NCBI RefSeq assembly: GCF_900109365.1
Contig: NZ_FNZR01000003.1
Location: 62,001-126,000 of the forward strand
Direction of reading: 5' to 3'
Length of the DNA stretch: 64,000 nucleotides
Origin: Parapedobacter koreensis
GTDB taxonomy: Bacteria; Bacteroidota; Bacteroidia; Sphingobacteriales; Sphingobacteriaceae
The position numbers and the translations under genes are program-made. The notes below the pieces were generated by a model. That model did no database searches. It was given only the letters and a program-made list of their open reading frames with translations, and had not been told where the DNA came from. Shown here piece by piece: positions 1 through 64,000 of the stretch (position 1 is its first letter; every line of letters begins with the position of its first letter).

Positions 1-1745
1 ACGAATCCCTCGCCATTAGTCGTGCCGGTCTGGATGACCTGCTGCTGGTAATCCAGCAGTTTCACTTCTACACCTTCCATGGGCTGGGCGGTGAGGATGC
101 TGGTGGCAATGACGGTCATGCTGTTGTCATTACCACGCTTGGCAATAAGCCCAATGTTGGAAGCCAACATATCGCGGCTGGCCCACCGTTCGGTGGTATA
201 GTATGACGGGTGGCATGGGTTATTGCGTTCGTTCCAGTCATAGTCATAAGGGTAGTAGCTGTTGTACCGCGACCAGAATTCGTCGTCTTCATCGATATTG
301 TCGGCATAGTAGTAACTGTATTGGTCCGCGTCGCCCCGGGTATCTTCCGTCGCCCCGGTATCACCACAGGGATATATGGAATAGCTATGGCGGAAGCCAA
401 CCAAGATGCGGTAGATAGCGCCGGGTTCGGCTTTCAGCAACTGGTCAATGTCCAGTGAAAAGCGGTTTTTGCGCCGTAGGTTGAGGCCTTTGTCGGTATC
501 CAGTGCGATGGTTTTCTGCACGACGGGCTTAGCTACACGACGAAGCTCGTATTTGCTATCATACGTATTCTGAAAATATTGAGGCACATTGTTTTCATAG
601 ATTTTTACGATGGTCACATCCACGGCGCGCAGGTTGACCGCCTCGAAGGGTATGGTAAGCTTGCCTGATCCGGGTAGGATGGTGCCCTTGCCGGGAATGT
701 TGACGGATGGCAGCCTGTTTTCGAAGGTCACATTGGCGGAATACGTAGCGGTGATTTTTTTGGTATCGATGTTTTCCACGCCTTCGTTTATAACTACGGC
801 GTAGTCTCCCTCCAGCCTGTCTGTAGCATATACCTTCACCTCGCTGCCGTCAATGGTGTAACGCGCGTCACCGATGCCACTGACGCCAATCAAGCCGTTG
901 AGCTGTTGGGCTACCAATAGTGGATCCGAAAACTGCACCAGCACGTATTGTTCCGGCTCATGTACTGCTCGGATATCGAGCACCTTAAATGCTCCGATTT
1001 CCGGCACTTCAACATCCCGGCTATCCTTCTTTTTGGAACCGATGGGAGCGCCGTCCCATTGCAGCGTAAGCTTAGCAGGCTGCTTACCGCGGGGGATGGA
1101 ATCAACGGTGAATGCCGAGACACGACCTGCACCATTATGCGCCCACTTAATGCCTATGGGTTTGCCACTATATGTGGCCGTCAGCATCTTTTCGATAGCT
1201 TCGGGCTGTTCGGTATCGGCAAAATAGATAGTTCCAGTAAACTTCATGCGATCCAGCGCACCGGTGGTCTGTGCTTTCAGTCCGTCCGTTTCAAGGCTAT
1301 ACGAAGGGTCGATGACTTTAAAATCAAAGACAAAGGTCTGCAACTCAGCACGGACTTCGGCTACCTTGCCAAGGCCGAAGCTTACGCGGTATTCCGCTCC
1401 CGGTTTGAGCGGGCCATCGGGCCTGAACTCCAGGGTACGGGCATCTATCCAGTAGAGCTTGCCTTTTACCGTGGGGCTGATGGCAATGAGCTGGCGGCTT
1501 TCTTCCTGGTTGGTCTGCTGGAATGTATTTACTTGGGCTGCAAGGCGCACGCGTATCGCACTTTCACGGGAAACCACGCCCGTGGTATATCCTTCGATAT
1601 ATTCAGCGAAGGCTGCATTGCCGGCATTCACGATGGCCGGTTGATGGTGCTTCCAAACAAAAAAGGTGATGGCTGCGATGACGAAAACCCCGGCTGCTGC
1701 AATGGTGGTAGTCCTGCGTGCCGGGATCCAATTGGCTTTGTCCAT
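1..1745 (-). CDS. Alpha-2-macroglobulin family protein, N-terminal part (runs off the window)
   Basis: I translated this from the reverse strand; it stays open for 581 codons to the window edge, so the C-terminus is missing. The start is an ATG at 1745 (MDKANW...), followed by one hydrophobic segment at about residues 14-29 that would anchor or export the protein. The rest is a string of beta-rich MG-like repeats with an Asp/Tyr/Asn-rich insert near residues 470-520, as in large Bacteroidota alpha-2-macroglobulin-like proteins. Family knowledge: these are periplasmic or surface protease traps, often paired with PbpC-type transglycosylases. Any thioester CXEQ motif would lie in the missing part, so protease trapping cannot be judged. 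The neighbour at 1783 reads in the same direction from upstream. Confidence 0.8.
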   Translation of the reverse strand, partial: MDKANWIPARRTTTIAAAGVFVIAAITFFVWKHHQPAIVNAGNAAFAEYIEGYTTGVVSRESAIRVRLAAQVNTFQQTNQEESRQLIAISPTVKGKLYWIDARTLEFRPDGPLKPGAEYRVSFGLGKVAEVRAELQTFVFDFKVIDPSYSLETDGLKAQTTGALDRMKFTGTIYFADTEQPEAIEKMLTATYSGKPIGIKWAHNGAGRVSAFTVDSIPRGKQPAKLTLQWDGAPIGSKKKDSRDVEVPEIGAFKVLDIRAVHEPEQYVLVQFSDPLLVAQQLNGLIGVSGIGDARYTIDGSEVKVYATDRLEGDYAVVINEGVENIDTKKITATYSANVTFENRLPSVNIPGKGTILPGSGKLTIPFEAVNLRAVDVTIVKIYENNVPQYFQNTYDSKYELRRVAKPVVQKTIALDTDKGLNLRRKNRFSLDIDQLLKAEPGAIYRILVGFRHSYSIYPCGDTGATEDTRGDADQYSYYYADNIDEDDEFWSRYNSYYPYDYDWNERNNPCHPSYYTTERWASRDMLASNIGLIAKRGNDNSMTVIATSILTAQPMEGVEVKLLDYQQQVIQTGTTNGEGF

Positions 1746-1782
1746 GTGCAATAGGATTTATAAAAGCGAATGTACGGATTTT

Positions 1783-2706
1783 TTACGCTTTAAGCTTGCT
1801 GGGCAAATAGCCGAAGTGTTTTTTGAATGCCTTGGTAAAGTTATAGGGTTCACCGTATCCCAGGGTATAGGCCACTTCATGTACGCTATACGCCGTGTCA
1901 AGCAACAATTTACGTGCGTATTCCATCCGGAGTTTCGTGAAATATTCGAATACCGTAGTGCCGAAAAGTTCCTTGAACCCTTTTTTCAGCTTGAAATCAT
2001 TGAGTCCTGTTTCCTGGCATATTTTCCGCATGTTTAACGGTTCAAGCATGTTTTTATCAATGAATGCCCTGGCTGCGTGTAGACGTGCCCTGTCGGGCGA
2101 TGACAGGTTTTGTACGCTAATGCTGTTGAATGTCTCTGCCTGCAATGCCTGGGCTAGGAAAAGTTCAGCGATTTTGGATTCGTAGAACAACTTTTTCATT
2201 TCACCCGTATACGCACAATGCTGGAGTTCATGGATCAATATTTTTTGCTGCGGCGTTATGGGCAGTGGGATCGGCGAAATATCGGCCTCTTCCATGCGGC
2301 TTACTTTTTCCCAGAATCGCTGAAGGCAATCGAGTTCATTGACCATCAACCGTTTGAAGTGGTGTTCGGTCATGCTTACGCCGAAGGTGTCTATACGTTC
2401 GCCTTTTACGGAATACATCCCTTCAAAATACGGCGAGAAGCTGAGGATATGATGGTTGTGCTGAAGTTCGTATACTTTCGGGCAATGTTTTTCCTTGGCT
2501 TGGCAGATGCCTACTATGGAAAAATACATGGTCAGTATCGGCTCTGTCTGGCAATCCGTTACCCAAGCGTGCTGGTATCGTTGGCTGCTGGCTGAGAACA
2601 CGCCCAATCCATCATGTGACAGGTGGATGGTGGCGGCGATATCGCCAGGGTTTTCGAGGCCGATATGTTGAACGTTTGCCAAGGGGGAGTGTTGGTAAAG
2701 ATCCAT
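1783..2706 (-). CDS. AraC-family transcriptional regulator
   Basis: The protein has 307 residues. The C-terminal third (about residues 205-305) is a standard AraC/XylS double helix-turn-helix with the typical ends LGYGEPYNFTKAFKKHFG and P-S-K. The N-terminal two thirds has no recognisable cupin signature but resembles the ligand-sensing part of Bacteroidota AraC regulators. It probably activates a nearby or distant operon in response to a small molecule; the target is not evident. The stop lies 38 bp upstream of the alpha-2-macroglobulin start on the same strand, so co-transcription is possible. Confidence 0.85.
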   Translation of the reverse strand: MDLYQHSPLANVQHIGLENPGDIAATIHLSHDGLGVFSASSQRYQHAWVTDCQTEPILTMYFSIVGICQAKEKHCPKVYELQHNHHILSFSPYFEGMYSVKGERIDTFGVSMTEHHFKRLMVNELDCLQRFWEKVSRMEEADISPIPLPITPQQKILIHELQHCAYTGEMKKLFYESKIAELFLAQALQAETFNSISVQNLSSPDRARLHAARAFIDKNMLEPLNMRKICQETGLNDFKLKKGFKELFGTTVFEYFTKLRMEYARKLLLDTAYSVHEVAYTLGYGEPYNFTKAFKKHFGYLPSKLKA

Positions 2707-2916
2707 GTTCCACGGAAATTAATGCCAGCATGTTTGTTGCCCAAAAATAATTCTTTGGGCTGACATTGCCTAATGAAAAATATTTATTTTTTAGGTAATC
2801 AGTATGTTATGTTTTTTGGCGGGTTTTTAATCCGTTTTGCATGGGGTGTTTTCATTTCCCGTTTTTCATTTTCGCATCTGTCGAAATTAGATACGCTAAT
2901 GGTCTACCATATCGGG

Positions 2917-3168
2917 ATGAAAAGTGTTTATATGCAGCCTTCATTGGATGGCAAATTATTGATTACGGTATATCGGACAAATGTGGCTGAGGAATGGCAG
3001 GCACAGTCCATATTGGAAACGCTGGCGTTGCGATTTCCCGGCGGCTGCCGGTTTAGTTTTGACCTTTGGGATTGCGATCGCGTGTTCAGGATGGAATCGG
3101 CGACAAATATCGATACGGAAGTAGTGTCGTTATTTCGCGACCAAGGGTTCGAATGTGAGGTGCTATAA
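2917..3168 (+). CDS. Small hypothetical protein, ferredoxin-like/HMA-like fold suspected
   Basis: This 83-residue reading starts at the ATG at 2917 (MKSVYMQ). The frame is open upstream to 2773, but that extension encodes an implausible Phe-rich segment, so I rejected it. The alternation of strands and helices, with the motif FSFDLWDCDRVFRME in the second half and a terminal GFECEVL, is reminiscent of small Bacteroidota proteins with a heavy-metal-associated-like beta-alpha-beta fold. There is no CxxC metal site. It stands alone between the AraC gene (divergent) and the MBL hydrolase (convergent). The function is unknown. Confidence 0.55.
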   Translation: MKSVYMQPSLDGKLLITVYRTNVAEEWQAQSILETLALRFPGGCRFSFDLWDCDRVFRMESATNIDTEVVSLFRDQGFECEVL

Positions 3169-3184
3169 CCGCTGTGTTGCCAGC

Positions 3185-4306
3185 TTAATCTACTCCTTCC
3201 CACCAGCGAGTAAATACCTGTGTGCTGTCTTTAAGGTATACCGGCTGGCCGATTAACGGTGTCAACAGCGGCATATGGTCTTTTTTGCTCGTTTCAGATA
3301 TACGAATCAAAGGGTCATCCCAGGCATGCATGGCCAACGAAAATTTGGAATTATGCACGGGCAATAGGCGCTTTGTACCCAAATCTTTCGCGGCAAGCAC
3401 TACTTGGTCAGGCAGCATGTGTATATATATCCAATAGGGGTTGTATTGCCCGTCTTCCAGGATAGCCAGGTCAAACGGCCCATATTGGTTGCCTATTGTT
3501 TCAAAGTGTTTGCCATAACCGCTATCACCGCCGATAAATATGCGTTGCGACGGCGTATTAAGTACGAAGGAAGCCCAAAGCGTACCGTTGCGCTTGAACC
3601 CACGGCCGGAGAAATGCCGTGCCGGGGTGGCCCGTAGCGTAAACCCGTCGGCCAATGGTGTCAGTTCGTGCCAATCAAGTTCTGTGATTTTCGCAGCCGG
3701 ATAGCCCCAATATTCAAGGTGGGCACCGACGCCCAAGGGGCAAATCACGTAGTCGACTTTCGGTTCAAGTTTTTTGACGGTATTGTAGTCGAGGTGATCC
3801 CAATGGTCGTGCGTGATGATGAGGTAGTCAATGCCGGGCATATCTTCGGCATGGTAGCTGGTGGTACCCGGAAAACTCTTCGTCGTGAACGACACGGGCG
3901 AGGCATTACCGTTGAATACGGGGTCGACCAAGAACCGTTTGCCATCGGTTTGCAGGAAATATGATGAGTGACCAAACCACACCAGCACATCCGCCTGTGG
4001 GTCGATTGCCTGAAGATCGGTCTGCGCATGAGGGATGCTGTCTGTGGGGATTTGCCTTGGCGTTTTATCAACTAAAAAGCTCCACATGACGGTAAGCATA
4101 TTGGCGCCTTCCGCTAAACTGGGTGTCTCTTCAAGATTTTGAAAACTCCCGTTTTTGAAGTTGGGTGAATTTTTCATGCGTTCCAAGCGATCGCCCGTAG
4201 GGGTCTTGCCGAATGGAGGCTGTCGGATAAATAAGGCAATAACGACGGCAAAAACCGTAAGGATAATGACCAGGGCTAGCAACATGCGCGTAATGATTTT
4301 TTTCAT
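3185..4306 (-). CDS. MBL-fold metal-dependent hydrolase (UlaG/NAPE-PLD-like)
   Basis: The protein has 373 residues counted from the ATG at 4306; an upstream ATG at 4336 only adds a poor tail before the membrane segment. Residues 6-28 form one transmembrane helix, so the catalytic domain is probably membrane-anchored. The metal-binding signature THDHWDH sits at residues 165-171, preceded by a strand with FGHSSYF (about 111-117) and followed by a later GGDSG motif, typical of the NAPE-PLD/UlaG branch rather than class B beta-lactamases. The substrate is unknown. A motif 47 bp upstream (4353-4366) is repeated upstream of the next gene on the same strand. Confidence 0.85.
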   Translation of the reverse strand: MKKIITRMLLALVIILTVFAVVIALFIRQPPFGKTPTGDRLERMKNSPNFKNGSFQNLEETPSLAEGANMLTVMWSFLVDKTPRQIPTDSIPHAQTDLQAIDPQADVLVWFGHSSYFLQTDGKRFLVDPVFNGNASPVSFTTKSFPGTTSYHAEDMPGIDYLIITHDHWDHLDYNTVKKLEPKVDYVICPLGVGAHLEYWGYPAAKITELDWHELTPLADGFTLRATPARHFSGRGFKRNGTLWASFVLNTPSQRIFIGGDSGYGKHFETIGNQYGPFDLAILEDGQYNPYWIYIHMLPDQVVLAAKDLGTKRLLPVHNSKFSLAMHAWDDPLIRISETSKKDHMPLLTPLIGQPVYLKDSTQVFTRWWEGVD

Positions 4307-4352
4307 GCTTCGTGTCAATAAGAGACAGCGCAGCAAAATAACCCTATAGCAT

Positions 4353-4366
4353 GCAATAATGCAATC
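4353..4366 (-). promoter_or_regulatory. Shared upstream motif, copy 1 (MBL hydrolase)
   Basis: On the minus strand this reads GATTGCATTATTGC. The identical 14-mer occurs at 5278-5291, and a close relative at 31471-31480. Its TTG could serve as a -33 element, with a TATTTTG-like box about 21 bp further on. It lies 47 bp upstream of the MBL hydrolase start. Confidence 0.45.
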
Positions 4367-4380
4367 GGCGGAGTGGATTT

Positions 4381-5217
4381 TTACAATGGCTTGATACGAT
4401 TCAGGAAGTTGTTCATTGCCGCATTAAAGTGTTCGGGATCTTCCAGGTTGGGCAGGTGCCCGCATTCCGGGATTTCTACGTATTGTACATCCGGTATATG
4501 GGACGCTAAAATCTCAGCCTGTTCTTTCGTGGATATTTTGTCTTCCGTACCCCGGATAACCAACGCGGGGATAGATATCCCGCTTAAACTGTCGGTAGTA
4601 TCCGTGCGGGATGCCAGGGCTAATAAGGTGGCACAGATGCTGGTCTCCGTATTGCGGCGTATGCAGCTTTTGATGAGATCTACAGCCTCCTGGTTTTCGG
4701 CAAGGCTCTTAGGTGAAAACACATTATTGACAAAGCCGATGGAAAATGCCCGTTTGCCATTCTTCAGTACGGACTGGATGCTGTCGAACCGTTTGAGCTT
4801 AGCAGCATTATCATCCGCCAGTGAGTTGGTGTCGCTCAATATCAGGCCGGAAAAGATCTCCGGCTGGATTTGGTAAGCACGCAGCGCAATATATCCGCCC
4901 ATGGATACGCCGCATAGCACGGTTTGGGTGATGCTCAGTTTCCGGAGGAACACCAATAAGTCTCTCGCAAAAACATCCACACTGAAGAAACCATGGCCCA
5001 TGGTGCTGTTGCCATGGCCACGCACGTCTACAGCAATGCCGACGGTGTTGGCGGGCAGTGCCTCCAGCTGGGGTATCCACATGTTCTTGTTGAAAGGGAA
5101 TCCATGAACGAATACGATGGTCTTGTGTGGTTGGGCTACGTCTCTCGATAAATAGCTGATGCTGATGTCTCCAATGCGGATTCGTTTTCTTTTGATTAGG
5201 CTTTTGTTATATTCCAT
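4381..5217 (-). CDS. Alpha/beta hydrolase
   Basis: The 278-residue protein carries the oxyanion motif HGFPFNKNMW (about 38-47), the nucleophile elbow GVSMGG (103-108, Ser105), a late Asp in a GTEDKIS loop and the catalytic His in CGHLPNLE near residue 255. It resembles the haloperoxidase/3-oxoadipate enol-lactonase branch of the alpha/beta hydrolase fold. The substrate cannot be assigned and there is no signal peptide. It is flanked on both sides by the same 14-bp motif, each copy sitting upstream of a minus-strand gene. Confidence 0.85.
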   Translation of the reverse strand: MEYNKSLIKRKRIRIGDISISYLSRDVAQPHKTIVFVHGFPFNKNMWIPQLEALPANTVGIAVDVRGHGNSTMGHGFFSVDVFARDLLVFLRKLSITQTVLCGVSMGGYIALRAYQIQPEIFSGLILSDTNSLADDNAAKLKRFDSIQSVLKNGKRAFSIGFVNNVFSPKSLAENQEAVDLIKSCIRRNTETSICATLLALASRTDTTDSLSGISIPALVIRGTEDKISTKEQAEILASHIPDVQYVEIPECGHLPNLEDPEHFNAAMNNFLNRIKPL

Positions 5218-5277
5218 ATATGCTGTAACAAACCGGTGCGTAGATAAGTTTTAATTTTTAAAAGTAATGAAATCAGC

Positions 5278-5291
5278 GCAATAATGCAATC
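5278..5291 (-). promoter_or_regulatory. Shared upstream motif, copy 2 (alpha/beta hydrolase)
   Basis: An exact repeat of the 14-mer at 4353-4366, located 61 bp upstream of the alpha/beta hydrolase start. Read on the minus strand, its TTG is followed 20 bp later by TACTTTTA, close to the Bacteroidota -7 consensus, so the motif may overlap the -33 region and act as an operator. Confidence 0.45.
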
Positions 5292-5348
5292 CGACAGGCT
5301 TATCTTGTGATTTTTCCAAAATTATTTCGGTTATATCGATCAGATTTC

Positions 5349-5356
5349 TATCTTTG
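5349..5356 (+). promoter_or_regulatory. -7 promoter element of the tRNA-Arg gene
   Basis: TATCTTTG matches the Bacteroidota TAnnTTTG element exactly and ends 17 bp before the tRNA 5' end. A TTTCG-like -33 element lies about 19 bp upstream (5325-5329). Confidence 0.7.
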
Positions 5357-5373
5357 CAGACCGATTCGGGAAT

Positions 5374-5447
5374 GCGCTTGTAGCTTAATTGGATAGAGCA
5401 CCTGACTACGGATCAGGAGGTTAGGGGTTCGACTCCCTTCAAGCGCA
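5374..5447 (+). tRNA. tRNA-Arg, anticodon ACG
   Basis: A 74-nt cloverleaf is visible: the acceptor arms GCGCTTG/CAAGCGC pair fully, the D-arm starts TAGCTTAATTGGATAGAG, the anticodon stem CCTGA/TCAGG encloses the loop CTACGGA (anticodon ACG, read as ICG after TadA editing), and the T-arm contains GGTTCGACT. The discriminator base is A and CCA is not encoded. Confidence 0.95.
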
Positions 5448-5513
5448 CATGTTTCACTTATATAGCCTAATCAATATGCCGGTTAGGCTATTATTTTTTA
5501 CAGATATACGTAT

Positions 5514-6089
5514 ATGCTAAACCTTGTTTTGTTTGGCCCCCCCGGGGCGGGGAAGGGTACCCAATCGGAGAAGCTTATTGATTACTATCAATTGGTGCAC
5601 ATTTCAACTGGCGACCTGTTCAGGGCACATATCAGCAGCCAAACGGAATTGGGACAGCGGGTAAGTAAGCTGATTGCCGACGGCGAGTTGGTTCCGGATT
5701 CCATTACCATTGCGATGCTGGAGGAAGAAATCGACAAGAATCCCGAAGCAAAAGGTTTTATTTTTGATGGCTTTCCACGTACCGTTGCCCAAGCTGAAGC
5801 GTTGGATCGTTTCCTGGAATCCAAAGAAACGGCAATTGCAGGCGTCATTGCACTTGATGTCACGGAGGAGGAATTGACCGCGCGTATCGCTAAGCGCAAA
5901 GCCATTAGCAACCGTGCCGATGACGATAGTGAAAAATTGAAAAAGCGTATCGTGGAATATTTCAGCAAGACCATCCATGTGCTGCCTTATTACGAGCAGC
6001 AGGGCAAGCTGACCAAGGTCAATGGCATCGGTGAGATCGAAGCCATTTTTGAGGAAATCAAAGGGATTGTTGACGGGTTGCCCGTTTAG
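5514..6089 (+). CDS. adk: Adenylate kinase
   Basis: The 191-residue protein interconverts ATP+AMP and 2 ADP in the cytoplasm. The P-loop GPPGAGKGT is at residues 8-16, the AMP-binding segment STGDLFR follows, then FDGFPRT, and the lid region is of the short type (no zinc-binding Cys). In the lid the usual S-G-R-x-D-D appears as S-N-R-A-D-D, a mild variation. It is followed after 29 bp by obg in the same direction, a pairing seen in many Bacteroidota. Confidence 0.97.
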   Translation: MLNLVLFGPPGAGKGTQSEKLIDYYQLVHISTGDLFRAHISSQTELGQRVSKLIADGELVPDSITIAMLEEEIDKNPEAKGFIFDGFPRTVAQAEALDRFLESKETAIAGVIALDVTEEELTARIAKRKAISNRADDDSEKLKKRIVEYFSKTIHVLPYYEQQGKLTKVNGIGEIEAIFEEIKGIVDGLPV

Positions 6090-6118
6090 AACGGCGTCTC
6101 CGCATGCTATAAAAAAAA

Positions 6119-7117
6119 GTGCCACAGGGTTCGAACTTCGTTGACTATGTAAAAATATGCTGCCGTTCCGGTCGGGGTGGGGCGGGATCTACCCATTTGC
6201 ACCGGGATAAGTTTACGGCTAAGGGTGGCCCCGATGGCGGTGACGGCGGCAGGGGCGGGCATATTATCCTCAAGGGGAATGCACAACTTTGGACGTTGCT
6301 TCACCTGAAATACCGCAAACACGTCATCGCTGAAGATGGTGAGCCCGGGGGCAGTGCATTGCGACATGGGGCAAATGGAAAGGACGAAGTGCTGGAAGTG
6401 CCGCTGGGCACAATAGCCCGCCATGCCGATACCGATGAGATCTTATTTGATATCACGGAAGATGGAGAGACAAAGGTCTTGACCGCTGGCGGGCGCGGTG
6501 GCTTGGGCAACTGGCATTTCAAAAGCGCGACGCAACAAACACCACGGTTTGCACAGCCGGGCGAATTGGGCAAAGAGGAGTGGATGATCCTTGAATTGAA
6601 AGTGTTGGCAGATGTTGGCTTGGTGGGATTCCCGAATGCAGGCAAATCTACGTTGCTCTCCGTGGTCTCTGCCGCAAAACCCGAGATAGCAGACTACCCC
6701 TTCACCACTTTGGTGCCCAATCTGGGCATTGTCTCCTACCGCGACAACAAGTCGTTCGTCATGGCCGATATACCGGGTATTATCGAAGGGGCATCCGAGG
6801 GAAAAGGGCTCGGCCATCGCTTTTTGCGGCATATTGAGCGCAATTCGGTATTGTTGTTTATGGTTCCTGCTGATACCCAACGATCGATAGCCGAAGAGTA
6901 CCGGATACTGCTGGATGAACTGATAGCCTTCAATCCCGAATTAAAGGATAAACCCCGCATATTGGCAGTAACCAAATCCGATCTCTTGGACGATGAGCTC
7001 CAGCAGGAAATGCGGCAGGAAATTCCAAAAGGGATTCCTTTTGTATTTATTTCAGCTGTATCCGGCAAAAATATCCAACAACTTAAGGACATGATTTGGC
7101 AGGCGATTAACGGCTAG
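6119..7117 (+). CDS. obg: GTPase Obg/CgtA, GTG start
   Basis: The ribosome-associated GTPase has 332 residues. The N-terminal Obg domain is Gly-rich (about 1-160), followed by the G domain with G1 GFPNAGKS at 170-177, G3 DIPG and G4 TKSD. The start is GTG at 6119 because the family begins M-x-Q-G-S-N-F-V-D-Y and no in-frame ATG gives that N-terminus. The C-terminus ends directly after the G domain, without the acidic or OCT extension found in some bacteria. Its last 11 bp overlap the convergent mscS-type gene. Confidence 0.96.
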
Positions 7118-8183
7118 TGTCGTCATCGCCTGATTCATTTGAAACTGCCGGATTCCGTACGATCAGGCTTTGTGTCGGATAGGCAAATTGGATACGTGCA
7201 TTCCTGAACGCTTCGTAAATATGCAAGTTCATCGCTTGGTTGATATCCATATACTTGTTGAAATCATCACTTAATACAAAATAGACAACCTCAAAAATCA
7301 AGCTGAAATCACCGTAAGACAGAAAATGCGCCCGATCAAAGAGGGTGTCCGGTTGGCTGGTAATTGCGTCGCGTATGATCTGCGGAATTTTTACCAGCTT
7401 GTCTTTTGGCGTGTCATAGGTGACACCGATGGTAAACACGATGCGCCGCCTTTGCAATCGTTTAAAATTATGCAGGCGTGAGTTGGTGAGATCCGTGTTG
7501 GAAAAGACCAACTGTTCGCCGGTGAGCGCCCGGATTCGGGTGGTTTTGATGCCAATGGATTCCACCGTTCCGCTTTTATCTTCCACCACGACAAAATCGC
7601 CCACTTCAAACGGACGGTCAAAAAAGAGCACAAAGTAGTTGAATAAATCGGCAATGATATTCTGCGTAGCTAGTGCGATGGCAATACCGCCTATGCCGAG
7701 GCCGGTAAGCAACGTAGCCACGTTGTAACCAAGGTTGCTGATAAAGAAAAGTATAGCGATTATCCAAATCAAGCTCGAGAGGATAAGCGCAATGCCTTTT
7801 ACCTGTTGAAAACTTGCATCTCCGCGACCCCGCCGCTGGAGGTGATCCCTTAAAAAATAGCGGATTGCAAAGATGACGAGCCGGGTGATTAAGAATGTCC
7901 ATACCAACATGCTCGCAATGTCCAATGCGCGGTCAAGCCATAAAGGAAGGACAAGGCTTTTGAGGGCAAAATAGAAAACACTGAAATACAAAAGCGGCAA
8001 CAAAGCGTTGCTGACGCCTTGCAGCAGAAAGTCATCAAACGAGGATGCCGTCCTGTTTACGACCCGCTTGAGCCAAGTCAGTATGGCGCGTTTGAAGAGC
8101 CGGATGAGCAATATGCCCAAGAGGATGGTGGCAATAACGATAAGGTAGGACTGCAGGGTGTTTCCGAAAAAGATGGTTTCCAT
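7107..8183 (-). CDS. Mechanosensitive ion channel (MscS family)
   Basis: The 358-residue protein has several membrane helices in the first 170 residues. The pore-lining TM3 with Gly/Ala-rich [19 protein letters not shown] is at about 165-185, followed by the MscS beta domain ([13 protein letters not shown]) and a mixed alpha/beta C-terminal domain. It would open under membrane tension to release osmolytes in the inner membrane. The tail is charged and short. The gene is convergent with obg and overlaps it by 11 bp, leaving no room for a separate terminator. Confidence 0.9.
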
Positions 8184-8245
8184 AGCCAGCTAACAATCTG
8201 CTGCCGGGAATTGTTGGATTAAATGTTGATTTGGAACATGCTGCC

Positions 8246-8283
8246 AAATGGAAAAGCCCTTTATTCGAAGGGCTTTTCCATTT
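8246..8283. terminator. Bidirectional hairpin terminator
   Basis: A 14-bp perfect stem (8246-8259 with 8270-8283) with a 10-nt loop; the GC-rich core is followed by a T tract in both directions. It lies downstream of the S10 peptidase gene and upstream of the mscS-type gene, both on the minus strand, and so separates their transcripts. Confidence 0.75.
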
Positions 8284-8313
8284 TGGACGATAAAAGTACC
8301 GTTGGTTGGACAT

Positions 8314-9786
8314 TTAGTATTTAGCCGGTACGCCTTTTCCCGGCGTACTAGCCTTGATGAAATTACGGATATCCTCATTTCCTTTTTGGAGGTCTTCCTT
8401 GCGGAGGTACATCATGTGTCCGCTGCGGTACCCTACAAAGCTCATGCGGTCCTGCAATTTGCCGGAAGGATCCATTTGCCACATGTTGTATTTGGCATTG
8501 AAGTAATCACAGGCACCGTCATAATACCCGGATTGCACCATCAAATGCAGGTATGGGTTTTGTGCCATGGCCTGCCGTAGGTTTTCACCAGTATGGTCGT
8601 TGCTGTTGTCCCATGGACGTACAGGGCCGAACATGTTGTATTTTACGTCAGTCTTGAAATTCAATTCGTTGCGCATGTAGTAGTTGATAGCAGGCGTAAA
8701 CGAATGCAGCCAGGAAGTGAGTTCGGCGTTGAAGTCGGGTCGCTCGCCTGCGTCTTTGCGGTCGATACCGCGGTAACGGGAGTCTAACCGACCTACGGTA
8801 TACCCACTGTCGCGCAGCAATTCTTTCCAGAACAACGATGTCGAAATGTCCAGGTTGTTTTGAAGAATCACTTTTTCAGGCAACCCGGTGTAATGTGCCA
8901 TCCTACCAGCTACGGCTTGTTTTTCAGCTTGCGTAAGCGTACCGCCTTTTACCAAAGCAGGCAACAGCTCATTGACGGCGTATTGCTCCACTTGGGGCAG
9001 CACATCGGTGAGGTCTTTCTGCTGGAGGTCTGCTGGCAATACCTTGTGGTACCACGCGGTCGCCGCGAAGTAAGGCAGCCGCAATGCAACTTCCACAGGG
9101 CCGCTGCGATCGATGCCTAAGTCTGTCGGCGACACCAGGATGACGCCATTCAGGTACATCCATTGGTTGCTTTGCAATTCAAGCGCCAAGCCGGATACCC
9201 GTGTGGTACCATAGCTTTCGCCAATCAGGTACTTGGGTGATGGCCAGCGATTTTGGCGGGTTACAAACGTATTTAACCATTCACCCAAATACTTGATGTC
9301 AGCATTTACGCCGAAAAACGTGGATTTTTTTGCATCCTTATCAAGGATACGGGAATAGCCGGTATTGACGGGATTGACATATACGATGTCCGCCACGTCC
9401 AATAGGGAATACGGGTTTTTCTTGATACCATAAGGCTGAATGGGATAGCCTTCATCATCGATTTCCAATAATGTGGGGCCCGTGTAAGCAATTTGCATCC
9501 ATACAGAGGCCGATCCGGGGCCGCCATTGAAAGAAATAACCAAAGGGCGTGTTGCACGGTCGCTGATACCGTCGCGTTCATAGTAAGTGTAGTCAATGGT
9601 GGCAATGGCTTTGCCGTCTTCATCCCACACGGGTTGGGTGCCCTTGTAAGCGGTGTAACTGATGTTTTGACCTTTGATGGTCGTTTCGTGTTTGGTGACA
9701 ATGACCGAATCTGTCGGCATTTTCGGCTGTCCAATTGCAGACAGGCCAATCGAAAAGGCGAGTACAATAGTTAAGAGGTGTTTCAT
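8314..9786 (-). CDS. S10 family serine carboxypeptidase-like protein, secreted
   Basis: The 490-residue protein starts with a signal peptide (about residues 1-19, ending before QPKMPTDS). It carries the S10 signature NGGPGSAS (about 87-94), the nucleophile motif GESYG (189-193, Ser191) and late Asp and His regions (YDGACDYF and SGHMMYL). It would remove C-terminal residues from peptides in the periplasm or outside. The family is common in Bacteroidota as a broad scavenging exopeptidase. It appears monocistronic, with a strong hairpin behind it. Confidence 0.9.
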   Translation of the reverse strand: MKHLLTIVLAFSIGLSAIGQPKMPTDSVIVTKHETTIKGQNISYTAYKGTQPVWDEDGKAIATIDYTYYERDGISDRATRPLVISFNGGPGSASVWMQIAYTGPTLLEIDDEGYPIQPYGIKKNPYSLLDVADIVYVNPVNTGYSRILDKDAKKSTFFGVNADIKYLGEWLNTFVTRQNRWPSPKYLIGESYGTTRVSGLALELQSNQWMYLNGVILVSPTDLGIDRSGPVEVALRLPYFAATAWYHKVLPADLQQKDLTDVLPQVEQYAVNELLPALVKGGTLTQAEKQAVAGRMAHYTGLPEKVILQNNLDISTSLFWKELLRDSGYTVGRLDSRYRGIDRKDAGERPDFNAELTSWLHSFTPAINYYMRNELNFKTDVKYNMFGPVRPWDNSNDHTGENLRQAMAQNPYLHLMVQSGYYDGACDYFNAKYNMWQMDPSGKLQDRMSFVGYRSGHMMYLRKEDLQKGNEDIRNFIKASTPGKGVPAKY

Positions 9787-9890
9787 AATGCGTTTTGAAT
9801 GTGTCTTAAGTTAATTTGTTAGACGTGCAAATTAACGCATCCCACCCGACAGCTGATGCTGTATGTCAATATTATTACATTCTTGGCTAT

Positions 9891-9946
9891 TCGGTTATCG
9901 GCAGTCGGCGTTAGGCTTCCGACTTCAGACCCGGAACTTCCGACTA
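9891..9946. repeat. Heptanucleotide-phased degenerate repeat tract
   Basis: Eight consecutive 7-mers between the S10 gene and the panB stop codon, for example TCGGTTA, TCGGCAG and TCGGCGT, later CCGACTT and CCGACTA. The period is exactly 7 bp with no slippage, although the units are only partly conserved. Confidence 0.7.
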
Positions 9947-9950
9947 AAAA

Positions 9951-10766
9951 TCAATACTGCTCGTTTTCATTCGGGAACGTGGCGGATTTCACATCGTGGA
10001 TATACCGTCCTACGGCTTCGCCGATTTCTTCATACAGGTTGAGGTATTGGCGCAGGAACTTGGGCTTAAACCCTTTATTGAGGCCCAGCATGTCGTGTAC
10101 GACCAGCACCTGGCCATCGCAGCCAGCGCCAGCACCGATGCCGATGGTGGGGATATCGAGGCTGGCAGTCACTTCGGCAGCTAATTGCGCAGGGATTTTT
10201 TCGAGCACGATGCCAAAGCAGCCTGCATCTTGCAGGTATTTTGCGTCCGTTTTCAGTTTGTTGGCTTCGGCTTCTTCCTTAGCCCTGACCGTGTAGGTAC
10301 CGAATTTGTATATGGATTGCGGTGTGAGGCCGAGGTGGCCCATCACGGGGATACCCGCATTCACGATACGCTTGACGGTATCCTGGATTTCAATGCCGCC
10401 TTCCACTTTCAGCGCATGCGCTCCAGTCTCCTTCATTACGCGCACAGCTGCTTTTAGTGCATCACTGCTATCACCTTGGTAGGTACCGAAAGGCAGATCG
10501 ACCACAACCAGCGCGTGTTTGGCTGCGCGGACTACGGCAGCGGCATGAAGCATCATTTCTTCCAGGGTAATGGGTACAGTGGTCTCATAACCCGCCATGA
10601 CATTGGCGGCGGAGTCGCCCACCAGGATGATATCGATGCCGGCATCATCCAATATCCGGGCCATCGAATAGTCGTAGCCGGTGAGCATGGCTATTTTCTC
10701 GCCGCTGGCTTTCATTTGACGGATGGTATGCGTGGTGATGCGTTTGATTTCTTTGTTTACTGACAT
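9951..10766 (-). CDS. panB: 3-methyl-2-oxobutanoate hydroxymethyltransferase
   Basis: The 271-residue enzyme transfers a hydroxymethyl group from methylene-tetrahydrofolate to ketoisovalerate, giving ketopantoate for pantothenate and CoA synthesis. Visible family segments are LTGYDYSMARILDDAG, VGDS and the DLPFGTYQ motif, plus the GIGAGAGCDGQVLVVHD block in the C-terminal half. The other pan genes are not in the window. A perfect -7 box (TACATTTG) ends only 4 nt before the ATG, which suggests a leaderless or nearly leaderless mRNA. Confidence 0.96.
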   Translation of the reverse strand: MSVNKEIKRITTHTIRQMKASGEKIAMLTGYDYSMARILDDAGIDIILVGDSAANVMAGYETTVPITLEEMMLHAAAVVRAAKHALVVVDLPFGTYQGDSSDALKAAVRVMKETGAHALKVEGGIEIQDTVKRIVNAGIPVMGHLGLTPQSIYKFGTYTVRAKEEAEANKLKTDAKYLQDAGCFGIVLEKIPAQLAAEVTASLDIPTIGIGAGAGCDGQVLVVHDMLGLNKGFKPKFLRQYLNLYEEIGEAVGRYIHDVKSATFPNENEQY

Positions 10767-10770
10767 AACG

Positions 10771-10778
10771 CAAATGTA
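10771..10778 (-). promoter_or_regulatory. -7 promoter element abutting panB ATG
   Basis: TACATTTG on the minus strand, 4 nt before the panB start codon at 10766. Transcription would start at or next to the ATG. Confidence 0.5.
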
Positions 10779-10790
10779 AGAAAATTTAAG

Positions 10791-10825
10791 AAGCTGATAG
10801 CTTGTAACGCTTATGGATAGTTAAA
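10791..10825. repeat. Short heptad-like tract upstream of panB
   Basis: About five 7-mers (AAGCTGA, TAGCTTG, TAACGCT and two weaker ones) in the panB/usp spacer. It is weaker than the other tracts. Confidence 0.4.
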
Positions 10826-10881
10826 CACACCAAGTTATTTTTTAAGGTGACGATTATCATTAATTGCATGGTAATTTGAGG

Positions 10882-10889
10882 TATCTTTG
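10882..10889 (+). promoter_or_regulatory. -7 promoter element of the universal stress protein gene
   Basis: TATCTTTG, an exact TAnnTTTG match, 36 bp before the ATG at 10926. No clear -33 TTTG at the expected spacing. Confidence 0.55.
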
Positions 10890-10925
10890 TAACACAAAGC
10901 TTACCACTTATTTGTATTAAATGAT

Positions 10926-11750
10926 ATGAAAACGATACTAGTTCCTACAGATTTTTCAGAAAACGCGTATGTTGCCGCAGAATATGCTTGCGCGTTGGCT
11001 AATGCTTCCAATCAAAAAGTGCAATTGTTACATGTGTATATCGCCTTATATTCAGGTTATGGGGAAGAAGGCAACAGCGTAAAGCAAATCAGGTGGGCCG
11101 AGACGGAATCTGCGGAAGCCATGAAGAATTTGGTGGAAAACTTAAGCCGGCAATTTCCGGAGGTGGATATCGAGGGTGAATGTATCAAGGGATTCATGAT
11201 TGAAGTGGTGATTGAAAAGCTTAAAAAAGGAGAAAACTCCCTGGTGGTGATGGGCACCAAAGGCGTGACTAACATTGCCGAAAGTATTTTGGGAAGCACG
11301 ACTTATGAAGTGCTTAAGAAATCGCCAGTGCCCGTATTGGTGGTGCCCATCGATACACCGGATTTTTCGTTCCAGCGTGTGGGGTTTTTCACGGCTTACG
11401 ACGATCAGGAATTGGACGCATTACTGGTATTCCAGCAGGCACTTAATCTCAGGCCGCATTTATCCATGTTACATTTTTACAAAGCGGGAGAGCAGGCTCC
11501 GGAAAAAGAGCTGGAGCGTTGGCAACGTAAGGTGGAAGAAGCTTATCCGGATTGGGGTGTTTCCTGCAAGGCCATGCCGGTGGAAAAGGTCGATATCAAT
11601 GCGGTGACGCAAGAAGCGAAAGCCGATCGGCTGGATTTGCTGGTATTTGCTAGACCCCATAAATCGTTTTTCCAGAAAATTTTTGTACCCAGCCTTACCA
11701 AGGCGGTAGTGAATTACCCATCGATCCCTTCGCTTTTTATCAAAGTCTAA
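10926..11750 (+). CDS. Tandem universal stress protein (UspA superfamily)
   Basis: The 274-residue protein has two Usp domains. The first (about 1-145) retains the nucleotide-binding signature G-x2-G-x9-G-S/T (GTKGVTNIAESILGSTT) and ends with PVPVLVVP. The second is degenerate and lacks that loop. Tandem Usp proteins of this type are typical of Bacteroidota and are usually linked to starvation or envelope stress; the molecular role is generally unknown. It has its own promoter and is followed after 18 bp by a convergent ROK pseudogene. Confidence 0.9.
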   Translation: MKTILVPTDFSENAYVAAEYACALANASNQKVQLLHVYIALYSGYGEEGNSVKQIRWAETESAEAMKNLVENLSRQFPEVDIEGECIKGFMIEVVIEKLKKGENSLVVMGTKGVTNIAESILGSTTYEVLKKSPVPVLVVPIDTPDFSFQRVGFFTAYDDQELDALLVFQQALNLRPHLSMLHFYKAGEQAPEKELERWQRKVEEAYPDWGVSCKAMPVEKVDINAVTQEAKADRLDLLVFARPHKSFFQKIFVPSLTKAVVNYPSIPSLFIKV

Positions 11751-11768
11751 ACAATAGTGTACAGCTGA

Positions 11769-12060
11769 TTAGGTGTTGAGCGCCAGTAGGCGATCGCACA
11801 CAAGCAGGCAGGCGCCGACGATGCCTGCCTGTTCGCCCAATTGGGATATGCTCAATTGGGTGTCATTGTTGACCAGGCTGAGGGAATATTTGTTGAGGGC
11901 ATTTTTTATGGGCAGCTTGATGTAGTCGCCCGTGGCGGCTAAACTCCCGCCAAGGATAATTAATTCCGGGTTGAACAGGCGGACGATGGTCTGCCCCGAG
12001 GCTTCCGTTTCCAAGCAGCCCTTTTACCGCAATGGCACAGAATCTCGTTGTTGCATAATG
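11769..12060 (-). pseudogene. ROK-family gene remnant (C-terminal part, frameshifted)
   Basis: Only the last third of a ROK (repressor/ORF/kinase) protein remains. The Cys-rich zinc motif is readable as C-H-C-G-K, then a frame break, then C-L-E-T-E-A-S-G: a run of CCC at 12019-12021 appears to be one base short of the four needed to keep frame. The tail with FNPELIILGGSL and EQAGIVGACL is intact to the TAA at 11769. The N-terminal kinase half, which should lie at higher coordinates, is absent and is replaced by remnants of the divergent MFS gene. It probably once encoded a sugar kinase or repressor. Confidence 0.8.
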
Positions 12061-12843
12061 CGTTCAGCGATTCTTCCGTGTTATTCAAATGGTAAGGGAT
12101 TCCCCCTGATCCGGGTGTTTCAAACATCAACTTCATCGTTGCTATTGGGCATACTCAGCTTTTTCCTGCCCGATACACCGCCTAATCGGCAGGCGTCACC
12201 GGGACTTTCTGCAACACTTGGGTTTGATGCGTTGTTTCTCTTTAAGCGCCGTTCATTCGTCGTCTTCTTTTTGGCATCCATAGCGGTATGTATTCCGTTG
12301 TCTTTTTACTACAATTTCACGAATCCGTTTCTGAACGATGTGGGTATGGAGCATGCTGCGGGAAAAATGACGTTGGGGCAGTTTTCAGAATTTGCTTTCA
12401 TGTTGCTTATCCCATTCGCTTTCCGTAGGCTGGGCGTAAAAGCGATGATTGCCATCGGGGTGCTGGCTTGGGTGGTGCGGTACGTGCTATTTGCCTATGG
12501 CAATGTTGCCGATGGGGCATGGATGCTTTACCTGGGTATCCTTTTGCATGGGCTATGCTATGATTTCTTTTTCGTGACGGGCCAGATCTATACCGATCGG
12601 CAAGCGGGCATGGCGGTAAAAAATGCTGCCCAGGGATTGATTACTTTTGCCACATATGGTGTGGGGATGTTCATCGGCTCGTATGCCTCAGGTGTGCTGA
12701 CCGCAGTTTTTGCGACCCCCGGTGAAGCCATGCAATATGACTGGCGGGGGGTATGGCTGGTCCCGGCAGGGATCTCGATACTGATTTTTATACTATTTTT
12801 GTTGATCTTTAAAGAAGATAGCGAGCAAACAAACGATAAATAA
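12060..12843 (+). pseudogene. MFS nucleoside:H+ symporter-like gene remnant (5' truncated)
   Basis: The frame is open from 12060 to the TAA at 12841 and matches the second half of Bacteroidota nucleoside-permease-like MFS transporters (FYYNFTNPFLNDVG, FAFRRLGVKAM, YDFFFVTGQIYTD, GMFIGSYASG). The N-terminal half is missing. In addition, a segment normally expected after FPLIRVF (GTIGWIxAG and about 40 residues) is absent, so FPLIRVF is joined directly to a segment matching SLLLGxxSFxLPDTPP. A frame break occurs around 12060-12090. There is no plausible start codon with a transporter N-terminus. Confidence 0.8.
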
Positions 12844-12846
12844 CAG

Positions 12847-13932
12847 ATGGAAACACAAAAAAAACCGATACGGGTACTGGTTGTTGGCTGCGGCAATATG
12901 GGAGCTTCCCATGCCAGCGCCTATCATGAAATGGATGGATTTGAGATTTGCGGACTGGTATCCACCGGTGATAGCAAAGTCAAATTGAATAACCTCCTTG
13001 GCGGTGGATATCCCCTGTACAATGATTTTGAGCAAGCCCTGGCTACTGCCCGTCCGGATGCAGTATGTATTTCCACCTACCCCGATACGCATGAGCAGTA
13101 TGCCATCAAATCGCTGGAAGCCGATTGCCACGTGTTTATCGAGAAGCCGCTTGCCGACAGTGTGGAAGGCGCTGAGCGGGTCGCCGCCGTCGCCGCCAAA
13201 ACGGGAAAGAAGCTGGTCATTGGCTATATTCTGCGGTACCACCCTTCCTGGCAGCGGTTTATTGAACTCAGCGGCGAGCTCGGCAAGCCGCTGGTGATGC
13301 GGATGAACCTGAACCAGCAGAGCCACGGCGTGATGTGGGATGTGCACCGCAACCTGATGAAAAGCCTCAGCCCGATTGTAGACTGCGGTGTGCATTACAT
13401 CGACGTGATGTGCCAGATGACGGGCAGCAAACCTGTCCAGGTGAATGCCATCGGTGCCAGGCTTACGGATGATATCCCAGCAACTAACTACAATTATGGC
13501 CAATTGCAGATCCGTTTTGAAGACGGTTCGGTGGGATGGTATGAAGCAGGCTGGGGGCCTATGATGAGCGAGACGGCATTCTTTGTGAAAGATGTGATTG
13601 GTCCGAAAGGCGCCGTATCCATTGTGGCCAAGGAAGCTGGGGCAAGCGGCAAGTCGGATTCCGTGGCGGCGCATACCAAAACGGAGTCGCTGCGTTTCCA
13701 CTATGCTGATATCGATGAGGCCAATAATTTTACCCGTCAGGATCGCTGGATTGATCTGGCGGATGAGCCAGACCACCAGGAATTGTGCAACCGCGAACAG
13801 CGCTTCTTTCTAAAAGCCATCCGGGAGAACGTGGATTTGACCGAAGCGACCGAACATGCCATCAGTAGCCTTCGTGTGGCATTTGCCTGTGACGAATCGG
13901 TGAAGACCGGTGAAGTGGTACGGTTGGCGTAA
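12847..13932 (+). CDS. Gfo/Idh/MocA family oxidoreductase
   Basis: The 361-residue protein has an N-terminal Rossmann fold with GCGNMGASH (14-22) and the EKP motif (99-101), followed by the alpha/beta substrate domain with the HYIDV segment. It is an NAD(P)-dependent dehydrogenase, probably acting on a sugar or inositol derivative. It begins 3 bp after the MFS remnant, so it was part of the same operon and may have lost its promoter or be expressed from an internal one. No signal peptide is seen, unlike many Bacteroidota paralogues. Confidence 0.88.
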   Translation: METQKKPIRVLVVGCGNMGASHASAYHEMDGFEICGLVSTGDSKVKLNNLLGGGYPLYNDFEQALATARPDAVCISTYPDTHEQYAIKSLEADCHVFIEKPLADSVEGAERVAAVAAKTGKKLVIGYILRYHPSWQRFIELSGELGKPLVMRMNLNQQSHGVMWDVHRNLMKSLSPIVDCGVHYIDVMCQMTGSKPVQVNAIGARLTDDIPATNYNYGQLQIRFEDGSVGWYEAGWGPMMSETAFFVKDVIGPKGAVSIVAKEAGASGKSDSVAAHTKTESLRFHYADIDEANNFTRQDRWIDLADEPDHQELCNREQRFFLKAIRENVDLTEATEHAISSLRVAFACDESVKTGEVVRLA

Positions 13933-13971
13933 TTAGCCATCCGTTTGCCTACGTGATGGATATCCCGTATA

Positions 13972-13988
13972 TTTACGCGATTCGTAAA
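13972..13988. promoter_or_regulatory. Inverted repeat upstream of prpB
   Basis: TTTACG and CGTAAA separated by 5 bp, ending 7 bp before the prpB ATG and next to a TATATTTA -7-like box. The position fits an operator for the prp operon, but the arms are short. Confidence 0.35.
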
Positions 13989-13995
13989 AATAACC

Positions 13996-14883
13996 ATGAT
14001 AAACGGGAATCCATCATCCGCGGGAGCGCGCTGGCAAGCTGCCCTGAAATCCGAACAGCCACTGCAAATCGTAGGGACTATCAATGCTAACCATGCGTTG
14101 CTGGCTACCCAAGCTGGCTTTCGGGCTATTTACCTTTCAGGTGGCGGAGTAGCAGCGGGTTCCCTGGGCGTGCCCGATTTGGGCATTTCGTCTTTGCAGG
14201 ACGTGCTCATCGATGTGGAGCGCATTACCAACGTGTGCGATACCCCGTTATTGGTGGACGTCGATACCGGATTCGGCCCTTCGGCGTTCAACGTAGCCCG
14301 TACCGTGAAGAGCTTAATCAAAGCTGGCGCAGCAGCCTTGCACATGGAAGATCAGGTTGGTGCAAAGCGTTGTGGCCACCGTCCCAATAAGGAGCTGGTG
14401 AGCACCGCCGAAATGGTAGATCGGTTAAAAGCGGCCGTAGATGCCCGTACGGACGACCAATTTGCCATTGGGGCACGTACCGACGCCCTGGCCAATGAGG
14501 GATTGGGGGCAGCACTGGAACGGGCCGTAGCTTATGCCGAGGCGGGTGCCGATTTTATTTTTGCGGAAGCAGTAGCTGAATTGACACAATACCGTGCATT
14601 TGTGGAAGCAACGGGCCTGCCAGTGCTGGCCAACATCACTGAGTTTGGCATGACGCCGTTGTGGACGGTGGCCGAATTGGCTCAGGCGGAGGTTTCCATG
14701 GTATTATACCCACTATCAGCGTTCCGGGCAGCGAATAAGGCGGCCTTGAATGTCTACGCACATGTCCGTAAGGATGGTACACAGCAGCACGTGCTGGATA
14801 CCATGCAGACCCGCGCCGAATTGTATGACAGCATTGGTTATTATGACTTTGAAAAGAAATTGGATGCGTTGTATGGGAAGTAG
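13996..14883 (+). CDS. prpB: 2-methylisocitrate lyase
   Basis: The 295-residue enzyme cleaves 2-methylisocitrate to pyruvate and succinate, the last step of the methylcitrate cycle. It has the isocitrate lyase/PEP mutase barrel with DVDTGFG (88-94, Mg site) and the catalytic loop KRCGH (124-128, Cys126). The length matches PrpB rather than the longer AceA. It is first of three genes, prpB-prpC-prpD, all in one direction with 36-68 bp spacers that contain heptad tracts. No prpR/prpF or prpE is present here. Confidence 0.94.
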
Positions 14884-14945
14884 TTGGGAAGTTCGAAAGT
14901 CAGGAGACCGGAAGTCTAAATGCTAAGTACTTAGTACTAAATACT
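14883..14945. repeat. Heptanucleotide-phased tract, prpB-prpC spacer
   Basis: Nine 7-mers fill the whole spacer from the prpB stop to 5 bp before the prpC ATG, the last ones nearly identical (AAGTACT, TAGTACT, AAATACT). The A/T-rich end also forms a small dyad around AGTACT. Confidence 0.75.
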
Positions 14946-14950
14946 AAATT

Positions 14951-16111
14951 ATGAGCGATAGCAATCAGCAACCAACGTTTAAGCCAAAGAAATCGGTAGC
15001 GCTCTCGGGGATAGCCGCCGGCAACACTGCGCTGTGTACAGTAGGTAGGAGTGGCAATGACCTGCATTACCGGGGATACGATATCCTCGATTTGGCGGAG
15101 GGGGCATCCTTTGAGGAGGTAGCCCATTTGCTTATCCACGGGAAATTGCCGAATAAGGCGCAACTGCATGCTTACCGAGGCAAACTGAAGACCCTTAGGG
15201 GATTGCCGCAGGTGGCTAAAAATGTGCTTGAACAGATCCCTGCTGCTGCACACCCGATGGATGTACTGCGTACGTATACCTCCGTGCTGGGTACGGTTTA
15301 CCCGGAAAAAGATGATCACCATCCGGTGGGCGCGTGCGATATTGCTGACAAACTGCTGGCTTCCTATGCATCGGCTTTGCTGTATTGGTATCATTATGCC
15401 CATCATGGGCGGCGCATCGATGTGGAAACCGATGACGAGACGGTAGGCGCACATTTTCTCCACTTGCTCCACGGCAAGGAACCGTCGGCATCATGGATTA
15501 ATGCCATGGCGATTTCGCTGAACTTATATGCCGAGCATGAGTTCAATGCTTCTACATTCACCGGGCGGGTAATCGCCGGCACGGGATCGGATATGTATTC
15601 CTGCATCACGGGAGCCATTGGCGCACTGCGCGGGCCAAAGCATGGCGGAGCCAATGAAGTGGCCTATGAAATCCAAAGCCGCTATGCCAATGCCGATGAG
15701 GCTGCTGCGGACATTAAGCAGCGACTGGAACGCAAGGAGGTCATCATTGGATTTGGCCACCCTGTATATACCGTCTCCGATCCGCGGAATGTGGTCATCA
15801 AAAAAGTAGCCCGGCAACTATCGGATGAATCTGGTGATAGTGCATTATTTACCATTGCCGAACGGCTGGAAACGTTGCTTTGGGAAGAGAAAAAGATGTT
15901 TCCCAACCTGGATTGGTTTTCGGCGGTTTCCTATCACCTGATGGGCGTGCCCACATCTTTCTTTACGCCGTTGTTTGTCATTGCGCGCGTGACGGGATGG
16001 AGCGCCCATGTCATCGAACAGCGGCAAGATGGAAAGATTATCCGGCCAAGTGCAAACTATACAGGTCCGGAGCCGAGGGAATTTGTACTTTTGGAGGATC
16101 GTAACGCTTAA
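14951..16111 (+). CDS. prpC: 2-methylcitrate synthase
   Basis: The 386-residue citrate-synthase-family enzyme condenses propionyl-CoA with oxaloacetate. The catalytic signatures are GPKHGGANE with His231 and GFGHPVYT with His270, and an Asp near residue 317 in the NLDWFS segment. The type II-like short length, the position between prpB and prpD and the absence of the N-terminal hexameric citrate synthase domain favour PrpC over GltA; dual activity is possible. Confidence 0.93.
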
Positions 16112-16145
16112 GTCTTATGACTTTTGACTTTCAACTAACTAAAAA
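16111..16145. repeat. Heptanucleotide-phased tract, prpC-prpD spacer
   Basis: Five 7-mers from the prpC stop to just before the prpD ATG, including two identical TGACTTT units. Confidence 0.7.
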
Positions 16146-16147
16146 AT

Positions 16148-17602
16148 ATGTCATCACCTATTTCAAACGTACGTCCGGAAACGGATAACGTTATTACTGA
16201 TATCGTAGATTATACCCTCCACTACAACATCACGAGCGATCTGGCTTTTCAAACCGCCCACTATTGTTTGTTGGATACCTTGGGCTGTGGGTTCGAAGCG
16301 CTGACTTACCCTGCATGTACCAAGCTGCTCGGCCCTATCGTGAGTGGCACCATCGTGCCCCATGGTGCTAAAGTGCCGGGTACGCCCTACCAACTTGATC
16401 CCGTACATGCGGCGTTTAACATCGGGACGATGATCCGTTGGCTGGATTTTAATGACACCTGGCTGGCGGCGGAGTGGGGGCACCCTTCGGACAACTTGGG
16501 AGGTATCCTGGCTACAGCTGACTGGCTTTCGCGTACAGCGGTAGCCCAAGGGAAGGCACCGTTGACAATGCGCGAGGTGCTGGATGCGATGATCAGGGCT
16601 CATGAAATCCAAGGGGTGATGGCGCTGGAAAACTCATTCAACAAGGTAGGGCTTGACCATGTGCTGCTCGTGAAACTGGCATCTACGGCCGTGGTGGGCA
16701 AGCTGCTGGGGCTTAGCCGGGATGAGCTCATTAATGCTGTATCGCTCGCCTTTGTAGACGGCCATTCGCTACGCACATATCGGCATGCGCCGAATACGGG
16801 TAGCCGCAAGTCGTGGGCCGCTGGCGACGCCACTTCTCGCGCCGTGCGGCTGGCCTTGATAGCCGAGACCGGTGAGATGGGCTATCCCTCGGTGCTCACG
16901 GCCAAGACATGGGGTTTTTACGATGTACTGTTTAAAGGCAATCCCTTCCAGTTCCAGCGCGGCTACGGCTCGTACGTGATGGAAAATGTGTTGTTCAAAA
17001 TCTCGTTTCCAGCGGAGTTCCATGCGCAGACGGCAGCGGAAGCAGCCATGACCCTGCACCACAAGCTCAATGAATTGGGGAAGACAGCTGCTGATATCCG
17101 GCATATCCGTATCCGTACGCACGAGGCCGCTGTCCGCATCATTGATAAGAAAGGCCCCCTGCATAATCCGGCCGACCGGGATCATTGCATCCAATACATG
17201 ATTGCGGTGCCCTTGATTTTCGGTAGGCTGACGGCAGCTGATTATGAAGATAACGTGGCATCCGATCCCCGGATAGATAGCTTACGTGCAACGATGGAAA
17301 CCGTGGAAGACCCGCAGTTTACGCTGGACTACCACGACCCTGAAAAGCGTTCCATTGCCAATGCGCTGACGGTGACATTGACAGATGGGACGGTGCTGGA
17401 TGAGGTCATCGTGGAATATCCCATTGGCCATAAGCGCCGACGGGAAGAAGGGATGCCCGTATTGATCGGAAAGTACAAAACCAACCTTGCCCGTATATTT
17501 TCAACAAAACAGCAGCAGTTGATTCTAGCCGCATCGTTGGATATCGACAAGCTGGCAGCCATGCCTGTCAATGAATTTGTGGATTTGACGGTCATGCCGT
17601 AA
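16148..17602 (+). CDS. prpD: 2-methylcitrate dehydratase
   Basis: The 484-residue MmgE/PrpD-family protein dehydrates 2-methylcitrate to cis-2-methylaconitate in a cofactor-independent way. The all-helical N-terminal domain contains [11 protein letters not shown] and the conserved [19 protein letters not shown] segment (around residues 97-115). The C-terminal lid domain follows from about residue 280. Length and order match proteobacterial PrpD. With prpB and prpC it completes most of the methylcitrate cycle, which disposes of propionyl-CoA from odd-chain fatty acids or amino acids. The rluA-type promoter overlaps its last codons. Confidence 0.95.
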
Positions 17603-17615
17603 ATTCTTATCTTTG
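17584..17615 (+). promoter_or_regulatory. Promoter of the RluA-type gene
   Basis: TTTG (17584-17587) and TATCTTTG (17608-17615) separated by 20 bp, close to the Bacteroidota -33/-7 consensus. The -33 part lies inside the end of prpD, and the ATG follows 25 bp after the -7 box. Confidence 0.65.
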
Positions 17616-17640
17616 CCGCGTAACGTGAAGATACTGGAAT

Positions 17641-18336
17641 ATGCCTATTGCCGATAGCGATATCATCTATGAAGACAACCATTTGCTTGCCGTAAATAAA
17701 CGAGCTGGATACCTCGTGCAGGCTGATCCCGGCGGTGATGAGCCGCTGGAAGCAATGGTCAATAAGTATTTAACCAAAAAATACAACAAGCCCAATGGCG
17801 CTTTTGTAGGTGTGGTACACCGGCTTGATCGCCCGGTGAGCGGACTGATACTTTTTGCCAAGACAAGCAAAGGGCTGGAGCGTATGCAAAAGCTTTTTAA
17901 AGATCGGGAAATCCAAAAGACGTATTGGGCGGTGGTTCGGAAAGCCCCGGAACAGCCGGAAGGCAAATTGGTACATTGGCTTTCACGTGACCGCACGCAG
18001 AATGTCACTAAAGTACATAGCGAACAGGCAGAAAGCAGGGTGTACGCCGAGCTGGACTACAAAGTGCTGGGTGAACTGGATGGCTACTATTTAATTGAGG
18101 TCTATCCATTGACCGGGCGTACCCATCAAATTCGTGCACAGCTTGCTTCCATGGGGTGCCCTATCGTGGGCGATCATAAGTATGGCTACCCAAGGGGGAG
18201 CCTCAGGCGATCCATTTGCCTGCATGCCAGGAAGCTGTCTTTTGTCCATCCCATTAAAAAGGAACCCATTGAATTATTTGCCAAGCTGCCGAAAGATGGC
18301 TTCTGGGATCGTTTCGAGGTATTCTATGGCAGATAG
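17641..18336 (+). CDS. RluA-family pseudouridine synthase
   Basis: The 231-residue protein is one catalytic domain without an S4 RNA-binding domain. The active site motif HRLDRPVSG is at residues 60-68 (catalytic Asp63), with later GRTHQIRAQ and GDHKYG motifs. It isomerises uridine to pseudouridine in RNA. The short, S4-less form resembles RluA/TruC-like enzymes, so the target site in rRNA or tRNA cannot be chosen from sequence. It has its own promoter overlapping prpD. Confidence 0.9.
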   Translation: MPIADSDIIYEDNHLLAVNKRAGYLVQADPGGDEPLEAMVNKYLTKKYNKPNGAFVGVVHRLDRPVSGLILFAKTSKGLERMQKLFKDREIQKTYWAVVRKAPEQPEGKLVHWLSRDRTQNVTKVHSEQAESRVYAELDYKVLGELDGYYLIEVYPLTGRTHQIRAQLASMGCPIVGDHKYGYPRGSLRRSICLHARKLSFVHPIKKEPIELFAKLPKDGFWDRFEVFYGR

Positions 18337-18358
18337 GAAATATGGCCGAACAATTTTG

Positions 18359-18366
18359 TATCTTTG
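18359..18366 (+). promoter_or_regulatory. -7 element touching the start of a small membrane protein gene
   Basis: TATCTTTG ends one base before the first ATG at 18368. The transcript would begin inside or just after that ATG, so translation may begin at the in-frame ATG at 18383. Confidence 0.55.
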
Positions 18367-18367
18367 T

Positions 18368-18649
18368 ATGATGAACAGGATAATGCGGTTTTTAGGAATC
18401 CTAATGGTTGCAGCTACACTATTTGCCGCTGTGCCGAACGACACGAAGGCACAGTGTGCCATGTGTACACTTACTGCCGAAAATGCCACCGAGCATGGCA
18501 ATACACAGGGAAAAGGGTTGAACAAAGGTATATTATTCCTACTGGCTATTCCCTACCTGGCAGCGGTAGGGATTGGGGTGCTGTGGTATAAAAAATATCG
18601 CAGCAAAAAAACAGTGAATGTAGACAATGACCCCATCGTATTGAATTAG
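18368..18649 (+). CDS. Small exported/membrane protein with CAMC motif
   Basis: The gene encodes 93 residues from 18368, or 88 from the ATG at 18383, which gives a cleaner signal peptide (MRFLGILMVAATL...). After the signal come Q-C-A-M-C-T-L-T-A-E, a Gly/Asn-rich stretch and one C-terminal membrane helix (about residues 57-77) with a basic tail. This small family recurs in Bacteroidota beside DUF983 genes, as here, where the DUF983 gene starts 8 bp downstream. The two close Cys could bind metal or form a disulfide. The function is unknown. Confidence 0.7.
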   Translation: MMNRIMRFLGILMVAATLFAAVPNDTKAQCAMCTLTAENATEHGNTQGKGLNKGILFLLAIPYLAAVGIGVLWYKKYRSKKTVNVDNDPIVLN

Positions 18650-18657
18650 TGTCTATC

Positions 18658-19071
18658 ATGGCTGCTGCTTCACATACCCCTAAATTCAAAGCGGTAATTA
18701 CTTCCAAATGCCCGAAATGCAGGGTAGGGAATATGTTTGTGGGTAAAACTTATGGGATTAAGCGGCAACGGATGAATGACGTATGCCCCCACTGCGGCTT
18801 CCGGTTTGAGATTGAGCCGGGTTATTTTTATGCAGCCATGTATGTAAGCTATGCCATGTCTGTTGCCCAGGTAGTGACGACAGGTTTATTGACTTACCAG
18901 GTGACCAAAAGTGAATCCCCATGGGTATACCTCGGTGTGCTGGTGGTGGCTATCCTAATTTTTGCCCCCTTTAATTTCCGCTATTCAAGGTTGATTCTTT
19001 TACATTACCTTACGCCAAAAGTGAAGTATGATCCCAAATATGAAGATCAGCTCCACGAAGAAATCCCTTAG
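18658..19071 (+). CDS. DUF983 membrane protein with zinc ribbon
   Basis: The 137-residue protein has two CxxC pairs (Cys18, Cys21, Cys43, Cys46) that form a probable zinc ribbon, followed by two transmembrane helices in the second half and the DUF983 ending FNFRYSRLILLHYL. I chose the ATG at 18658; a GTG at 18649 overlapping the previous stop would add three residues. It is probably co-transcribed with the small CAMC protein. No biochemical function is established for the family. Confidence 0.85.
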   Translation: MAAASHTPKFKAVITSKCPKCRVGNMFVGKTYGIKRQRMNDVCPHCGFRFEIEPGYFYAAMYVSYAMSVAQVVTTGLLTYQVTKSESPWVYLGVLVVAILIFAPFNFRYSRLILLHYLTPKVKYDPKYEDQLHEEIP

Positions 19072-19089
19072 TGGAGCTGGGAAAAGGAT

Positions 19090-19638
19090 TCAGAAGGGAC
19101 TGCTGATGTCTTTCAGGAAAGGTAACTGACGATCCTTTTCCGAAACGATAAGCTCTTCCGGATTCATGGGCCAATCAATGTGTAAATCGGGATCATCCCA
19201 CCGAACGCCTATTTCGCCGCTTTTGTCATAAAATCCGGTTACCTTATAGGCGAATAACGTATCATCTTCAAGCGCCACGAATCCGTGGAGAAAACCAGGG
19301 GGGATCCACATGGATTTTGCTTCATGCTCATCAAGTGTAATGGAAAAGCTTTGGCCGTACGTTTTCGAAGCTTTCCGGATGTCCACCGCGATATCCACCA
19401 CACGGCCACGCAAGACCCTTACCAATTTGCCTTGTGCATTTTCCCCTGCTTGGGCATGCATGCCGCGCAATACACCACGGCGGGAGCAAGAGAGGTTGTC
19501 CTGCACGAAGGTTGCTGTGATGCCGTTGCTGGCGAATAGTTTTTGGTTATACGTTTCAATAAAAAAACCGCGATCATCGTGCCACAATTGCGGCTCGATG
19601 ACAATGAGATCGGGTATTGGTGTGGGTAAAAATTTCAT
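19090..19638 (-). CDS. rfbC: dTDP-4-dehydrorhamnose 3,5-epimerase
   Basis: The 182-residue cupin-fold enzyme of dTDP-L-rhamnose synthesis shows the VLRGMHAQ segment with the catalytic His, AQGKLVRVLRG, the WIPPGFLHGF turn and the FAYKVTGFYDKSGE segment with the catalytic Tyr. The usual LRGLHFQ is changed to LRGMHAQ. The other rml genes are not adjacent, so the gene is detached from the rhamnose operon. A DUF4286 gene lies 7 bp upstream in the same direction. Confidence 0.92.
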   Translation of the reverse strand: MKFLPTPIPDLIVIEPQLWHDDRGFFIETYNQKLFASNGITATFVQDNLSCSRRGVLRGMHAQAGENAQGKLVRVLRGRVVDIAVDIRKASKTYGQSFSITLDEHEAKSMWIPPGFLHGFVALEDDTLFAYKVTGFYDKSGEIGVRWDDPDLHIDWPMNPEELIVSEKDRQLPFLKDISSPF

Positions 19639-19645
19639 ACGAGTA

Positions 19646-19942
19646 TTAGCTGTTGAGGTATTTCATGACACTATCAAAAAACAGGATTTTTCCTGCATAA
19701 TGCTGATTTGCAAAAGCTTGGATAGCCGCCAAGTGATGCTGTTGAAATGCTGCAATTTCTTCGCTGTTCTCCGCGCGCAGCTGAACGCAATAGGTGGTGC
19801 CTTCATGTGGCGAATCCAATAACTCCAGCAAGGCAACCGATATTTTTTCATCCCTGCGGCCTTGTATTTGTGCTTCGATATATTGCCTGACAATGTCTTG
19901 GATGTCGTTTTCAGTAATGATGGTGACGTTATATAAATACAT
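19646..19942 (-). CDS. DUF4286 family protein
   Basis: The 98-residue protein starts at the ATG at 19942 (MYLYNVTIITE), which is the conserved start of the family; a longer frame to 20044 is not supported. The small alpha/beta fold resembles a ferredoxin-like or antibiotic-biosynthesis-monooxygenase-like domain. The function is unknown. It precedes rfbC by 7 bp. A TATCTTCG box lies only 5 nt upstream of the ATG. Confidence 0.8.
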   Translation of the reverse strand: MYLYNVTIITENDIQDIVRQYIEAQIQGRRDEKISVALLELLDSPHEGTTYCVQLRAENSEEIAAFQQHHLAAIQAFANQHYAGKILFFDSVMKYLNS

Positions 19943-19947
19943 GGGGA

Positions 19948-19955
19948 CGAAGATA
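19948..19955 (-). promoter_or_regulatory. -7-like box abutting the DUF4286 start
   Basis: TATCTTCG on the minus strand, one mismatch from TAnnTTTG, 5 nt before the ATG at 19942. Confidence 0.4.
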
Positions 19956-20099
19956 AGCAATCTATCTAAAGCCTGCTTAAAATAGCTTGGCAATAGGTAT
20001 GAAATCGTTATATTCCGACGTGTAAAATTAAGGTTGCATAACAAGCTTTTACCGTAAATTTTTCCACCTTTGGAAGAATGGAGAGGGAAGTCAGTTAAT

Positions 20100-21983
20100 A
20101 TGGTACGTCATATTGTGTTTTGGTTGCTCGGAATGACGTTCACGGCCTTTTTGGGTGGTTGTGATGATCACAAGGCACGCATTATACCTGTGGAGGATTT
20201 TTTTTCCGAGCCTGAAAAGACCAATTTCAAGATATCGCCTAACGGCAAATATATCGCTTACCTAAACAATTACGGAGGGCAGAAGAATATCTATGTCCTT
20301 GAGCCTGATAAAGTAGGGCAGGAGCAACGCATCACGTCGGAAACGGAATTGGGTATCCAATCTTATTTCTGGGGCAATGATAATGAATTGATTTTTACCA
20401 AAGATAAGAAAAACGACAGCCTGCAGGTGTTTGCCGTCAACCGGGCTACGCTGGCTGTACGGCATCTTATGCCCGCTTCTTCGGTGAAATTGCGGTGGAT
20501 ATCGCCGAAGGTAATCGATAATGGTTTCTTGATTTCACTTAATGAGCGGGACTCGTCTGTATTCGATGTTTATAGACTCCATACGGATGCTTGCAAAAAA
20601 GAGTTGGTGGCCAGGAATCCCGGCAACATTATCAAATGGTTTGCTGATTTAGATGGGCAATTGCGGCTGGCGCTGGCCAGTGATAGTGTAAAAGAAACCA
20701 TGTTGTACCGGGCGAGCGAAAAAGATGCGTTTAGACCGGTGATGAGCAATAGTTTCAGAAACTCCATCATGCCGATTGGATTTTCGGGAGAAAATAAAAA
20801 CCATGTGTTTGCCCTTTCCAATATCAATAGGGATAAATTGGCATTGGTGGAAATCGACATGGAAACCGGTGAGGAGGTCAGGATAATTTACAGCCACCCG
20901 GATGTGGATGTAGATAATGGCGGATATTCCAGTGACCGTGGGGAGATGTCGTATGCGACGTATGCTACATGGAAGCAGCAGCGCCATTTTCTCAATAAGC
21001 AGACGGAGGAGGTGTACCAGGCAATCAGCCAGAAACTGGACGGTTATGAGGTGAGTATACTCGATAGGGATACCGCACGCACGCGGTTTATCTTACGTTC
21101 GTATACAGACAAAGATCCGGGCGCAACCTATTATTACGACATTACCGAGGATGCATTGATCAAATTGGCCGACAACAGCCCCGCACTGAAGGACTGCTTG
21201 CTTGCCGAAATGAAGCCTATTACCTATCGGGCACGCGATGGCCGCCAGATACAAGGATACTTGACCATGCCAGTAAAGGCGAAAGGCAAAAAGACGCCGG
21301 TGATTGTATACCCCCACAATGGCCCGAGCGACCGGAATCGCTGGGGATTCAATCCGGAAGTACAGTTTTTCGCAAATCGCGGATTCGCGGTATTTCAAGT
21401 CAATTACCGGGGATCCACCGGATATGGCAAGGAGTTTTGGTCATCCGGATTCAAGGAGTGGGGCGGAAAAATCCAGGACGATATTACCGATGGCGTACGC
21501 TGGCTGATTGACGAAGGCGTGGTAGATTCATCCCGCATAGGTATCTACGGTGCTGGTTTTGGTGGCTATTCGGCATTGCACGGAGCTTGCTTCAATTCTG
21601 ATTTGTATGCCTGCGCGGCTTCTTATTCGGGTTTTGCCAATTTATTTACCTACCTCAAGGAGGTGCCGCCCCACCTCAAGCCTTACTTGCAAATGTATTA
21701 CGAAATTATCGGTAATCCCGAATCTGAACCCGATTTGATCAAAGCGATGTCCCCGGTGTTTCATTCAGACAACATTGAAATACCCGTTTTTATTGCACAA
21801 GGGGGGAAGGATAGCTGGAGTACCGTCAACGAGACAAACCAGTTCGTTCAGAAGCTCAAAAAGCGGAAAATACCGATTACTTATATCTTGCGCGAAGAAG
21901 AAGGCCGATATTTCCGCAATGAAGAAAACCGAATTTTATTTTACAGGGAATTAGGTGCATTTTTTGATAAGTATTTGAAATGA
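20100..21983 (+). CDS. S9-family prolyl-oligopeptidase-like lipoprotein lacking catalytic Ser and His
   Basis: The 627-residue protein starts at 20100 with a lipoprotein signal peptide ending in the lipobox L-G-G-C (about residues 16-19). Residues about 30-370 form a WD/beta-propeller-like region and the rest an alpha/beta hydrolase domain. The nucleophile elbow expected as G-G-S-Y-G-G-Y reads G-A-G-F-G-G-Y, so the Ser is Gly486. The Asp is present (GGKDSW, Asp571). The expected G-H-G-F is G-R-Y-F, putting Arg603 in place of His. It should therefore be proteolytically inactive. The stop overlaps the ATG of a histidine kinase by 4 bp, so a sensory or adaptor role is likely. Confidence 0.88.
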   Translation: MVRHIVFWLLGMTFTAFLGGCDDHKARIIPVEDFFSEPEKTNFKISPNGKYIAYLNNYGGQKNIYVLEPDKVGQEQRITSETELGIQSYFWGNDNELIFTKDKKNDSLQVFAVNRATLAVRHLMPASSVKLRWISPKVIDNGFLISLNERDSSVFDVYRLHTDACKKELVARNPGNIIKWFADLDGQLRLALASDSVKETMLYRASEKDAFRPVMSNSFRNSIMPIGFSGENKNHVFALSNINRDKLALVEIDMETGEEVRIIYSHPDVDVDNGGYSSDRGEMSYATYATWKQQRHFLNKQTEEVYQAISQKLDGYEVSILDRDTARTRFILRSYTDKDPGATYYYDITEDALIKLADNSPALKDCLLAEMKPITYRARDGRQIQGYLTMPVKAKGKKTPVIVYPHNGPSDRNRWGFNPEVQFFANRGFAVFQVNYRGSTGYGKEFWSSGFKEWGGKIQDDITDGVRWLIDEGVVDSSRIGIYGAGFGGYSALHGACFNSDLYACAASYSGFANLFTYLKEVPPHLKPYLQMYYEIIGNPESEPDLIKAMSPVFHSDNIEIPVFIAQGGKDSWSTVNETNQFVQKLKKRKIPITYILREEEGRYFRNEENRILFYRELGAFFDKYLK

Positions 21984-23647
21984 CGCATCGACGCAATACC
22001 TATCGCATAAACTATGTATTGGTTAGTGCTTTTATAGTTGTTGTCATTGCCTCGTTTGTGCTGGCCCTCATCCTCGCCCGGGATTTGACCATCACCTATG
22101 TTGAAAATGAATTTGCATCCAGGAAAGTAGAGGTACTGGAATATAATATTGGGCCGTTCAATGATTTTTTTCAAAACCGGATTCCGGAAATATCATTCTA
22201 CCAGGGTTATTTGGATTCAGCTGGGGTGGCATCGTATGCTGATAGTGTATTGCAGACCTATCCCTTTGTCGAACGCATCGTTTTTTATGACGTGGCGCTG
22301 AGTAATAGCGAATACATCGATTACGGTTTTTCGGCAAACAGCTTGGTGGTGTATCCCAAGGGTGTGTACCAGTTCAGCCAGCATAACAAGCCCGATAGCC
22401 AATCAACGGCAACCAATCACACGACACAATTGCCGCTATCACTATCGGATGATTTCAACAACATGGCCGTGAAATTTGCAGCTTTTATCGAGCGGGTAGA
22501 TACGACCAAGGCGTTGAGGGATGATGATATCTTCAAAGTGTTTTATTCGGTGACGCCGGGAAAAATATCCTACATGAATATTCCCCGGAGGGACGACCTG
22601 AAAACCTATAAAGAACTGATGTATAGGAAACATTTGCACGACGCAGTCTATGAGCAGGACATTCTAACTTATTTCATCGATCCGAATAAATTGTCGCTTA
22701 AAAATACCGTGCCCGAATTGTACCAGCATATACAGATACAACCCTTGGTCTACGAGTCTATAGACACCGATCCGGATTTATTTACGACGGAAACGCCGTT
22801 GCCGGGCGCCTTGGCCGATTACAAGATATACTTCAGTTCAAGCCGGCCCTTCCTACAGACTGAAATCAATCGGCGGTTTTTACCCGTACTGGCTGGTGTA
22901 GTCGCCATTTATCTGCTGCTGGCGGTCATTGCTTATTTAATTTATCGAAACCTCTACGTAAACAAGCGTATGTTTAAATTGCAGTATGATTTCATTAATA
23001 ACCTGACACATGAATTTAAGACACCAGTGAGTGTCATCAAGATTGCGGGCAATAATATCAAAAGTGCAAAGCAACTTTCGGATAACGAACGTATACACTA
23101 TGGGAGAATTTTGGATGAGGAAGCGGATAGGCTCAATAATTTGATGAATACGTTGCTCTCTTTTACCCAAATTGAAAATAAATCCATAAAAATGGAACGG
23201 GAAGAGGTTGATTTGCACGAATTTTGTGATAAAGTATTGGCGGCTTCCAAAATTAAATATGGAGATTTAAATATCCAATGCAACGTGGATGCGAAGCGTA
23301 CGTTATATATCGATCCGGTTTTGTTGAACAGTATATTCCAAAATTTGATAGACAACGCTTATAAATATTCCAAGCCGGACAATAAAGTGCTGAATATACA
23401 GATTGCACAAACAAAAAAGCAAGTGACCATGCGGTTTGCCGATAAAGGTATCGGTATTGCCAAGAAGGAATTGGTTCATATCTTCAAAAAGTTCTATCGT
23501 GTGCAGAATCAATATAACCAGCAAGGCAGTGTAGGGCTTGGGCTTGCTTTTTGCAAGGAACTGGTCAACTTTATGGGCGGCAATATCAGTGTGGAGAGCG
23601 AACTAGGTAAAGGCACTACGTTTATCATTATTTTTCCAGTAGATTAG
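21980..23647 (+). CDS. Sensor histidine kinase (two transmembrane helices, large periplasmic domain)
   Basis: The 555-residue protein has TM1 at about 12-34, a 260-residue extracytoplasmic sensor domain and TM2 at about 301-323. Next come a HisKA domain with NLTHEFKTP (His344) and a HATPase_c domain with the N box NLIDNAYKYS, the G1 box DKGIGI and the G2 box GLGLAFCK. It would phosphorylate the response regulator 36 bp downstream. Its ATG overlaps the stop of the S9-like lipoprotein gene (ATGA), so the two are translationally coupled and probably act in one pathway. Confidence 0.93.
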   Translation: MTHRRNTYRINYVLVSAFIVVVIASFVLALILARDLTITYVENEFASRKVEVLEYNIGPFNDFFQNRIPEISFYQGYLDSAGVASYADSVLQTYPFVERIVFYDVALSNSEYIDYGFSANSLVVYPKGVYQFSQHNKPDSQSTATNHTTQLPLSLSDDFNNMAVKFAAFIERVDTTKALRDDDIFKVFYSVTPGKISYMNIPRRDDLKTYKELMYRKHLHDAVYEQDILTYFIDPNKLSLKNTVPELYQHIQIQPLVYESIDTDPDLFTTETPLPGALADYKIYFSSSRPFLQTEINRRFLPVLAGVVAIYLLLAVIAYLIYRNLYVNKRMFKLQYDFINNLTHEFKTPVSVIKIAGNNIKSAKQLSDNERIHYGRILDEEADRLNNLMNTLLSFTQIENKSIKMEREEVDLHEFCDKVLAASKIKYGDLNIQCNVDAKRTLYIDPVLLNSIFQNLIDNAYKYSKPDNKVLNIQIAQTKKQVTMRFADKGIGIAKKELVHIFKKFYRVQNQYNQQGSVGLGLAFCKELVNFMGGNISVESELGKGTTFIIIFPVD

Positions 23648-23683
23648 CAACGTGGATTACAAATCCATAAATCGTATCAAGAT

Positions 23684-24376
23684 ATGCAAAAAAATATCAA
23701 AATAGCCGTCATCGAAGACGACGAAAATTTACGTTTCTTGGTTAGTCATCGCTTGGAGTCGGAGAATTTCCATGTTATCCAGGCAGGAAACGGCGATGAA
23801 GCGGAAAAAATGATATTGGAGCAAAAGCCCGATATTGTTTTACTGGATTGGATGTTGCCTGGCAGGCAGGGCTCAGAAATATGTGCCAGCCTGAGGAAAG
23901 AAGGGTTTGCCAATCTCATCATCATGATGACGGCCAAATCACAGGATGTGGATAAAATCGATGCCTATAGCTTTGGGGTTTCAGATTACATTACCAAGCC
24001 GTTTAGCATGGACGTGCTGGTGGCTATGATTGAAAACAAAATTAAATACTTTGTCAATAGCCAAAACGCCGATTTGTATACCTTTGGTGATACCGAGCAT
24101 CATCCCAATATCCATTCGCTGGTACGCAATGGCAAGAAGATCGAACTCACCATTCTGGAAAACCGTATTTTGCTTTATTTCTTGCAAAATGTAGGACGTG
24201 TCATCAGCCGTGATGAACTGATGCAGGTGGTATGGGGGTACAGCTCCAATGTCAATACCCGCACATTGGATATGCACATTGTGCGTTTGCGCAAGAAAAT
24301 CGAGGTCAATGCCGATAAACCGGCATACTTGCAAACCGTCAGAGGCATGGGTTATAAGTTTGTAGACAATCCCTGA
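23684..24376 (+). CDS. OmpR/PhoB-family response regulator
   Basis: The 230-residue protein has a receiver domain with the acidic pocket EDD (11-13), phosphoacceptor Asp55 in LLDWMLPG, and the conserved TKPF Lys near residue 108. The winged-helix DNA-binding domain (about 130-228) ends in the typical VRGMGYKF. It is the third gene of the S9-like lipoprotein/kinase/regulator operon. Target genes are unknown; autoregulation is common for this arrangement. Confidence 0.94.
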   Translation: MQKNIKIAVIEDDENLRFLVSHRLESENFHVIQAGNGDEAEKMILEQKPDIVLLDWMLPGRQGSEICASLRKEGFANLIIMMTAKSQDVDKIDAYSFGVSDYITKPFSMDVLVAMIENKIKYFVNSQNADLYTFGDTEHHPNIHSLVRNGKKIELTILENRILLYFLQNVGRVISRDELMQVVWGYSSNVNTRTLDMHIVRLRKKIEVNADKPAYLQTVRGMGYKFVDNP

Positions 24377-24416
24377 TTATCTACGTTCTTTTTTTGTTTT
24401 TTTAAAAAACATTCGC

Positions 24417-24424
24417 TATCTTCG
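24417..24424 (+). promoter_or_regulatory. Candidate greA -7 element
   Basis: TATCTTCG, one mismatch from TAnnTTTG. If used, transcription starts near 24430, immediately before a strong terminator-like hairpin, and the greA ATG lies 75 bp further on. Confidence 0.4.
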
Positions 24425-24433
24425 TCGCAACGA

Positions 24434-24478
24434 GCAAGGCCATGCCACTTAGAACGGTATGGTCTTGCTTCTTTTTTT
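24434..24478 (+). terminator. Hairpin plus T tract before greA (terminator or leader attenuator)
   Basis: A 13-bp stem (24434-24446 with 24456-24468, two G-T pairs) with a 9-nt loop followed by TTCTTTTTTT. It either ends the two-component operon transcript or acts as a terminator inside the greA leader. Confidence 0.8.
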
Positions 24479-24504
24479 GACTTTATTTTTAATTCATAAT
24501 TACT

Positions 24505-24978
24505 ATGGCAGAAGTAACGTATTACAGCAAAGAGGGATTGGAAAAACTCAAGGACGAGTTGCAGTATCTCAAAACAGAAGGCAGAGCAAGGATTGCCAAG
24601 GCCATTGCCGAAGCACGCGACAAGGGGGATTTGTCTGAAAATGCCGAATACGATGCAGCAAAGGAAGCTCAGGGATTGCATGAGGCCAAAATCGCCAAAT
24701 TGGAGGATAGCTTGGCCTATGCCCGCGTTATTGATGAGTCTACACTGGATACTTCCAAGGTGCTAGCACTATCGATTGTCAAACTCAAAAACGTGAAAAA
24801 CGGCGCCGTGATGACGTATCAATTGGTGTCAGAAACGGAAGCGGATCTCAAAGCGGGTAAAATATCCGTGAAGTCGCCCATTGCCCAGGGATTGCTGGGC
24901 AAATCAATCGGCGACAAGGCGCAGATACAGGTGCCGGCAGGCCAGGTAGAGTTGGAAATCTTAGATATTTCCAGGTAA
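24505..24978 (+). CDS. greA: Transcription elongation factor GreA
   Basis: The 157-residue protein has an N-terminal antiparallel coiled coil (residues about 1-75) with the conserved GDLSENAEYDAAKEAQ tip and a C-terminal FKBP-like domain ending in QVELEILDI. It stimulates cleavage of backtracked transcripts in the RNA polymerase secondary channel. The tip acidic residues needed for cleavage are present. A strong hairpin lies 26 bp upstream of the start codon and another terminator follows at 25040. Confidence 0.96.
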   Translation: MAEVTYYSKEGLEKLKDELQYLKTEGRARIAKAIAEARDKGDLSENAEYDAAKEAQGLHEAKIAKLEDSLAYARVIDESTLDTSKVLALSIVKLKNVKNGAVMTYQLVSETEADLKAGKISVKSPIAQGLLGKSIGDKAQIQVPAGQVELEILDISR

Positions 24979-25039
24979 TAGCTGTGACGGTTATGTGCGG
25001 GTCTGCCATAACCGCACATAAACAAACATTATTATCCAG

Positions 25040-25067
25040 CGGCTGTTTACCAAAGACAGCCGTTTTT
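25040..25067 (+). terminator. Intrinsic terminator of greA
   Basis: A 7-bp GC-rich stem CGGCTGT/ACAGCCG with a 9-nt loop followed by TTTTT. Confidence 0.8.
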
Positions 25068-25070
25068 GTT

Positions 25071-25078
25071 TAACTTTG
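25071..25078 (+). promoter_or_regulatory. -7 promoter element of the HIT gene
   Basis: TAACTTTG, an exact consensus match, 22 bp before the ATG at 25101. Its -33 region would fall inside the greA terminator stem. Confidence 0.55.
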
Positions 25079-25100
25079 CACACACCAACTAAAAAACAAT

Positions 25101-25514
25101 ATGCCAACCCTATTTTCCAGAATCGTCGCCGGTGAAATACCGGCCTACAAAGTAGCCGAAAGCAACGATTACCTTGCCTTTTTAGATATCAATCCGTTGG
25201 CTAAAGGACATGTGCTCGTCATCCCCAAGCGGGAGACGGATTACGTGTTTGATATGGAAGATGACGATTATATGGGGCTTTGGATTTTTGCGAAAATTGT
25301 CGCGCACGCCATTAAGCAGGTATACCCTTGTGAGAAGGTTGGCGTGGCTGTGGTCGGATTAGAAGTAGCTCATGCACATATCCATTTGGTGCCCATCAAT
25401 GCGGTGGATGATATTAACTTCAGCAGACCAAAGCTGACACTGACCCAAGAGGAGCTTGCCGAAAGTGCAGAAGCGATCAAAAACTCGGTCTTGTCAATAA
25501 CGAATAAGCCATAG
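25101..25514 (+). CDS. HIT family protein
   Basis: The 137-residue histidine-triad nucleotide-binding protein carries the HxHxH signature HAHIH at residues 91-95 and the N-terminal FSRIVAGEIPAYKV start typical of Hint-like proteins. It probably hydrolyses AMP-linked or dinucleoside phosphates in the cytoplasm; the physiological substrate is not known. It commonly follows greA in Bacteroidota, as here. Confidence 0.92.
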   Translation: MPTLFSRIVAGEIPAYKVAESNDYLAFLDINPLAKGHVLVIPKRETDYVFDMEDDDYMGLWIFAKIVAHAIKQVYPCEKVGVAVVGLEVAHAHIHLVPINAVDDINFSRPKLTLTQEELAESAEAIKNSVLSITNKP

Positions 25515-25538
25515 CTTTCTGCTATACCCCCTTAGCAT

Positions 25539-25569
25539 TTTGCCCATACGCGCAATTTGCGTAAGTTTG
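25539..25569 (+). promoter_or_regulatory. Consensus promoter of the first dedA-type gene
   Basis: TTTG (25539-25542) and TAAGTTTG (25562-25569) with exactly 19 bp between them, the best match in the window to the Bacteroidota -33/-7 promoter. The ATG follows 12 bp later. Confidence 0.8.
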
Positions 25570-25581
25570 TAACTGATATTT

Positions 25582-26241
25582 ATGCAAGAGTTCTGGGAGT
25601 CATTTTCGCAATTGCTGGATGCCGAGGCATTGATAAGGTCTGGAGGCTTCTATCTTGTCATCTTTATCGTGTTTGCAGAGACCGGGCTTTTTTTCGGTTT
25701 TTTCCTGCCGGGAGATTACTTGCTGTTTTTGGCAGGTTTGTTTTGTGCTTCCGGCATGCTGAATGTAGACATCGCGACATTGTGTCTTGGGCTCTTTGCA
25801 GCAGGGGTAATGGGTAATTTTATGGGTTACTGGTTCGGCTGGCGAACAGGCCCGATGCTCTTCAAACGTAAAGATACCTGGCTTTTCAAGCGCCGGTATG
25901 TGGTGATGGCGGAGGAGTTTTACCATAAATACGGTGGGCCTGCATTGATTATTGGTCGTTTTGTGCCAATAATCCGTACATTTGCACCGATATTAGCGGG
26001 TATCGTACAGCTAAATTTCCGGAAATTCGTGCTTTACAATATTTCCGGGGCGGTGGTGTGGGTGTTGTTGCTGACCCTGTCCGGTTTTTTTTTGGGACGC
26101 GAATTTCCGCAAATCATTAATTACATTGAGTATATTATTATTGGCTTTATAACGATTTCGTTTACACCGATATTGATAGCGTTGATTAGAAGAAGACTAC
26201 GCCTTAAGAAAAAAGCTGAAATTACAAATAAACAACCATAG
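25582..26241 (+). CDS. DedA family membrane protein
   Basis: The 219-residue SNARE-associated/DedA protein has the hallmark [13 protein letters not shown] segment (about 34-46) and a second re-entrant segment [16 protein letters not shown], plus four or more transmembrane helices. The family translocates lipids such as undecaprenyl phosphate or affects proton-motive force. A paralogue with nearly the same segments lies at 47019. Downstream ppa begins 11 bp later, probably in one transcript. Confidence 0.92.
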
Positions 26242-26252
26242 CGCTATATAGC

Positions 26253-26804
26253 ATGAGTAAATCGCATCCTTGGCATGGCGTGTCTCCAGGTGACGACATC
26301 CCTTCGTCGGTCAATGCCATTATTGAAATCCCTAAAGGTTCAAAAGCAAAGTATGAAATAGACAAAGAAAGCGGACTGATTAAATTGGATCGGGTGCTGT
26401 TTTCGTCGGTGATGTATCCGGCCAACTACGGATTTATCCCGAAAACTTATTGTGATGACAAAGATCCATTGGACATTTTGGTGCTTTGTTCGGTGGATGT
26501 TTATCCCATGAGCATTATCGAAGCCAAGGTTATTGGCGTGATGCACATGATAGACAACGGAGAACAGGATGATAAGATTATCGCTGTAGCGAAGAATGAT
26601 ATGTCCGTCAATTACATCAATGACCTTTCGGAACTGCCCCCGCACACGATGAAAGAAATCGTACGTTTCTTCCAGGATTATAAGGCGCTGGAACGGAAGA
26701 ACGTCACGATAGAACGCCTTTTTGGTCGTTCGTACGCCTATCAAGTCATTCAGGATAGCCTCGAACTGTACCAAAAGGAATTTGCTAACCTAATAAGGAC
26801 CTAA
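26253..26804 (+). CDS. ppa: Inorganic pyrophosphatase, family I
   Basis: The 183-residue soluble pyrophosphatase has the Mg-binding segment [11 protein letters not shown] and the [12 protein letters not shown] segment, plus [13 protein letters not shown] near the N-terminus. It hydrolyses diphosphate to two phosphates and pulls biosynthetic reactions forward. The stop codon shares one base with the start of the next gene, indicating translational coupling to the CNNM/CorC transporter. Confidence 0.95.
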
Positions 26805-28117
26805 TGGGCTGGGAAATTTTCTGGACACTTTTTCTGGTTTTTGCCAATGGCTTTTTTGTGGCTGCGGAGTTTGCGATTGTCAAAGTAAGGGCGTCGCAAA
26901 TCGAGATTAAAATCAAGACGGGCAGCCAAGTAGCCCAAGTGGCGAAACACATCACCAGCCACCTTGATGGGTACCTGGCGGCTACCCAGCTGGGTATTAC
27001 GATATCTTCCCTGGCCTTGGGCTGGATAGGCGAGGCGGTGATGACAGACATTGTGACGGGGATTTTCGGCTGGTTTAATGTAGAGCTTACCGGTGCATTG
27101 GCCAAAAACCTAGGCCATGTGCTGGCTTTCAGCGTCATCACCGTATTGCATATCGTATTCGGTGAATTGGCTCCGAAGTCGATAGCGATTCAACGGCCTG
27201 TGGCGACCACCATGAGCATTGCGTTGCCGTTACGATTTTTCTACGTGGTATTTAGGCCTATCATTTGGGTGCTTAATGGATTCGCCAATCTCATCCTTCG
27301 ATTGATGGGATTTGAAGTCAACGTAGGCGAGGCCCACCACTCATCGGAGGAATTACAATACCTATTGGATCAGGGCAAAGAAAGCGGCGCGCTCGATACG
27401 ATAGAACACGAACTGATCAAAAATGTATTTGATTTCAACGAACGGATAGTCAAGAACATCATGGTGCCGCGGACAAAAATTTCCGCCATTGAAATGAATT
27501 GCCCCGGAGACGAGTTTATCGAACGGATTACCAAAGAAGGGTATTCACGGATACCCATTTATGACGATAATATCGATCAAATTATCGGTATCGTACACAC
27601 CAAGGATGTGCTGCCTATCATTGCTAAAGGAAAAGAGTTGGTGCTCCGAAATATCATCCGCAAACCGTATTTTATTCCGGAAACCAAAAAGATCAATGAT
27701 TTGATGGCGGAATTCCAGCAAAGGCGTATCCAGATTGCAATCGTATTGGACGAATTTGGCGGGACAGCGGGCATGGTGACGTTGGAGGATATCGTGGAAG
27801 AACTGGTCGGCGAAATTCAGGATGAATACGATGAAGAGACACCCGTGGTAGAAAAGATTTCCGAAACGGAATACATGGTAGATGCCAGCGCAAGCGTGCA
27901 CGACGTCAATGAATTTTTGCCGAAGGAATTGCCAGAAAGCAACGATTACGATACCATCTCCGGCTTGGTGAGTGACCTATTTGACAAAATACCCGATGTG
28001 GGCGAGCGTAAAGAGTTTCATGGGTATAATTTTATTGTCATGAAGAAGACCCAGCAAAACATTGAGTTTGTGAAGCTGGAGCTTATAGAGGTGATCGGTG
28101 GCGATGAGGTAGAATAA
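26804..28117 (+). CDS. CNNM/CorC (hemolysin-family) transporter
   Basis: The 437-residue protein has an N-terminal CNNM (DUF21) membrane domain (about 1-190) with the segment AATQLGITISSLALGW, a CBS pair (about 210-330) with VPRTKI and EFGGTAGMVTLEDIVEELVGEI, and a C-terminal CorC_HlyC domain. Members are linked to magnesium or cobalt efflux at the inner membrane; the old name hemolysin is misleading. It overlaps ppa by one base. Confidence 0.92.
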   Translation: MGWEIFWTLFLVFANGFFVAAEFAIVKVRASQIEIKIKTGSQVAQVAKHITSHLDGYLAATQLGITISSLALGWIGEAVMTDIVTGIFGWFNVELTGALAKNLGHVLAFSVITVLHIVFGELAPKSIAIQRPVATTMSIALPLRFFYVVFRPIIWVLNGFANLILRLMGFEVNVGEAHHSSEELQYLLDQGKESGALDTIEHELIKNVFDFNERIVKNIMVPRTKISAIEMNCPGDEFIERITKEGYSRIPIYDDNIDQIIGIVHTKDVLPIIAKGKELVLRNIIRKPYFIPETKKINDLMAEFQQRRIQIAIVLDEFGGTAGMVTLEDIVEELVGEIQDEYDEETPVVEKISETEYMVDASASVHDVNEFLPKELPESNDYDTISGLVSDLFDKIPDVGERKEFHGYNFIVMKKTQQNIEFVKLELIEVIGGDEVE

Positions 28118-28133
28118 CTAAACGATTGTTGAT

Positions 28134-28844
28134 TTGCAAGTGTTTTACACACCCGGCATCCTACCAGGGGATAGTGCTTTTACGCTGGATGAAGAAGAGA
28201 GCAAACACGCCGTGCGTGTATTGCGTATGGCGGAAGGGCACCATGTACATCTTGTCGATGGACGCGGTGGATTATACACGGCCGTAGTGGTTGATGCGCA
28301 TCCTAAGCGGGCAGTCTTGGAAATTATCTCGGCAACAGCTAACCATGCCAAGCGACCTTACTACTTGCATATCGCGATAGCGCCCACGAAAAATATCGAC
28401 AGGGTGGAATGGTTCCTCGAAAAGGCCACCGAAGTGGGCATCGACGAAGTGACGCCACTCATTTGTGAGCATTCCGAACGTAAGGAGGTCAAGACCGATC
28501 GCTTGAACAAAGTGATGGTAGCGGCGATGAAACAGTCATTGAAAGCACATCTTCCCAAGCTTAACGAGCCAGTGAAATTTGCTGATTTTCTGGATGCTAC
28601 GCAGCGGGGAAGCCAAAAATGTATTGCGTATTGTGCAGAAGGGGAAAAGGGGTATTTGAGCCAGATGGTAGCCCCAGCGGGCCATTACACCATCTTAATC
28701 GGACCGGAGGGGGATTTCAGTGATGCGGAAATTGAAGCAGCCCTAAGCTTGGATTATGCGCCGATAACGCTGGGCGATGCCCGCTTACGTACGGAAACAG
28801 CAGCATTAATGGCTTGCTTGGAAGCGGCGATAATCAATCGTTGA
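28134..28844 (+). CDS. rsmE: 16S rRNA (uracil1498-N3)-methyltransferase, TTG start
   Basis: The 236-residue SPOUT enzyme has an N-terminal PUA-like domain (EEESKHAVRVLRM) and a C-terminal trefoil knot with IGPEGDFSDAEI and LGDARLRTETAAL. It methylates U1498 in the small ribosomal subunit. I set the start at TTG 28134 (MQVFYTPG), because it matches the usual family N-terminus and the first in-frame ATG lies inside the PUA domain. It is the last gene of the ppa-led run and ends 14 bp before the convergent DUF3299 gene. Confidence 0.93.
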   Translation: MQVFYTPGILPGDSAFTLDEEESKHAVRVLRMAEGHHVHLVDGRGGLYTAVVVDAHPKRAVLEIISATANHAKRPYYLHIAIAPTKNIDRVEWFLEKATEVGIDEVTPLICEHSERKEVKTDRLNKVMVAAMKQSLKAHLPKLNEPVKFADFLDATQRGSQKCIAYCAEGEKGYLSQMVAPAGHYTILIGPEGDFSDAEIEAALSLDYAPITLGDARLRTETAALMACLEAAIINR

Positions 28845-28857
28845 TTGCGATCGCTGA

Positions 28858-29340
28858 TTATTGAATAAGCTCGGCATCCAGAATCTGTATTTCCGAATTG
28901 CCTTCTTGCGTATTGGGATTGAGCCGTACCCGGCCCCTTAGCTTGATGGGTTCCTCTGTAAAACGCACCTTCGTGCCTTTTTTCATAAAGATTTCAACCA
29001 TGGGGGGGATATCACCCTGGCCGCAAAACATGCACTGCATAATGGGCAATACCGAAAGCATGAAGGTTTCATGGTCACGTCCACCCTGCATCGGTACCAA
29101 ATAGCCCGGCAATGTGACTGTCGTTTTGTCGATGGCCTTCAACTCATCGGGAAAATGAGGGGTATAGACCGTCTGATTGTCCTTATAGGTGACCTTATAC
29201 ATCAATTTATTGATGGTTTCCCATGTATCGTTCATCATGGGAGTGTGATCAGGCACTTCCCCAAATGGGTTGTCCTGCTGAGCGCTTGCCAGTTGTACAC
29301 CAAACGCGATGAATGCCGTGATGATGAGTTGTTTTATCAT
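28858..29340 (-). CDS. DUF3299-like exported protein
   Basis: The 160-residue protein starts at the ATG at 29340; a longer frame is discarded because this ATG gives a clean signal peptide (about 1-20, ending S-A-Q-Q). The mature part contains LPGYLVPMQ and CMFCGQGDIPP, a C-x-x-C pair, and ends in a strand-rich segment. It starts 5 bp after the permease gene in the same operon. DUF3299 proteins accompany LolCDE/MacB-like ABC systems, including, as I recall, the Zrg zinc-uptake system of Vibrio. It probably works in the periplasm with the transporter. Confidence 0.75.
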   Translation of the reverse strand: MIKQLIITAFIAFGVQLASAQQDNPFGEVPDHTPMMNDTWETINKLMYKVTYKDNQTVYTPHFPDELKAIDKTTVTLPGYLVPMQGGRDHETFMLSVLPIMQCMFCGQGDIPPMVEIFMKKGTKVRFTEEPIKLRGRVRLNPNTQEGNSEIQILDAELIQ

Positions 29341-29345
29341 TTTGT

Positions 29346-30686
29346 TTAATTTCCTGAGAGCGTTTGCGAAATTGAAGTCTTGTATGCCTTTATGGCAGGA
29401 AGCACGGCAGCGATAAAGCCAATGGCTACACCGATAACTACCAGCCATGCTTCTTCTGGCAATAAAACCAAAGCCTGTAATAGCGTCGCCGTACCTCCGG
29501 TGCTTGCGCCAATGAGATAAATAGCGATATGGCCAATCACAACTCCCGCTATTGCTCCTACAAAGGTAAGCAATATTCCTTCTGCAATCACTATGCCGAA
29601 TAGTTTTCCTTGCGAGGCTCCCAAAGTGCGCATAATAGCAAGGTCATATTTGCGGCTTTTAAGGGCATTATACAGGCTGATAAAGACGCTAAGCGCTGCC
29701 ATCAGCATGATGACGTAGGCCAATATCTGCAAGGAGTCAATCCCGATACCGAGCAGCGAAAATAACCGGGCACTTTCGATGGCTGGTGAGGCAGCTTGCA
29801 TGGCTGTATTCTGGTTGACAAGCCGTGGAAACATACCAATGGCAGCAGGATTGCGGTATTGGATGAGCATGCTCGTGATTTCCCGTTCTCCGGAACCGAT
29901 ATCACCCATGATGCTTTTGACCAGCTGCGGCTCTTCGTGATCATGTCCATCATGCTCCTCACCGTGGTGGTGTTCATGTTCTTCCACGCCGGCCACATCG
30001 TGGCTATCGTTATGTTCGTGTTCGTGATCATGTTCTTCGCCATGCTCGTGTTCATGCTCATCCTCGTCGTGGTCACCGTGCATGCGCCACACACTGGCGA
30101 GGTTGGTCAGGATCAAGCGGTCTGCGACATGGTGTGCGGGTTTGAAAATCCCGGTAATGGTATAAGCATGTTCATCATGGGCATGCCCTTCACTGCTGAG
30201 GCCGTGGGCACCATATATATTGTCGCCAATTTTAAGGTTATGCTTTTGCGCCACTTCAGCACCTATTGCAGCCTCGAAGTCGGCCTGCCAGATACGGCCC
30301 TCGGCCAGTTCCAGTCCGTATAGTTGCAGGAATGTACTATCGGTGCCCACAATACGGTGGCCGCGGTAATTATCGCCCAATGATAGTGGAACTGCCAATT
30401 TGACCATCGGGTTGGCGGCGAGTTGCTGTGCTTCAGCAAGGCTGATGTTGCCCGTAGGATTATCCATGTGATAAATGCTGCTCAAGATAAGCTGAATGGG
30501 GCTTCCTTTGGCACCCACCACGAGGTCGATACCCCGGCTGTTGTTGTCCAGTTGCTCTTCAATCTGGTGGGAAGTCAGCAGCAATACACATAATATACCC
30601 GTGCCGAAGGCCGTTAATAAAATCCCCAGTACGGATGTTGCTGGGTTTTGACGGATATTTTTCCAAGCGATTTGCAATACGTTCAT
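29346..30686 (-). CDS. FtsX/LolC-type ABC permease with His-rich periplasmic loop
   Basis: The 446-residue permease has TM1 at about 20-38, a large extracytoplasmic MacB-like domain, and three further helices in the FtsX domain (about 310-440). Within the periplasmic region residues 203-250 hold 17 His among Asp/Glu, preceded by another GHAHDEHAY patch at 167-174. Such a loop is a strong metal-binding (zinc or nickel) candidate and is unusual for lipoprotein-sorting permeases. The gene sits between the ATPase and the DUF3299 gene. Substrate and direction are not proven. Confidence 0.88.
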   Translation of the reverse strand: MNVLQIAWKNIRQNPATSVLGILLTAFGTGILCVLLLTSHQIEEQLDNNSRGIDLVVGAKGSPIQLILSSIYHMDNPTGNISLAEAQQLAANPMVKLAVPLSLGDNYRGHRIVGTDSTFLQLYGLELAEGRIWQADFEAAIGAEVAQKHNLKIGDNIYGAHGLSSEGHAHDEHAYTITGIFKPAHHVADRLILTNLASVWRMHGDHDEDEHEHEHGEEHDHEHEHNDSHDVAGVEEHEHHHGEEHDGHDHEEPQLVKSIMGDIGSGEREITSMLIQYRNPAAIGMFPRLVNQNTAMQAASPAIESARLFSLLGIGIDSLQILAYVIMLMAALSVFISLYNALKSRKYDLAIMRTLGASQGKLFGIVIAEGILLTFVGAIAGVVIGHIAIYLIGASTGGTATLLQALVLLPEEAWLVVIGVAIGFIAAVLPAIKAYKTSISQTLSGN

Positions 30687-30710
30687 CTGCGCGTTGTTAT
30701 AGCTGATTGA

Positions 30711-31388
30711 TTATTCATTGATGGGATGCGGGCGTGTTGCCATTTCATAAGCATGGGCTATACGGGTCTTTACCCGCTTGTCATGCGTAGCAATAATCAG
30801 TGTAGCCCCCTGCTGGTTGGCCTGATCGAGCAACAGATTCAATACGCTTTCCGTGTTGCGGTCATCAAGTGATGCCGTAGGTTCATCGGCCACTAAAATC
30901 GCGGGCTTGTTGATGACCGCACGGGCAATGGCTGCCCGTTGCATTTGCCCGCGGCTCAGTTTGCTGGGATAGCTGTCTGCTTTATGATCCAAGCTGAGCA
31001 ACGCCAGTACCTCGTTGATTCGACTGTTGTCTATCCTGGCACCAGCAAATCCTTGGGCGATTTGCAGATTTTCCCTTACAGTGAGGCTTTTCACCAAGTG
31101 TGCTTCCTGAAAGATCAGCCCGATACGTTGACCCCTAAATTCGTCCAGCTTTCGCGCAGTTAATTCATAAAGCTGTTGCCCATCAATGGAAACAATGCCT
31201 GTTGTCGGTTTGAGCAATCCGCTGAGGATATGCAGTAACGTAGTTTTACCGCTGCCTGAATCCCCCAATATCAAGGTGTGTTGTCCGGATGGTACTTCGA
31301 GATCGGTAAAATGCAACGACTCCCCCCGTGGGTATTGATAAGTAAGCCCATTCAACCGAATAACCGTATTTGCAAAACTATCCTGCAT
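30711..31388 (-). CDS. ABC transporter ATP-binding protein (LolD/MacB-type)
   Basis: The 225-residue ATPase has Walker A GDSGSGKT (42-49), a Q-loop FQEAH, the signature LSRGQMQR (about 144-151), Walker B ILVADEPT and a switch His in ATHDKR. It is first in a three-gene operon with the His-rich permease and the DUF3299 protein. The motif TTGCATTAAT lies about 85 bp upstream of its start and is related to motifs at 4353 and 5278. Confidence 0.93.
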   Translation of the reverse strand: MQDSFANTVIRLNGLTYQYPRGESLHFTDLEVPSGQHTLILGDSGSGKTTLLHILSGLLKPTTGIVSIDGQQLYELTARKLDEFRGQRIGLIFQEAHLVKSLTVRENLQIAQGFAGARIDNSRINEVLALLSLDHKADSYPSKLSRGQMQRAAIARAVINKPAILVADEPTASLDDRNTESVLNLLLDQANQQGATLIIATHDKRVKTRIAHAYEMATRPHPINE

Positions 31389-31439
31389 AATCCTGGCGTT
31401 AAAGTTAACCCAAAAGGTAATGCCCTTAGGTTTCGCAAG

Positions 31440-31778
31440 TTTAATGTATTCCGATTAAATATGCATCGTATTAATGCAACTTTATTGATATTGTTTCGTG
31501 GAAATGTGGTGCTGTAAATTTAAGTGTTTAAGCATGAAAATTACCATGATATTGGTTATTGGTAGGTAAATTATTGAAAATAGGTATTGTTTGTATTGAT
31601 TTGAGTGTATTTTTAGGTTATTTGTGTATTTATTGTCGTAAGAAATGCTGTATTTATGTGTTTTACAAATAATAAACGGCTTTATACTGTTTTATTTTGA
31701 GTTATTTGTTTGTGGTATTTTAATTTATTGGAGCTAAATCTGTATAATTGCGCAAAATTTAGATTTATCTATAAAAAA
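31440..31778. other. AT-rich, C-poor spacer between the ABC operon and ald
   Basis: No gene could be supported in this 390-bp divergent spacer. The plus strand is T-rich and strikingly poor in C between about 31500 and 31740, with many TTG and TTTG words but no perfect -33/-7 pair. A TATAATTG box near 31743 may drive ald. Confidence 0.5.
31462..31480 (-). promoter_or_regulatory. Dyad operator candidate upstream of the His-rich ABC operon
   Basis: TGCAT and ATGCA form an inverted repeat with a 7-bp spacer (31462-31478). Read on the minus strand, the site contains GTTGCATTAAT, which is close to the 14-mer upstream of the MBL and alpha/beta hydrolase genes. A Fur/Zur-type regulator is one possibility. 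Confidence 0.4.
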
Positions 31779-32891
31779 ATGATTATTGGTATCCCGAAAG
31801 AAATCAAAAATAACGAGAGCCGTGTTGCATTGACTGCGTCCGGTGTATTTGAACTGAAACAATACGGCCATCATGTTTTAGTAGAGCAGGGCGCTGGAAA
31901 GGGCAGTGGGATATCGGATGCAGAATATGAAAGTGCGGGAGCCGAAATTGTGACGGATCCCCATGACATCTGGCGGCAGGCTGAAATGATTGTAAAGGTG
32001 AAGGAGCCCATTGATGAAGAATTGCGATTAGCCCGCGCCGGGCAAATTGTTTTCACCTATTTCCATTTCGCGTCAAGCATCGTACTCACAGAAGCCATGA
32101 TTGGGCGTGGGTCCGTATGCATTGCCTACGAAACTGTTGAAAAACCAGATCGGTCATTACCTTTGCTTACGCCCATGTCCGAAGTGGCTGGGCGAATGGC
32201 GGTACAGCAAGGTGCGCGCTATCTTGAAAAACCGGTGAAGGGCAGAGGTGTTCTACTTGGTGGCGTGCCGGGCGTCCCTCCCGGTAGGGTGCTTATCCTT
32301 GGTGCAGGCATCGTAGGCGTCCAAGCAGCCAAAATGGCTTCGGGATTGGGGGCGCATGTGACGATTTTGGATATCAATACGGATCGGCTCCGCTATATCA
32401 ATGACATATTACCTCCTCATGTGATTACCCAATATTCCAGCCAATATACCATACGCAAGCTGGTGCAAACGCATGACCTCATTATTGGTGCCGTCTTGAT
32501 ACCGGGTACAAAAGCACCCAACTTGGTCACGCGTGATATGCTGAAGACCATGCGCCCCGGTACCGTCATCGTCGATGTGGCGGTTGATCAGGGTGGCTGT
32601 GTGGAGACATGTGTGCCTACGACACATGAAAATCCAACTTATATCATCGACGATGTACTGCATTATTGCGTAGCCAATATGCCGGGTGCTGTTCCCTTTA
32701 CTTCTACACTTGCCCTTACCAATTCCACCTTGCCCTATATTATTAATATTGCCAATAAGGGTTGGAAGGCAGCCTGTGCTAATGATTCGGCGCTGATGAA
32801 AGGGCTCAACGTAGTGGAGGGCAAAGTGGTATACCGGGGCGTTGCTGAAGCGTTTGATTTGCCGCTGCATGACGTGGTAGAGGTGTTTTAA
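31779..32891 (+). CDS. ald: Alanine dehydrogenase
   Basis: The 370-residue NAD-dependent enzyme interconverts L-alanine and pyruvate plus ammonia. The start at 31779 gives the conserved MIIGIPKEIKNNESRVALT; an earlier in-frame ATG adds an unlikely 23-residue tail. The catalytic His lies in the FHFASS region, and the Rossmann motif LGAGIVGVQAA is at about 173-183. It is preceded by a 390-bp AT-rich spacer and followed by a strong terminator. Confidence 0.94.
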   Translation: MIIGIPKEIKNNESRVALTASGVFELKQYGHHVLVEQGAGKGSGISDAEYESAGAEIVTDPHDIWRQAEMIVKVKEPIDEELRLARAGQIVFTYFHFASSIVLTEAMIGRGSVCIAYETVEKPDRSLPLLTPMSEVAGRMAVQQGARYLEKPVKGRGVLLGGVPGVPPGRVLILGAGIVGVQAAKMASGLGAHVTILDINTDRLRYINDILPPHVITQYSSQYTIRKLVQTHDLIIGAVLIPGTKAPNLVTRDMLKTMRPGTVIVDVAVDQGGCVETCVPTTHENPTYIIDDVLHYCVANMPGAVPFTSTLALTNSTLPYIINIANKGWKAACANDSALMKGLNVVEGKVVYRGVAEAFDLPLHDVVEVF

Positions 32892-32960
32892 GCGCCGCCT
32901 CTTGTAGCATACCATTCCTGTAGATACCTCAAAACCAATCATCTTATTTTGTAGTCAGTT

Positions 32961-32994
32961 CATAAAGAGGGAGATACTTATTTCCCTCTTTATG
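32961..32994 (+). terminator. Hairpin terminator after ald
   Basis: A 12-bp perfect stem (32961-32972 with 32983-32994) with a 10-nt loop, 70 bp downstream of the ald stop. There is no long T tract outside the stem; the A/T ends of the stem supply it. Confidence 0.65.
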
Positions 32995-33047
32995 TTGTTC
33001 ATGATTAATTAACACTAAGTTTATCAAAACATGATTTTCATTAAATG

Positions 33048-33075
33048 TTGGCTTTATATTAAATAAATTCCTTTG
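33048..33075 (+). promoter_or_regulatory. Candidate promoter of the beta-helix lipoprotein gene
   Basis: TTG (33048-33050) and TTCCTTTG (33068-33075), one mismatch from TAnnTTTG, with 17 bp between. The ATG lies 31 bp downstream. Confidence 0.4.
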
Positions 33076-33106
33076 TAGAGGATAAATGAGGTATCAAACA
33101 TTAAAA

Positions 33107-34336
33107 ATGAAAATCATGAAAAAGTTATTTTTACCATTCCTTACCGTATTTGCATTGGGGTTTGTGACGAGCTGTAGCGACGATGATGATCCAACGCCAG
33201 ATCCAGGTGATGGGGGTGAAGAGCTTGTAAAGCAAGGCATCCTTACGGAGAACGAGACTTGGACGGCGGACAATATTTATATTTTGGATGGACGGGTTGT
33301 TGTTGATGAAGGCGTAACGTTGACCATCGAACCAGGAACTATTATCAAAGCAGAAGACGGCCAAGAAGCCAATGCTTCGGCATTGATCGTTGACCAAGGT
33401 GGCCGGCTGCTTGCGAACGGCACGGCAACTCAACCTATTATATTTACTTCGGTCAATGATGGCATTCAACCGGGCGAAACCGAAAGCACCTTGGATGTAG
33501 AAGATTCAGGCCAATGGGGAGGTGTTATTCTGCTGGGACGTGCTCCAATTTCATTTGATGCCTCCAGTGGTGAGGCTATCATTGAAGGTATCCCTGGGGG
33601 ACTTTCCTATGGTAACTATGGAGGAGATAATCCTACTGATAATTCTGGATCGTTGCAATATATCTCGATCCGTTTCAGCGGTGTTGCGTTAGCGCCAGAC
33701 TCTGAGATTCAGGGGCTGACATTAGGTGGCGTTGGTTCGGGAACGGTGATCCGGAATATCGAGATCTATTCGAACAATGACGATGGCGTGGAGTGGTTTG
33801 GCGGTACCGTAAATGTGGAAAACCTGCTGGTTTACGGACAACAAGACGACGGCATCGATATCGATCAAGCCTATTCTGGTACGATTTCCAATGCATATGT
33901 TATCCAAACAGCCAGTTCAGGAAGCGCATTTGAAATTGATGGGCCAGAAGGCAGCGCGACTGGTTCGTTTACTTTGCGTAATATTACTGTAGATGCAGGC
34001 AATTTTGCAGGCAAATTATTGGCTGATTTTCGGGACGGCGCTATGGGAACTTTGGAGAATATTTACATATTCAATATCGCTGGCGAGTCAACCATTAACA
34101 TCGCAGACGCTGCCACAGTAACAACTTATAACAGTGGAGAAATTGTCTTTAATTCATGGGAATTGGTGTTGCCGGAGAGCGCTGAGCTTGCTGACCTGTT
34201 TACTTCGGCGGTGGATGGCGTTTCTAATACAGCATTTGTCACCAATGCCACAGGTGTTGCTGCTGGTGAAGCAAGTGTAGGTGCTGACCTGTCGGTATTC
34301 AACTGGACCTATACAAAATCACAAGGTGTTTTTTAA
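33107..34336 (+). CDS. Surface lipoprotein, predicted parallel beta-helix
   Basis: The 409-residue protein has a lipoprotein signal (start at 33107, or 33116 for MKKLFLP) with the Cys in V-T-S-C followed by an Asp/Pro-rich linker, a pattern typical of outer-membrane or surface lipoproteins in this phylum. The body shows repeating turns with Gly/Asn (VVVDEGVTLTIEPGT, GVEWFGGTVNVENLLVYGQQDDGIDIDQ) that fit a right-handed beta-helix. It is followed by a terminator and then a large TonB receptor. It may be the surface partner of that receptor in place of a SusD protein. The ligand is unknown. Confidence 0.75.
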   Translation: MKIMKKLFLPFLTVFALGFVTSCSDDDDPTPDPGDGGEELVKQGILTENETWTADNIYILDGRVVVDEGVTLTIEPGTIIKAEDGQEANASALIVDQGGRLLANGTATQPIIFTSVNDGIQPGETESTLDVEDSGQWGGVILLGRAPISFDASSGEAIIEGIPGGLSYGNYGGDNPTDNSGSLQYISIRFSGVALAPDSEIQGLTLGGVGSGTVIRNIEIYSNNDDGVEWFGGTVNVENLLVYGQQDDGIDIDQAYSGTISNAYVIQTASSGSAFEIDGPEGSATGSFTLRNITVDAGNFAGKLLADFRDGAMGTLENIYIFNIAGESTINIADAATVTTYNSGEIVFNSWELVLPESAELADLFTSAVDGVSNTAFVTNATGVAAGEASVGADLSVFNWTYTKSQGVF

Positions 34337-34358
34337 TTCAATACGATAACACCCATAA

Positions 34359-34404
34359 AAGTCCATCTTCCACAACCAAAAAAAGGAAGATGGACTTCTT
34401 TTTT
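34359..34404 (+). terminator. Intrinsic terminator between lipoprotein and TonB receptor genes
   Basis: A 13-bp stem (34359-34371 with 34385-34397) followed by CTTTTTT. It may act as a partial terminator that gives more lipoprotein than receptor mRNA. Confidence 0.8.
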
Positions 34405-34438
34405 AACCAAATCAACATTAGAATAAGAAAGTTCGTAA

Positions 34439-37258
34439 ATGAATAGGCGTTTTTATATATTGCTTAACGCAATCGTGTGTTTGCCTTTTTTTCTATTTGC
34501 AGATGAAGTAGGCCGCGTTACAGGGAAGGTACTGGATGAGGGATCGAATTCGCCTTTAGCAGGTGTAAGTGTGCAGGTGATTGGTGCCAGCGAAGCCACA
34601 AGTACAGATTTTGAGGGAGATTATACCCTAGGATTGGAGGCTGGAACATATACGTTGCGATTTTCATCGGTGGGATACGCGGTGAAGGAAATCAGTGAGG
34701 TGAAGATTGAGGGCGGCAAAGCGGTGGAAATAGATGTTACGCTGGTTCCATCGGCGGATGAATTGGAGGAAGTGGTCGTGACCGTTTCGGCCCGCAGGAA
34801 TACCGAGATTTCACTGTTGAATATGCAACGGAATGCAGGTGTCGTCATGGATGGGCTGTCTTCGCAAAGTATCCAGCGTTCGGGTGCAAGCACCATCGCA
34901 ACGGCCGTGCGTACCGTACCCGGGGTATCCGTACAGGATGGCAAGTATGTGTACGTCCGTGGATTGGGCGACCGTTATAGCAAATCGATTTTAAACGGTA
35001 TGGACATACCGGGTTTGGATCCGGATAAAAATACGGTACAGATGGATATTTTTCCAACTAACATTTTGGAAAATATCGTGGTGGTAAAATCGGGTTCGGC
35101 CGAGCTCCCAGCTGATTTCACCGGAGGGGTGGTCGACATCGTTACTAAAGACATCCCGTCTCAGAAACAAATCGGTATTTCGGCATCTGTGGGCTATAAC
35201 CCCGATATGCACTTAAATAACAACTACGTCGGGTATAAAGGGAGCAGTACTGATTTCCTTGGGTTTGACAACGGAGATAGGAAATTGCCGATCAGCCCGA
35301 CATTGGATATTCCAACCCCGGCACAAGCGCAAGGCAGAGAAGCTTTGGAAGGCATCACACGATCCTTCAATCCAGTAATGGGAGCCGAACGCGAAAATAG
35401 CATGCCCGATTTGAGCCTCGGTTTTGATTTCAGCAACCAGTATAAGCTTTGGGGCAATCAATTGGGTGTCATCGCCGCGTTGAACTATAAGAACACTACC
35501 ACTTTTTATGAGGGTTTTCAGAACGGTATTTACCGTCGGCCCATCCAGACAGATCCAGATCCCGCACTTCGACCGGACAGGACTCAAATCGGCGATTTGG
35601 GTGGGCGCAATGTGTTGTTGTCAGGTATGGTCGGTCTGAACTATAAGACAGGTATGTCAAAATATAGCTTGAATTTGTTACATATCCAAAATGGAGAAAG
35701 CCGGGCCGCGATTTACGATCAAGTAACTCGGATCGCTAATATCATCGATGTATTTAAGCAGACGTTAGATTACAGCCAACGGTCGGTTTCTAATATATTG
35801 TTCAGTGGCAAACACAGCAACGAGGACGCGACGTTCCTAACGGAATGGAAAGTGTCTCCTTCGTTGGCAAGAGTGCAGGATAAAGACGTACGAACGACAA
35901 CATTTGTAGAAGAGGGGTCGCGTTATACTATCCGGACGGATGCGGGTATACCGACACGGATATGGCGGGATCTGGAAGAAATAAACGCCGTGGGGAAGGT
36001 TGATTTCACTAAAAAAATGTCGCTGTTTAATCGGGATGCAGCACTGAAATTCGGAGGATTGTACAGCTACAAACAACGGGATTATTCGATTTATAACTAT
36101 TCGATTGATTCGAGGGCCGTAGATCATTCGGAATTAAACGGAGACCCGAATGCGATCCTATTGCCGGAAAATGTTTGGACGTCTGGAACCAATACAGGTT
36201 ACTACATCCGTGGCAATTATCAGGCTTCCAATACTTTTGATGCTTCTCAGCATACCGGATCGCTCTATGTTTCAGGCGAATTCCGCCCGTGGGAAAAGTT
36301 GCGTACCATTGTGGGCGTTCGCGCGGAACAATATACCACCTTTTTTACCGGAGTGAATATTGATAGGTTAGAGTATGATAATGAACGCACTATCAATAAA
36401 TTGGATTTTTTTCCGTCGATCAACTTGATCTATAACGTTGTAGAAAATCATAACTTACGGGCATCGTATGCTCGGACCACGGCACGGCCCTCGTTCAAGG
36501 AATTATCTGTAGTCCAGATTTTTGATCCACTTACCGATACCCGTTTTTTGGGGAATTTGGAACTGGTGCCTACTTACATTGACAACATTGACTTAAGATA
36601 CGAATTGTTTGGCGACCAGTCCCAGATGTTTGCCGTCAGTGGTTTCTATAAATATTTCAGAAACCCGATTGAACTGCAAGTATATTCGGATTCGGCACCA
36701 AACAATTTTACGCCCCGAAATGCACCCTATGCGAATGTATATGGTGTAGAAGCGGAAGCACGTAAGAATTTCGGATTTATTTCGGAGTCGTTGACTAATT
36801 TAAGTTTGAATGTGAATGTTTCTGTGGTCAACTCGATTATCGAGATGGGCGAAGACGAGTATGAATCCAGGCAGTTTTTTGCACGGGAAGGAGAGGAGAT
36901 TGATGATACTCGCCAGTTACAAGGGCAATCACCATATCTTATCAACGCCGGATTGAACTACAATAATCTGGATATGGGTTTTGAGGCGGGATTATTTTAC
37001 AATGTGCAAGGAAAGACATTAGAGGTTATCGGTTTTTCCCGTAATGCAGATGTATATGCAAAGCCTTTCAACAGTCTTAATTTTAACCTCACCAAAAAAA
37101 TGGGGGTTAATAAAAGGGGCGCACTTAATATCAAGGTTGAAAACATTTTGGATGCTGAGCGCCGGAGTGTTTACGAAGCGTATCAGGCGACCGATCAAAT
37201 TTATCAGTTACGCGCACCTGGTCGTAATTTTAGCATTGGATACAGTTATACTTTTTAA
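34439..37258 (+). CDS. TonB-dependent receptor with carboxypeptidase-regulatory domain
   Basis: The 939-residue outer-membrane receptor has a signal peptide (about 1-21), a CarboxypepD_reg-like domain (about 25-110), a plug domain with VRGLGDRYSKSILNGMDIPG and a 22-strand barrel ending in an aromatic residue (SIGYSYTF). It lacks a neighbouring SusD gene and so is not a classical glycan-uptake SusC. The upstream beta-helix lipoprotein is the probable partner. The cargo cannot be named from sequence. Confidence 0.92.
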   Translation: MNRRFYILLNAIVCLPFFLFADEVGRVTGKVLDEGSNSPLAGVSVQVIGASEATSTDFEGDYTLGLEAGTYTLRFSSVGYAVKEISEVKIEGGKAVEIDVTLVPSADELEEVVVTVSARRNTEISLLNMQRNAGVVMDGLSSQSIQRSGASTIATAVRTVPGVSVQDGKYVYVRGLGDRYSKSILNGMDIPGLDPDKNTVQMDIFPTNILENIVVVKSGSAELPADFTGGVVDIVTKDIPSQKQIGISASVGYNPDMHLNNNYVGYKGSSTDFLGFDNGDRKLPISPTLDIPTPAQAQGREALEGITRSFNPVMGAERENSMPDLSLGFDFSNQYKLWGNQLGVIAALNYKNTTTFYEGFQNGIYRRPIQTDPDPALRPDRTQIGDLGGRNVLLSGMVGLNYKTGMSKYSLNLLHIQNGESRAAIYDQVTRIANIIDVFKQTLDYSQRSVSNILFSGKHSNEDATFLTEWKVSPSLARVQDKDVRTTTFVEEGSRYTIRTDAGIPTRIWRDLEEINAVGKVDFTKKMSLFNRDAALKFGGLYSYKQRDYSIYNYSIDSRAVDHSELNGDPNAILLPENVWTSGTNTGYYIRGNYQASNTFDASQHTGSLYVSGEFRPWEKLRTIVGVRAEQYTTFFTGVNIDRLEYDNERTINKLDFFPSINLIYNVVENHNLRASYARTTARPSFKELSVVQIFDPLTDTRFLGNLELVPTYIDNIDLRYELFGDQSQMFAVSGFYKYFRNPIELQVYSDSAPNNFTPRNAPYANVYGVEAEARKNFGFISESLTNLSLNVNVSVVNSIIEMGEDEYESRQFFAREGEEIDDTRQLQGQSPYLINAGLNYNNLDMGFEAGLFYNVQGKTLEVIGFSRNADVYAKPFNSLNFNLTKKMGVNKRGALNIKVENILDAERRSVYEAYQATDQIYQLRAPGRNFSIGYSYTF

Positions 37259-37273
37259 CATTTCCGCCATAGC

Positions 37274-37313
37274 AAAAGGTTCAGTATCTACGGGTACTGA
37301 ACCTTTTCTTTTT
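37274..37313 (+). terminator. Terminator after the TonB receptor gene
   Basis: A 13-bp perfect stem (37274-37286 with 37295-37307) followed by CTTTTT, 15 bp after the stop codon. Confidence 0.85.
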
Positions 37314-37356
37314 CACACACCTTTCTCCCGCCTTCCTTCTTCCTTTTTTCTGCCGT

Positions 37357-37439
37357 AATGCGGGCTGGATACGGGCCGTATGCGGTGCGGATCTTACCTT
37401 TTCCCGGATACGCCCCGGATCAGCCCCGCATCGTACACG
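37357..37439. repeat. GC-rich undecamer-phased repeat tract
   Basis: Seven degenerate units phased at 11 bp (one is 17 bp), such as GATACGGGCCG, GATACGCCCCG and GATCAGCCCCG, in an otherwise AT-rich 412-bp spacer. The second unit with its neighbour also forms the 6-1-6 dyad ATACGG-G-CCGTAT. No gene is present. Confidence 0.65.
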
Positions 37440-37525
37440 GGAGATGGCAGGAAAAGGGAGGGGATTGACAATAAGTTAATCCCTATTTAATTACAGGATA
37501 ATACACCCGACCTACTTTTGCCATA

Positions 37526-37604
37526 GTAAAAGAAACATAGAGCAGCATTCATTTTGTTAGGTTTGGTTAAATGGAAAGACCCCGCTGTGAAGCGGGGCTT
37601 TTTT
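37526..37604 (+). ncRNA. Candidate small RNA upstream of aqpZ
   Basis: A TACTTTTG -7-like box at 37513-37520 is followed about 60 bp later by a strong intrinsic terminator at 37578-37604, with no open frame between and with the previous gene already terminated at 37274. The predicted RNA is about 80 nt. The 5' end is an estimate. Confidence 0.4.
37578..37604 (+). terminator. Intrinsic terminator upstream of aqpZ
   Basis: A CCCCGC/GCGGGG stem with a 6-nt loop followed by CTTTTTT. It stands 66 bp before the aqpZ start and 320 bp after the receptor stop codon. Confidence 0.85.
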
Positions 37605-37617
37605 CTTAAAGTTTATA

Positions 37618-37648
37618 TTGTTTTATAACAAAAAACTTTTTACTTTAG
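37618..37648 (+). promoter_or_regulatory. Candidate aqpZ promoter
   Basis: TTG (37618-37620) and TACTTTAG (37641-37648) with 20 bp between; one mismatch in the -7 element. The ATG follows at 37671. Confidence 0.5.
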
Positions 37649-37670
37649 ATAAACCAATTGTTATATAATT

Positions 37671-38387
37671 ATGGAGATCAAAACATCAACGAAATTCGTG
37701 GCCGAACTCGTTGGCACTTTTGGATTGGTGCTTTTCGGCTGTGGTGCTGCTGCCGTGGCGGGAGTAGACACATTGGCAGGCCTTTCTGGTTTGGGGTTAT
37801 TGGGTATCTCTTTTGCCTTTGGCTTGGCTGTAGTAGTCTTTGCGTATGCCATTGGTGGTATCAGCGGTTGCCACATCAATCCCGCCATTACCATTGCCAT
37901 GCTGGTTAATGGTAAGATTTCTGCAAGTGCAGCCGTTGTCTATATCATTGCTCAACTCATCGGGGCCTTGCTGGGTGCGTTTGTGTTGCAGCAGGTGTTG
38001 GGCGGGCAACTCGCGGGTTTCACGCCGGGCGAGTGGGCTTATGGTGCCAATGGTTGGGGTGAAGGTTACCAAAATGAGTACGGTACTGCCGCAGCCTTCC
38101 TTGCTGAAGCCGTGTTGACATTCCTCTTTTTGTTTGTAATATTCGGTGCCACTTCCAAATGGGGGAACGGTACCATGGCCGGATTGGCCATTGGGTTCAC
38201 CTTGGTGCTCATTCACTTGGTTGCCATCCCCATTACAGGCACTTCCGTCAACCCTGCCCGTAGCTTTGGCCCGGCTGTTTTCGCGGGAGGTGCCGCCCTA
38301 AGTCAGCTATGGCTGTTTATCATAGCCCCGATTGTGGGCGCCGTGGCAGCAGCATTCGTCTGGCGGGCATTAGCGCCCAAAGAATAA
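37671..38387 (+). CDS. aqpZ: Aquaporin Z-type water channel
   Basis: The 238-residue MIP-family protein has six transmembrane helices and both NPA motifs (HINPAI at 68-73 and SVNPARSFGP at 191-200). The selectivity-filter His (His181 in IHLVAIP) and Arg196 are those of water-selective aquaporins rather than glycerol channels. It would carry water across the inner membrane. The gene is monocistronic with its own promoter and an upstream terminator. Confidence 0.94.
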   Translation: MEIKTSTKFVAELVGTFGLVLFGCGAAAVAGVDTLAGLSGLGLLGISFAFGLAVVVFAYAIGGISGCHINPAITIAMLVNGKISASAAVVYIIAQLIGALLGAFVLQQVLGGQLAGFTPGEWAYGANGWGEGYQNEYGTAAAFLAEAVLTFLFLFVIFGATSKWGNGTMAGLAIGFTLVLIHLVAIPITGTSVNPARSFGPAVFAGGAALSQLWLFIIAPIVGAVAAAFVWRALAPKE

Positions 38388-38461
38388 TCATCCAAGCGGG
38401 CATAACAGATGTTTTGGCAATATTATGACATCAAGAAAATCAGCATGTGTTTTCGAACGCT

Positions 38462-38469
38462 TATCTTTG
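38462..38469 (+). promoter_or_regulatory. -7 promoter element of dps
   Basis: TATCTTTG, an exact consensus match, 28 bp before the dps ATG. No good -33 TTTG is seen, which fits a regulated promoter. Confidence 0.6.
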
Positions 38470-38497
38470 AAAAAAAGTCAACTAATATTTAAGAATC

Positions 38498-38968
38498 ATG
38501 TCACAAATTGGTATTAACGACAAGAATCGGGCTAAAGTAGCTGAAATACTTGGTGTCTTGCTTGCAGATGAATTCGTGTTGTATACAAAAACCCGGAATG
38601 CGCATTGGAATGTAGAGGGGCTGGATTTCCATTCCGTACACGTGTATTTCGAAGAATTGTATGACGAGCTTGCGGAATGGGTAGATGAAGTGGCTGAACG
38701 GATACGATCGCTTGGCCATTATGCTCCGGCATCGTTGAAAGTATTCCTGGAACTCACTCACCTGACTGAGTTGAACGCGAAAGGTAATACCAGTAAAGGT
38801 TTTATTGCCGAGATGGTACAGGATCACGAGGCCATCATTACGTATATCCGGGAAAGCATCGATGCTGTTTCGGAAAAATACAAAGACGAAGGCACAGCGG
38901 ATTTCCTGACGGGGATCATGGAGAAACACGAAAAGACCGCTTGGATGCTGCGTTCACACCTGAAATAA
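38498..38968 (+). CDS. dps: Dps-family DNA starvation/stationary phase protection protein
   Basis: The 156-residue four-helix ferritin-like protein retains the inter-subunit ferroxidase residues: His36 (NAHWNV), His48 (HSVHVYFEELYD), Asp63 and Glu67 (WVDEVAER). It oxidises Fe(II) with peroxide and stores iron, protecting DNA. There is no long Lys-rich N-terminal tail, so DNA binding may be weak. The gene is followed by a hairpin shared with the convergent TonB receptor gene. Confidence 0.95.
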   Translation: MSQIGINDKNRAKVAEILGVLLADEFVLYTKTRNAHWNVEGLDFHSVHVYFEELYDELAEWVDEVAERIRSLGHYAPASLKVFLELTHLTELNAKGNTSKGFIAEMVQDHEAIITYIRESIDAVSEKYKDEGTADFLTGIMEKHEKTAWMLRSHLK

Positions 38969-38978
38969 CTGGGAAAAT

Positions 38979-39007
38979 GTACGGAGTACAAGGAGATGAC
39001 TCCGTAC
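38979..39007. terminator. Hairpin between convergent dps and TonB receptor genes
   Basis: A 9-bp perfect stem GTACGGAGT/ACTCCGTAC with an 11-nt loop, 10 bp after the dps stop and 8 bp from the receptor stop. Confidence 0.65.
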
Positions 39008-39015
39008 TTCCTTAA

Positions 39016-40938
39016 CTAAATCCGATGTTTCAGTCCCAGGCTCAACCACCTTCCCGGCATGGGTATAGCAGCGGCTTCGATATAGGTGACATCGAAGATG
39101 TTTTGTACATCCAGGTATACATCGACGGGCTTGAAGCCATAGGCAATCCGTATGTCGCCCACAAAGTAGCTTTTATAGCTGATACGTTCGTTGAAGCGTG
39201 CGGCGGCTGTGACTGAAAGGTCTCCGGTTGAAAGCTGGAGGTTGGCAACCAACTGGTGCCGCAGGCTTTCGATGACATATTTGGAAAGGAAGCCAGCTGC
39301 TTGGCTGTCTTCAAAATGCGGAGACAGCCAAGTATACGAAAGGCCGGCCACCAATCCCGTTTCGCCTTGTTCCGGGATTACACGATAGCTGCCTGAAAAT
39401 GTAATGCCTTGTGTGCGATTACGCTGGAAGTTATGAGGCTGCCAGGGGTCATCCGGAGATGTACGCACCCAATCGATGAAATCATTCATGTTGCGGTAGA
39501 AATAGCTGGCTTGTGCCATCACGCGGTTGGCCAAGTATTTGATGCCTCCCTCGGCATGCCAGGCGCGCTCGGATAGCAGGGAAGGATTGCCCATGTTGCC
39601 CGGACGCTGGTCAAGATACAGGTCGGTAAACGACGGAATACGTTGCCCCGTCCCCGTGTGGGCAACCAATTTCCATCGTTCGCTTAGTTGGTAGCCTAAG
39701 TCGATTCCCGGAAATATTTGCCAGCCGTAGTCTGAATTATAATTGAGGTAAGCGCCCGCATTGAGCAGCAGCCTGTCAATTCTTTCGGTTTTAAACTCTG
39801 CATACACGCCATAATTGGCCCGGTCGTGATTGCCAATGTTGGTGCTCCGGATGATTTCATTACGCATTTCCAGTCCTACGCCAATATCTCCCGCCGTAGT
39901 CTGCAACGTGCCATTGATTTCCGAATTAATGGCATGGCCATGGTGCTGGCTTCGTGCACGGCCGAGATCATGGCGGAAATAACGGTAATCGTCGTATGCA
40001 TAGCGATAGCTGACGCGCGGGGATAAAGAAAACCGGTTGGACAACTGGCTTCGGTATCCGATGGCGGCCAAAACGGTTTGGACAATTTCCTGTGATTCCT
40101 TGTCACCCGGTGCTGCATAGAAGCCATTCGCGCCGAAGTCATTGGATACATAGCCGCCCATGAGCGAAAATGCACTAGCAGTACCCACAGGGATTTCACC
40201 CTGGTAAAAGGCTTTATCGTTGCGGAACGCCGTGTTGTAGCGGTAGCCGTTGCCGGATTCGTGGCTGCCATATAGGGAATGGCTGCCTAAAGAACCTGTA
40301 AGTGTGCCACCCAACTGTATACCCCGCCCATTGAAAAGCGCATCGTTATTGGCCGTATCTTTTTTGAATCCAGTGCCGGTATAGGCATGTGCGATGACCT
40401 CTGATTGCTCAGGCTTGCGGGTGACGATGTTGATGGCACCGGTAAGGCTATTGATGCCATAGATGCGGGCTGCCGGGCCCCGGATGATCTCAATACGCTC
40501 AATGGCATCCGTGGGGATGGGTAGGTTGAGGCTGTTGTGTCCGGTTTGGGCATCAAGGACCTTCATGCCGTTGACCAATATAAGGGTTTGCTCAAAGCTC
40601 CCTCCGTCAATGCTGACGTCAGCCTGCGCGCCGAATGGTCCGCGTTGCCTTAAATCCACGCCCGCAACGTGGCTCAACAGCTCATTGAGTGACCGCGCGG
40701 GTAAAGCTTCGATCTGCTTCCGGTCGATGATTTGAATGTTCCGGTTTTGTTTGGCAAAGGGAAGCTGGAGGCGGTTTTCGGTGATAACCACTTCATTCAG
40801 CGGGATGGCACTGGTATCGGATAATTGGGCACGGGATTGGACTCCTGTTTGACTTTGGGCTGCTGCATAGGTCGACCAAAGGACGGTGAGTACAGTTGCC
40901 GTGATGCGTGTTATCGGTAATAGTTGCTTCATGTTCAT
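39016..40938 (-). CDS. TonB-dependent receptor (BtuB-like, short form)
   Basis: The 640-residue outer-membrane receptor starts at 40938 with a signal peptide ending A-A-A-Q-S-Q. The plug has NRNIQIIDRKQIEALPARSLNELLSHVAGVDLRQRG and the SIDGGSFEQTLILVNG segment, then a 22-strand barrel. Lacking an N-terminal CarboxypepD domain, it resembles BtuB/vitamin B12 or iron-type receptors. It is divergent from a MocR-type regulator with a palindrome between them, so a vitamin-related or amine substrate is worth considering. No cobalamin riboswitch was recognised upstream. Confidence 0.9.
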   Translation of the reverse strand: MNMKQLLPITRITATVLTVLWSTYAAAQSQTGVQSRAQLSDTSAIPLNEVVITENRLQLPFAKQNRNIQIIDRKQIEALPARSLNELLSHVAGVDLRQRGPFGAQADVSIDGGSFEQTLILVNGMKVLDAQTGHNSLNLPIPTDAIERIEIIRGPAARIYGINSLTGAINIVTRKPEQSEVIAHAYTGTGFKKDTANNDALFNGRGIQLGGTLTGSLGSHSLYGSHESGNGYRYNTAFRNDKAFYQGEIPVGTASAFSLMGGYVSNDFGANGFYAAPGDKESQEIVQTVLAAIGYRSQLSNRFSLSPRVSYRYAYDDYRYFRHDLGRARSQHHGHAINSEINGTLQTTAGDIGVGLEMRNEIIRSTNIGNHDRANYGVYAEFKTERIDRLLLNAGAYLNYNSDYGWQIFPGIDLGYQLSERWKLVAHTGTGQRIPSFTDLYLDQRPGNMGNPSLLSERAWHAEGGIKYLANRVMAQASYFYRNMNDFIDWVRTSPDDPWQPHNFQRNRTQGITFSGSYRVIPEQGETGLVAGLSYTWLSPHFEDSQAAGFLSKYVIESLRHQLVANLQLSTGDLSVTAAARFNERISYKSYFVGDIRIAYGFKPVDVYLDVQNIFDVTYIEAAAIPMPGRWLSLGLKHRI

Positions 40939-40957
40939 TCTTTTTTTGCAAAAATCG

Positions 40958-40965
40958 TATCTTGC
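40958..40965 (+). promoter_or_regulatory. -7-like box of the MocR gene
   Basis: TATCTTGC, one step from TAnnTTTG, directly before the 18-bp palindrome and 31 bp before the ATG. Confidence 0.4.
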
Positions 40966-40966
40966 C

Positions 40967-40984
40967 GGCACATCAAGATGTGCC
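40967..40984. promoter_or_regulatory. Palindromic operator candidate in the MocR/TonB-receptor spacer
   Basis: GGCACATC-AA-GATGTGCC, two perfect 8-bp arms with a 2-bp centre. It sits 1 bp after the MocR -7 box, where it would overlap the transcription start, and 28 bp upstream of the divergent receptor start codon. Confidence 0.6.
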
Positions 40985-40996
40985 AGTTTTTATTTT

Positions 40997-42487
40997 ATGG
41001 ATAGTCCGGTTTTGGTTCCTTATCGAAGTTTCATTCAAATAGACCGCTCGTCGGCCACCCCTGTGTATTTACAAGTGGCCCACCAGCTAATCAACGCTAT
41101 CCAACGAGGCTACTTAATGGATGACCATAAACTGCCGGGAAGCAGACAGATGGCCAAGCTGTTGGGGTTGCACCGCAATACCGTAGTGGCAAGCTATGCG
41201 GAGCTGGATGCGCAGGGATGGATAGCGACACATCCCAGCAGGGGCGCGTTCGTGCGGAATGGAAAGACGGATAAGCCCCGACGGCTGAGTGCAAAAGGAC
41301 TCATTACTTATCCCCAGCAGACCGGTTTTCATTTCAAAAGATGGAACGTGTTGGACAATCCCTTTGATTATTCGGTGGCTACGCACAGCCTTGATGATGG
41401 GCTTCCGGATCCGAGGTTGTCCCATGTTGATTACCTCTCCCGCTTGCTCCACACCAACATGAAACGCAGAGGTAACCGAGCTAAGCTGGGGTATAACAAT
41501 TTGATGGGGGCTGCTTATTACAAAGAAAACCTCGCCAACTTCCTGAACCTGACCAGGGGATTGCACATTTCAAAAAGAAACATCCTCGTAACGCGTAGCT
41601 TGGAACTGAGCATATACATCGTGGTGGAAACGCTGATATCGCCGGGCGATAGGGTGGTGGTGGGTGAGCTCAGCTACTTTGCGACCAATATGATCCTGCA
41701 AAAGGCCGGGGCCGCCATCGTGACGGTGCCGGTGGATGCGGAAGGGATCGACGTCGAAGCCGTCCGTGCGCTTTGTGAGCGGCGCCCTTTCCGCATGCTA
41801 TACATTACGCCCCATCACCACTATCCCACCACAGTGACGTTCAGCGCACAACGGAGGGTAGAGTTGTTGGCGCTGTCGGCACAGTATGGGTTCATTATTG
41901 TGGAAGACGATTATGACTATGATTTCCATTATGACGACAGCCCCCAATTGCCGATGGTTAGTGCAGATACGGAAGGGATGGTGGTCTACGTCGGGACGTT
42001 CGGCAAATCTATGGCACCGGGCTTCCGCTCCGGGTTTATTGTGGCTCCACCGGAACTGATCAATGAAATGGGCAAGTTGTTGGGCATCATGGATCGTCAT
42101 GGCGACGCGCTGACGGAATTGGCGTTGGGGGAACTGATTGCGGATGGCGAAATCCACCGTTACTTGAAAAAAACAACCATTGAATACAAGGCTCGTCGGG
42201 ATGTTTTGGTGTCGCTTCTGAACATGCACTTAACCTCATTTGTTGATTTTAGTGTGCCGCGGGGTGGATTGGCCATTTGGACAAAATGGCCTAATGATCT
42301 CAACTTAATGCGTCTCAGGGAGCTTTGCGCCCGACGCGATGTTTATTTGCCGCGCTATTTATTGTACCAATCTCAAAAGCACTGCGGAATCCGCATGGGA
42401 TTTGGTAGTCTCCAACAGACGGAATTGACGGAAGTGGTGGAACTCATGGCCCAAGTGGTCAAAAACATGGCCATTCCGCAGCGTTAA
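40997..42487 (+). CDS. MocR/PdxR-type GntR regulator with aminotransferase domain
   Basis: The 496-residue protein has an N-terminal GntR winged helix (about 12-80, KLPGSRQMAKLLGLHRNTVVASYAEL) fused to a fold-type I PLP aminotransferase-like domain. The PLP Lys is Lys337 in GTFGKSMAPGFRSGF, with VEDDYDYDF upstream. MocR proteins sense PLP or amino compounds and regulate vitamin B6, GABA or taurine genes. I chose the ATG at 40997 because it starts just before the winged helix. It overlaps the convergent S1/P1 nuclease gene by 4 bp. Confidence 0.9.
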   Translation: MDSPVLVPYRSFIQIDRSSATPVYLQVAHQLINAIQRGYLMDDHKLPGSRQMAKLLGLHRNTVVASYAELDAQGWIATHPSRGAFVRNGKTDKPRRLSAKGLITYPQQTGFHFKRWNVLDNPFDYSVATHSLDDGLPDPRLSHVDYLSRLLHTNMKRRGNRAKLGYNNLMGAAYYKENLANFLNLTRGLHISKRNILVTRSLELSIYIVVETLISPGDRVVVGELSYFATNMILQKAGAAIVTVPVDAEGIDVEAVRALCERRPFRMLYITPHHHYPTTVTFSAQRRVELLALSAQYGFIIVEDDYDYDFHYDDSPQLPMVSADTEGMVVYVGTFGKSMAPGFRSGFIVAPPELINEMGKLLGIMDRHGDALTELALGELIADGEIHRYLKKTTIEYKARRDVLVSLLNMHLTSFVDFSVPRGGLAIWTKWPNDLNLMRLRELCARRDVYLPRYLLYQSQKHCGIRMGFGSLQQTELTEVVELMAQVVKNMAIPQR

Positions 42488-43434
42488 TGCCACTCGCTTC
42501 GGCCAAGGATTTCCTGCCCTTCGGTGGGCATGGATAGGGTATCCGGGATGTTGCCGTTTTTGAATGTGAGATTTTGCAGGTCTGGCTGCCCGGCATCCAC
42601 CCATGCCGAATACCAGAAACTGCCGATACTCAGGACAGCTCCACGCATCCGCCGTTCGACCATTCCCTGTAGCGCTTCGTGGTAGGCAGATGAATATGCG
42701 TCGGAATAGGTGCGAATAAGGATTCGATTGCGCTCGGAATAGCCATATTTGCGGTCTGTGGGGTATGCGTTATTCAATTTGCCTTCGATACCCAGCACGG
42801 AATCTACCAGCGCATAGCTTTCTCTTACAATGCGCCATGCTTCTTCCACGGGCGTCTCCACGTAGCGAGCGCGCCCAACGAGGAAGTCATAGCTGCCGGC
42901 AAAAAGTTCCGGCAGGCGGCTTTCCCAAAAGGCGTGGATACCTACTTGATTGGTCTGTTGCCCGTTGTAATTGCTTGTCGTGTGCAGCGGTACATGAGCG
43001 TCCGCAAGGTAATGACCGATATCTGCTGAATGACGTAATATTCGCCGCAAATCTTTTGCAGCGAGTGCATTGACCAGGCTGCGGTAGCTCCGGTTGATTT
43101 GCCACGGAAGGACACCGGCTGCGAGGAGCTTGCGTTCTGTAAACTTGTCGACCGCGGCTGTCCAGTGTATTGGAATCGTGTCAAATGGTTGCCGGCCATA
43201 CTTATCGGCATCAATAAAATGCCGGGGCGACTCTGCGGTGTCTACATAGCACCGTTTGTCTGCGTCGATTGCGTGTTCAGTAATATAATCCACATGATGT
43301 TTGTAAAATCCGGCAAGGGCAGTTGGCAAGGTAAATACGGCCATCTGGTTGATGAGCTTGTGGGCATGGAACCCCCAAGACGAAAGCAATAACGTGCTTA
43401 TGAGGCACAATGGCAGTAGGTAGATTCGGTTCAT
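42484..43434 (-). CDS. S1/P1 nuclease family zinc protein, secreted
   Basis: The 316-residue protein has a signal peptide and the mature N-terminus W-G-F-H-A-H-K, as in zinc-dependent S1/P1 nuclease/phospholipase C folds where the N-terminal Trp and His ligate zinc. Further His/Asp ligands appear as HFIDADKYG, HSADIGHYLADAHVPLH and HAFWESRLPELF. It may degrade single-stranded nucleic acids or phosphoester substrates outside the cell for phosphate. The start at 43434 follows a spacer with no clear promoter. Confidence 0.82.
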   Translation of the reverse strand: MNRIYLLPLCLISTLLLSSWGFHAHKLINQMAVFTLPTALAGFYKHHVDYITEHAIDADKRCYVDTAESPRHFIDADKYGRQPFDTIPIHWTAAVDKFTERKLLAAGVLPWQINRSYRSLVNALAAKDLRRILRHSADIGHYLADAHVPLHTTSNYNGQQTNQVGIHAFWESRLPELFAGSYDFLVGRARYVETPVEEAWRIVRESYALVDSVLGIEGKLNNAYPTDRKYGYSERNRILIRTYSDAYSSAYHEALQGMVERRMRGAVLSIGSFWYSAWVDAGQPDLQNLTFKNGNIPDTLSMPTEGQEILGRSEWH

Positions 43435-43543
43435 GCATTAAAGTTAGGTGATTTGGGGTAAAATCACAAATCTTTCACTGGTTTTTAACGCAGGGATAAT
43501 ATTAAATTCCGTAATTAGCATAAGGATTTAATACACGGCAGCC

Positions 43544-43624
43544 ATGAAAAAATTAATAAGTTGGTTGACAGGTTTGAAAAGTCGTATTTTTTTTCGTTTT
43601 TTGGCCTCAGCGTTCAGGCATTGA
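43544..43624 (+). CDS. Possible 26-residue basic hydrophobic peptide
   Basis: An ATG at 43544 opens a short frame encoding a peptide that starts MKKLISWLTGLKSR and ends FLASAFRH before a TGA at 43622. It lies alone in the 229-bp spacer before the glycosyltransferase gene, just upstream of the heptad tract. It could be a leader or small membrane peptide, but chance is not excluded. Confidence 0.2.
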   Translation: MKKLISWLTGLKSRIFFRFLASAFRH

Positions 43625-43659
43625 AGAGTCGGAAATTTCACGTCTGATGTCTATCGTCT
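43625..43659. repeat. Heptanucleotide-phased tract before the glycosyltransferase gene
   Basis: Five 7-mers ending 4 bp before the ATG at 43664, the last three being CACGTCT, GATGTCT and ATCGTCT. Confidence 0.7.
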
Positions 43660-43663
43660 TAAT

Positions 43664-44665
43664 ATGAAAATCCTCTACGCAGTACAAGGTACAGGCAACG
43701 GCCATCTGAGCCGGGCTATGGATGTAGTACCTTGTTTACAACGGCGTGCCACGGTTGATGTGTTAGTCAGCGGCATCCAAGCTGACCTGGCATTGCCTTT
43801 TCCCGTAAAATACCGGATGCATGGGCTCAGCTTTATCTTTGGCAAAAAAGGGGGGGTGGATTTGTGGAAGACATTCATGAGCTCCACGGTACGCAGACTT
43901 ATCCACGAAGTCAATACGTTGCCGATAGAGCAGTACGATTTGATTATCAATGATTTTGAGCCGATATCGGCTTGGGCATGCAATATCCGAGATAAGGAAT
44001 GTATCGGTCTCAGCCATCAAGCTGCAGCAATGGATGCCCAGGCTCCCAAACCGAAGGATCAGGACATGCTGGGAAAATTTATCATGAAGAACTATGCACC
44101 CGCCACGCTTAATTATGGGTTTCACTTCAAACGATACAGCCCACGGATATTTACTCCCGTCATCCGCCAGCAAGTGCGCCAATTGGAGGTGGCCGACAAA
44201 GGGCATTACACCGTATACCTTCCAGCATATGACGACGCCCGGTTGCTGAGGCATTTGATGCGTTTTCCAGATATCCAATGGCAGGTGTTTTCCAAGCACA
44301 ATAAGATCCCGTTCGAGATGCGTAATGTAAGCGTCCAACCCATTGCGAATGAAGCCTTCATCCAAAGCATGGCCTCGGCATCGGGTGTGTTGTGCGGTGC
44401 GGGGTTTGAAACACCGGCTGAGGCAATGTTTCTCCAAAAGAAATTGCTGGTCATCCCGATGAAAAACCAATATGAACAGCACCTCAATGCGGCGGCGCTT
44501 GAAGAGATGGGGGTCTCCGTCATTAAGAGCCTGAAACCCAAAAATGACCCCGCTATTGAGGCATGGTTGAGTAATAAGCACGTTGTTGCCGTAGATTATC
44601 CGGATTGTACACAAGCAATTATTGACGACTTGCTGGAAGCGCACATTTCCAAAGCATTGGCCTAG
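43664..44665 (+). CDS. Glycosyltransferase-family protein (MurG/GT28-like)
   Basis: The 333-residue protein has a GT-B fold start MKILYAVQGTGNGHLSRAM with the Gly-rich GTGNGH loop, and a C-terminal donor-site region CGAGFETPAEAMFLQKKLLVIPMKNQYEQHLNA that recalls MurG/UGT-type enzymes. It resembles proteins annotated as glycosyl transferase family in Bacteroidota. It lies 4 bp upstream of a GH1 glucosidase gene, so the two probably form an operon handling one glycoside. The acceptor is unknown. Confidence 0.8.
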   Translation: MKILYAVQGTGNGHLSRAMDVVPCLQRRATVDVLVSGIQADLALPFPVKYRMHGLSFIFGKKGGVDLWKTFMSSTVRRLIHEVNTLPIEQYDLIINDFEPISAWACNIRDKECIGLSHQAAAMDAQAPKPKDQDMLGKFIMKNYAPATLNYGFHFKRYSPRIFTPVIRQQVRQLEVADKGHYTVYLPAYDDARLLRHLMRFPDIQWQVFSKHNKIPFEMRNVSVQPIANEAFIQSMASASGVLCGAGFETPAEAMFLQKKLLVIPMKNQYEQHLNAAALEEMGVSVIKSLKPKNDPAIEAWLSNKHVVAVDYPDCTQAIIDDLLEAHISKALA

Positions 44666-44669
44666 CTAC

Positions 44670-46013
44670 ATGGTAAAAGCAGATTTCGGACGTGACTTTC
44701 AATGGGGTGTTTCCAGTGCCGCTTTCCAAACGGAAGGGGTCTGTGATGCCGATGGAAAAGGCCCTTCAATATGGGACACATTTACCAGCAAAAAAGGCAA
44801 AATCAAGCTTAATCACCATGCTCGCACGGCCTGCGATTTTTATAACCGGTATGAAGCGGATATCGACCTGATTAAGGGGATGTATATTCCCAATTTCCGA
44901 TTTTCGCTATCATGGCCGCGTATTTTGCCGGAAGGAATAGGTAGGCACAATACCCAAGGCATGGATTTCTACGAGCGTGTAGTAGACCATTGTTTAGCGC
45001 AGGGCATTACACCCTGGATCACGCTGTATCATTGGGATCTTCCCCAGTCGCTCCAAGACAAAGGCGGATGGACCAACCGGGATGTGCTCAGCTGGCTGGA
45101 GGAGTATGCCGCTTGTGTAGTGAAGTGCTTGGGCGATCGGGTGGGGCATTGGATGGTGCTCAATGAGCCTGCTGTGTTTACCGGGGCAGGCTACTTCTTT
45201 GGGGTGCATGCACCTGGCCTAACCGGATTACGCAATTTTTTCCCTGCGGCGCATCATGCAGCGTTGGCAATGGGGCACATCGGCAAATTGTTGCGATCGG
45301 AGACAAAAAATGCCCGGATTGGGACCACGTTCAGCTGTTCGAGCATCCATCCGGCTAGTTCCAGTAAGCGCGATATGGATGCAGCGAAACGCGCTGATGC
45401 GCTGATTAACCGATTATTCATTGAACCCATCTTGGGATTGGGCTATCCTACGACGGATTTAAAGGCATTGGCAGGTATTGAAAGGTACATGGCGGCTGGT
45501 GATGAAGCACGTTTGCCATTCGATTTTGATTTTATCGGCATTCAAAATTACACGCGGGAAATGATACGCCATTCGTATTTCGTGCCGTATTTGCGGGCGC
45601 AGCTTGTTCCTGCAAAAAAGCGCCGTGTACCGCTCCTCACCGAAATGGGATGGGAAGTATATCCCGAAGCAATCTATGAGATGATCAAACAATTCAATGC
45701 GTATCCCAATATTCCTGATATCTATATCACCGAAAATGGGGCAGCGTTCGCTGATGTTGTGGAGAATGGCGCTGTACATGACGACTTGCGCATCCGATAC
45801 CTAAAAGACCACCTTGCTCAGGTGCTGCGGGCCAAGCGTGAAGGATTGAATATCCACGGGTATTTTATATGGACGTTGATGGATAATTTTGAATGGGCTG
45901 AAGGCTACCATGCACGGTTTGGATTGGTACATCTTGATTTCGATACGCAACAGCGGACAGTGAAAGATTCGGGAAAGTGGTATGGCGACTTTCTTGCGGA
46001 TGCTGTTGGATAG
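44670..46013 (+). CDS. GH1 beta-glucosidase
   Basis: The 447-residue family 1 glycoside hydrolase has the N-terminal signature DFQWGVSSAAFQTEG, the acid/base Glu166 in LNEPAV and the nucleophile Glu355 in YITENGAAF, both intact. It has no signal peptide, so it is cytoplasmic and acts on imported beta-glucosides or on products of the neighbouring glycosyltransferase. The start at 44670 is 4 bp after the glycosyltransferase stop; an earlier in-frame ATG overlaps that gene and gives a poor N-terminus. Confidence 0.94.
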   Translation: MVKADFGRDFQWGVSSAAFQTEGVCDADGKGPSIWDTFTSKKGKIKLNHHARTACDFYNRYEADIDLIKGMYIPNFRFSLSWPRILPEGIGRHNTQGMDFYERVVDHCLAQGITPWITLYHWDLPQSLQDKGGWTNRDVLSWLEEYAACVVKCLGDRVGHWMVLNEPAVFTGAGYFFGVHAPGLTGLRNFFPAAHHAALAMGHIGKLLRSETKNARIGTTFSCSSIHPASSSKRDMDAAKRADALINRLFIEPILGLGYPTTDLKALAGIERYMAAGDEARLPFDFDFIGIQNYTREMIRHSYFVPYLRAQLVPAKKRRVPLLTEMGWEVYPEAIYEMIKQFNAYPNIPDIYITENGAAFADVVENGAVHDDLRIRYLKDHLAQVLRAKREGLNIHGYFIWTLMDNFEWAEGYHARFGLVHLDFDTQQRTVKDSGKWYGDFLADAVG

Positions 46014-46050
46014 CCTTATGATAGGTGCTTTAAGAATGCCTTTAAAATTG

Positions 46051-46058
46051 TATCTTTG
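46051..46058 (+). promoter_or_regulatory. -7 element six nt before a start codon
   Basis: TATCTTTG followed by the ATG at 46065. The mRNA leader would be absent or a few nucleotides long. Confidence 0.55.
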
Positions 46059-46064
46059 CTTGGA

Positions 46065-46892
46065 ATGATAAACAGAACATACCGCTACCTATCCTTATTG
46101 TTATTTGGGTTCAATATGGTGCATGGCCAAACGGCCGTGACAGGTATTGTCAAGGATGGCAGTAACGGTGCTCCACTTTCGTATGTCAATATTGGTATTT
46201 TGAATAAAGGCGAGGGCACGGTATCAGGCAAAGATGGGCGGTTCTCCATTCCGCTAAATGAACAACACAATGGGGATACAATACGGATTTCTTATATCGG
46301 TTACCAAAGTCAAGATTATTTGGTTTCGGATTTTCGTAAGCATATTGTCCAGCAACCTGAGGTGATATTGATGCCTAAGTCGATTCAACTTCCTGAAATA
46401 GCAATTTCCAATAAAAAGCGGAAGCTACATATCCTCGGCAATGAGACGTCGGCGTCGGGTTCCAACGCTGGGTTTACGTCCAAAGATCTCGGCACAGAAA
46501 TGGGACTACGGTTGAAAATAAAACGACCGACATACCTGAAAACATTCCATGCAATTATCCAGGAGAATAACTATGGTGCCCTGAAGTTCCGGCTGAACAT
46601 CTATGACATAAAAAATGGCAAACCAGGTAATATCATCCTCAACGAAAACATCGTCATCGAAACGAGTCCAAGGCAAACCGGCCCTCTTGTGGTAGACTTG
46701 ACGCCATACAACCTGACCTATGATGACGATGTCATTGTGACATTGGAGTGGATTGAGGGCGTGGGTGATGGAAGGCTGTTTTTTTCAGCCAAGTTTCTCG
46801 GTAGTGCACTACTTGCGAGGGAAACAAGTCAGGCTGTTTGGGAACGGGTCAATATTGTGGGTATTGGTTTTTGGATTGATGCGGAAAGCTGA
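46065..46892 (+). CDS. Exported protein with carboxypeptidase-regulatory-like domain
   Basis: The 275-residue protein has a signal peptide (MINRTYRYLSLLLFGFNMVHGQ) followed by a CarboxypepD_reg-like beta-sandwich (about 24-105, TGIVKDGSNGAPLSYVNI, DTIRISYIGYQS). A second, unassigned beta domain follows with strand-rich segments and ends GFWIDAES. Such stand-alone proteins are frequent in Bacteroidota envelopes, and their role is unknown. The real start is the ATG at 46065, because a TTG 9 bp earlier overlaps the -7 box. Confidence 0.75.
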   Translation: MINRTYRYLSLLLFGFNMVHGQTAVTGIVKDGSNGAPLSYVNIGILNKGEGTVSGKDGRFSIPLNEQHNGDTIRISYIGYQSQDYLVSDFRKHIVQQPEVILMPKSIQLPEIAISNKKRKLHILGNETSASGSNAGFTSKDLGTEMGLRLKIKRPTYLKTFHAIIQENNYGALKFRLNIYDIKNGKPGNIILNENIVIETSPRQTGPLVVDLTPYNLTYDDDVIVTLEWIEGVGDGRLFFSAKFLGSALLARETSQAVWERVNIVGIGFWIDAES

Positions 46893-47018
46893 TTTGTCAG
46901 CCCAATGACATTTCAAATTGATCGCTCCTGAAAATTAATGGTATTTCTTAAAATGGCATGATTTTATACAACGTCTTTCCAGTTTTCATTAGTTCTTTTG
47001 CTTTTATTTTTTGTACCA

Positions 47019-47699
47019 GTGGCTGAGTTTTTAGAGTTTTTGAGCAATCTTACCAATCCGGATTGGATTGTTGCACATGGCGGTCTTTATTTATTGTTGT
47101 TTATCATTTTTGCCGAGACGGGCATCCTTATCGGTTTCTTCTTGCCGGGTGATCCCATTCTGTTTATTGCTGGAATCATTATTGCCAATCTGACACTTGG
47201 CCCCATTGATTCTGCGCTCACGCTACTATATTGGGTTGCGTTGATAGCGGCAGCAGGCATTTTAGGCAATTTTGTAGGCTACTGGTGCGGAAAGTATTTT
47301 GGGCATCGTCTCTTAAAGCAACGGGATACCTGGTTTTTTAAAAAAGAATATGTTTTCAGGGCGCAGGATTTTTACCATAAAAGGGGCGGGGTAGCCATTA
47401 TCCTCGCACGTTTTCTCCCTGTGGTGCGTACCTTTGCTCCCATCGTGGCGGGCATTGTGGAAATGGATTTCAAGAAATTTGCATTTTATAACATCATCGG
47501 CGGCCTCCTGTGGGTAGGTAGCCTGGTGACCCTGGGTTATTTGCTGGGCGAAAACGAATGGGTGCAGCACAACCTTGAATATGTGATTATCGGTATTGTG
47601 GTAGCCGCTACGGCGCCTGTCGTGATAAAAATGATTACCGGGAGGAAGAAAACGACGGTACACGCGGAGGCAGCAGTGCTGGAAGAAGAGGAATACTGA
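47019..47699 (+). CDS. DedA family membrane protein, GTG start
   Basis: The 226-residue paralogue of the protein at 25582 shares GGLYLLLFIIFAETG, GFFLPGDPILF and the ARFLPVVRTFAPIVAGIV segment. No in-frame ATG exists near the start: the frame carries a TGA at 46959, then TTG at 46998 and GTG at 47019. I prefer GTG because it gives the usual amphipathic N-terminus (MAEFLEFLSNLTNPDW). A Glu/Val-rich tail follows the last helix. Its function is probably lipid or undecaprenyl-phosphate translocation, as for other DedA proteins. Confidence 0.85.
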   Translation: MAEFLEFLSNLTNPDWIVAHGGLYLLLFIIFAETGILIGFFLPGDPILFIAGIIIANLTLGPIDSALTLLYWVALIAAAGILGNFVGYWCGKYFGHRLLKQRDTWFFKKEYVFRAQDFYHKRGGVAIILARFLPVVRTFAPIVAGIVEMDFKKFAFYNIIGGLLWVGSLVTLGYLLGENEWVQHNLEYVIIGIVVAATAPVVIKMITGRKKTTVHAEAAVLEEEEY

Positions 47700-47763
47700 A
47701 CATATCCGGAGGCCGTAACAAAAGTTGTTACGTAAAAAGGCATTGGGGATTGGAAGGAATGTT

Positions 47764-47771
47764 TAGTTTTG
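47764..47771 (+). promoter_or_regulatory. -7 promoter element of the fosmidomycin-type MFS gene
   Basis: TAGTTTTG matches TAnnTTTG; an ATTG lies 18 bp upstream (47742-47745) and the ATG is at 47793. Confidence 0.55.
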
Positions 47772-47792
47772 CGCGAACTTCATCTTGTACTT

Positions 47793-49031
47793 ATGGACAC
47801 CGAAGAATCCGTCGTTGGCAAGCAAATACCTGCTACTATTTATCCCGTACTATTCGCCGTAAGCTTTTCGCACCTGCTCAATGATACCATCCAGTCCCTT
47901 ATCCCAGCCATCTATCCCATTGTAAAAGATTCTTTCCACCTGAGTTTCTCGCAGATTGGGCTGATCACGCTGGTATTCCAGCTTTCGTCTTCTTTGCTGC
48001 AACCATTGGTAGGTGTGATTACGGATAGTAAGCCTTATCCTTACGCATTGCCAGTGGGAATGGGATTCAGCCTTACTGGCTTGGTGATGATGGCTGTGGC
48101 ACCAAGTTACCATTGGATATTGGTGTCCGTGGCTTTCGTGGGGGCCGGTTCGTCGGTATTTCATCCCGAGGCCTCCCGGATGGCTTATGTGGCTTCGGGG
48201 GGTAGACGTGGCTTTGCACAGTCGCTGTTTCAATTGGGTGGTAATGCAGGGAGCGCCATCGGCCCGCTGTTAGCAGCGATGCTTATCGCGCCCTTTGGCC
48301 GATTCAATGTCATTTGGTTTTCATTTGCCGCCCTTACGGCCATTATCATCCTCTATCGCGTGGGCAAATGGTATAAGCCAAAGTCTATCCGCAATTATAT
48401 CCTACGGAAAAATAAGGTTGTGGCTGCTGTTCAGCAATCGCTGCCACGTAAAACGGTGGTTGTCTCCATTGTCGTGTTGCTGGTGCTTATTTTTTCGAAA
48501 TACTTTTATTTTGCCAGCCTTACCAGCTACTATACGTTTTACCTGATGGACAAGTTTGGGGTATCGGTGCAACAATCGCAACTCTACTTGTTTATCTTTC
48601 TCTTTGCTGTGGCTGCCGGTACCATGATTGGCGGCCCGGTGGGCGATCGTATCGGCCGTAAGTATGTAATCTGGCTGTCTATCCTGGGGGCCTCACCTTT
48701 TACATTGGCATTGCCTTATGCCAATCTTTTTTGGACAGTTATCTTGTCTTTTATCATTGGCGTAATCATCGCTTCGGCATTTTCGGCGATACTGGTATAT
48801 GCGCAAGAGCTACTACCCGGCAATGTCGGACTGGTATCGGGGTTATTCTTCGGGTTTGCTTTCGGCATGGGTGGGATAGGATCGGCCGTGCTTGGTAAAC
48901 TCGCAGACAGCCATGGTATTGATTTTGTATACCATATGTGCTCATTTCTTCCGCTTATTGGGATCGTCGCTGCGCTATTGCCGAACTTAGCGAAGCGATC
49001 TTTGAAGAAAACAGCCGTAGGAAAAAAATAA
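47793..49031 (+). CDS. MFS transporter, fosmidomycin-resistance (Fsr) type
   Basis: The 412-residue, twelve-helix major facilitator shows Fsr-family segments: SHLLNDTIQSLIPAIYP (about 24-40), LITLVFQLSSSLLQPLVG, GSSVFHPEASRMAY and QSLFQLGGNAGSAIGPL. Fsr exports fosmidomycin and probably related phosphonates in Escherichia coli; the natural substrate here is unknown. The ATG at 47793 is preferred over an upstream TTG that overlaps the promoter. Confidence 0.9.
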   Translation: MDTEESVVGKQIPATIYPVLFAVSFSHLLNDTIQSLIPAIYPIVKDSFHLSFSQIGLITLVFQLSSSLLQPLVGVITDSKPYPYALPVGMGFSLTGLVMMAVAPSYHWILVSVAFVGAGSSVFHPEASRMAYVASGGRRGFAQSLFQLGGNAGSAIGPLLAAMLIAPFGRFNVIWFSFAALTAIIILYRVGKWYKPKSIRNYILRKNKVVAAVQQSLPRKTVVVSIVVLLVLIFSKYFYFASLTSYYTFYLMDKFGVSVQQSQLYLFIFLFAVAAGTMIGGPVGDRIGRKYVIWLSILGASPFTLALPYANLFWTVILSFIIGVIIASAFSAILVYAQELLPGNVGLVSGLFFGFAFGMGGIGSAVLGKLADSHGIDFVYHMCSFLPLIGIVAALLPNLAKRSLKKTAVGKK

Positions 49032-49036
49032 GTGTG

Positions 49037-49044
49037 TATATTTG
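49037..49044 (+). promoter_or_regulatory. -7 promoter element of the FKBP gene
   Basis: TATATTTG, an exact match, 36 bp before the ATG at 49081 and directly after the MFS stop codon. Confidence 0.5.
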
Positions 49045-49080
49045 ACACGCTGAGTAAACGTCATCACTTTTTATAGCTAT

Positions 49081-49815
49081 ATGAACTATTTACGTATAAC
49101 CACGGTGTGTTGTTTGATGTATGCTGGACTTGCGAACGCCCAGCAAACCGGCAGCAGCACGATTGCATTAAAAAGCCGTACAGATTCAGTTGCTTATGCT
49201 TTCGGTGCTTCCATCGCACGTGATTTGAAAAGCACCGGGCTTGAAGAAATCAATGCTACGGCGCTTGCTCAGGCCGTTGCTGATATCTTTGCGGGAAAGG
49301 AATCGATTTTCGGGGAAGAACAGGAGCGTGAACTGATTATGAACACCATTACGGCTGCCCGGGAGAAGCTGGATTCGCAGCTCAAGAATGACGCGAATGC
49401 GTTCATGGAAAACAATAAGGCCAAACCGGGGGTGCTGACCACGGCTTCGGGACTTCAATATGAAATTGTTCGGGAGGGCACGGGAGACAAACCTGCGCTT
49501 ACGGATACGGTGACGGTACATTACAAAGGACAATTGAGCGACGGCAAGGTGTTTGATAGCTCCTATGATCGTGGTGAACCGGCCACGTTTCCGCTTGATC
49601 GTGTGATTGAAGGTTGGCAGGAAGGACTGCAACTGGTACCTGTCGGGGCGCATTATCGGATTTTCATACCGTATGAACTGGGGTATGGCGAGCGCGGTGC
49701 CGGGCAGGACATCCCGCCTTATAGCCCGCTTATTTTTGATGTGGAGCTTATTTCTGTGCAAAAAGCCAAAGAAGATGTGCCCGTATCGGCTGGTTCGCCT
49801 GAAGCAATTAAATGA
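49081..49815 (+). CDS. FKBP-type peptidyl-prolyl cis-trans isomerase, exported
   Basis: The 244-residue protein has a signal peptide (about 1-20, ending NAQQ), an N-terminal dimerisation domain of FKBP_N type (about 30-125) and a C-terminal FKBP domain with VTVHYKGQLSDGKVFDSSYDRGEPATF and GYGERGAGQDIPPYSPLIFDVEL. This is the Mip/FkpA layout of a periplasmic folding helper. The stop overlaps the aldo-keto reductase start by 4 bp. Confidence 0.93.
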   Translation: MNYLRITTVCCLMYAGLANAQQTGSSTIALKSRTDSVAYAFGASIARDLKSTGLEEINATALAQAVADIFAGKESIFGEEQERELIMNTITAAREKLDSQLKNDANAFMENNKAKPGVLTTASGLQYEIVREGTGDKPALTDTVTVHYKGQLSDGKVFDSSYDRGEPATFPLDRVIEGWQEGLQLVPVGAHYRIFIPYELGYGERGAGQDIPPYSPLIFDVELISVQKAKEDVPVSAGSPEAIK

Positions 49816-50708
49816 ATCAATTAGGTAAATCGGATTTATATGTAAGCCCGCTCAGCTTTGGCTGCATGTCATTGGGCGAAAATGCTACAACGTATAAAGA
49901 CTTGCTGCGGAAAGCTGCCGATGCGGGCATCAACTATTTCGATACGGCCGATTTGTACCAAAAAGGATTAAATGAACTTTATGTCGGAGAAGCTCTCCGG
50001 CCTATTCGGAAGGACGTCATCATTGCCACGAAAGTGGGCAATCAATGGCGTGCCGATGGAAATGGCTGGGACTGGAATCCGCATAAGGAATATATCCTGA
50101 AAAGTGTTGAACAAAGCCTCAAGCGGCTCAAAACGGATTATATAGACCTTTATCAGCTACATGGTGGGACTATCGAGGATCCCATTGACGACACCATAGC
50201 GGCCTTTGAATTGTTGAAGCAGCAAGGGAAAATTCGTTGGTATGGTATCTCATCAATCCGTCCCAATGTGATAAGGGAGTACATTGAGCGATCAGGCATC
50301 GTCAGCGTGATGATGCAATATAGCCTGCTGGATCATCGGCCGGAAGAAGAACTGCTGGATTTGCTGCATGAGCAGGGCATCGGTGTCATTTGCCGGGGAG
50401 CCATTGCCCAAGGGCTATTGGCAGGTAAGGCGGCTGACGGTTATCTGCAATACACGGATGGCGAGGTGGCCAGGGCGGCGAAGGCAGTGGCTAAATTGGC
50501 AGATGAGGCAGGGCTGGGCCAGCTGGATGTTGCATTGGGTTATGTGTGGGCGCATCCGGCCGTAGCTACCGCTGTTTTGGGGGTACGGACAGCGGCGCAA
50601 TTGGATGGAGCGATCCAGGCCTTGCGCCTTGCAACACCATTATCCAAGCAGCAGCGGGACGAATTGCGCCAATCCGTGCGGTCATTTCGCTACGAAGCGC
50701 ATCGCTAA
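49812..50708 (+). CDS. Aldo/keto reductase
   Basis: The 298-residue AKR has a TIM barrel with the catalytic tetrad region NYFDTADLYQKG (Asp/Tyr), ATKVGN (Lys) and QLHGG (His), plus the NADPH-binding C-terminal GVRTAAQL segment. The start ATG overlaps the FKBP stop codon (ATGA), so the two are translationally coupled, an unexplained pairing. The substrate is not predictable. Confidence 0.9.
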   Translation: MNQLGKSDLYVSPLSFGCMSLGENATTYKDLLRKAADAGINYFDTADLYQKGLNELYVGEALRPIRKDVIIATKVGNQWRADGNGWDWNPHKEYILKSVEQSLKRLKTDYIDLYQLHGGTIEDPIDDTIAAFELLKQQGKIRWYGISSIRPNVIREYIERSGIVSVMMQYSLLDHRPEEELLDLLHEQGIGVICRGAIAQGLLAGKAADGYLQYTDGEVARAAKAVAKLADEAGLGQLDVALGYVWAHPAVATAVLGVRTAAQLDGAIQALRLATPLSKQQRDELRQSVRSFRYEAHR

Positions 50709-50799
50709 CGATAGCCTTGGGCCTCGGATGACTGAAGGTTGAGTCCGGGGGACGATAAAAAGCTTAACACGATATTATAAACACATAAATTAAACAGCA

Positions 50800-51648
50800 A
50801 TGAAAAAGCACCTGAAATTGGCCATGCTTGCGGTATGCGTGGCTTTGGCAATGGGAGTAACTGCCGTGCAGGCGCAGCAACCAGAAAAGAAATTGGGTTG
50901 GTACCTGTCTGCGCAAACGTATACGTTCAACCGATTTACCTTTTTTGAGGCCGTCGATAAAACGCTGGGTGCCGGATTGAATTCGGTGGAAGCGTTCAAC
51001 GGGCAGGAGATAGGGGGCGGAATCGAAGGGAAAATGGATTATAAGATGGATGCCGAAAAGCGTAAGGCGATTTTGAAAGCATTAAAGAAGAAAAAGGTAA
51101 AGCTATGTGCCTTTGGTGTGGTGAATGGTACTACCGATGAGGAATGGCGGCAATTGTTTGAATTTGCAAAGGCCATGGACATCAAGGTCATCAATTCTGA
51201 GCCGAATGCAGAATTCCTGCCCTTGATTGGCCAGCTGGCCAACCAATATAAGATTAAAGTAGGTATACATAATCATCCGAACCCTACCAAGTATTGGGAT
51301 CCGGCTATTGTATTGGATGCAATAGCAAAGGCAAATAGCGAGTATGTAGGCGCTTGCGCAGATATTGGGCACTGGGTGCGGTCGGGCTTGGATCCGATAG
51401 AAAGCCTGAAGAAATACGAAGGGCATTTGGTGAGTTTGCATTTTAAGGATCTGGAAGAAAAGTCGCCGAAGACCCATGACGTGCCTTGGGGTACTGGCGT
51501 ATGTAACGTGGAGGGTGTGATCGCTGAATTGAAACGCCAGGGCTTTAAGGGCAATATTTCCGCGGAATACGAATATAACTGGGACAATAATGCAGGCGAC
51601 GTAGCTCAGAGTGTCGCTAACTTCAGGGCGCTATTGGCCGGAAAGTAG
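50800..51648 (+). CDS. Sugar phosphate isomerase/epimerase-like exported protein
   Basis: The 282-residue AP endonuclease 2/xylose isomerase-like TIM barrel has a signal peptide (about 1-26, ending VQAQQ). Metal-ligand segments are visible as NSVEAFNG, NSEPN, IHNHPNP, CADIGHW and SLHFKDL. Periplasmic members of this group occur with Gfo/Idh dehydrogenases and DUF1080 proteins in 3-keto-sugar metabolism. None is adjacent here, though a Gfo/Idh gene lies at 12847. Confidence 0.87.
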   Translation: MKKHLKLAMLAVCVALAMGVTAVQAQQPEKKLGWYLSAQTYTFNRFTFFEAVDKTLGAGLNSVEAFNGQEIGGGIEGKMDYKMDAEKRKAILKALKKKKVKLCAFGVVNGTTDEEWRQLFEFAKAMDIKVINSEPNAEFLPLIGQLANQYKIKVGIHNHPNPTKYWDPAIVLDAIAKANSEYVGACADIGHWVRSGLDPIESLKKYEGHLVSLHFKDLEEKSPKTHDVPWGTGVCNVEGVIAELKRQGFKGNISAEYEYNWDNNAGDVAQSVANFRALLAGK

Positions 51649-51649
51649 G

Positions 51650-51705
51650 AGGGCTTAGGTTTTGAAGCTATAGGCTTACAGCCTACGGCCTATAGCTTTC
51701 AACCG
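51650..51705. repeat. Heptanucleotide-phased tract crossing the kdsB stop codon
   Basis: Eight 7-mers, such as TAGGCTT, ACAGCCT, ACGGCCT and ATAGCTT, run from the spacer into the last ten codons of kdsB (stop at 51676-51678). Confidence 0.75.
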
Positions 51706-52428
51706 CTCCAGGTCTTCGGGCGTATCCACGGCGATGGTTTCTGCGGTAGTTTCTGCTGTTTGGATAAGGTAGCCGTTTTCTATCCATCGGAGTTGTTCAA
51801 GTGCTTCAGCACGCTCCAGCGAGGATATGGGAAGCTTGGTCAATTCGGCCAAGGTGGCAGCGCGGTAGCCGTAGATGCCAATATGTTTATAATAGGGATG
51901 CAGGTGAAGCCAATCCTGGGAGGGGGCATTCCGTTGGAATGGAATAGTTTGCCTGCTGAAATAAATGGCGCGCCCGTTATGATTGACCACCACTTTGGGG
52001 ATTCCTGTATTAAACAGTTCTTCTACCGTCGAGATTCGTTTTATCAATGTCGCGATTTGGACATTGGTGTTTTCAAAACAGCTCACCAATAAGTCAATCT
52101 GAGCCGGGTCTATATAAGGTTCATCGCCCTGAATATTGATGGCTACCTCAAAATCGGAATAAACAGCAAGCACCTCTGCACAGCGATCCGTGCCGCTTTG
52201 ATGGGTGTCTGCGGTCATCAGCACATTCCCGCCGAAGGAATCAACATGGGAAAAGATGCGATCATCGTCGGTGGCCACGACCACCTGATCAAGGGAGTGA
52301 CTTTGTATGGCCTGCTCGTATACCCGTTGGATCATGCTTTTGCCTGCAATATCAACGAGGGGCTTGCCCGGAAAACGGCTTGATGCGTAACGAGCGGGGA
52401 TGATGCCGATGGTTTTTGTTTGAGACAT
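51676..52428 (-). CDS. kdsB: 3-deoxy-manno-octulosonate cytidylyltransferase
   Basis: The 250-residue enzyme activates Kdo as CMP-Kdo for lipopolysaccharide inner core synthesis. The N-terminal nucleotide-binding signature IIPARYASSRFPGKPLVDIAGKSM and the INIQGDEPYI metal/CTP site are intact. The last residues (KAIGRRL) are encoded by a heptad repeat, and the start codon lies in another heptad tract. It is third in a minus-strand run after trpS and the nucleoside kinase gene. Confidence 0.95.
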   Translation of the reverse strand: MSQTKTIGIIPARYASSRFPGKPLVDIAGKSMIQRVYEQAIQSHSLDQVVVATDDDRIFSHVDSFGGNVLMTADTHQSGTDRCAEVLAVYSDFEVAINIQGDEPYIDPAQIDLLVSCFENTNVQIATLIKRISTVEELFNTGIPKVVVNHNGRAIYFSRQTIPFQRNAPSQDWLHLHPYYKHIGIYGYRAATLAELTKLPISSLERAEALEQLRWIENGYLIQTAETTAETIAVDTPEDLERLKAIGRRL

Positions 52429-52491
52429 TAGACACTAGATGTTAGACATTAGATATTGCAACTGTGTAAATCCGATAGCTGACAACCAGCT
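52422..52491. repeat. Heptanucleotide-phased tract between kdsB and the nucleoside kinase gene
   Basis: Ten 7-mers, the first six strongly alike (GAGACAT, TAGACAC, TAGATGT, TAGACAT, TAGATAT). The first unit contains the kdsB start codon and the last reaches the stop codon of the kinase gene. Confidence 0.8.
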
Positions 52492-53105
52492 CAAAACAGC
52501 CCAAACAACTCCGTTTCGATTTTCTGAAGCACAAAACCCATATCCTCCGGATTATTGGCAAAATCGAGCTTATCTTTGTCTAAGATAAGCAGTTTCCCAT
52601 CCTTGTAATTCTTGATCCATTTTTCATACTTGGTATTGAGCTTGGAAAGGTAATCCAAGCGGATGTTTGCCTCGTATTCCCGTCCCCTGGTTTGGATATT
52701 TTCAACCAATGTCGGTACGGAGGCCCGCAGGTAAATAAGTAGGTCTGGGGGCTTGATGTACGAGATGATGCTTTCGAAGATATTGCTATAGTTTTCGAAA
52801 TCGCGTGCACTCATCAACCCCATGTCATATAAGTTTTCCGCAAAGATATATGCATCTTCATAGATCGTTCGATCTTGAATCAGGTTGGTTTCTTTCCGCT
52901 GTAACTGTACAATGTGCCTAAATCGGCTATTGAGGAAATAGATTTGCAGGTTGAATGCCCAGCGCTTCATATCACTATAGAAATCTTCCAAATATGGATT
53001 GTCATCCACGGCCTCAAATTGTGGTTCCCATTTGAGGTGGTTGGCCAACAACTGCGTGAGCGTTGTTTTCCCTGCTCCGATGTTTCCTACGATGGCGATG
53101 TGCAT
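52491..53105 (-). CDS. Deoxynucleoside kinase
   Basis: The 204-residue dNK-family kinase has the P-loop GNIGAGKTTL (about 7-16), the ERS/DRS-like DRTIYEDAYIF segment and the R-x-R lid region QTRGREYE. It phosphorylates deoxyadenosine, deoxyguanosine or pyrimidine deoxynucleosides for salvage. The start at 53105 is 1 bp after the trpS stop codon, in the trpS-dNK-kdsB run; an upstream ATG would overlap trpS. Confidence 0.92.
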   Translation of the reverse strand: MHIAIVGNIGAGKTTLTQLLANHLKWEPQFEAVDDNPYLEDFYSDMKRWAFNLQIYFLNSRFRHIVQLQRKETNLIQDRTIYEDAYIFAENLYDMGLMSARDFENYSNIFESIISYIKPPDLLIYLRASVPTLVENIQTRGREYEANIRLDYLSKLNTKYEKWIKNYKDGKLLILDKDKLDFANNPEDMGFVLQKIETELFGLF

Positions 53106-53106
53106 A

Positions 53107-54102
53107 TTAAAACTTCCTAATACCGATAATTTCGCGTACATCCGCTATGGTTTTGCGGGCACTTTCCCGTGCTTTTTCGTTCCCATGGCGAATCATTTTG
53201 CTAATATACTCGTTATCGTTGGAAATTTCATGGATGCGTTCGCGAACAGTTGCCGTTGCGGCAACCATGTCTTCGGCCAGTTGTTTTTTGAGATCGCCAT
53301 AGCGTATTTCGCACCGATTGTATTGCGCATCAAAATGCTTCACGGTATCGGGCGTGGATACGGCTTCGAGCAAGGTAAATAGGTGCTGGATTGCTTCCGG
53401 CTTCTGTTGGTTGGGTTCGGTGGGGCCACCATCGGTGACGGCACGCATCACTTTCTTGCGGATGGCCTCCGGGGAGTCAGACAGGTAGACCGCATTGGCT
53501 TCACCTTCCGATTTTCCCATCTTTCCTTTGCCATCCAATCCGGGTATTTTGACAAGCTGTTTGCTGAATGAAAAGGCATGTGGCTCCGTAAAATAGTCCG
53601 TCTTATACATACGGTTGAAGCGATTGGCAAATGTCCGGGTCATTTCCAGGTGCTGCTCCTGATCCTTGCCCACCGGTACCTTGGTAGCCCGGTGCAGCAA
53701 AATATCTGCGGCCATCAATACCGGGTAGGTAAGCAAGCCGGCATTTACATTGTTGGGATTTGCCCGTACTTTGTCTTTAAACGATGTTGCGCGCTCCAGT
53801 TCGCCCAAGTAGGCGTTCATGTTAAGGTAAAGGTACAGCTCGGCTACCTCAGGCACCTCGGATTGGACATAGATGGTTGCCACTTCCGGATCAATGCCCG
53901 CTGCAAGGTATTCCACCACAACCTGCCGTACATTGGCATGCAAATCTTCCGGGGTGGGGTGGGTGGTCAGTGAGTGGAGGTCGGCGATGAAGAAGTAGCA
54001 GTTGTGCTCGTGCTGCATCTGCACGAAATTTCTGACTGCCCCATAGTAATTTCCCAAATGTAACTTTCCGGTACTGCGGATACCGCTCACAACTGTTTCC
54101 AT
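53107..54102 (-). CDS. trpS: Tryptophanyl-tRNA synthetase
   Basis: The 331-residue class I synthetase has the HIGH-like motif KLHLGNYYG (about 12-20) and the KMSKS-like GKMGKSEG near residue 197. The start METVVSGI at 54102 matches the family; a longer frame to 54186 would overlap the promoter of the divergent desaturase gene. It is first gene of the minus-strand run with the nucleoside kinase and kdsB. Confidence 0.96.
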   Translation of the reverse strand: METVVSGIRSTGKLHLGNYYGAVRNFVQMQHEHNCYFFIADLHSLTTHPTPEDLHANVRQVVVEYLAAGIDPEVATIYVQSEVPEVAELYLYLNMNAYLGELERATSFKDKVRANPNNVNAGLLTYPVLMAADILLHRATKVPVGKDQEQHLEMTRTFANRFNRMYKTDYFTEPHAFSFSKQLVKIPGLDGKGKMGKSEGEANAVYLSDSPEAIRKKVMRAVTDGGPTEPNQQKPEAIQHLFTLLEAVSTPDTVKHFDAQYNRCEIRYGDLKKQLAEDMVAATATVRERIHEISNDNEYISKMIRHGNEKARESARKTIADVREIIGIRKF

Positions 54103-54140
54103 ATTGGCCGCGAAAATAAGGAATTCTCCGCTATTATCCT

Positions 54141-54148
54141 TATTTTTG
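54141..54148 (+). promoter_or_regulatory. -7 promoter element of the desaturase gene
   Basis: TATTTTTG, an exact consensus match, 28 bp before the desaturase ATG in the 74-bp divergent spacer with trpS. Confidence 0.5.
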
Positions 54149-54176
54149 TCGATGTAAGGACTTAGACGGTTAAAAT

Positions 54177-55277
54177 ATGGAAGCACTCGTTAAACCGACA
54201 TATAAGAAGCCGGGACCAGACGATTTTTTTAAAAAACTCCAAAAGGAAGTACAGGAAAAAGTATTGGGCGACAAGCGTATCCAACGGCGGAATGTGGCTA
54301 AAACATACCTCTTGCTTTTTCTTTATGCTGGGTTCTATACATGCATATTGGTGCTTGGAAACCACACACCGTTGCTGTTTTTATGCTATATTCTGCTGGG
54401 TTTTTCGATGATTATGCTCTTTATCAACGCATTTCATGATGCCGCCCATGGAGCGGTATTTAAAAAGCGGAAACATAATCAGCGATTTATGTATGTGCTG
54501 GAGTTTTTTGGCAGCAACAGCTGGCTTTGGGGCAAACGCCATAATTTGCTGCACCACCCTTATCCCAATATTCAGCATTGGGATACCGATATCAAACAAA
54601 GTGATTTAGTACGGATATTCCCTGACAGCATTTACCTCAAGCAACACCGCTATCAGCATATTTACATGTTTTTACTGTATCCTTTATATACGCTCAACTG
54701 GCTGTTTATCCGAGATTTCAAGGATTTTTTTGGTACAAAGGATAATTACGTAAAGCGGGTTGTGAAAATTCCCAAGATAGAATATTATCGATTGTTTGCC
54801 GCAAAGCTCTTCAACCTGTTTTATCTGCTGGCCATTCCGATGATGGTGCTCAATCAGCCTTGGTATGTGGTCGTATTGGGTTGGTTGTGCATGCATATTT
54901 TTGGCAGTATGCTGGGAGTGATTGCGTTGATATCAACGCATGTGGACGAAACCGCCATCTTTCCCCTGCCGCCGGCGGACGGTAAGATGGACGTGACGTG
55001 GGCCGAACATCAAATGATGGTGACCAAAGATTTCAGTGCGGATAATCCAGTAGCTAATTTCCTTTTCGGGGGCTTTACGCATCACGTAGCGCATCACTTA
55101 TTTCCGCATGTGGCTCATACGTACTATCCGTATATAACGCCCATCATTAAACGGTATGCGGAGGATTACAAGCTCCCATACACCTGCTATCCAGCGATAA
55201 AAGCCGTGCGATCGCATTTTGTGCTGCTGAAAAAGCAGGGTGCTGCCGAGAACCTGTTCCAGCATGGGGAATTATAA
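54177..55277 (+). CDS. Fatty acid desaturase (acyl-lipid type)
   Basis: The 366-residue membrane di-iron protein has the three His boxes: HDAAH (about 88-92), HNLLHH (about 122-127) and HHVAHHLFPH (about 303-312), with four or more transmembrane helices between. It introduces double bonds into fatty acyl chains and so adjusts membrane fluidity. The last 6 bp overlap the convergent mazG gene. Confidence 0.93.
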   Translation: MEALVKPTYKKPGPDDFFKKLQKEVQEKVLGDKRIQRRNVAKTYLLLFLYAGFYTCILVLGNHTPLLFLCYILLGFSMIMLFINAFHDAAHGAVFKKRKHNQRFMYVLEFFGSNSWLWGKRHNLLHHPYPNIQHWDTDIKQSDLVRIFPDSIYLKQHRYQHIYMFLLYPLYTLNWLFIRDFKDFFGTKDNYVKRVVKIPKIEYYRLFAAKLFNLFYLLAIPMMVLNQPWYVVVLGWLCMHIFGSMLGVIALISTHVDETAIFPLPPADGKMDVTWAEHQMMVTKDFSADNPVANFLFGGFTHHVAHHLFPHVAHTYYPYITPIIKRYAEDYKLPYTCYPAIKAVRSHFVLLKKQGAAENLFQHGEL

Positions 55278-56075
55278 TTTTTTTGCCTCTTCCCAATAGA
55301 CGTCCATCTCGGCGAGAGACATTTCCTTCAGGTTTTTACCGAGTTCGCGGGCACGTGCTTCCAAGTGGGTAAAACGTTTGATGAATTTTTTGTTGGTGCG
55401 TTCCAGGGCGTTTTCGGGATTGATGCCAATAAACCGTGCATAATTGACCAAGGAAAAGAGGAGATCACCAAATTCGGCTTCGGCCCGCTCACTATCAATG
55501 GCTTTCGCCTGCGTGACGTCAAATTCATTTTTGAACTCGGCCAGTTCTTCCTCTACCTTTTGCCAGACCTGTTGTTTTTCTTCCCAATCGAACCCTACGC
55601 CACGCACTTTGTCCTGGATGCGGTATGCTTTTACTAAAGCCGGCAAGGAATGTGGCACCCCGGCAAGCACGGACTTGTTACCTTCCTTGAGTTTGAGTTG
55701 TTCCCAGTTGCGTTTTACGTCATCTTCATTGTTTACAGCCACGTCACCATAGATGTGCGGGTGGCGGCTGATAAGCTTTTCACAGACATTGTTGAGCACA
55801 TCCACGATGTCAAAGGCCCCCTGTTCTTCGGCGATGCGGGCATAAAATACCAGGTGCATCATCAGATCACCAAGCTCTTTTTTTACTTCCGGAAGATTGC
55901 CGTCCAGGATGGCATCGCCCAATTCGTATAGCTCTTCGATGCTGAGGTGACGGAGTGTCTCCATGGTCTGCTTCCTGTCCCAAGGACATTCGGTACGCAG
56001 GGTATGCAGCACGGTCAGCAGGCGTTCGAAGGCTTTGGCTGGTGTTTCCTGAGGCGGGGGAGGGGTATGGGGCAT
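55272..56075 (-). CDS. mazG: Nucleoside triphosphate pyrophosphohydrolase MazG
   Basis: The 267-residue protein has two tandem MazG domains: the first with CPWDRKQTMETLRHLSIEELYELGDAI and the KKELGDLMMHLVFYARIAEE metal-binding helix, the second with ELAEF and EFGDLLFSLVNYARF. It hydrolyses non-canonical or excess NTPs to NMP and PPi. The hybrid kinase gene lies 10 bp upstream on the same strand, so the two may be co-transcribed. Confidence 0.95.
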   Translation of the reverse strand: MPHTPPPPQETPAKAFERLLTVLHTLRTECPWDRKQTMETLRHLSIEELYELGDAILDGNLPEVKKELGDLMMHLVFYARIAEEQGAFDIVDVLNNVCEKLISRHPHIYGDVAVNNEDDVKRNWEQLKLKEGNKSVLAGVPHSLPALVKAYRIQDKVRGVGFDWEEKQQVWQKVEEELAEFKNEFDVTQAKAIDSERAEAEFGDLLFSLVNYARFIGINPENALERTNKKFIKRFTHLEARARELGKNLKEMSLAEMDVYWEEAKKL

Positions 56076-56085
56076 GTTCTTGTTG

Positions 56086-58605
56086 TTATACGTCTACTGT
56101 ACTGGGATTGCCTTGGATCTGCAGTTGCTGCATCAGCTCATCAAGCTGCATGAGTGCGCGTTGCAATTCGGTTTCTGGGGGTAGGTCACCGTTGCGGGCG
56201 TCGATTTCCATTTTGCGCAGCTGGAAAGCAATTTTGTCGGCACCGATTTGTGCCGTGCGCCCTGCGACACGATGTAGGAGTAATTCCACATTTTCAAGGT
56301 CATGCGCGTGGTAATAATCGGTAAGGGTAGCGATGTCTGCAGTAGTGTCACGGGTATAAAGGGCGATGATGTTGTGCGCCTGCACTTCATCATCCGGTGC
56401 AAATTGGCGGACGCCTGTCAGTTGATTTGCAGCTACCTGGGCTTCCACAGGTGGAATACCCAGCAAATGGAGCAAATCGGCCTCCTTGAAGGGCTTAAGC
56501 AATAACCCATCAAACCCTTGGGCAAGGATTTGCTCCTGTTCTTCCGGCAATACCTGTGCGGTACATGCATATACATTTACACCGGCGGTGTTAATCTTTT
56601 TATGCAGTTCCTTATTAAGCTGGGTGCCATCCATTTCGGGCATCCGGATATCCATCAACACGGTCTTTACTTCGGGATCCCAAGGCGTCGTCAACACGTC
56701 CCGTGGAGACATGAAACAGCGGTAAGGAATACGGTACTTATCGAGAATATTTTGGCACAAGCCCAAGATCAACCTGTCATCATCGATAATCCATACGCTA
56801 CCTTCGAATGGTTTCAGGGTTGCTTCTACCCTGTGCATCGGGATTTCGGCTATGGTGTTGACCGCTGTTTTCAGGGGTAAGTTGACTTTAAAAACCGATC
56901 CGAATCCCTTTTTGCTTTCCACGCGGATACTACCGCCCATGCTTTCACAAATGGTTTTTACGATGCTTAATCCTAATCCACTGCCAAAATGGACGCCTGA
57001 GTTGGCATTTTCAGATTGCTCAAAGTCATTGAATATGCGATCAAGATCTTCCGCAGGTATGCCCTTGCCAGTATCTTTTACAACGATATTGAATTCGGTC
57101 TTTTCGTTATAGACCACTGTGCTTACATTGAGTGTCACTTTGCCATGATCGGTAAATTTGATGGCATTGCTAAGTAAATTGAATAAAATCTGTTTGATGC
57201 GGAATGCGTCGCCCAATACCTGCCCCGAACCTAAGATGCGCGTGTTGAACTCCAGCGCCAGCCCCTTGCCCTGTGCCTGTGCTTTCATGACGGAGACGAC
57301 GTTATTTACCAAGCCTTCTACTGCAAAGAGCTTTTCGCTGAGCACGATTTTACCGGATGTGATGCGGCTGTAATCCAAAATTTCATTTACAATTTGCAGC
57401 AGGTGCTCCGAAGATTGGTAGATGGCGTCAATCTTGGTGTCCTCCGCGTGCTGCCCCTGTTTCAATTGCTCGGAATAGCCGATGATGGACTGTAAGGGGG
57501 TTCGCAGTTCGTGGCTCATGTTAGCCAGGAAACGCTGTTTCGCAGCGGCGTGGTATTCGGCCTCTTCTTTCGCCGCTTCCAAGGCCACACGATAGGCATT
57601 GTTCCGGCGGATATCGGCCAAAATTAAATAGACCATGACGGCTGTGATGATAAAAAATGCGAGGATAATGGCGCTGATGCGCCATACACTGTCGCTTACT
57701 ACTGCACGCGCCTGCTGGTTGTCTACTTCCATCTGTTGCATCGCTTCGTTTTCCACGGAATGCAGGATGCTCAGCATGTTGCTGATGAGTGTGTTGGAGA
57801 CAATGGTTAAATCCTTTTCCCGGCTGACGAATTGTTCGCGTTGCTGTTGCTGAAGCATTTGGAAACGCTGCACTGCGCTATCAATGCGGGCCAATGTGCT
57901 GTCGTGCTGCACCGCCCTGATGGTGTCTACGATAGTTTCCATTTCCTCCTCAACCATCCGTCGCTCTTCAACGACAGGCAGCGGCGGCTGCTCTTGGCGT
58001 TTTCGGCCGAAAAGGCGGCCAAAAAAACCACGGTCATCACTGTCAATAAGGACGGGTATTGCGCTGGTGTCGCCAGCTATGGTTGTCGTGCGGCGCTTCC
58101 GTTCGGTGGTCACAATGGTACTATCAGAACTGGGCTCGTAGATAACGTCGCTTAATGATTGCAGTTGCTCTAAAAATTCGCGGCTATCCACTACTTTCTC
58201 GCGCACGCTCACATATCCATTAAACAACCTGTCCCGCTGCCGGAGCAGGGATTTTATGGAGTCTATCCGGGATTGTTGAACATCACTGCCTGCATATAAT
58301 TGTTTCAATGAATCAAGGGAAGCAACGATTGCGGCCGATTCTTTGGAAAAGCTTCTATAAGATGCATTCCCTCCGAATGCTTGCGCCCGTTGCATTTGAT
58401 CCAGCCGCATGATATCCCGTGAAATGCCGCTGACCATTTCCAGCTTGGGATCTGGTGTCGTGATGCTTTCCACGGTGCCCATCATCTCCGTGAATGCTAC
58501 ACGGCTGATTACCCATGCCAATGCCAATGCTACTGCACCGGTGACAAACACGAAGATAACTTTGCGCCGTACACTCCCTGTGGATTGTATGTCTGGTGTG
58601 GGCAT
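56086..58605 (-). CDS. Hybrid sensor histidine kinase with receiver and Hpt domains
   Basis: The 839-residue phosphorelay protein has TM1 at about 15-37, a 270-residue predicted periplasmic region rich in coiled coil, TM2 at about 310-330, HisKA with NMSHELRTP (His365), HATPase with DTGKGI and GSGLGLSIVK, a receiver domain with IDDD and Asp652, and a C-terminal Hpt domain with His778 in LHRVAGRTAQIGAD. All four phosphorelay residues are present except an output domain, so a separate response regulator must exist. The basic patch GRLFGRKRQ at about 197-205 is odd for a periplasmic region. Confidence 0.92.
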   Translation of the reverse strand: MPTPDIQSTGSVRRKVIFVFVTGAVALALAWVISRVAFTEMMGTVESITTPDPKLEMVSGISRDIMRLDQMQRAQAFGGNASYRSFSKESAAIVASLDSLKQLYAGSDVQQSRIDSIKSLLRQRDRLFNGYVSVREKVVDSREFLEQLQSLSDVIYEPSSDSTIVTTERKRRTTTIAGDTSAIPVLIDSDDRGFFGRLFGRKRQEQPPLPVVEERRMVEEEMETIVDTIRAVQHDSTLARIDSAVQRFQMLQQQQREQFVSREKDLTIVSNTLISNMLSILHSVENEAMQQMEVDNQQARAVVSDSVWRISAIILAFFIITAVMVYLILADIRRNNAYRVALEAAKEEAEYHAAAKQRFLANMSHELRTPLQSIIGYSEQLKQGQHAEDTKIDAIYQSSEHLLQIVNEILDYSRITSGKIVLSEKLFAVEGLVNNVVSVMKAQAQGKGLALEFNTRILGSGQVLGDAFRIKQILFNLLSNAIKFTDHGKVTLNVSTVVYNEKTEFNIVVKDTGKGIPAEDLDRIFNDFEQSENANSGVHFGSGLGLSIVKTICESMGGSIRVESKKGFGSVFKVNLPLKTAVNTIAEIPMHRVEATLKPFEGSVWIIDDDRLILGLCQNILDKYRIPYRCFMSPRDVLTTPWDPEVKTVLMDIRMPEMDGTQLNKELHKKINTAGVNVYACTAQVLPEEQEQILAQGFDGLLLKPFKEADLLHLLGIPPVEAQVAANQLTGVRQFAPDDEVQAHNIIALYTRDTTADIATLTDYYHAHDLENVELLLHRVAGRTAQIGADKIAFQLRKMEIDARNGDLPPETELQRALMQLDELMQQLQIQGNPSTVDV

Positions 58606-58657
58606 GGATTAATTCCCCTAACTTTATGTAAAGTTACCAAAAATTGTGCTAATATAG

Positions 58658-58749
58658 AAGTCAACTATCCGCAACCAACTTTCAGCTATTGACTTTTACG
58701 AAAATGATGTAACGAATCTGATAGCCGAAAGCTGATAACCCATCGCCGA
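58658..58749. repeat. Heptanucleotide-phased tract between clpB and the hybrid kinase gene
   Basis: About thirteen 7-mers, strongest at both ends (CTATCCG, CTTTCAG, CTATTGA; then ATAGCCG, AAAGCTG, ATAACCC), ending exactly at the clpB stop codon. Confidence 0.7.
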
Positions 58750-61341
58750 TTACTGGTTTAAGAACACAAACTTGTGGTCAAACATGTCCAGCTTGATATT
58801 GCTCTCCTTGTCAATATTGTCGGCCAGAATTTCCTTAGATAATTCGTTGAGGATGTGTTTCTGGATGACGCGCTTGAGTGGACGGGCACCGTATTGTGGA
58901 TCATACCCCAGTTGGGCCAACCAATCGAGCGCTTCGTCGCTCGCCGTAAGATGAATACCTATCTCAGCCAGCTGCTGCTGCATCTTGCTGAATTGTATCT
59001 GCACAATCTTGCCCAGTTCTTCCCGGCTGAGCGGTGCAAACATGATGACTTCATCAATGCGGTTGAGGAATTCCGGTCGGATGGTTTTCTGAAGCAGCTC
59101 AAATACTTCATGCTGTGTTTTTGCGATGATTTCCTCCCTATTGTTTTCATCCAGGTTGCTGAAGTTTTCCTGGATAAGGTGCGAACCGATGTTGGAGGTC
59201 ATGATGATAATGGTGTTTTTAAAGTTGACCACTCGCCCCTTATTGTCAGTGAGGTGGCCATCATCCAATACTTGCAAGAGAATATTGAACACATCGGGAT
59301 GTGCCTTTTCGATCTCATCCAGTAATATTACAGCATAGGGCCTGCGGCGAACCGCCTCGGTCAATTGTCCACCTTCATCATACCCAACATACCCGGGAGG
59401 CGCGCCGATGAGGCGCGATACCGAATGGCGTTCTTGGTATTCACTCATGTCTATACGGACCATCGATTGTTCATCATTGAAAAGAAATTCGGCTAAGGCC
59501 TTTGCCAGCTCGGTCTTGCCCACGCCCGTGGTGCCAAGGAAAATAAAGGATCCAATGGGACGGCGTTTGTCGCTAAGTCCGGCACGTGAGCGCCTGATGG
59601 CATCCGAAATGGCCTCGATGGCCTCTTCCTGACCGGCGACGCGCTTGTGTAATTCTTCTTCAAGATGTAGCAATTTGTCGCGCTCGCTTTGCACCATTCT
59701 CGTCACCGGTATGCCAGTCCACCGGGATACGACACCGGCGATGTCCTCCGCAGTCACTTCTTCCTTCAGCATACGGCTGTTGCTTTGCTTTTCGGTAAGT
59801 TCTTTTTTGAGTACTTCTACCTTGTCCTGAGATTCCTTGATGCGCCCATAACGGATTTCAGCGACCTTGCCATAATCACCGGCCCGTTCTGCTTGGTCTG
59901 CTTCTATCTTATAAGTTTCAATCTGCTCCAGTTCATGGTTGATGTTATCTACCAACGTCTTTTCGCTTTGCCATGCTGCACGCAAGGAGTCCCGATCCGC
60001 GCTTAGGTTGGCAATTTCTTCGCTCAATTCATCGACCTTCTTGGAGTCTTTCTCCCGTTTGATGGCTTCACGTTCGATTTCCAGTTGCATAATGCGGCGT
60101 TCAATTTCATCAACAGCTTCGGGCACCGAATCCATCTCAAGGCGTAGTTTCGAGGCCGCTTCGTCCATGAGGTCAATGGCCTTGTCGGGAAGGAAGCGAT
60201 CCGCAATGTACCGTTGGGACAATTCTACGGCTGCAATGATGGCCTCATCGAGGATCCGTACCTTATGGTGGGTTTCATAACGTTCTTTAAGCCCGCGCAG
60301 GATGGAGATTGCATCTTGGGTATCCGGCTCTTCCACCATTACCTTTTGGAAACGGCGTTCCAATGCTTTGTCTTTCTCAAAGTATTTTTGGTATTCATTG
60401 AGGGTTGTCGCACCGATGGCACGCAGCTCACCGCGCGCGAGTGCCGGTTTAAGGATATTGGCGGCGTCCATCGCGCCCTCGCCGCCGCCGGCTCCTACCA
60501 GCGTGTGGATTTCATCAATGAAGAGGATGATCTCCCCGTCGCTTTGGGTGACTTCCTTCACTACGGCTTTGAGCCGCTCCTCAAATTCCCCCTTGTATTT
60601 GGCCCCCGCAATCAGTGCACCCATATCCAATGAAAAGACCGTTTTCGTCTTTAAATTTTCGGGTACGTCGCCCTTGATAATGCGGTGCGCGATGCCTTCA
60701 GCAATGGCCGTCTTTCCCACACCCGGTTCTCCCACCAGGATGGGATTGTTTTTTGTACGGCGCGAGAGGATCTGGATGACCCGGCGGATTTCCTCGTCAC
60801 GGCCGATTACCGGATCCAGTTTGCCGGATTCCGCAAACTCGTTGAGGTTACGGGCATATTTATTCAATGCATTGTAAGTAGCTTCGGCGTTTTGGTCGGT
60901 CACGCGGGCACTGCCCCGCAGGTCACCGATTGCCCTTTTCAGATCTTTCTCTGTCACACCCTGATCTTTGAGCAATGAAGCGGTTTTGTCACCTGCGTTG
61001 AGGATGCCCAATAGGATATGTTCAATGGATACAAATTCATCCTTGAATTCCTTCAGGTAAGACTGCGCTTTCTGTAACGCTGTATTGGCCGACGAAGATA
61101 AGTAAATACTGCTTCCGCTCACCTTGGGGAAAGTGCCGATTTGTTTATCCAGCTCATCCTCCACATGCTTTACATTGACGTTAAGCTTTTTGAGTAGGTG
61201 ACTGACTACATTCTCGTCTACCAACAGCAATGCCTTAAGCAAGTGTGCGGTCTCAATGGCTTGTTGCTGGTTGCCGATGGCGATTTCGGAAGCCTTCTGG
61301 ATGGATTCCTGCGCCTTAATCGTATAGTTGTTAAAATTCAT
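58750..61341 (-). CDS. clpB: ATP-dependent chaperone ClpB
   Basis: The 863-residue AAA+ disaggregase has an N-terminal Clp_N domain, NBD1 with Walker A GEPGVGKT, a middle coiled coil (about 400-520), NBD2 with GTTGVGKT, and a C-terminal D2-small domain. It works with DnaK to resolubilise aggregated proteins. I set the start at 61341 (MNFNNYTIKAQESIQKA), the conserved beginning; an upstream ATG adds 11 residues. No CIRCE or other heat-shock operator was recognised in the 158-bp upstream spacer. Confidence 0.96.
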   Translation of the reverse strand: MNFNNYTIKAQESIQKASEIAIGNQQQAIETAHLLKALLLVDENVVSHLLKKLNVNVKHVEDELDKQIGTFPKVSGSSIYLSSSANTALQKAQSYLKEFKDEFVSIEHILLGILNAGDKTASLLKDQGVTEKDLKRAIGDLRGSARVTDQNAEATYNALNKYARNLNEFAESGKLDPVIGRDEEIRRVIQILSRRTKNNPILVGEPGVGKTAIAEGIAHRIIKGDVPENLKTKTVFSLDMGALIAGAKYKGEFEERLKAVVKEVTQSDGEIILFIDEIHTLVGAGGGEGAMDAANILKPALARGELRAIGATTLNEYQKYFEKDKALERRFQKVMVEEPDTQDAISILRGLKERYETHHKVRILDEAIIAAVELSQRYIADRFLPDKAIDLMDEAASKLRLEMDSVPEAVDEIERRIMQLEIEREAIKREKDSKKVDELSEEIANLSADRDSLRAAWQSEKTLVDNINHELEQIETYKIEADQAERAGDYGKVAEIRYGRIKESQDKVEVLKKELTEKQSNSRMLKEEVTAEDIAGVVSRWTGIPVTRMVQSERDKLLHLEEELHKRVAGQEEAIEAISDAIRRSRAGLSDKRRPIGSFIFLGTTGVGKTELAKALAEFLFNDEQSMVRIDMSEYQERHSVSRLIGAPPGYVGYDEGGQLTEAVRRRPYAVILLDEIEKAHPDVFNILLQVLDDGHLTDNKGRVVNFKNTIIIMTSNIGSHLIQENFSNLDENNREEIIAKTQHEVFELLQKTIRPEFLNRIDEVIMFAPLSREELGKIVQIQFSKMQQQLAEIGIHLTASDEALDWLAQLGYDPQYGARPLKRVIQKHILNELSKEILADNIDKESNIKLDMFDHKFVFLNQ

Positions 61342-61499
61342 TGTCTTAATTTTATGAATGTTTAGGCAAAACAAGTACCATGGGAAATTTGATTTTAGAA
61401 TCGGAAATTTTGTCGCATTTGATTTGGATTGTACTGAATAATTGACTGGTCATTAATGGGTTATACTGAAAAAATAGCAGGTGAGATATAGCTGGTGGA

Positions 61500-62210
61500 T
61501 CAAAAATTCGGTTTGAGTAAGTACTTGTCATAAAACCTGAAGATGTGTTCCGCAGCTTCTTCTGCGGTGTCCACAAGCCGGTAAAGGTTGAGATCCTCCG
61601 GACTAATATTGCCTTCCTTGAGCATAGTGCCCTTCACCCACTCGAAAAGGCCCCCGTAGTATGCCTTTCCGACCAATACGATGGGAAAGCGTGCGATTTT
61701 TCCGGTTTGGATGAGTGTAATGGCTTCAAACAATTCATCCATCGTGCCGAACCCCCCGGGAAGGACAATAAAGCCCTGTGAATATTTCATGAACATGACT
61801 TTACGCACGAAGAAATAGTTGAATTGCAAAAGTTTATCACGGTCGATATAGGCATTGTGGAATTGTTCAAACGGCAACTCAATATTGATGCCTACGGACT
61901 TGCCCCCTGCTTCATAAGCCCCTTTGTTGGCTGCCTCCATAATGCCAGGCCCGCCGCCGGAAACCACGCCGTATCCACGTTCGGTAAGTAATCGTGCGAT
62001 GTCTTCGGCAAGTTTATAATAGGTATGGTCTTGTGGTGTTCGGGCTGAGCCAAACATCGATACGCAAGGGCCTATCTTAGCAAGCTTTTCAAATCCGTCC
62101 ACAAACTCTGCCATGATTTTGAAAATTTGCCAAGAGTCCTTCACCTTAATTTCCTGCCAGGTCTTATTTTCAAATGCCCGCATGATTTTATCTTCTCTCG
62201 TCCTTGCCAT
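61500..62210 (-). CDS. LOG family protein (putative nucleotide 5'-monophosphate nucleosidase)
   Basis: The 236-residue Rossmann-like protein has the LOG hallmarks GGGPGIMEAANKGAYEAGG (PGGxGT-type nucleotide site 1) and LPGGFGTMDELFEA. Family members release the base from nucleotide monophosphates such as cytokinin ribotides or hydrolyse AMP. The N-terminal extension (MARTREDKIMRAFENKTWQEIK) is typical of the long bacterial TIGR00730 form. No clear promoter was found upstream. Confidence 0.9.
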   Translation of the reverse strand: MARTREDKIMRAFENKTWQEIKVKDSWQIFKIMAEFVDGFEKLAKIGPCVSMFGSARTPQDHTYYKLAEDIARLLTERGYGVVSGGGPGIMEAANKGAYEAGGKSVGINIELPFEQFHNAYIDRDKLLQFNYFFVRKVMFMKYSQGFIVLPGGFGTMDELFEAITLIQTGKIARFPIVLVGKAYYGGLFEWVKGTMLKEGNISPEDLNLYRLVDTAEEAAEHIFRFYDKYLLKPNF

Positions 62211-62288
62211 AGGTGTCTTTGTGTTTTTCGCTAAAATACTAATTTTTGACAGGTTCTATTACACTTATCCATTTGGATGCCGGTGCAC

Positions 62289-62323
62289 ACGGTTTATGAC
62301 TTACGACTTTCGTACTAAAAAAG
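62289..62323. repeat. Heptanucleotide-phased tract upstream of recR
   Basis: Five 7-mers (ACGGTTT, ATGACTT, ACGACTT, TCGTACT and a weaker one) ending exactly at the recR -7 box. Confidence 0.65.
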
Positions 62324-62331
62324 TATCTTTG
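62324..62331 (+). promoter_or_regulatory. -7 promoter element abutting the recR ATG
   Basis: TATCTTTG, an exact match, with only 4 nt before the ATG at 62336. Transcription should start at or inside the start codon. Confidence 0.55.
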
Positions 62332-62335
62332 TCTC

Positions 62336-62956
62336 ATGAATTTTTCGTCCAAACTGTTGGAACAAGCTGTGGCCGAGTTTGGCCGTCTACCCGGAGTGGG
62401 GCAGAAAACGGCCCTGCGCTTGGTGTTGCATCTGCTGAAGCAACCGGAAGCTGATGTTACGCGGTTTACCGCTGCCTTGGACCGCTTGAAACAGGAAATC
62501 AGGTATTGCGCAACTTGCCACAATATTTCGGATAATGCGGTTTGCGAAATCTGTGCTTCACACAAGCGGGATAAAGGGCTCATTTGTGTCGTGGAAGACA
62601 CGCGTGACGTGATGGCCATCGAAAATACGAATCAATACCATGGTGTATACCATGTGCTCGGGGGATTGATATCCCCAATGGATGGCATCGGCCCGTCAGA
62701 CCTCCAAATAGACAGCCTTATCAAGCGCATTGATGCTGGTGCTGGGGAAGTGCAAGAGGTTATACTGGCTTTAAGCGCCACGATGGAAGGGGACACCACA
62801 ATCTTTTACCTCTATAAGAAACTTAAGGATTTCGGTGTGCAGATCAGCACGATAGCCAGGGGTATCGCCTTTGGCGGTGAATTGGAGTATGTGGATGAAG
62901 TAACCCTTGGGCGTTCCATAGCCACCCGTGTACCCTATGAACGAAGTATTGCGTAA
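62336..62956 (+). CDS. recR: Recombination mediator RecR
   Basis: The 206-residue protein has an N-terminal helix-hairpin-helix ([17 protein letters not shown]), a four-Cys zinc finger ([16 protein letters not shown]), a Toprim domain with VVEDTRDV and a C-terminal Walker-B-like segment. With RecO and RecF it loads RecA at gaps. The start [12 protein letters not shown] matches the family. The coding end overlaps the next gene by 20 bp. Confidence 0.96.
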
Positions 62957-63758
62957 TAAAACCGTCGTCATTACCGGAGCGTCATCTGGTATTGGCTTAG
63001 CCTGTGCGGAAGCATTTGCAAGGCAGGGAGCCCACCTCGTACTGGGTGCCAGGCGTTATGTATCATTGTGTGAAATTGCCCAATCACTGGAAAAGCAGCA
63101 CGGTGTCCGCGTGGTGGCTGTGCAGTGCGATGTAGCTAAGGAGGCGGACTGCAAAGCGTTGGTGCAACAGGCCATGACCACCTTCGGGACCATCGATGTT
63201 CTGATCAATAATGCCGGCATCAGCATGCGGGCGCTATTTGCCGATTTGGATCTTGCTGTGCTCCATCGGCTGATGGATGTCAATTTTTGGGGTACCGTAT
63301 ATTGCACCAAATATGCGTTGGCGGAGCTGATACGTGGCAAGGGTTCCGTGGTGGCAGTTTCATCCATAGCCGGCTATCGTGGGCTTCCTGGCCGTACTGG
63401 CTATTCCGCATCGAAATTTGCCATCCATGGATTCATGGAGTCGCTGCGTGTTGAAAACCTAAAAACCGGATTACATGTGATGCTGGCATGTCCGGGTTTT
63501 ACTGCTTCCAGTATCCGGCAAACGGCGTTGGATGCGGCGGGCGATGCGCATGGTGAAACCAGCATGGATGAAGGTAAGATGATGACGGCTAATGAAGTTG
63601 CGGAGCGGATTGTGCGGGGGGTGATCCATCGCAAGCGCACACTGGTGATGACCCGGCAGGGAAAACTGGCTGTGATGATGAACAAACTGCTCCCTGCTTG
63701 GGTGGACAAGCAGGTGTATAAGCTGTTTGCTAAGGAAAAGAATCCTTTGGTAAAATAA
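62937..63758 (+). CDS. Short-chain dehydrogenase/reductase
   Basis: The 273-residue SDR has the cofactor motif TGASSGIG (about 14-21), NNAG (about 92-95), the catalytic Ser and the YSASK motif (Tyr about 159). The C-terminal helices and the absence of a membrane segment resemble the SDR family of Bacteroidota lipid or ketone reductases. I chose the ATG at 62937, since a GTG 9 bp earlier adds only MYP. It overlaps recR by 20 bp. Confidence 0.9.
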
Positions 63759-63795
63759 AGCACAGAACACGGATAGAGCACCTCAAAATCAATCT

Positions 63796-64000
63796 TCACA
63801 TTTTCCTTACGACCACATACAGTCCGATGGATACGCCAACGAGCACTACCGACGTGCTCCACCATAGCAGGCCGAAACCATAACTGTCGGCAATACGGGT
63901 ACCCAGAAAAGGCGAAAATACATGGGCGGTGGAAAAGGCCAGTGCATTGAGCCCCATGTAAGCTCCTTGGGTTTGTCTTGATGCCCGCTGTACCGCTACG
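63796..64000 (-). CDS. MFS transporter, C-terminal part (runs off the window)
   Basis: Reverse-strand translation gives 67 residues ending at TGA 63796. The segment SRQTQGAYMGLNALAFS followed by hydrophobic helices and GTRIADSYGFGLLWW is typical of the last two helices of a major facilitator drug/sugar transporter. The rest, with the start, lies beyond the window. It is convergent with the SDR gene. Confidence 0.75.
   Translation of the reverse strand, partial: VAVQRASRQTQGAYMGLNALAFSTAHVFSPFLGTRIADSYGFGLLWWSTSVVLVGVSIGLYVVVRKM

Follow-up and report, generated by a model that had tools for sequence, protein, structure and literature searches.

The 64,000-nucleotide stretch of Parapedobacter koreensis DNA analysed here (the window, bases 62001-126000 of its contig) contains eight spacers at gene borders in which related 7-nt units follow one another. 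A protein encoded in the window has relatives in, among others, Parapedobacter tibetensis (80%), P. lycopersici (79%) and Sphingobacterium sp. JB170 (70%). These tracts and one small open reading frame beside them are as follows.

9881..9946, minus strand: heptad tract between a Peptidase_S10 gene (8314-9786, minus) and a panB-like Pantoate_transf gene (9951-10766, minus), both by Pfam; 27/49 matches at lag 7 over 9891-9946, p 0.0005
14884..14950, plus strand: prpB-prpC stop-to-start spacer (Pfam PEP_mutase and Citrate_synt), filled with heptads; 33/56 matches, lag-7 score 17.3, p 0.001
16112..16147, plus strand: prpC-prpD spacer (neighbours Citrate_synt and MmgE_PrpD), with ATGACTT TTGACTT TCAACTA; 18/28 matches, lag-7 p 0.002
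43544..43624, plus strand: small ORF of 26 aa, 5' of a glycosyltransferase gene, its stop codon adjoining the next tract; translated from both the P. koreensis sequence and that of congener G004
43625..43663, plus strand: CACGTCT GATGTCT ATCGTCT, from the small ORF to the Glyco_trans_1_3 gene (43664-44665); 14/28 matches, p 0.0055
51650..51705, no strand assigned: heptads over the convergent junction of genes 50800-51648 (plus) and 51676-52428 (minus); 25/49 matches, p 0.0005
52421..52457, minus strand: GTCTAAT-family tract running into the start codon of a cytidylyltransferase gene (51676-52428, minus); score 12.8, with 32/63 matches in the spacer at 52422-52491
58658..58749, minus strand: weak heptad tract in two parts, flanked by a ClpB-like gene (58750-61374, minus) and a histidine kinase gene (56086-58605, minus), both by Pfam; 33/85 matches, p 0.0045
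62289..62323, plus strand: short heptad tract in a divergent spacer, 5' of a recR-like gene (62336-62956, plus; Pfam RecR domains); 14/28 matches, p 0.0075

Heptadic spacers in the window

Lag 7 was the top-scoring lag among lags 4-13 in all eight spacers, which had been named as heptadic in a preliminary description of the window, and all eight stood above their own shuffles (2000 dinucleotide shuffles per spacer; p, uncorrected like all p-values here, was 0.0005-0.0075 by matches and 0.0005-0.009 by local score), confirming that observation; these p-values are post hoc, as the spacers had been picked by eye. When 36 window spacers (4,430 bp) were tested without selection, lag 7 reached a z of 4.8 and lag 14 a z of 3.7, followed by lags 15 (z 2.9) and 24 (z 2.3). 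The eight tracts matched at 39-64% at lag 7 and thus fall short of the near-perfect units of a simple sequence repeat; near-perfect heptad copies were found in congener G008.

The unselected scan recovered the 9881-9930 portion of the panB-side tract, in which the sense units read AGTCGGA AGTTCCG GGTCTGA AGTCGGA AGCCTAA. The prpB-prpC tract ends in the 3' units TAAGTAC TTAGTAC TAAATAC and matches three loci of G008, while the tract at 52421 (sense AATATCT AATGTCT AACATCT AGTGTCT AATGTCT) matches six loci in G008, one in G005 and one in G006. Several details of the preliminary description had to be revised. In the spacer at 52422-52491 the heptads stopped after roughly 37 nt, and the tract at 58658-58749 exceeded its shuffles but was weak. 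The period, said never to slip, includes 8-nt steps within 14883-14945 and in one paralogous spacer (read by eye), and the tract at 51650-51705, although such tracts were thought to be confined to gene edges, reaches 30 bp inside a called gene end.

By called genes, the neighbours of the eight tracts were co-directional in five cases, divergent in two and convergent in one. The tract at 43625, one of the two divergent cases, follows the 26-aa ORF on the same strand, an ORF that is present in G004 as well (23/26 residues identical) and was missed by the gene caller, so that the co-directional tracts become six rather than five. The small ORF is rich in basic and aromatic residues.

Location of lag-7 tracts in the genome

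Intergenic DNA was compared with shuffled controls in 1.44 Mb of the 5.55 Mb genome (757 spacers of 20-600 bp, split by neighbour orientation; genes from a simple in-house caller; tract score threshold 8). In keeping with the preliminary description, lag-7 tracts were in excess in short co-directional spacers (29 vs 1.7 in shuffled sequence); there were 15 vs 2.4 in long co-directional spacers and 2 vs 0.0 in convergent spacers, and divergent spacers were near chance (3 vs 1.5). At lags 5, 6 and 8-13 the short co-directional class gave 1-7 tracts (highest at lag 5, 7 vs 2.3), and at the multiples of 7 it gave 13 (lag 14) and 11 (lag 21). Base identity in the 348 short co-directional spacers was raised at lag 7 (z 8.9), lag 14 (z 5.9) and lag 21 (z 3.0), and also at lags 3, 4, 8 and 9 (z 5.1, 5.3, 3.7 and 4.6); of the latter, the tract counts in this class cover lags 8 and 9, with 1 tract each. 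The excess identity dropped in order from lag 7 through 14 and 21 to 28, as is predicted by copying of neighbouring units.

Three loci (L043, L114 and L115) hold an array of paralogs of roughly 800 aa, of which two were scanned and are MacB_PCD/FtsX permeases. With this array removed, tracts were found in 19/334 short co-directional spacers (1.7 expected), 9/201 long co-directional (2.2), 3/125 divergent (2.15) and 2/70 convergent (0.35). Counted per base, the short co-directional class then made up 19.6% of the DNA and held 19 of the 33 tracts (p 1.7e-6, in a class whose definition is partly circular, since a spacer can be taken up entirely by its tract), and for all co-directional spacers p was 0.012; counted per spacer, the co-directional preference was not significant (28/535 vs 5/195, p 0.16). 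Coding DNA was tract-poor, with 13 tracts in 611 kb vs 19 in 84 kb of spacer sequence (15-nt flanks included; 684 kb sample, threshold 8). The tracts therefore share with heptameric simple sequence repeats both a tandem 7-nt unit above chance and an intergenic location.

When all spacers of the 684 kb sample were pooled, the lag-7 excess was small (0.59 points, z 3.3) and was exceeded in z by lags 3, 4, 8, 9, 10, 11, 12, 14, 21 and 22, with lag 11 at the top (9.9). The small pooled excess indicates that the signal belongs to a subset of spacers. Likewise, the 316 short spacers in which no tract was detected had a lag-7 z of 2.1, below lags 3, 4, 5, 6, 8 and 9, so that spacers show no general 7-nt phasing. 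Spacer length modulo 7 showed no clear bias (63-78 of 504 per class), and across gene borders, identity in the heptad register was only weakly raised near stop and start. Divergent spacers, without an excess at lag 7, were above shuffles at lag 14 (5 vs 0.9) and lag 21 (11 vs 1.0), which perhaps reflects promoter spacing.

Lag-11 tracts form a class distinct from the heptads, as they were common in long co-directional spacers (25 vs 2.3) and not in short ones (4 vs 1.7). Long degenerate 11-bp arrays of the CTTTACC CTTT type occur in long spacers (L025 13232-13413, L037 8901-9016) and are possibly phased binding sites. The P. koreensis sample also has an intergenic element, about 130 bp long and dispersed over three places (window 37323-37450, L036 2645-2783, L111 4482-4608; about 80% identical), with an internal 11-bp periodicity and the near-palindrome GGATACGGGCCGTATGC.

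Shared words and their turnover

An 11-mer was shared in 48 pairs of tracts at different loci (40 intergenic tracts in the sample), vs 4.9 when unit columns were permuted. With the permease array cut to one tract (29 tracts), 20 unlinked pairs remained against a null of 2.3, none of 500 permutations being as high, and random spacer pieces, used as a second null, gave 0.9 pairs. Each spacer had been thought to possess its own local unit; unlinked tracts instead share words far above both nulls. The main common word was GTCTAAT. Its triplicate pattern GTCTNNY (GTCTNNYGTCTNNYGTCT) had 45 matches in the P. koreensis genome and 156 in G008, counts that are inflated by overlapping matches, on many contigs of both genomes; it had 4 in congener G002, 1 in G004 and 7 in G006, 12 in G055, which belongs to another genus, and 0-2 in each of the remaining 55 of 61 sampled family genomes. 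The reversed control had 0 in P. koreensis and G008 and 0-1 elsewhere. Ten GTCT loci in P. koreensis and relatives were read by eye with simple ORFs: six lay where two same-direction genes adjoin or overlap, one (L156) followed the small ORF, two were inside ORFs and one was without a second neighbour.

Other words had other distributions. The AGTAYT word was wider (16/61 family genomes, 10/25 genera), with its reversed control matching five genomes (G013 3, G015 10, G042 6, G045 3, G061 29). A scrambled word, GCTTNNY, had 0 matches in P. koreensis and G008 and was present in 27/61 family genomes, several times over in some; words thus differ from genus to genus. The TAGCYG triple was absent from P. 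koreensis and present in 5/61 family genomes.

Three G008 tracts had flanking genes on one strand (nuoH-like/4Fe-4S, queA/ispD and carA-like/enolase); in those beside queA and nuoH, the first unit contains the stop codon (by eye; genes by Pfam). The nuoH-like to 4Fe-4S spacer (L092 1316-1546) holds TGTGATG, ATTAGAC and TAAGTAC families in series, in near-perfect copies. The 262 kb sample of G008 was nonetheless tract-poor (short co-directional 0 vs 0.2, long 3 vs 0.4, divergent 1 vs 1.0), and its 156 GTCT matches may be clustered. In 40-80 kb samples, a lag-7 peak was seen in relatives G014 (z 4.5) and G019 (z 5.3), and no clear peak in G001, G003, G012, G013, G018, G022 and G028 (60-80 kb for congeners G001 and G003).

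The prpB-prpC-prpD region was matched in 9/9 genus genomes, with flanking proteins about 82-92% identical across the 9 congeners and spacers ranging from 4 to 102 nt. Only 2/15 of the relatives' spacers aligned to those of P. koreensis above shuffles (p 0.05), while 13/15 did not; a lag-7 p of ≤0.05 was reached by 9 of the 17 spacers scored (one 4-nt spacer being omitted), or 7/15 without P. koreensis itself. The stop-proximal edge of the prpB-prpC spacer may be old, because GGAAGT opens three of these spacers (by eye). At 43625, a 24-nt heptad core was identical in P. koreensis and G004, and G004 has 36 extra bases beside it. In the FtsX/MacB array, the proteins were 34-67% identical (best 40 pairs listed) and the spacers aligned closely by eye, this greater likeness of the spacers suggesting that they were duplicated or converted. 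One array spacer (L114_13996) was shorter by exactly 7 bp than two others (L114_11568 and L043_10868). Gap sizes in 46 similar spacer pairs, which are non-independent, gave no clear peak at 7 (6, 6, 5, 6 and 1 gaps for sizes 4-8).

Origin of the tracts and known heptamer repeats

We interpret the tracts as degenerate heptameric simple sequence repeats that arose by slippage and drift in tolerant spacers, with words spread between loci, a reading to which we give a probability of roughly 0.6. Where two genes run in the same direction, replication slippage in the spacer would add or remove units of 7 nt, a change that would be tolerated, disturbing neither reading frame nor promoter, and point mutation would then drive the units apart; some tracts may have started out by copying the end of the gene next to them. 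Slippage with drift fits a step of 7 with similarity that decays over distance, and it fits tracts that are scarce in coding DNA, are replaced from one species to the next and do not fold unusually. Words common to unlinked loci call for a spreading step beside local slippage. The GTCTAAT, TAAGTAC, GCTATAA and AAGTCGG word types could move by gene duplication and by conversion among paralogous spacers, with ectopic recombination probably a further carrier, and this movement would explain the likeness of tracts between unrelated operons. The origin with the best support is the one put forward in the preliminary description, local tandem duplication and drift at a 7-bp step; that description's interpretation is partly supported overall. 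The period, the location bias per base, the words common to several loci, the poorly aligning orthologous spacers and the single exact heptad difference between paralogs are observations. Slippage as the motor, the presumed neutrality of the changes and the route by which words spread are all inferred, and some results point the other way: the 24-nt core unchanged in two species, the unpeaked gap sizes, the co-directional preference that is not significant per spacer, the divergent excess at lags 14 and 21, the sense stop enrichment given below, and the samples of several congeners without a lag-7 peak.

It is also conceivable, but in our view unlikely, that at stop-to-start junctions the words are bound, on DNA or RNA, by a protein specific to the lineage that acts in translation coupling or mRNA processing, and that selection keeps them. 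Such a role would account for words common to unlinked loci, for a GTCT word nearly confined to a few genomes and for tracts near stop and start codons, and excerpts of MacGregor 2015 (PMC4679880) argue for translational regulation by TAACTGA in Beggiatoaceae. It sits poorly with the 8/17 prp spacers without a lag-7 signal at p 0.05 and with examined neighbour genes that have no evident common function. Nor did the RNA and strand results favour it. Folding of 24 tracts was not unusual (mean z -0.44 vs -0.17 for 100 other spacers, p 0.29), and a search of the window with Rfam at gathering scores found one tRNA only, the tracts matching no RNA family. The two-unit GTCT pattern in co-directional spacers stood at 11 sense to 3 antisense, with 7 of the 11 from one array, and thus at about 5 to 3 after the array was collapsed; 12/27 of its matches fell within called coding DNA, as did 1/16 for the stricter form GTCTRWY. 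An RNA-level signal, one of the roles first suggested, is weakened by these results. Two related candidates were rejected: hairpins from opposed words (e.g. L037 13089-13181), which were seen by eye in a few tracts and gained no support from the fold test, and a strand-specific RNA motif, for which an apparent bias of TGTCTAA (15 to 3 in spacers) shrank once the paralogous array was collapsed.

A selected array of stop codons, in which units with TAA, TAG or TGA close all frames every 21 nt against run-on translation into the next gene, seems to us very improbable. Among 19 tracts outside the array, sense stop triplets numbered 77 vs 62.5 under unit permutation (p 0.016) and antisense ones 65 vs 54.5 (p 0.057), and stop codons in repeated forward TAACTGA are noted in the excerpts of MacGregor (PMC4679880); closed reading frames in the same tracts, however, were not significantly enriched (43 vs 38.4, p 0.11), and any unit length indivisible by 3 would serve, which leaves 7 unexplained. 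The weak stop enrichment leaves room for a functional reading of the tracts. We hold it to be just as improbable that the word families are what is left of a dispersing element, one that places blocks of heptads where genes meet: such an element would suit the spread of GTCT words over many contigs in both P. koreensis and G008, against 0-2 matches in 55/61 family genomes, and the 36-base difference from G004 at 43625, but 41 tracts read by eye had neither fixed ends nor a constant block length. Chance or composition, suggested by the choice of spacers by eye and the small pooled excess, can scarcely explain a lag-specific excess of tracts over dinucleotide shuffles in unselected sequence.

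The slippage-and-drift reading places the tracts beside repeats of other bacteria. The preliminary comparison with the heptameric repeats of cyanobacteria, known as heptanucleotide STRR, was apt. Both are tandem heptanucleotides outside genes, so far as excerpts describe the cyanobacterial ones, and they differ in lineage, in words and in the degeneracy of the present copies. Three heptanucleotides are cited in Calothrix (PMC4692102, in excerpt), and the same excerpts (Rehm 2015) give heptameric G-rich repeats, GGGAATC of Xanthomonas and GGGGA(T/C)T of Nostoc, which resemble the present tracts in being heptameric and intergenic, with heterogeneous units and with length and sequence variation between close relatives, whereas the present words are not G-rich runs. 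TAACTGA heptamer direct repeats are described in Beggiatoaceae, in Cyanobacteria and in five Bacteroidetes, some of the latter having further heptamers alongside, and heptamer assemblages lie between genes in some Bacteroidetes (MacGregor 2015, PMC4679880, in excerpt). The phylum is therefore not wholly undescribed in this respect; for Sphingobacteriaceae, none of the titles or abstract openings among the matches listed, in open papers, described tracts of this kind. As excerpted, the TAACTGA repeats share with ours the 7-nt unit, a mainly intergenic location near start and stop codons, no particular RNA fold and absence from the same spacer in close relatives, and in some Bacteroidetes the mixture with other heptamers. 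Unlike them, the P. koreensis tracts comprise several degenerate word families rather than one exact word, in an orientation that is not clearly fixed, and the TAACTGA pair TAACTGATAACTGA was absent from P. koreensis and four congeners (5/61 family genomes carry it). Among long simple sequence repeats of 5-11 nt, 7 nt was the most abundant unit in most genomes studied, with the length of DNA touching the polymerase as the suggested cause (Mrazek 2007, as cited in excerpts of PMC4679880 and PMC4692102); most of the present tracts would be too degenerate to count as such near-perfect repeats.

Heptamers are thus known from cyanobacteria, Xanthomonas, Beggiatoaceae and a few Bacteroidetes, and in P. 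koreensis a small set of words turns up again and again in gaps between unrelated genes, with differences from one related species to another. A bolder proposal, which we offer tentatively and rate as unlikely, is that Parapedobacter has a spreading lexicon of a few 7-nt words that repeatedly takes over the stop-to-start junctions of unrelated operons and is rewritten between species from an overlapping word list, either as selfish recombination-borne repeats or as a protein-read intercistronic code. The usual view of operon spacers is that they are short and have no features of note; some here are heptadic. Motif searches in Parapedobacter genomes may report words that are mere repeat products. 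With orthologous spacers mostly unalignable though the flanking proteins are >80% identical, these genomes are a manageable system in which to ask why bacterial repeats favour 7 nt, and whether words are spread by recombination or kept by selection.
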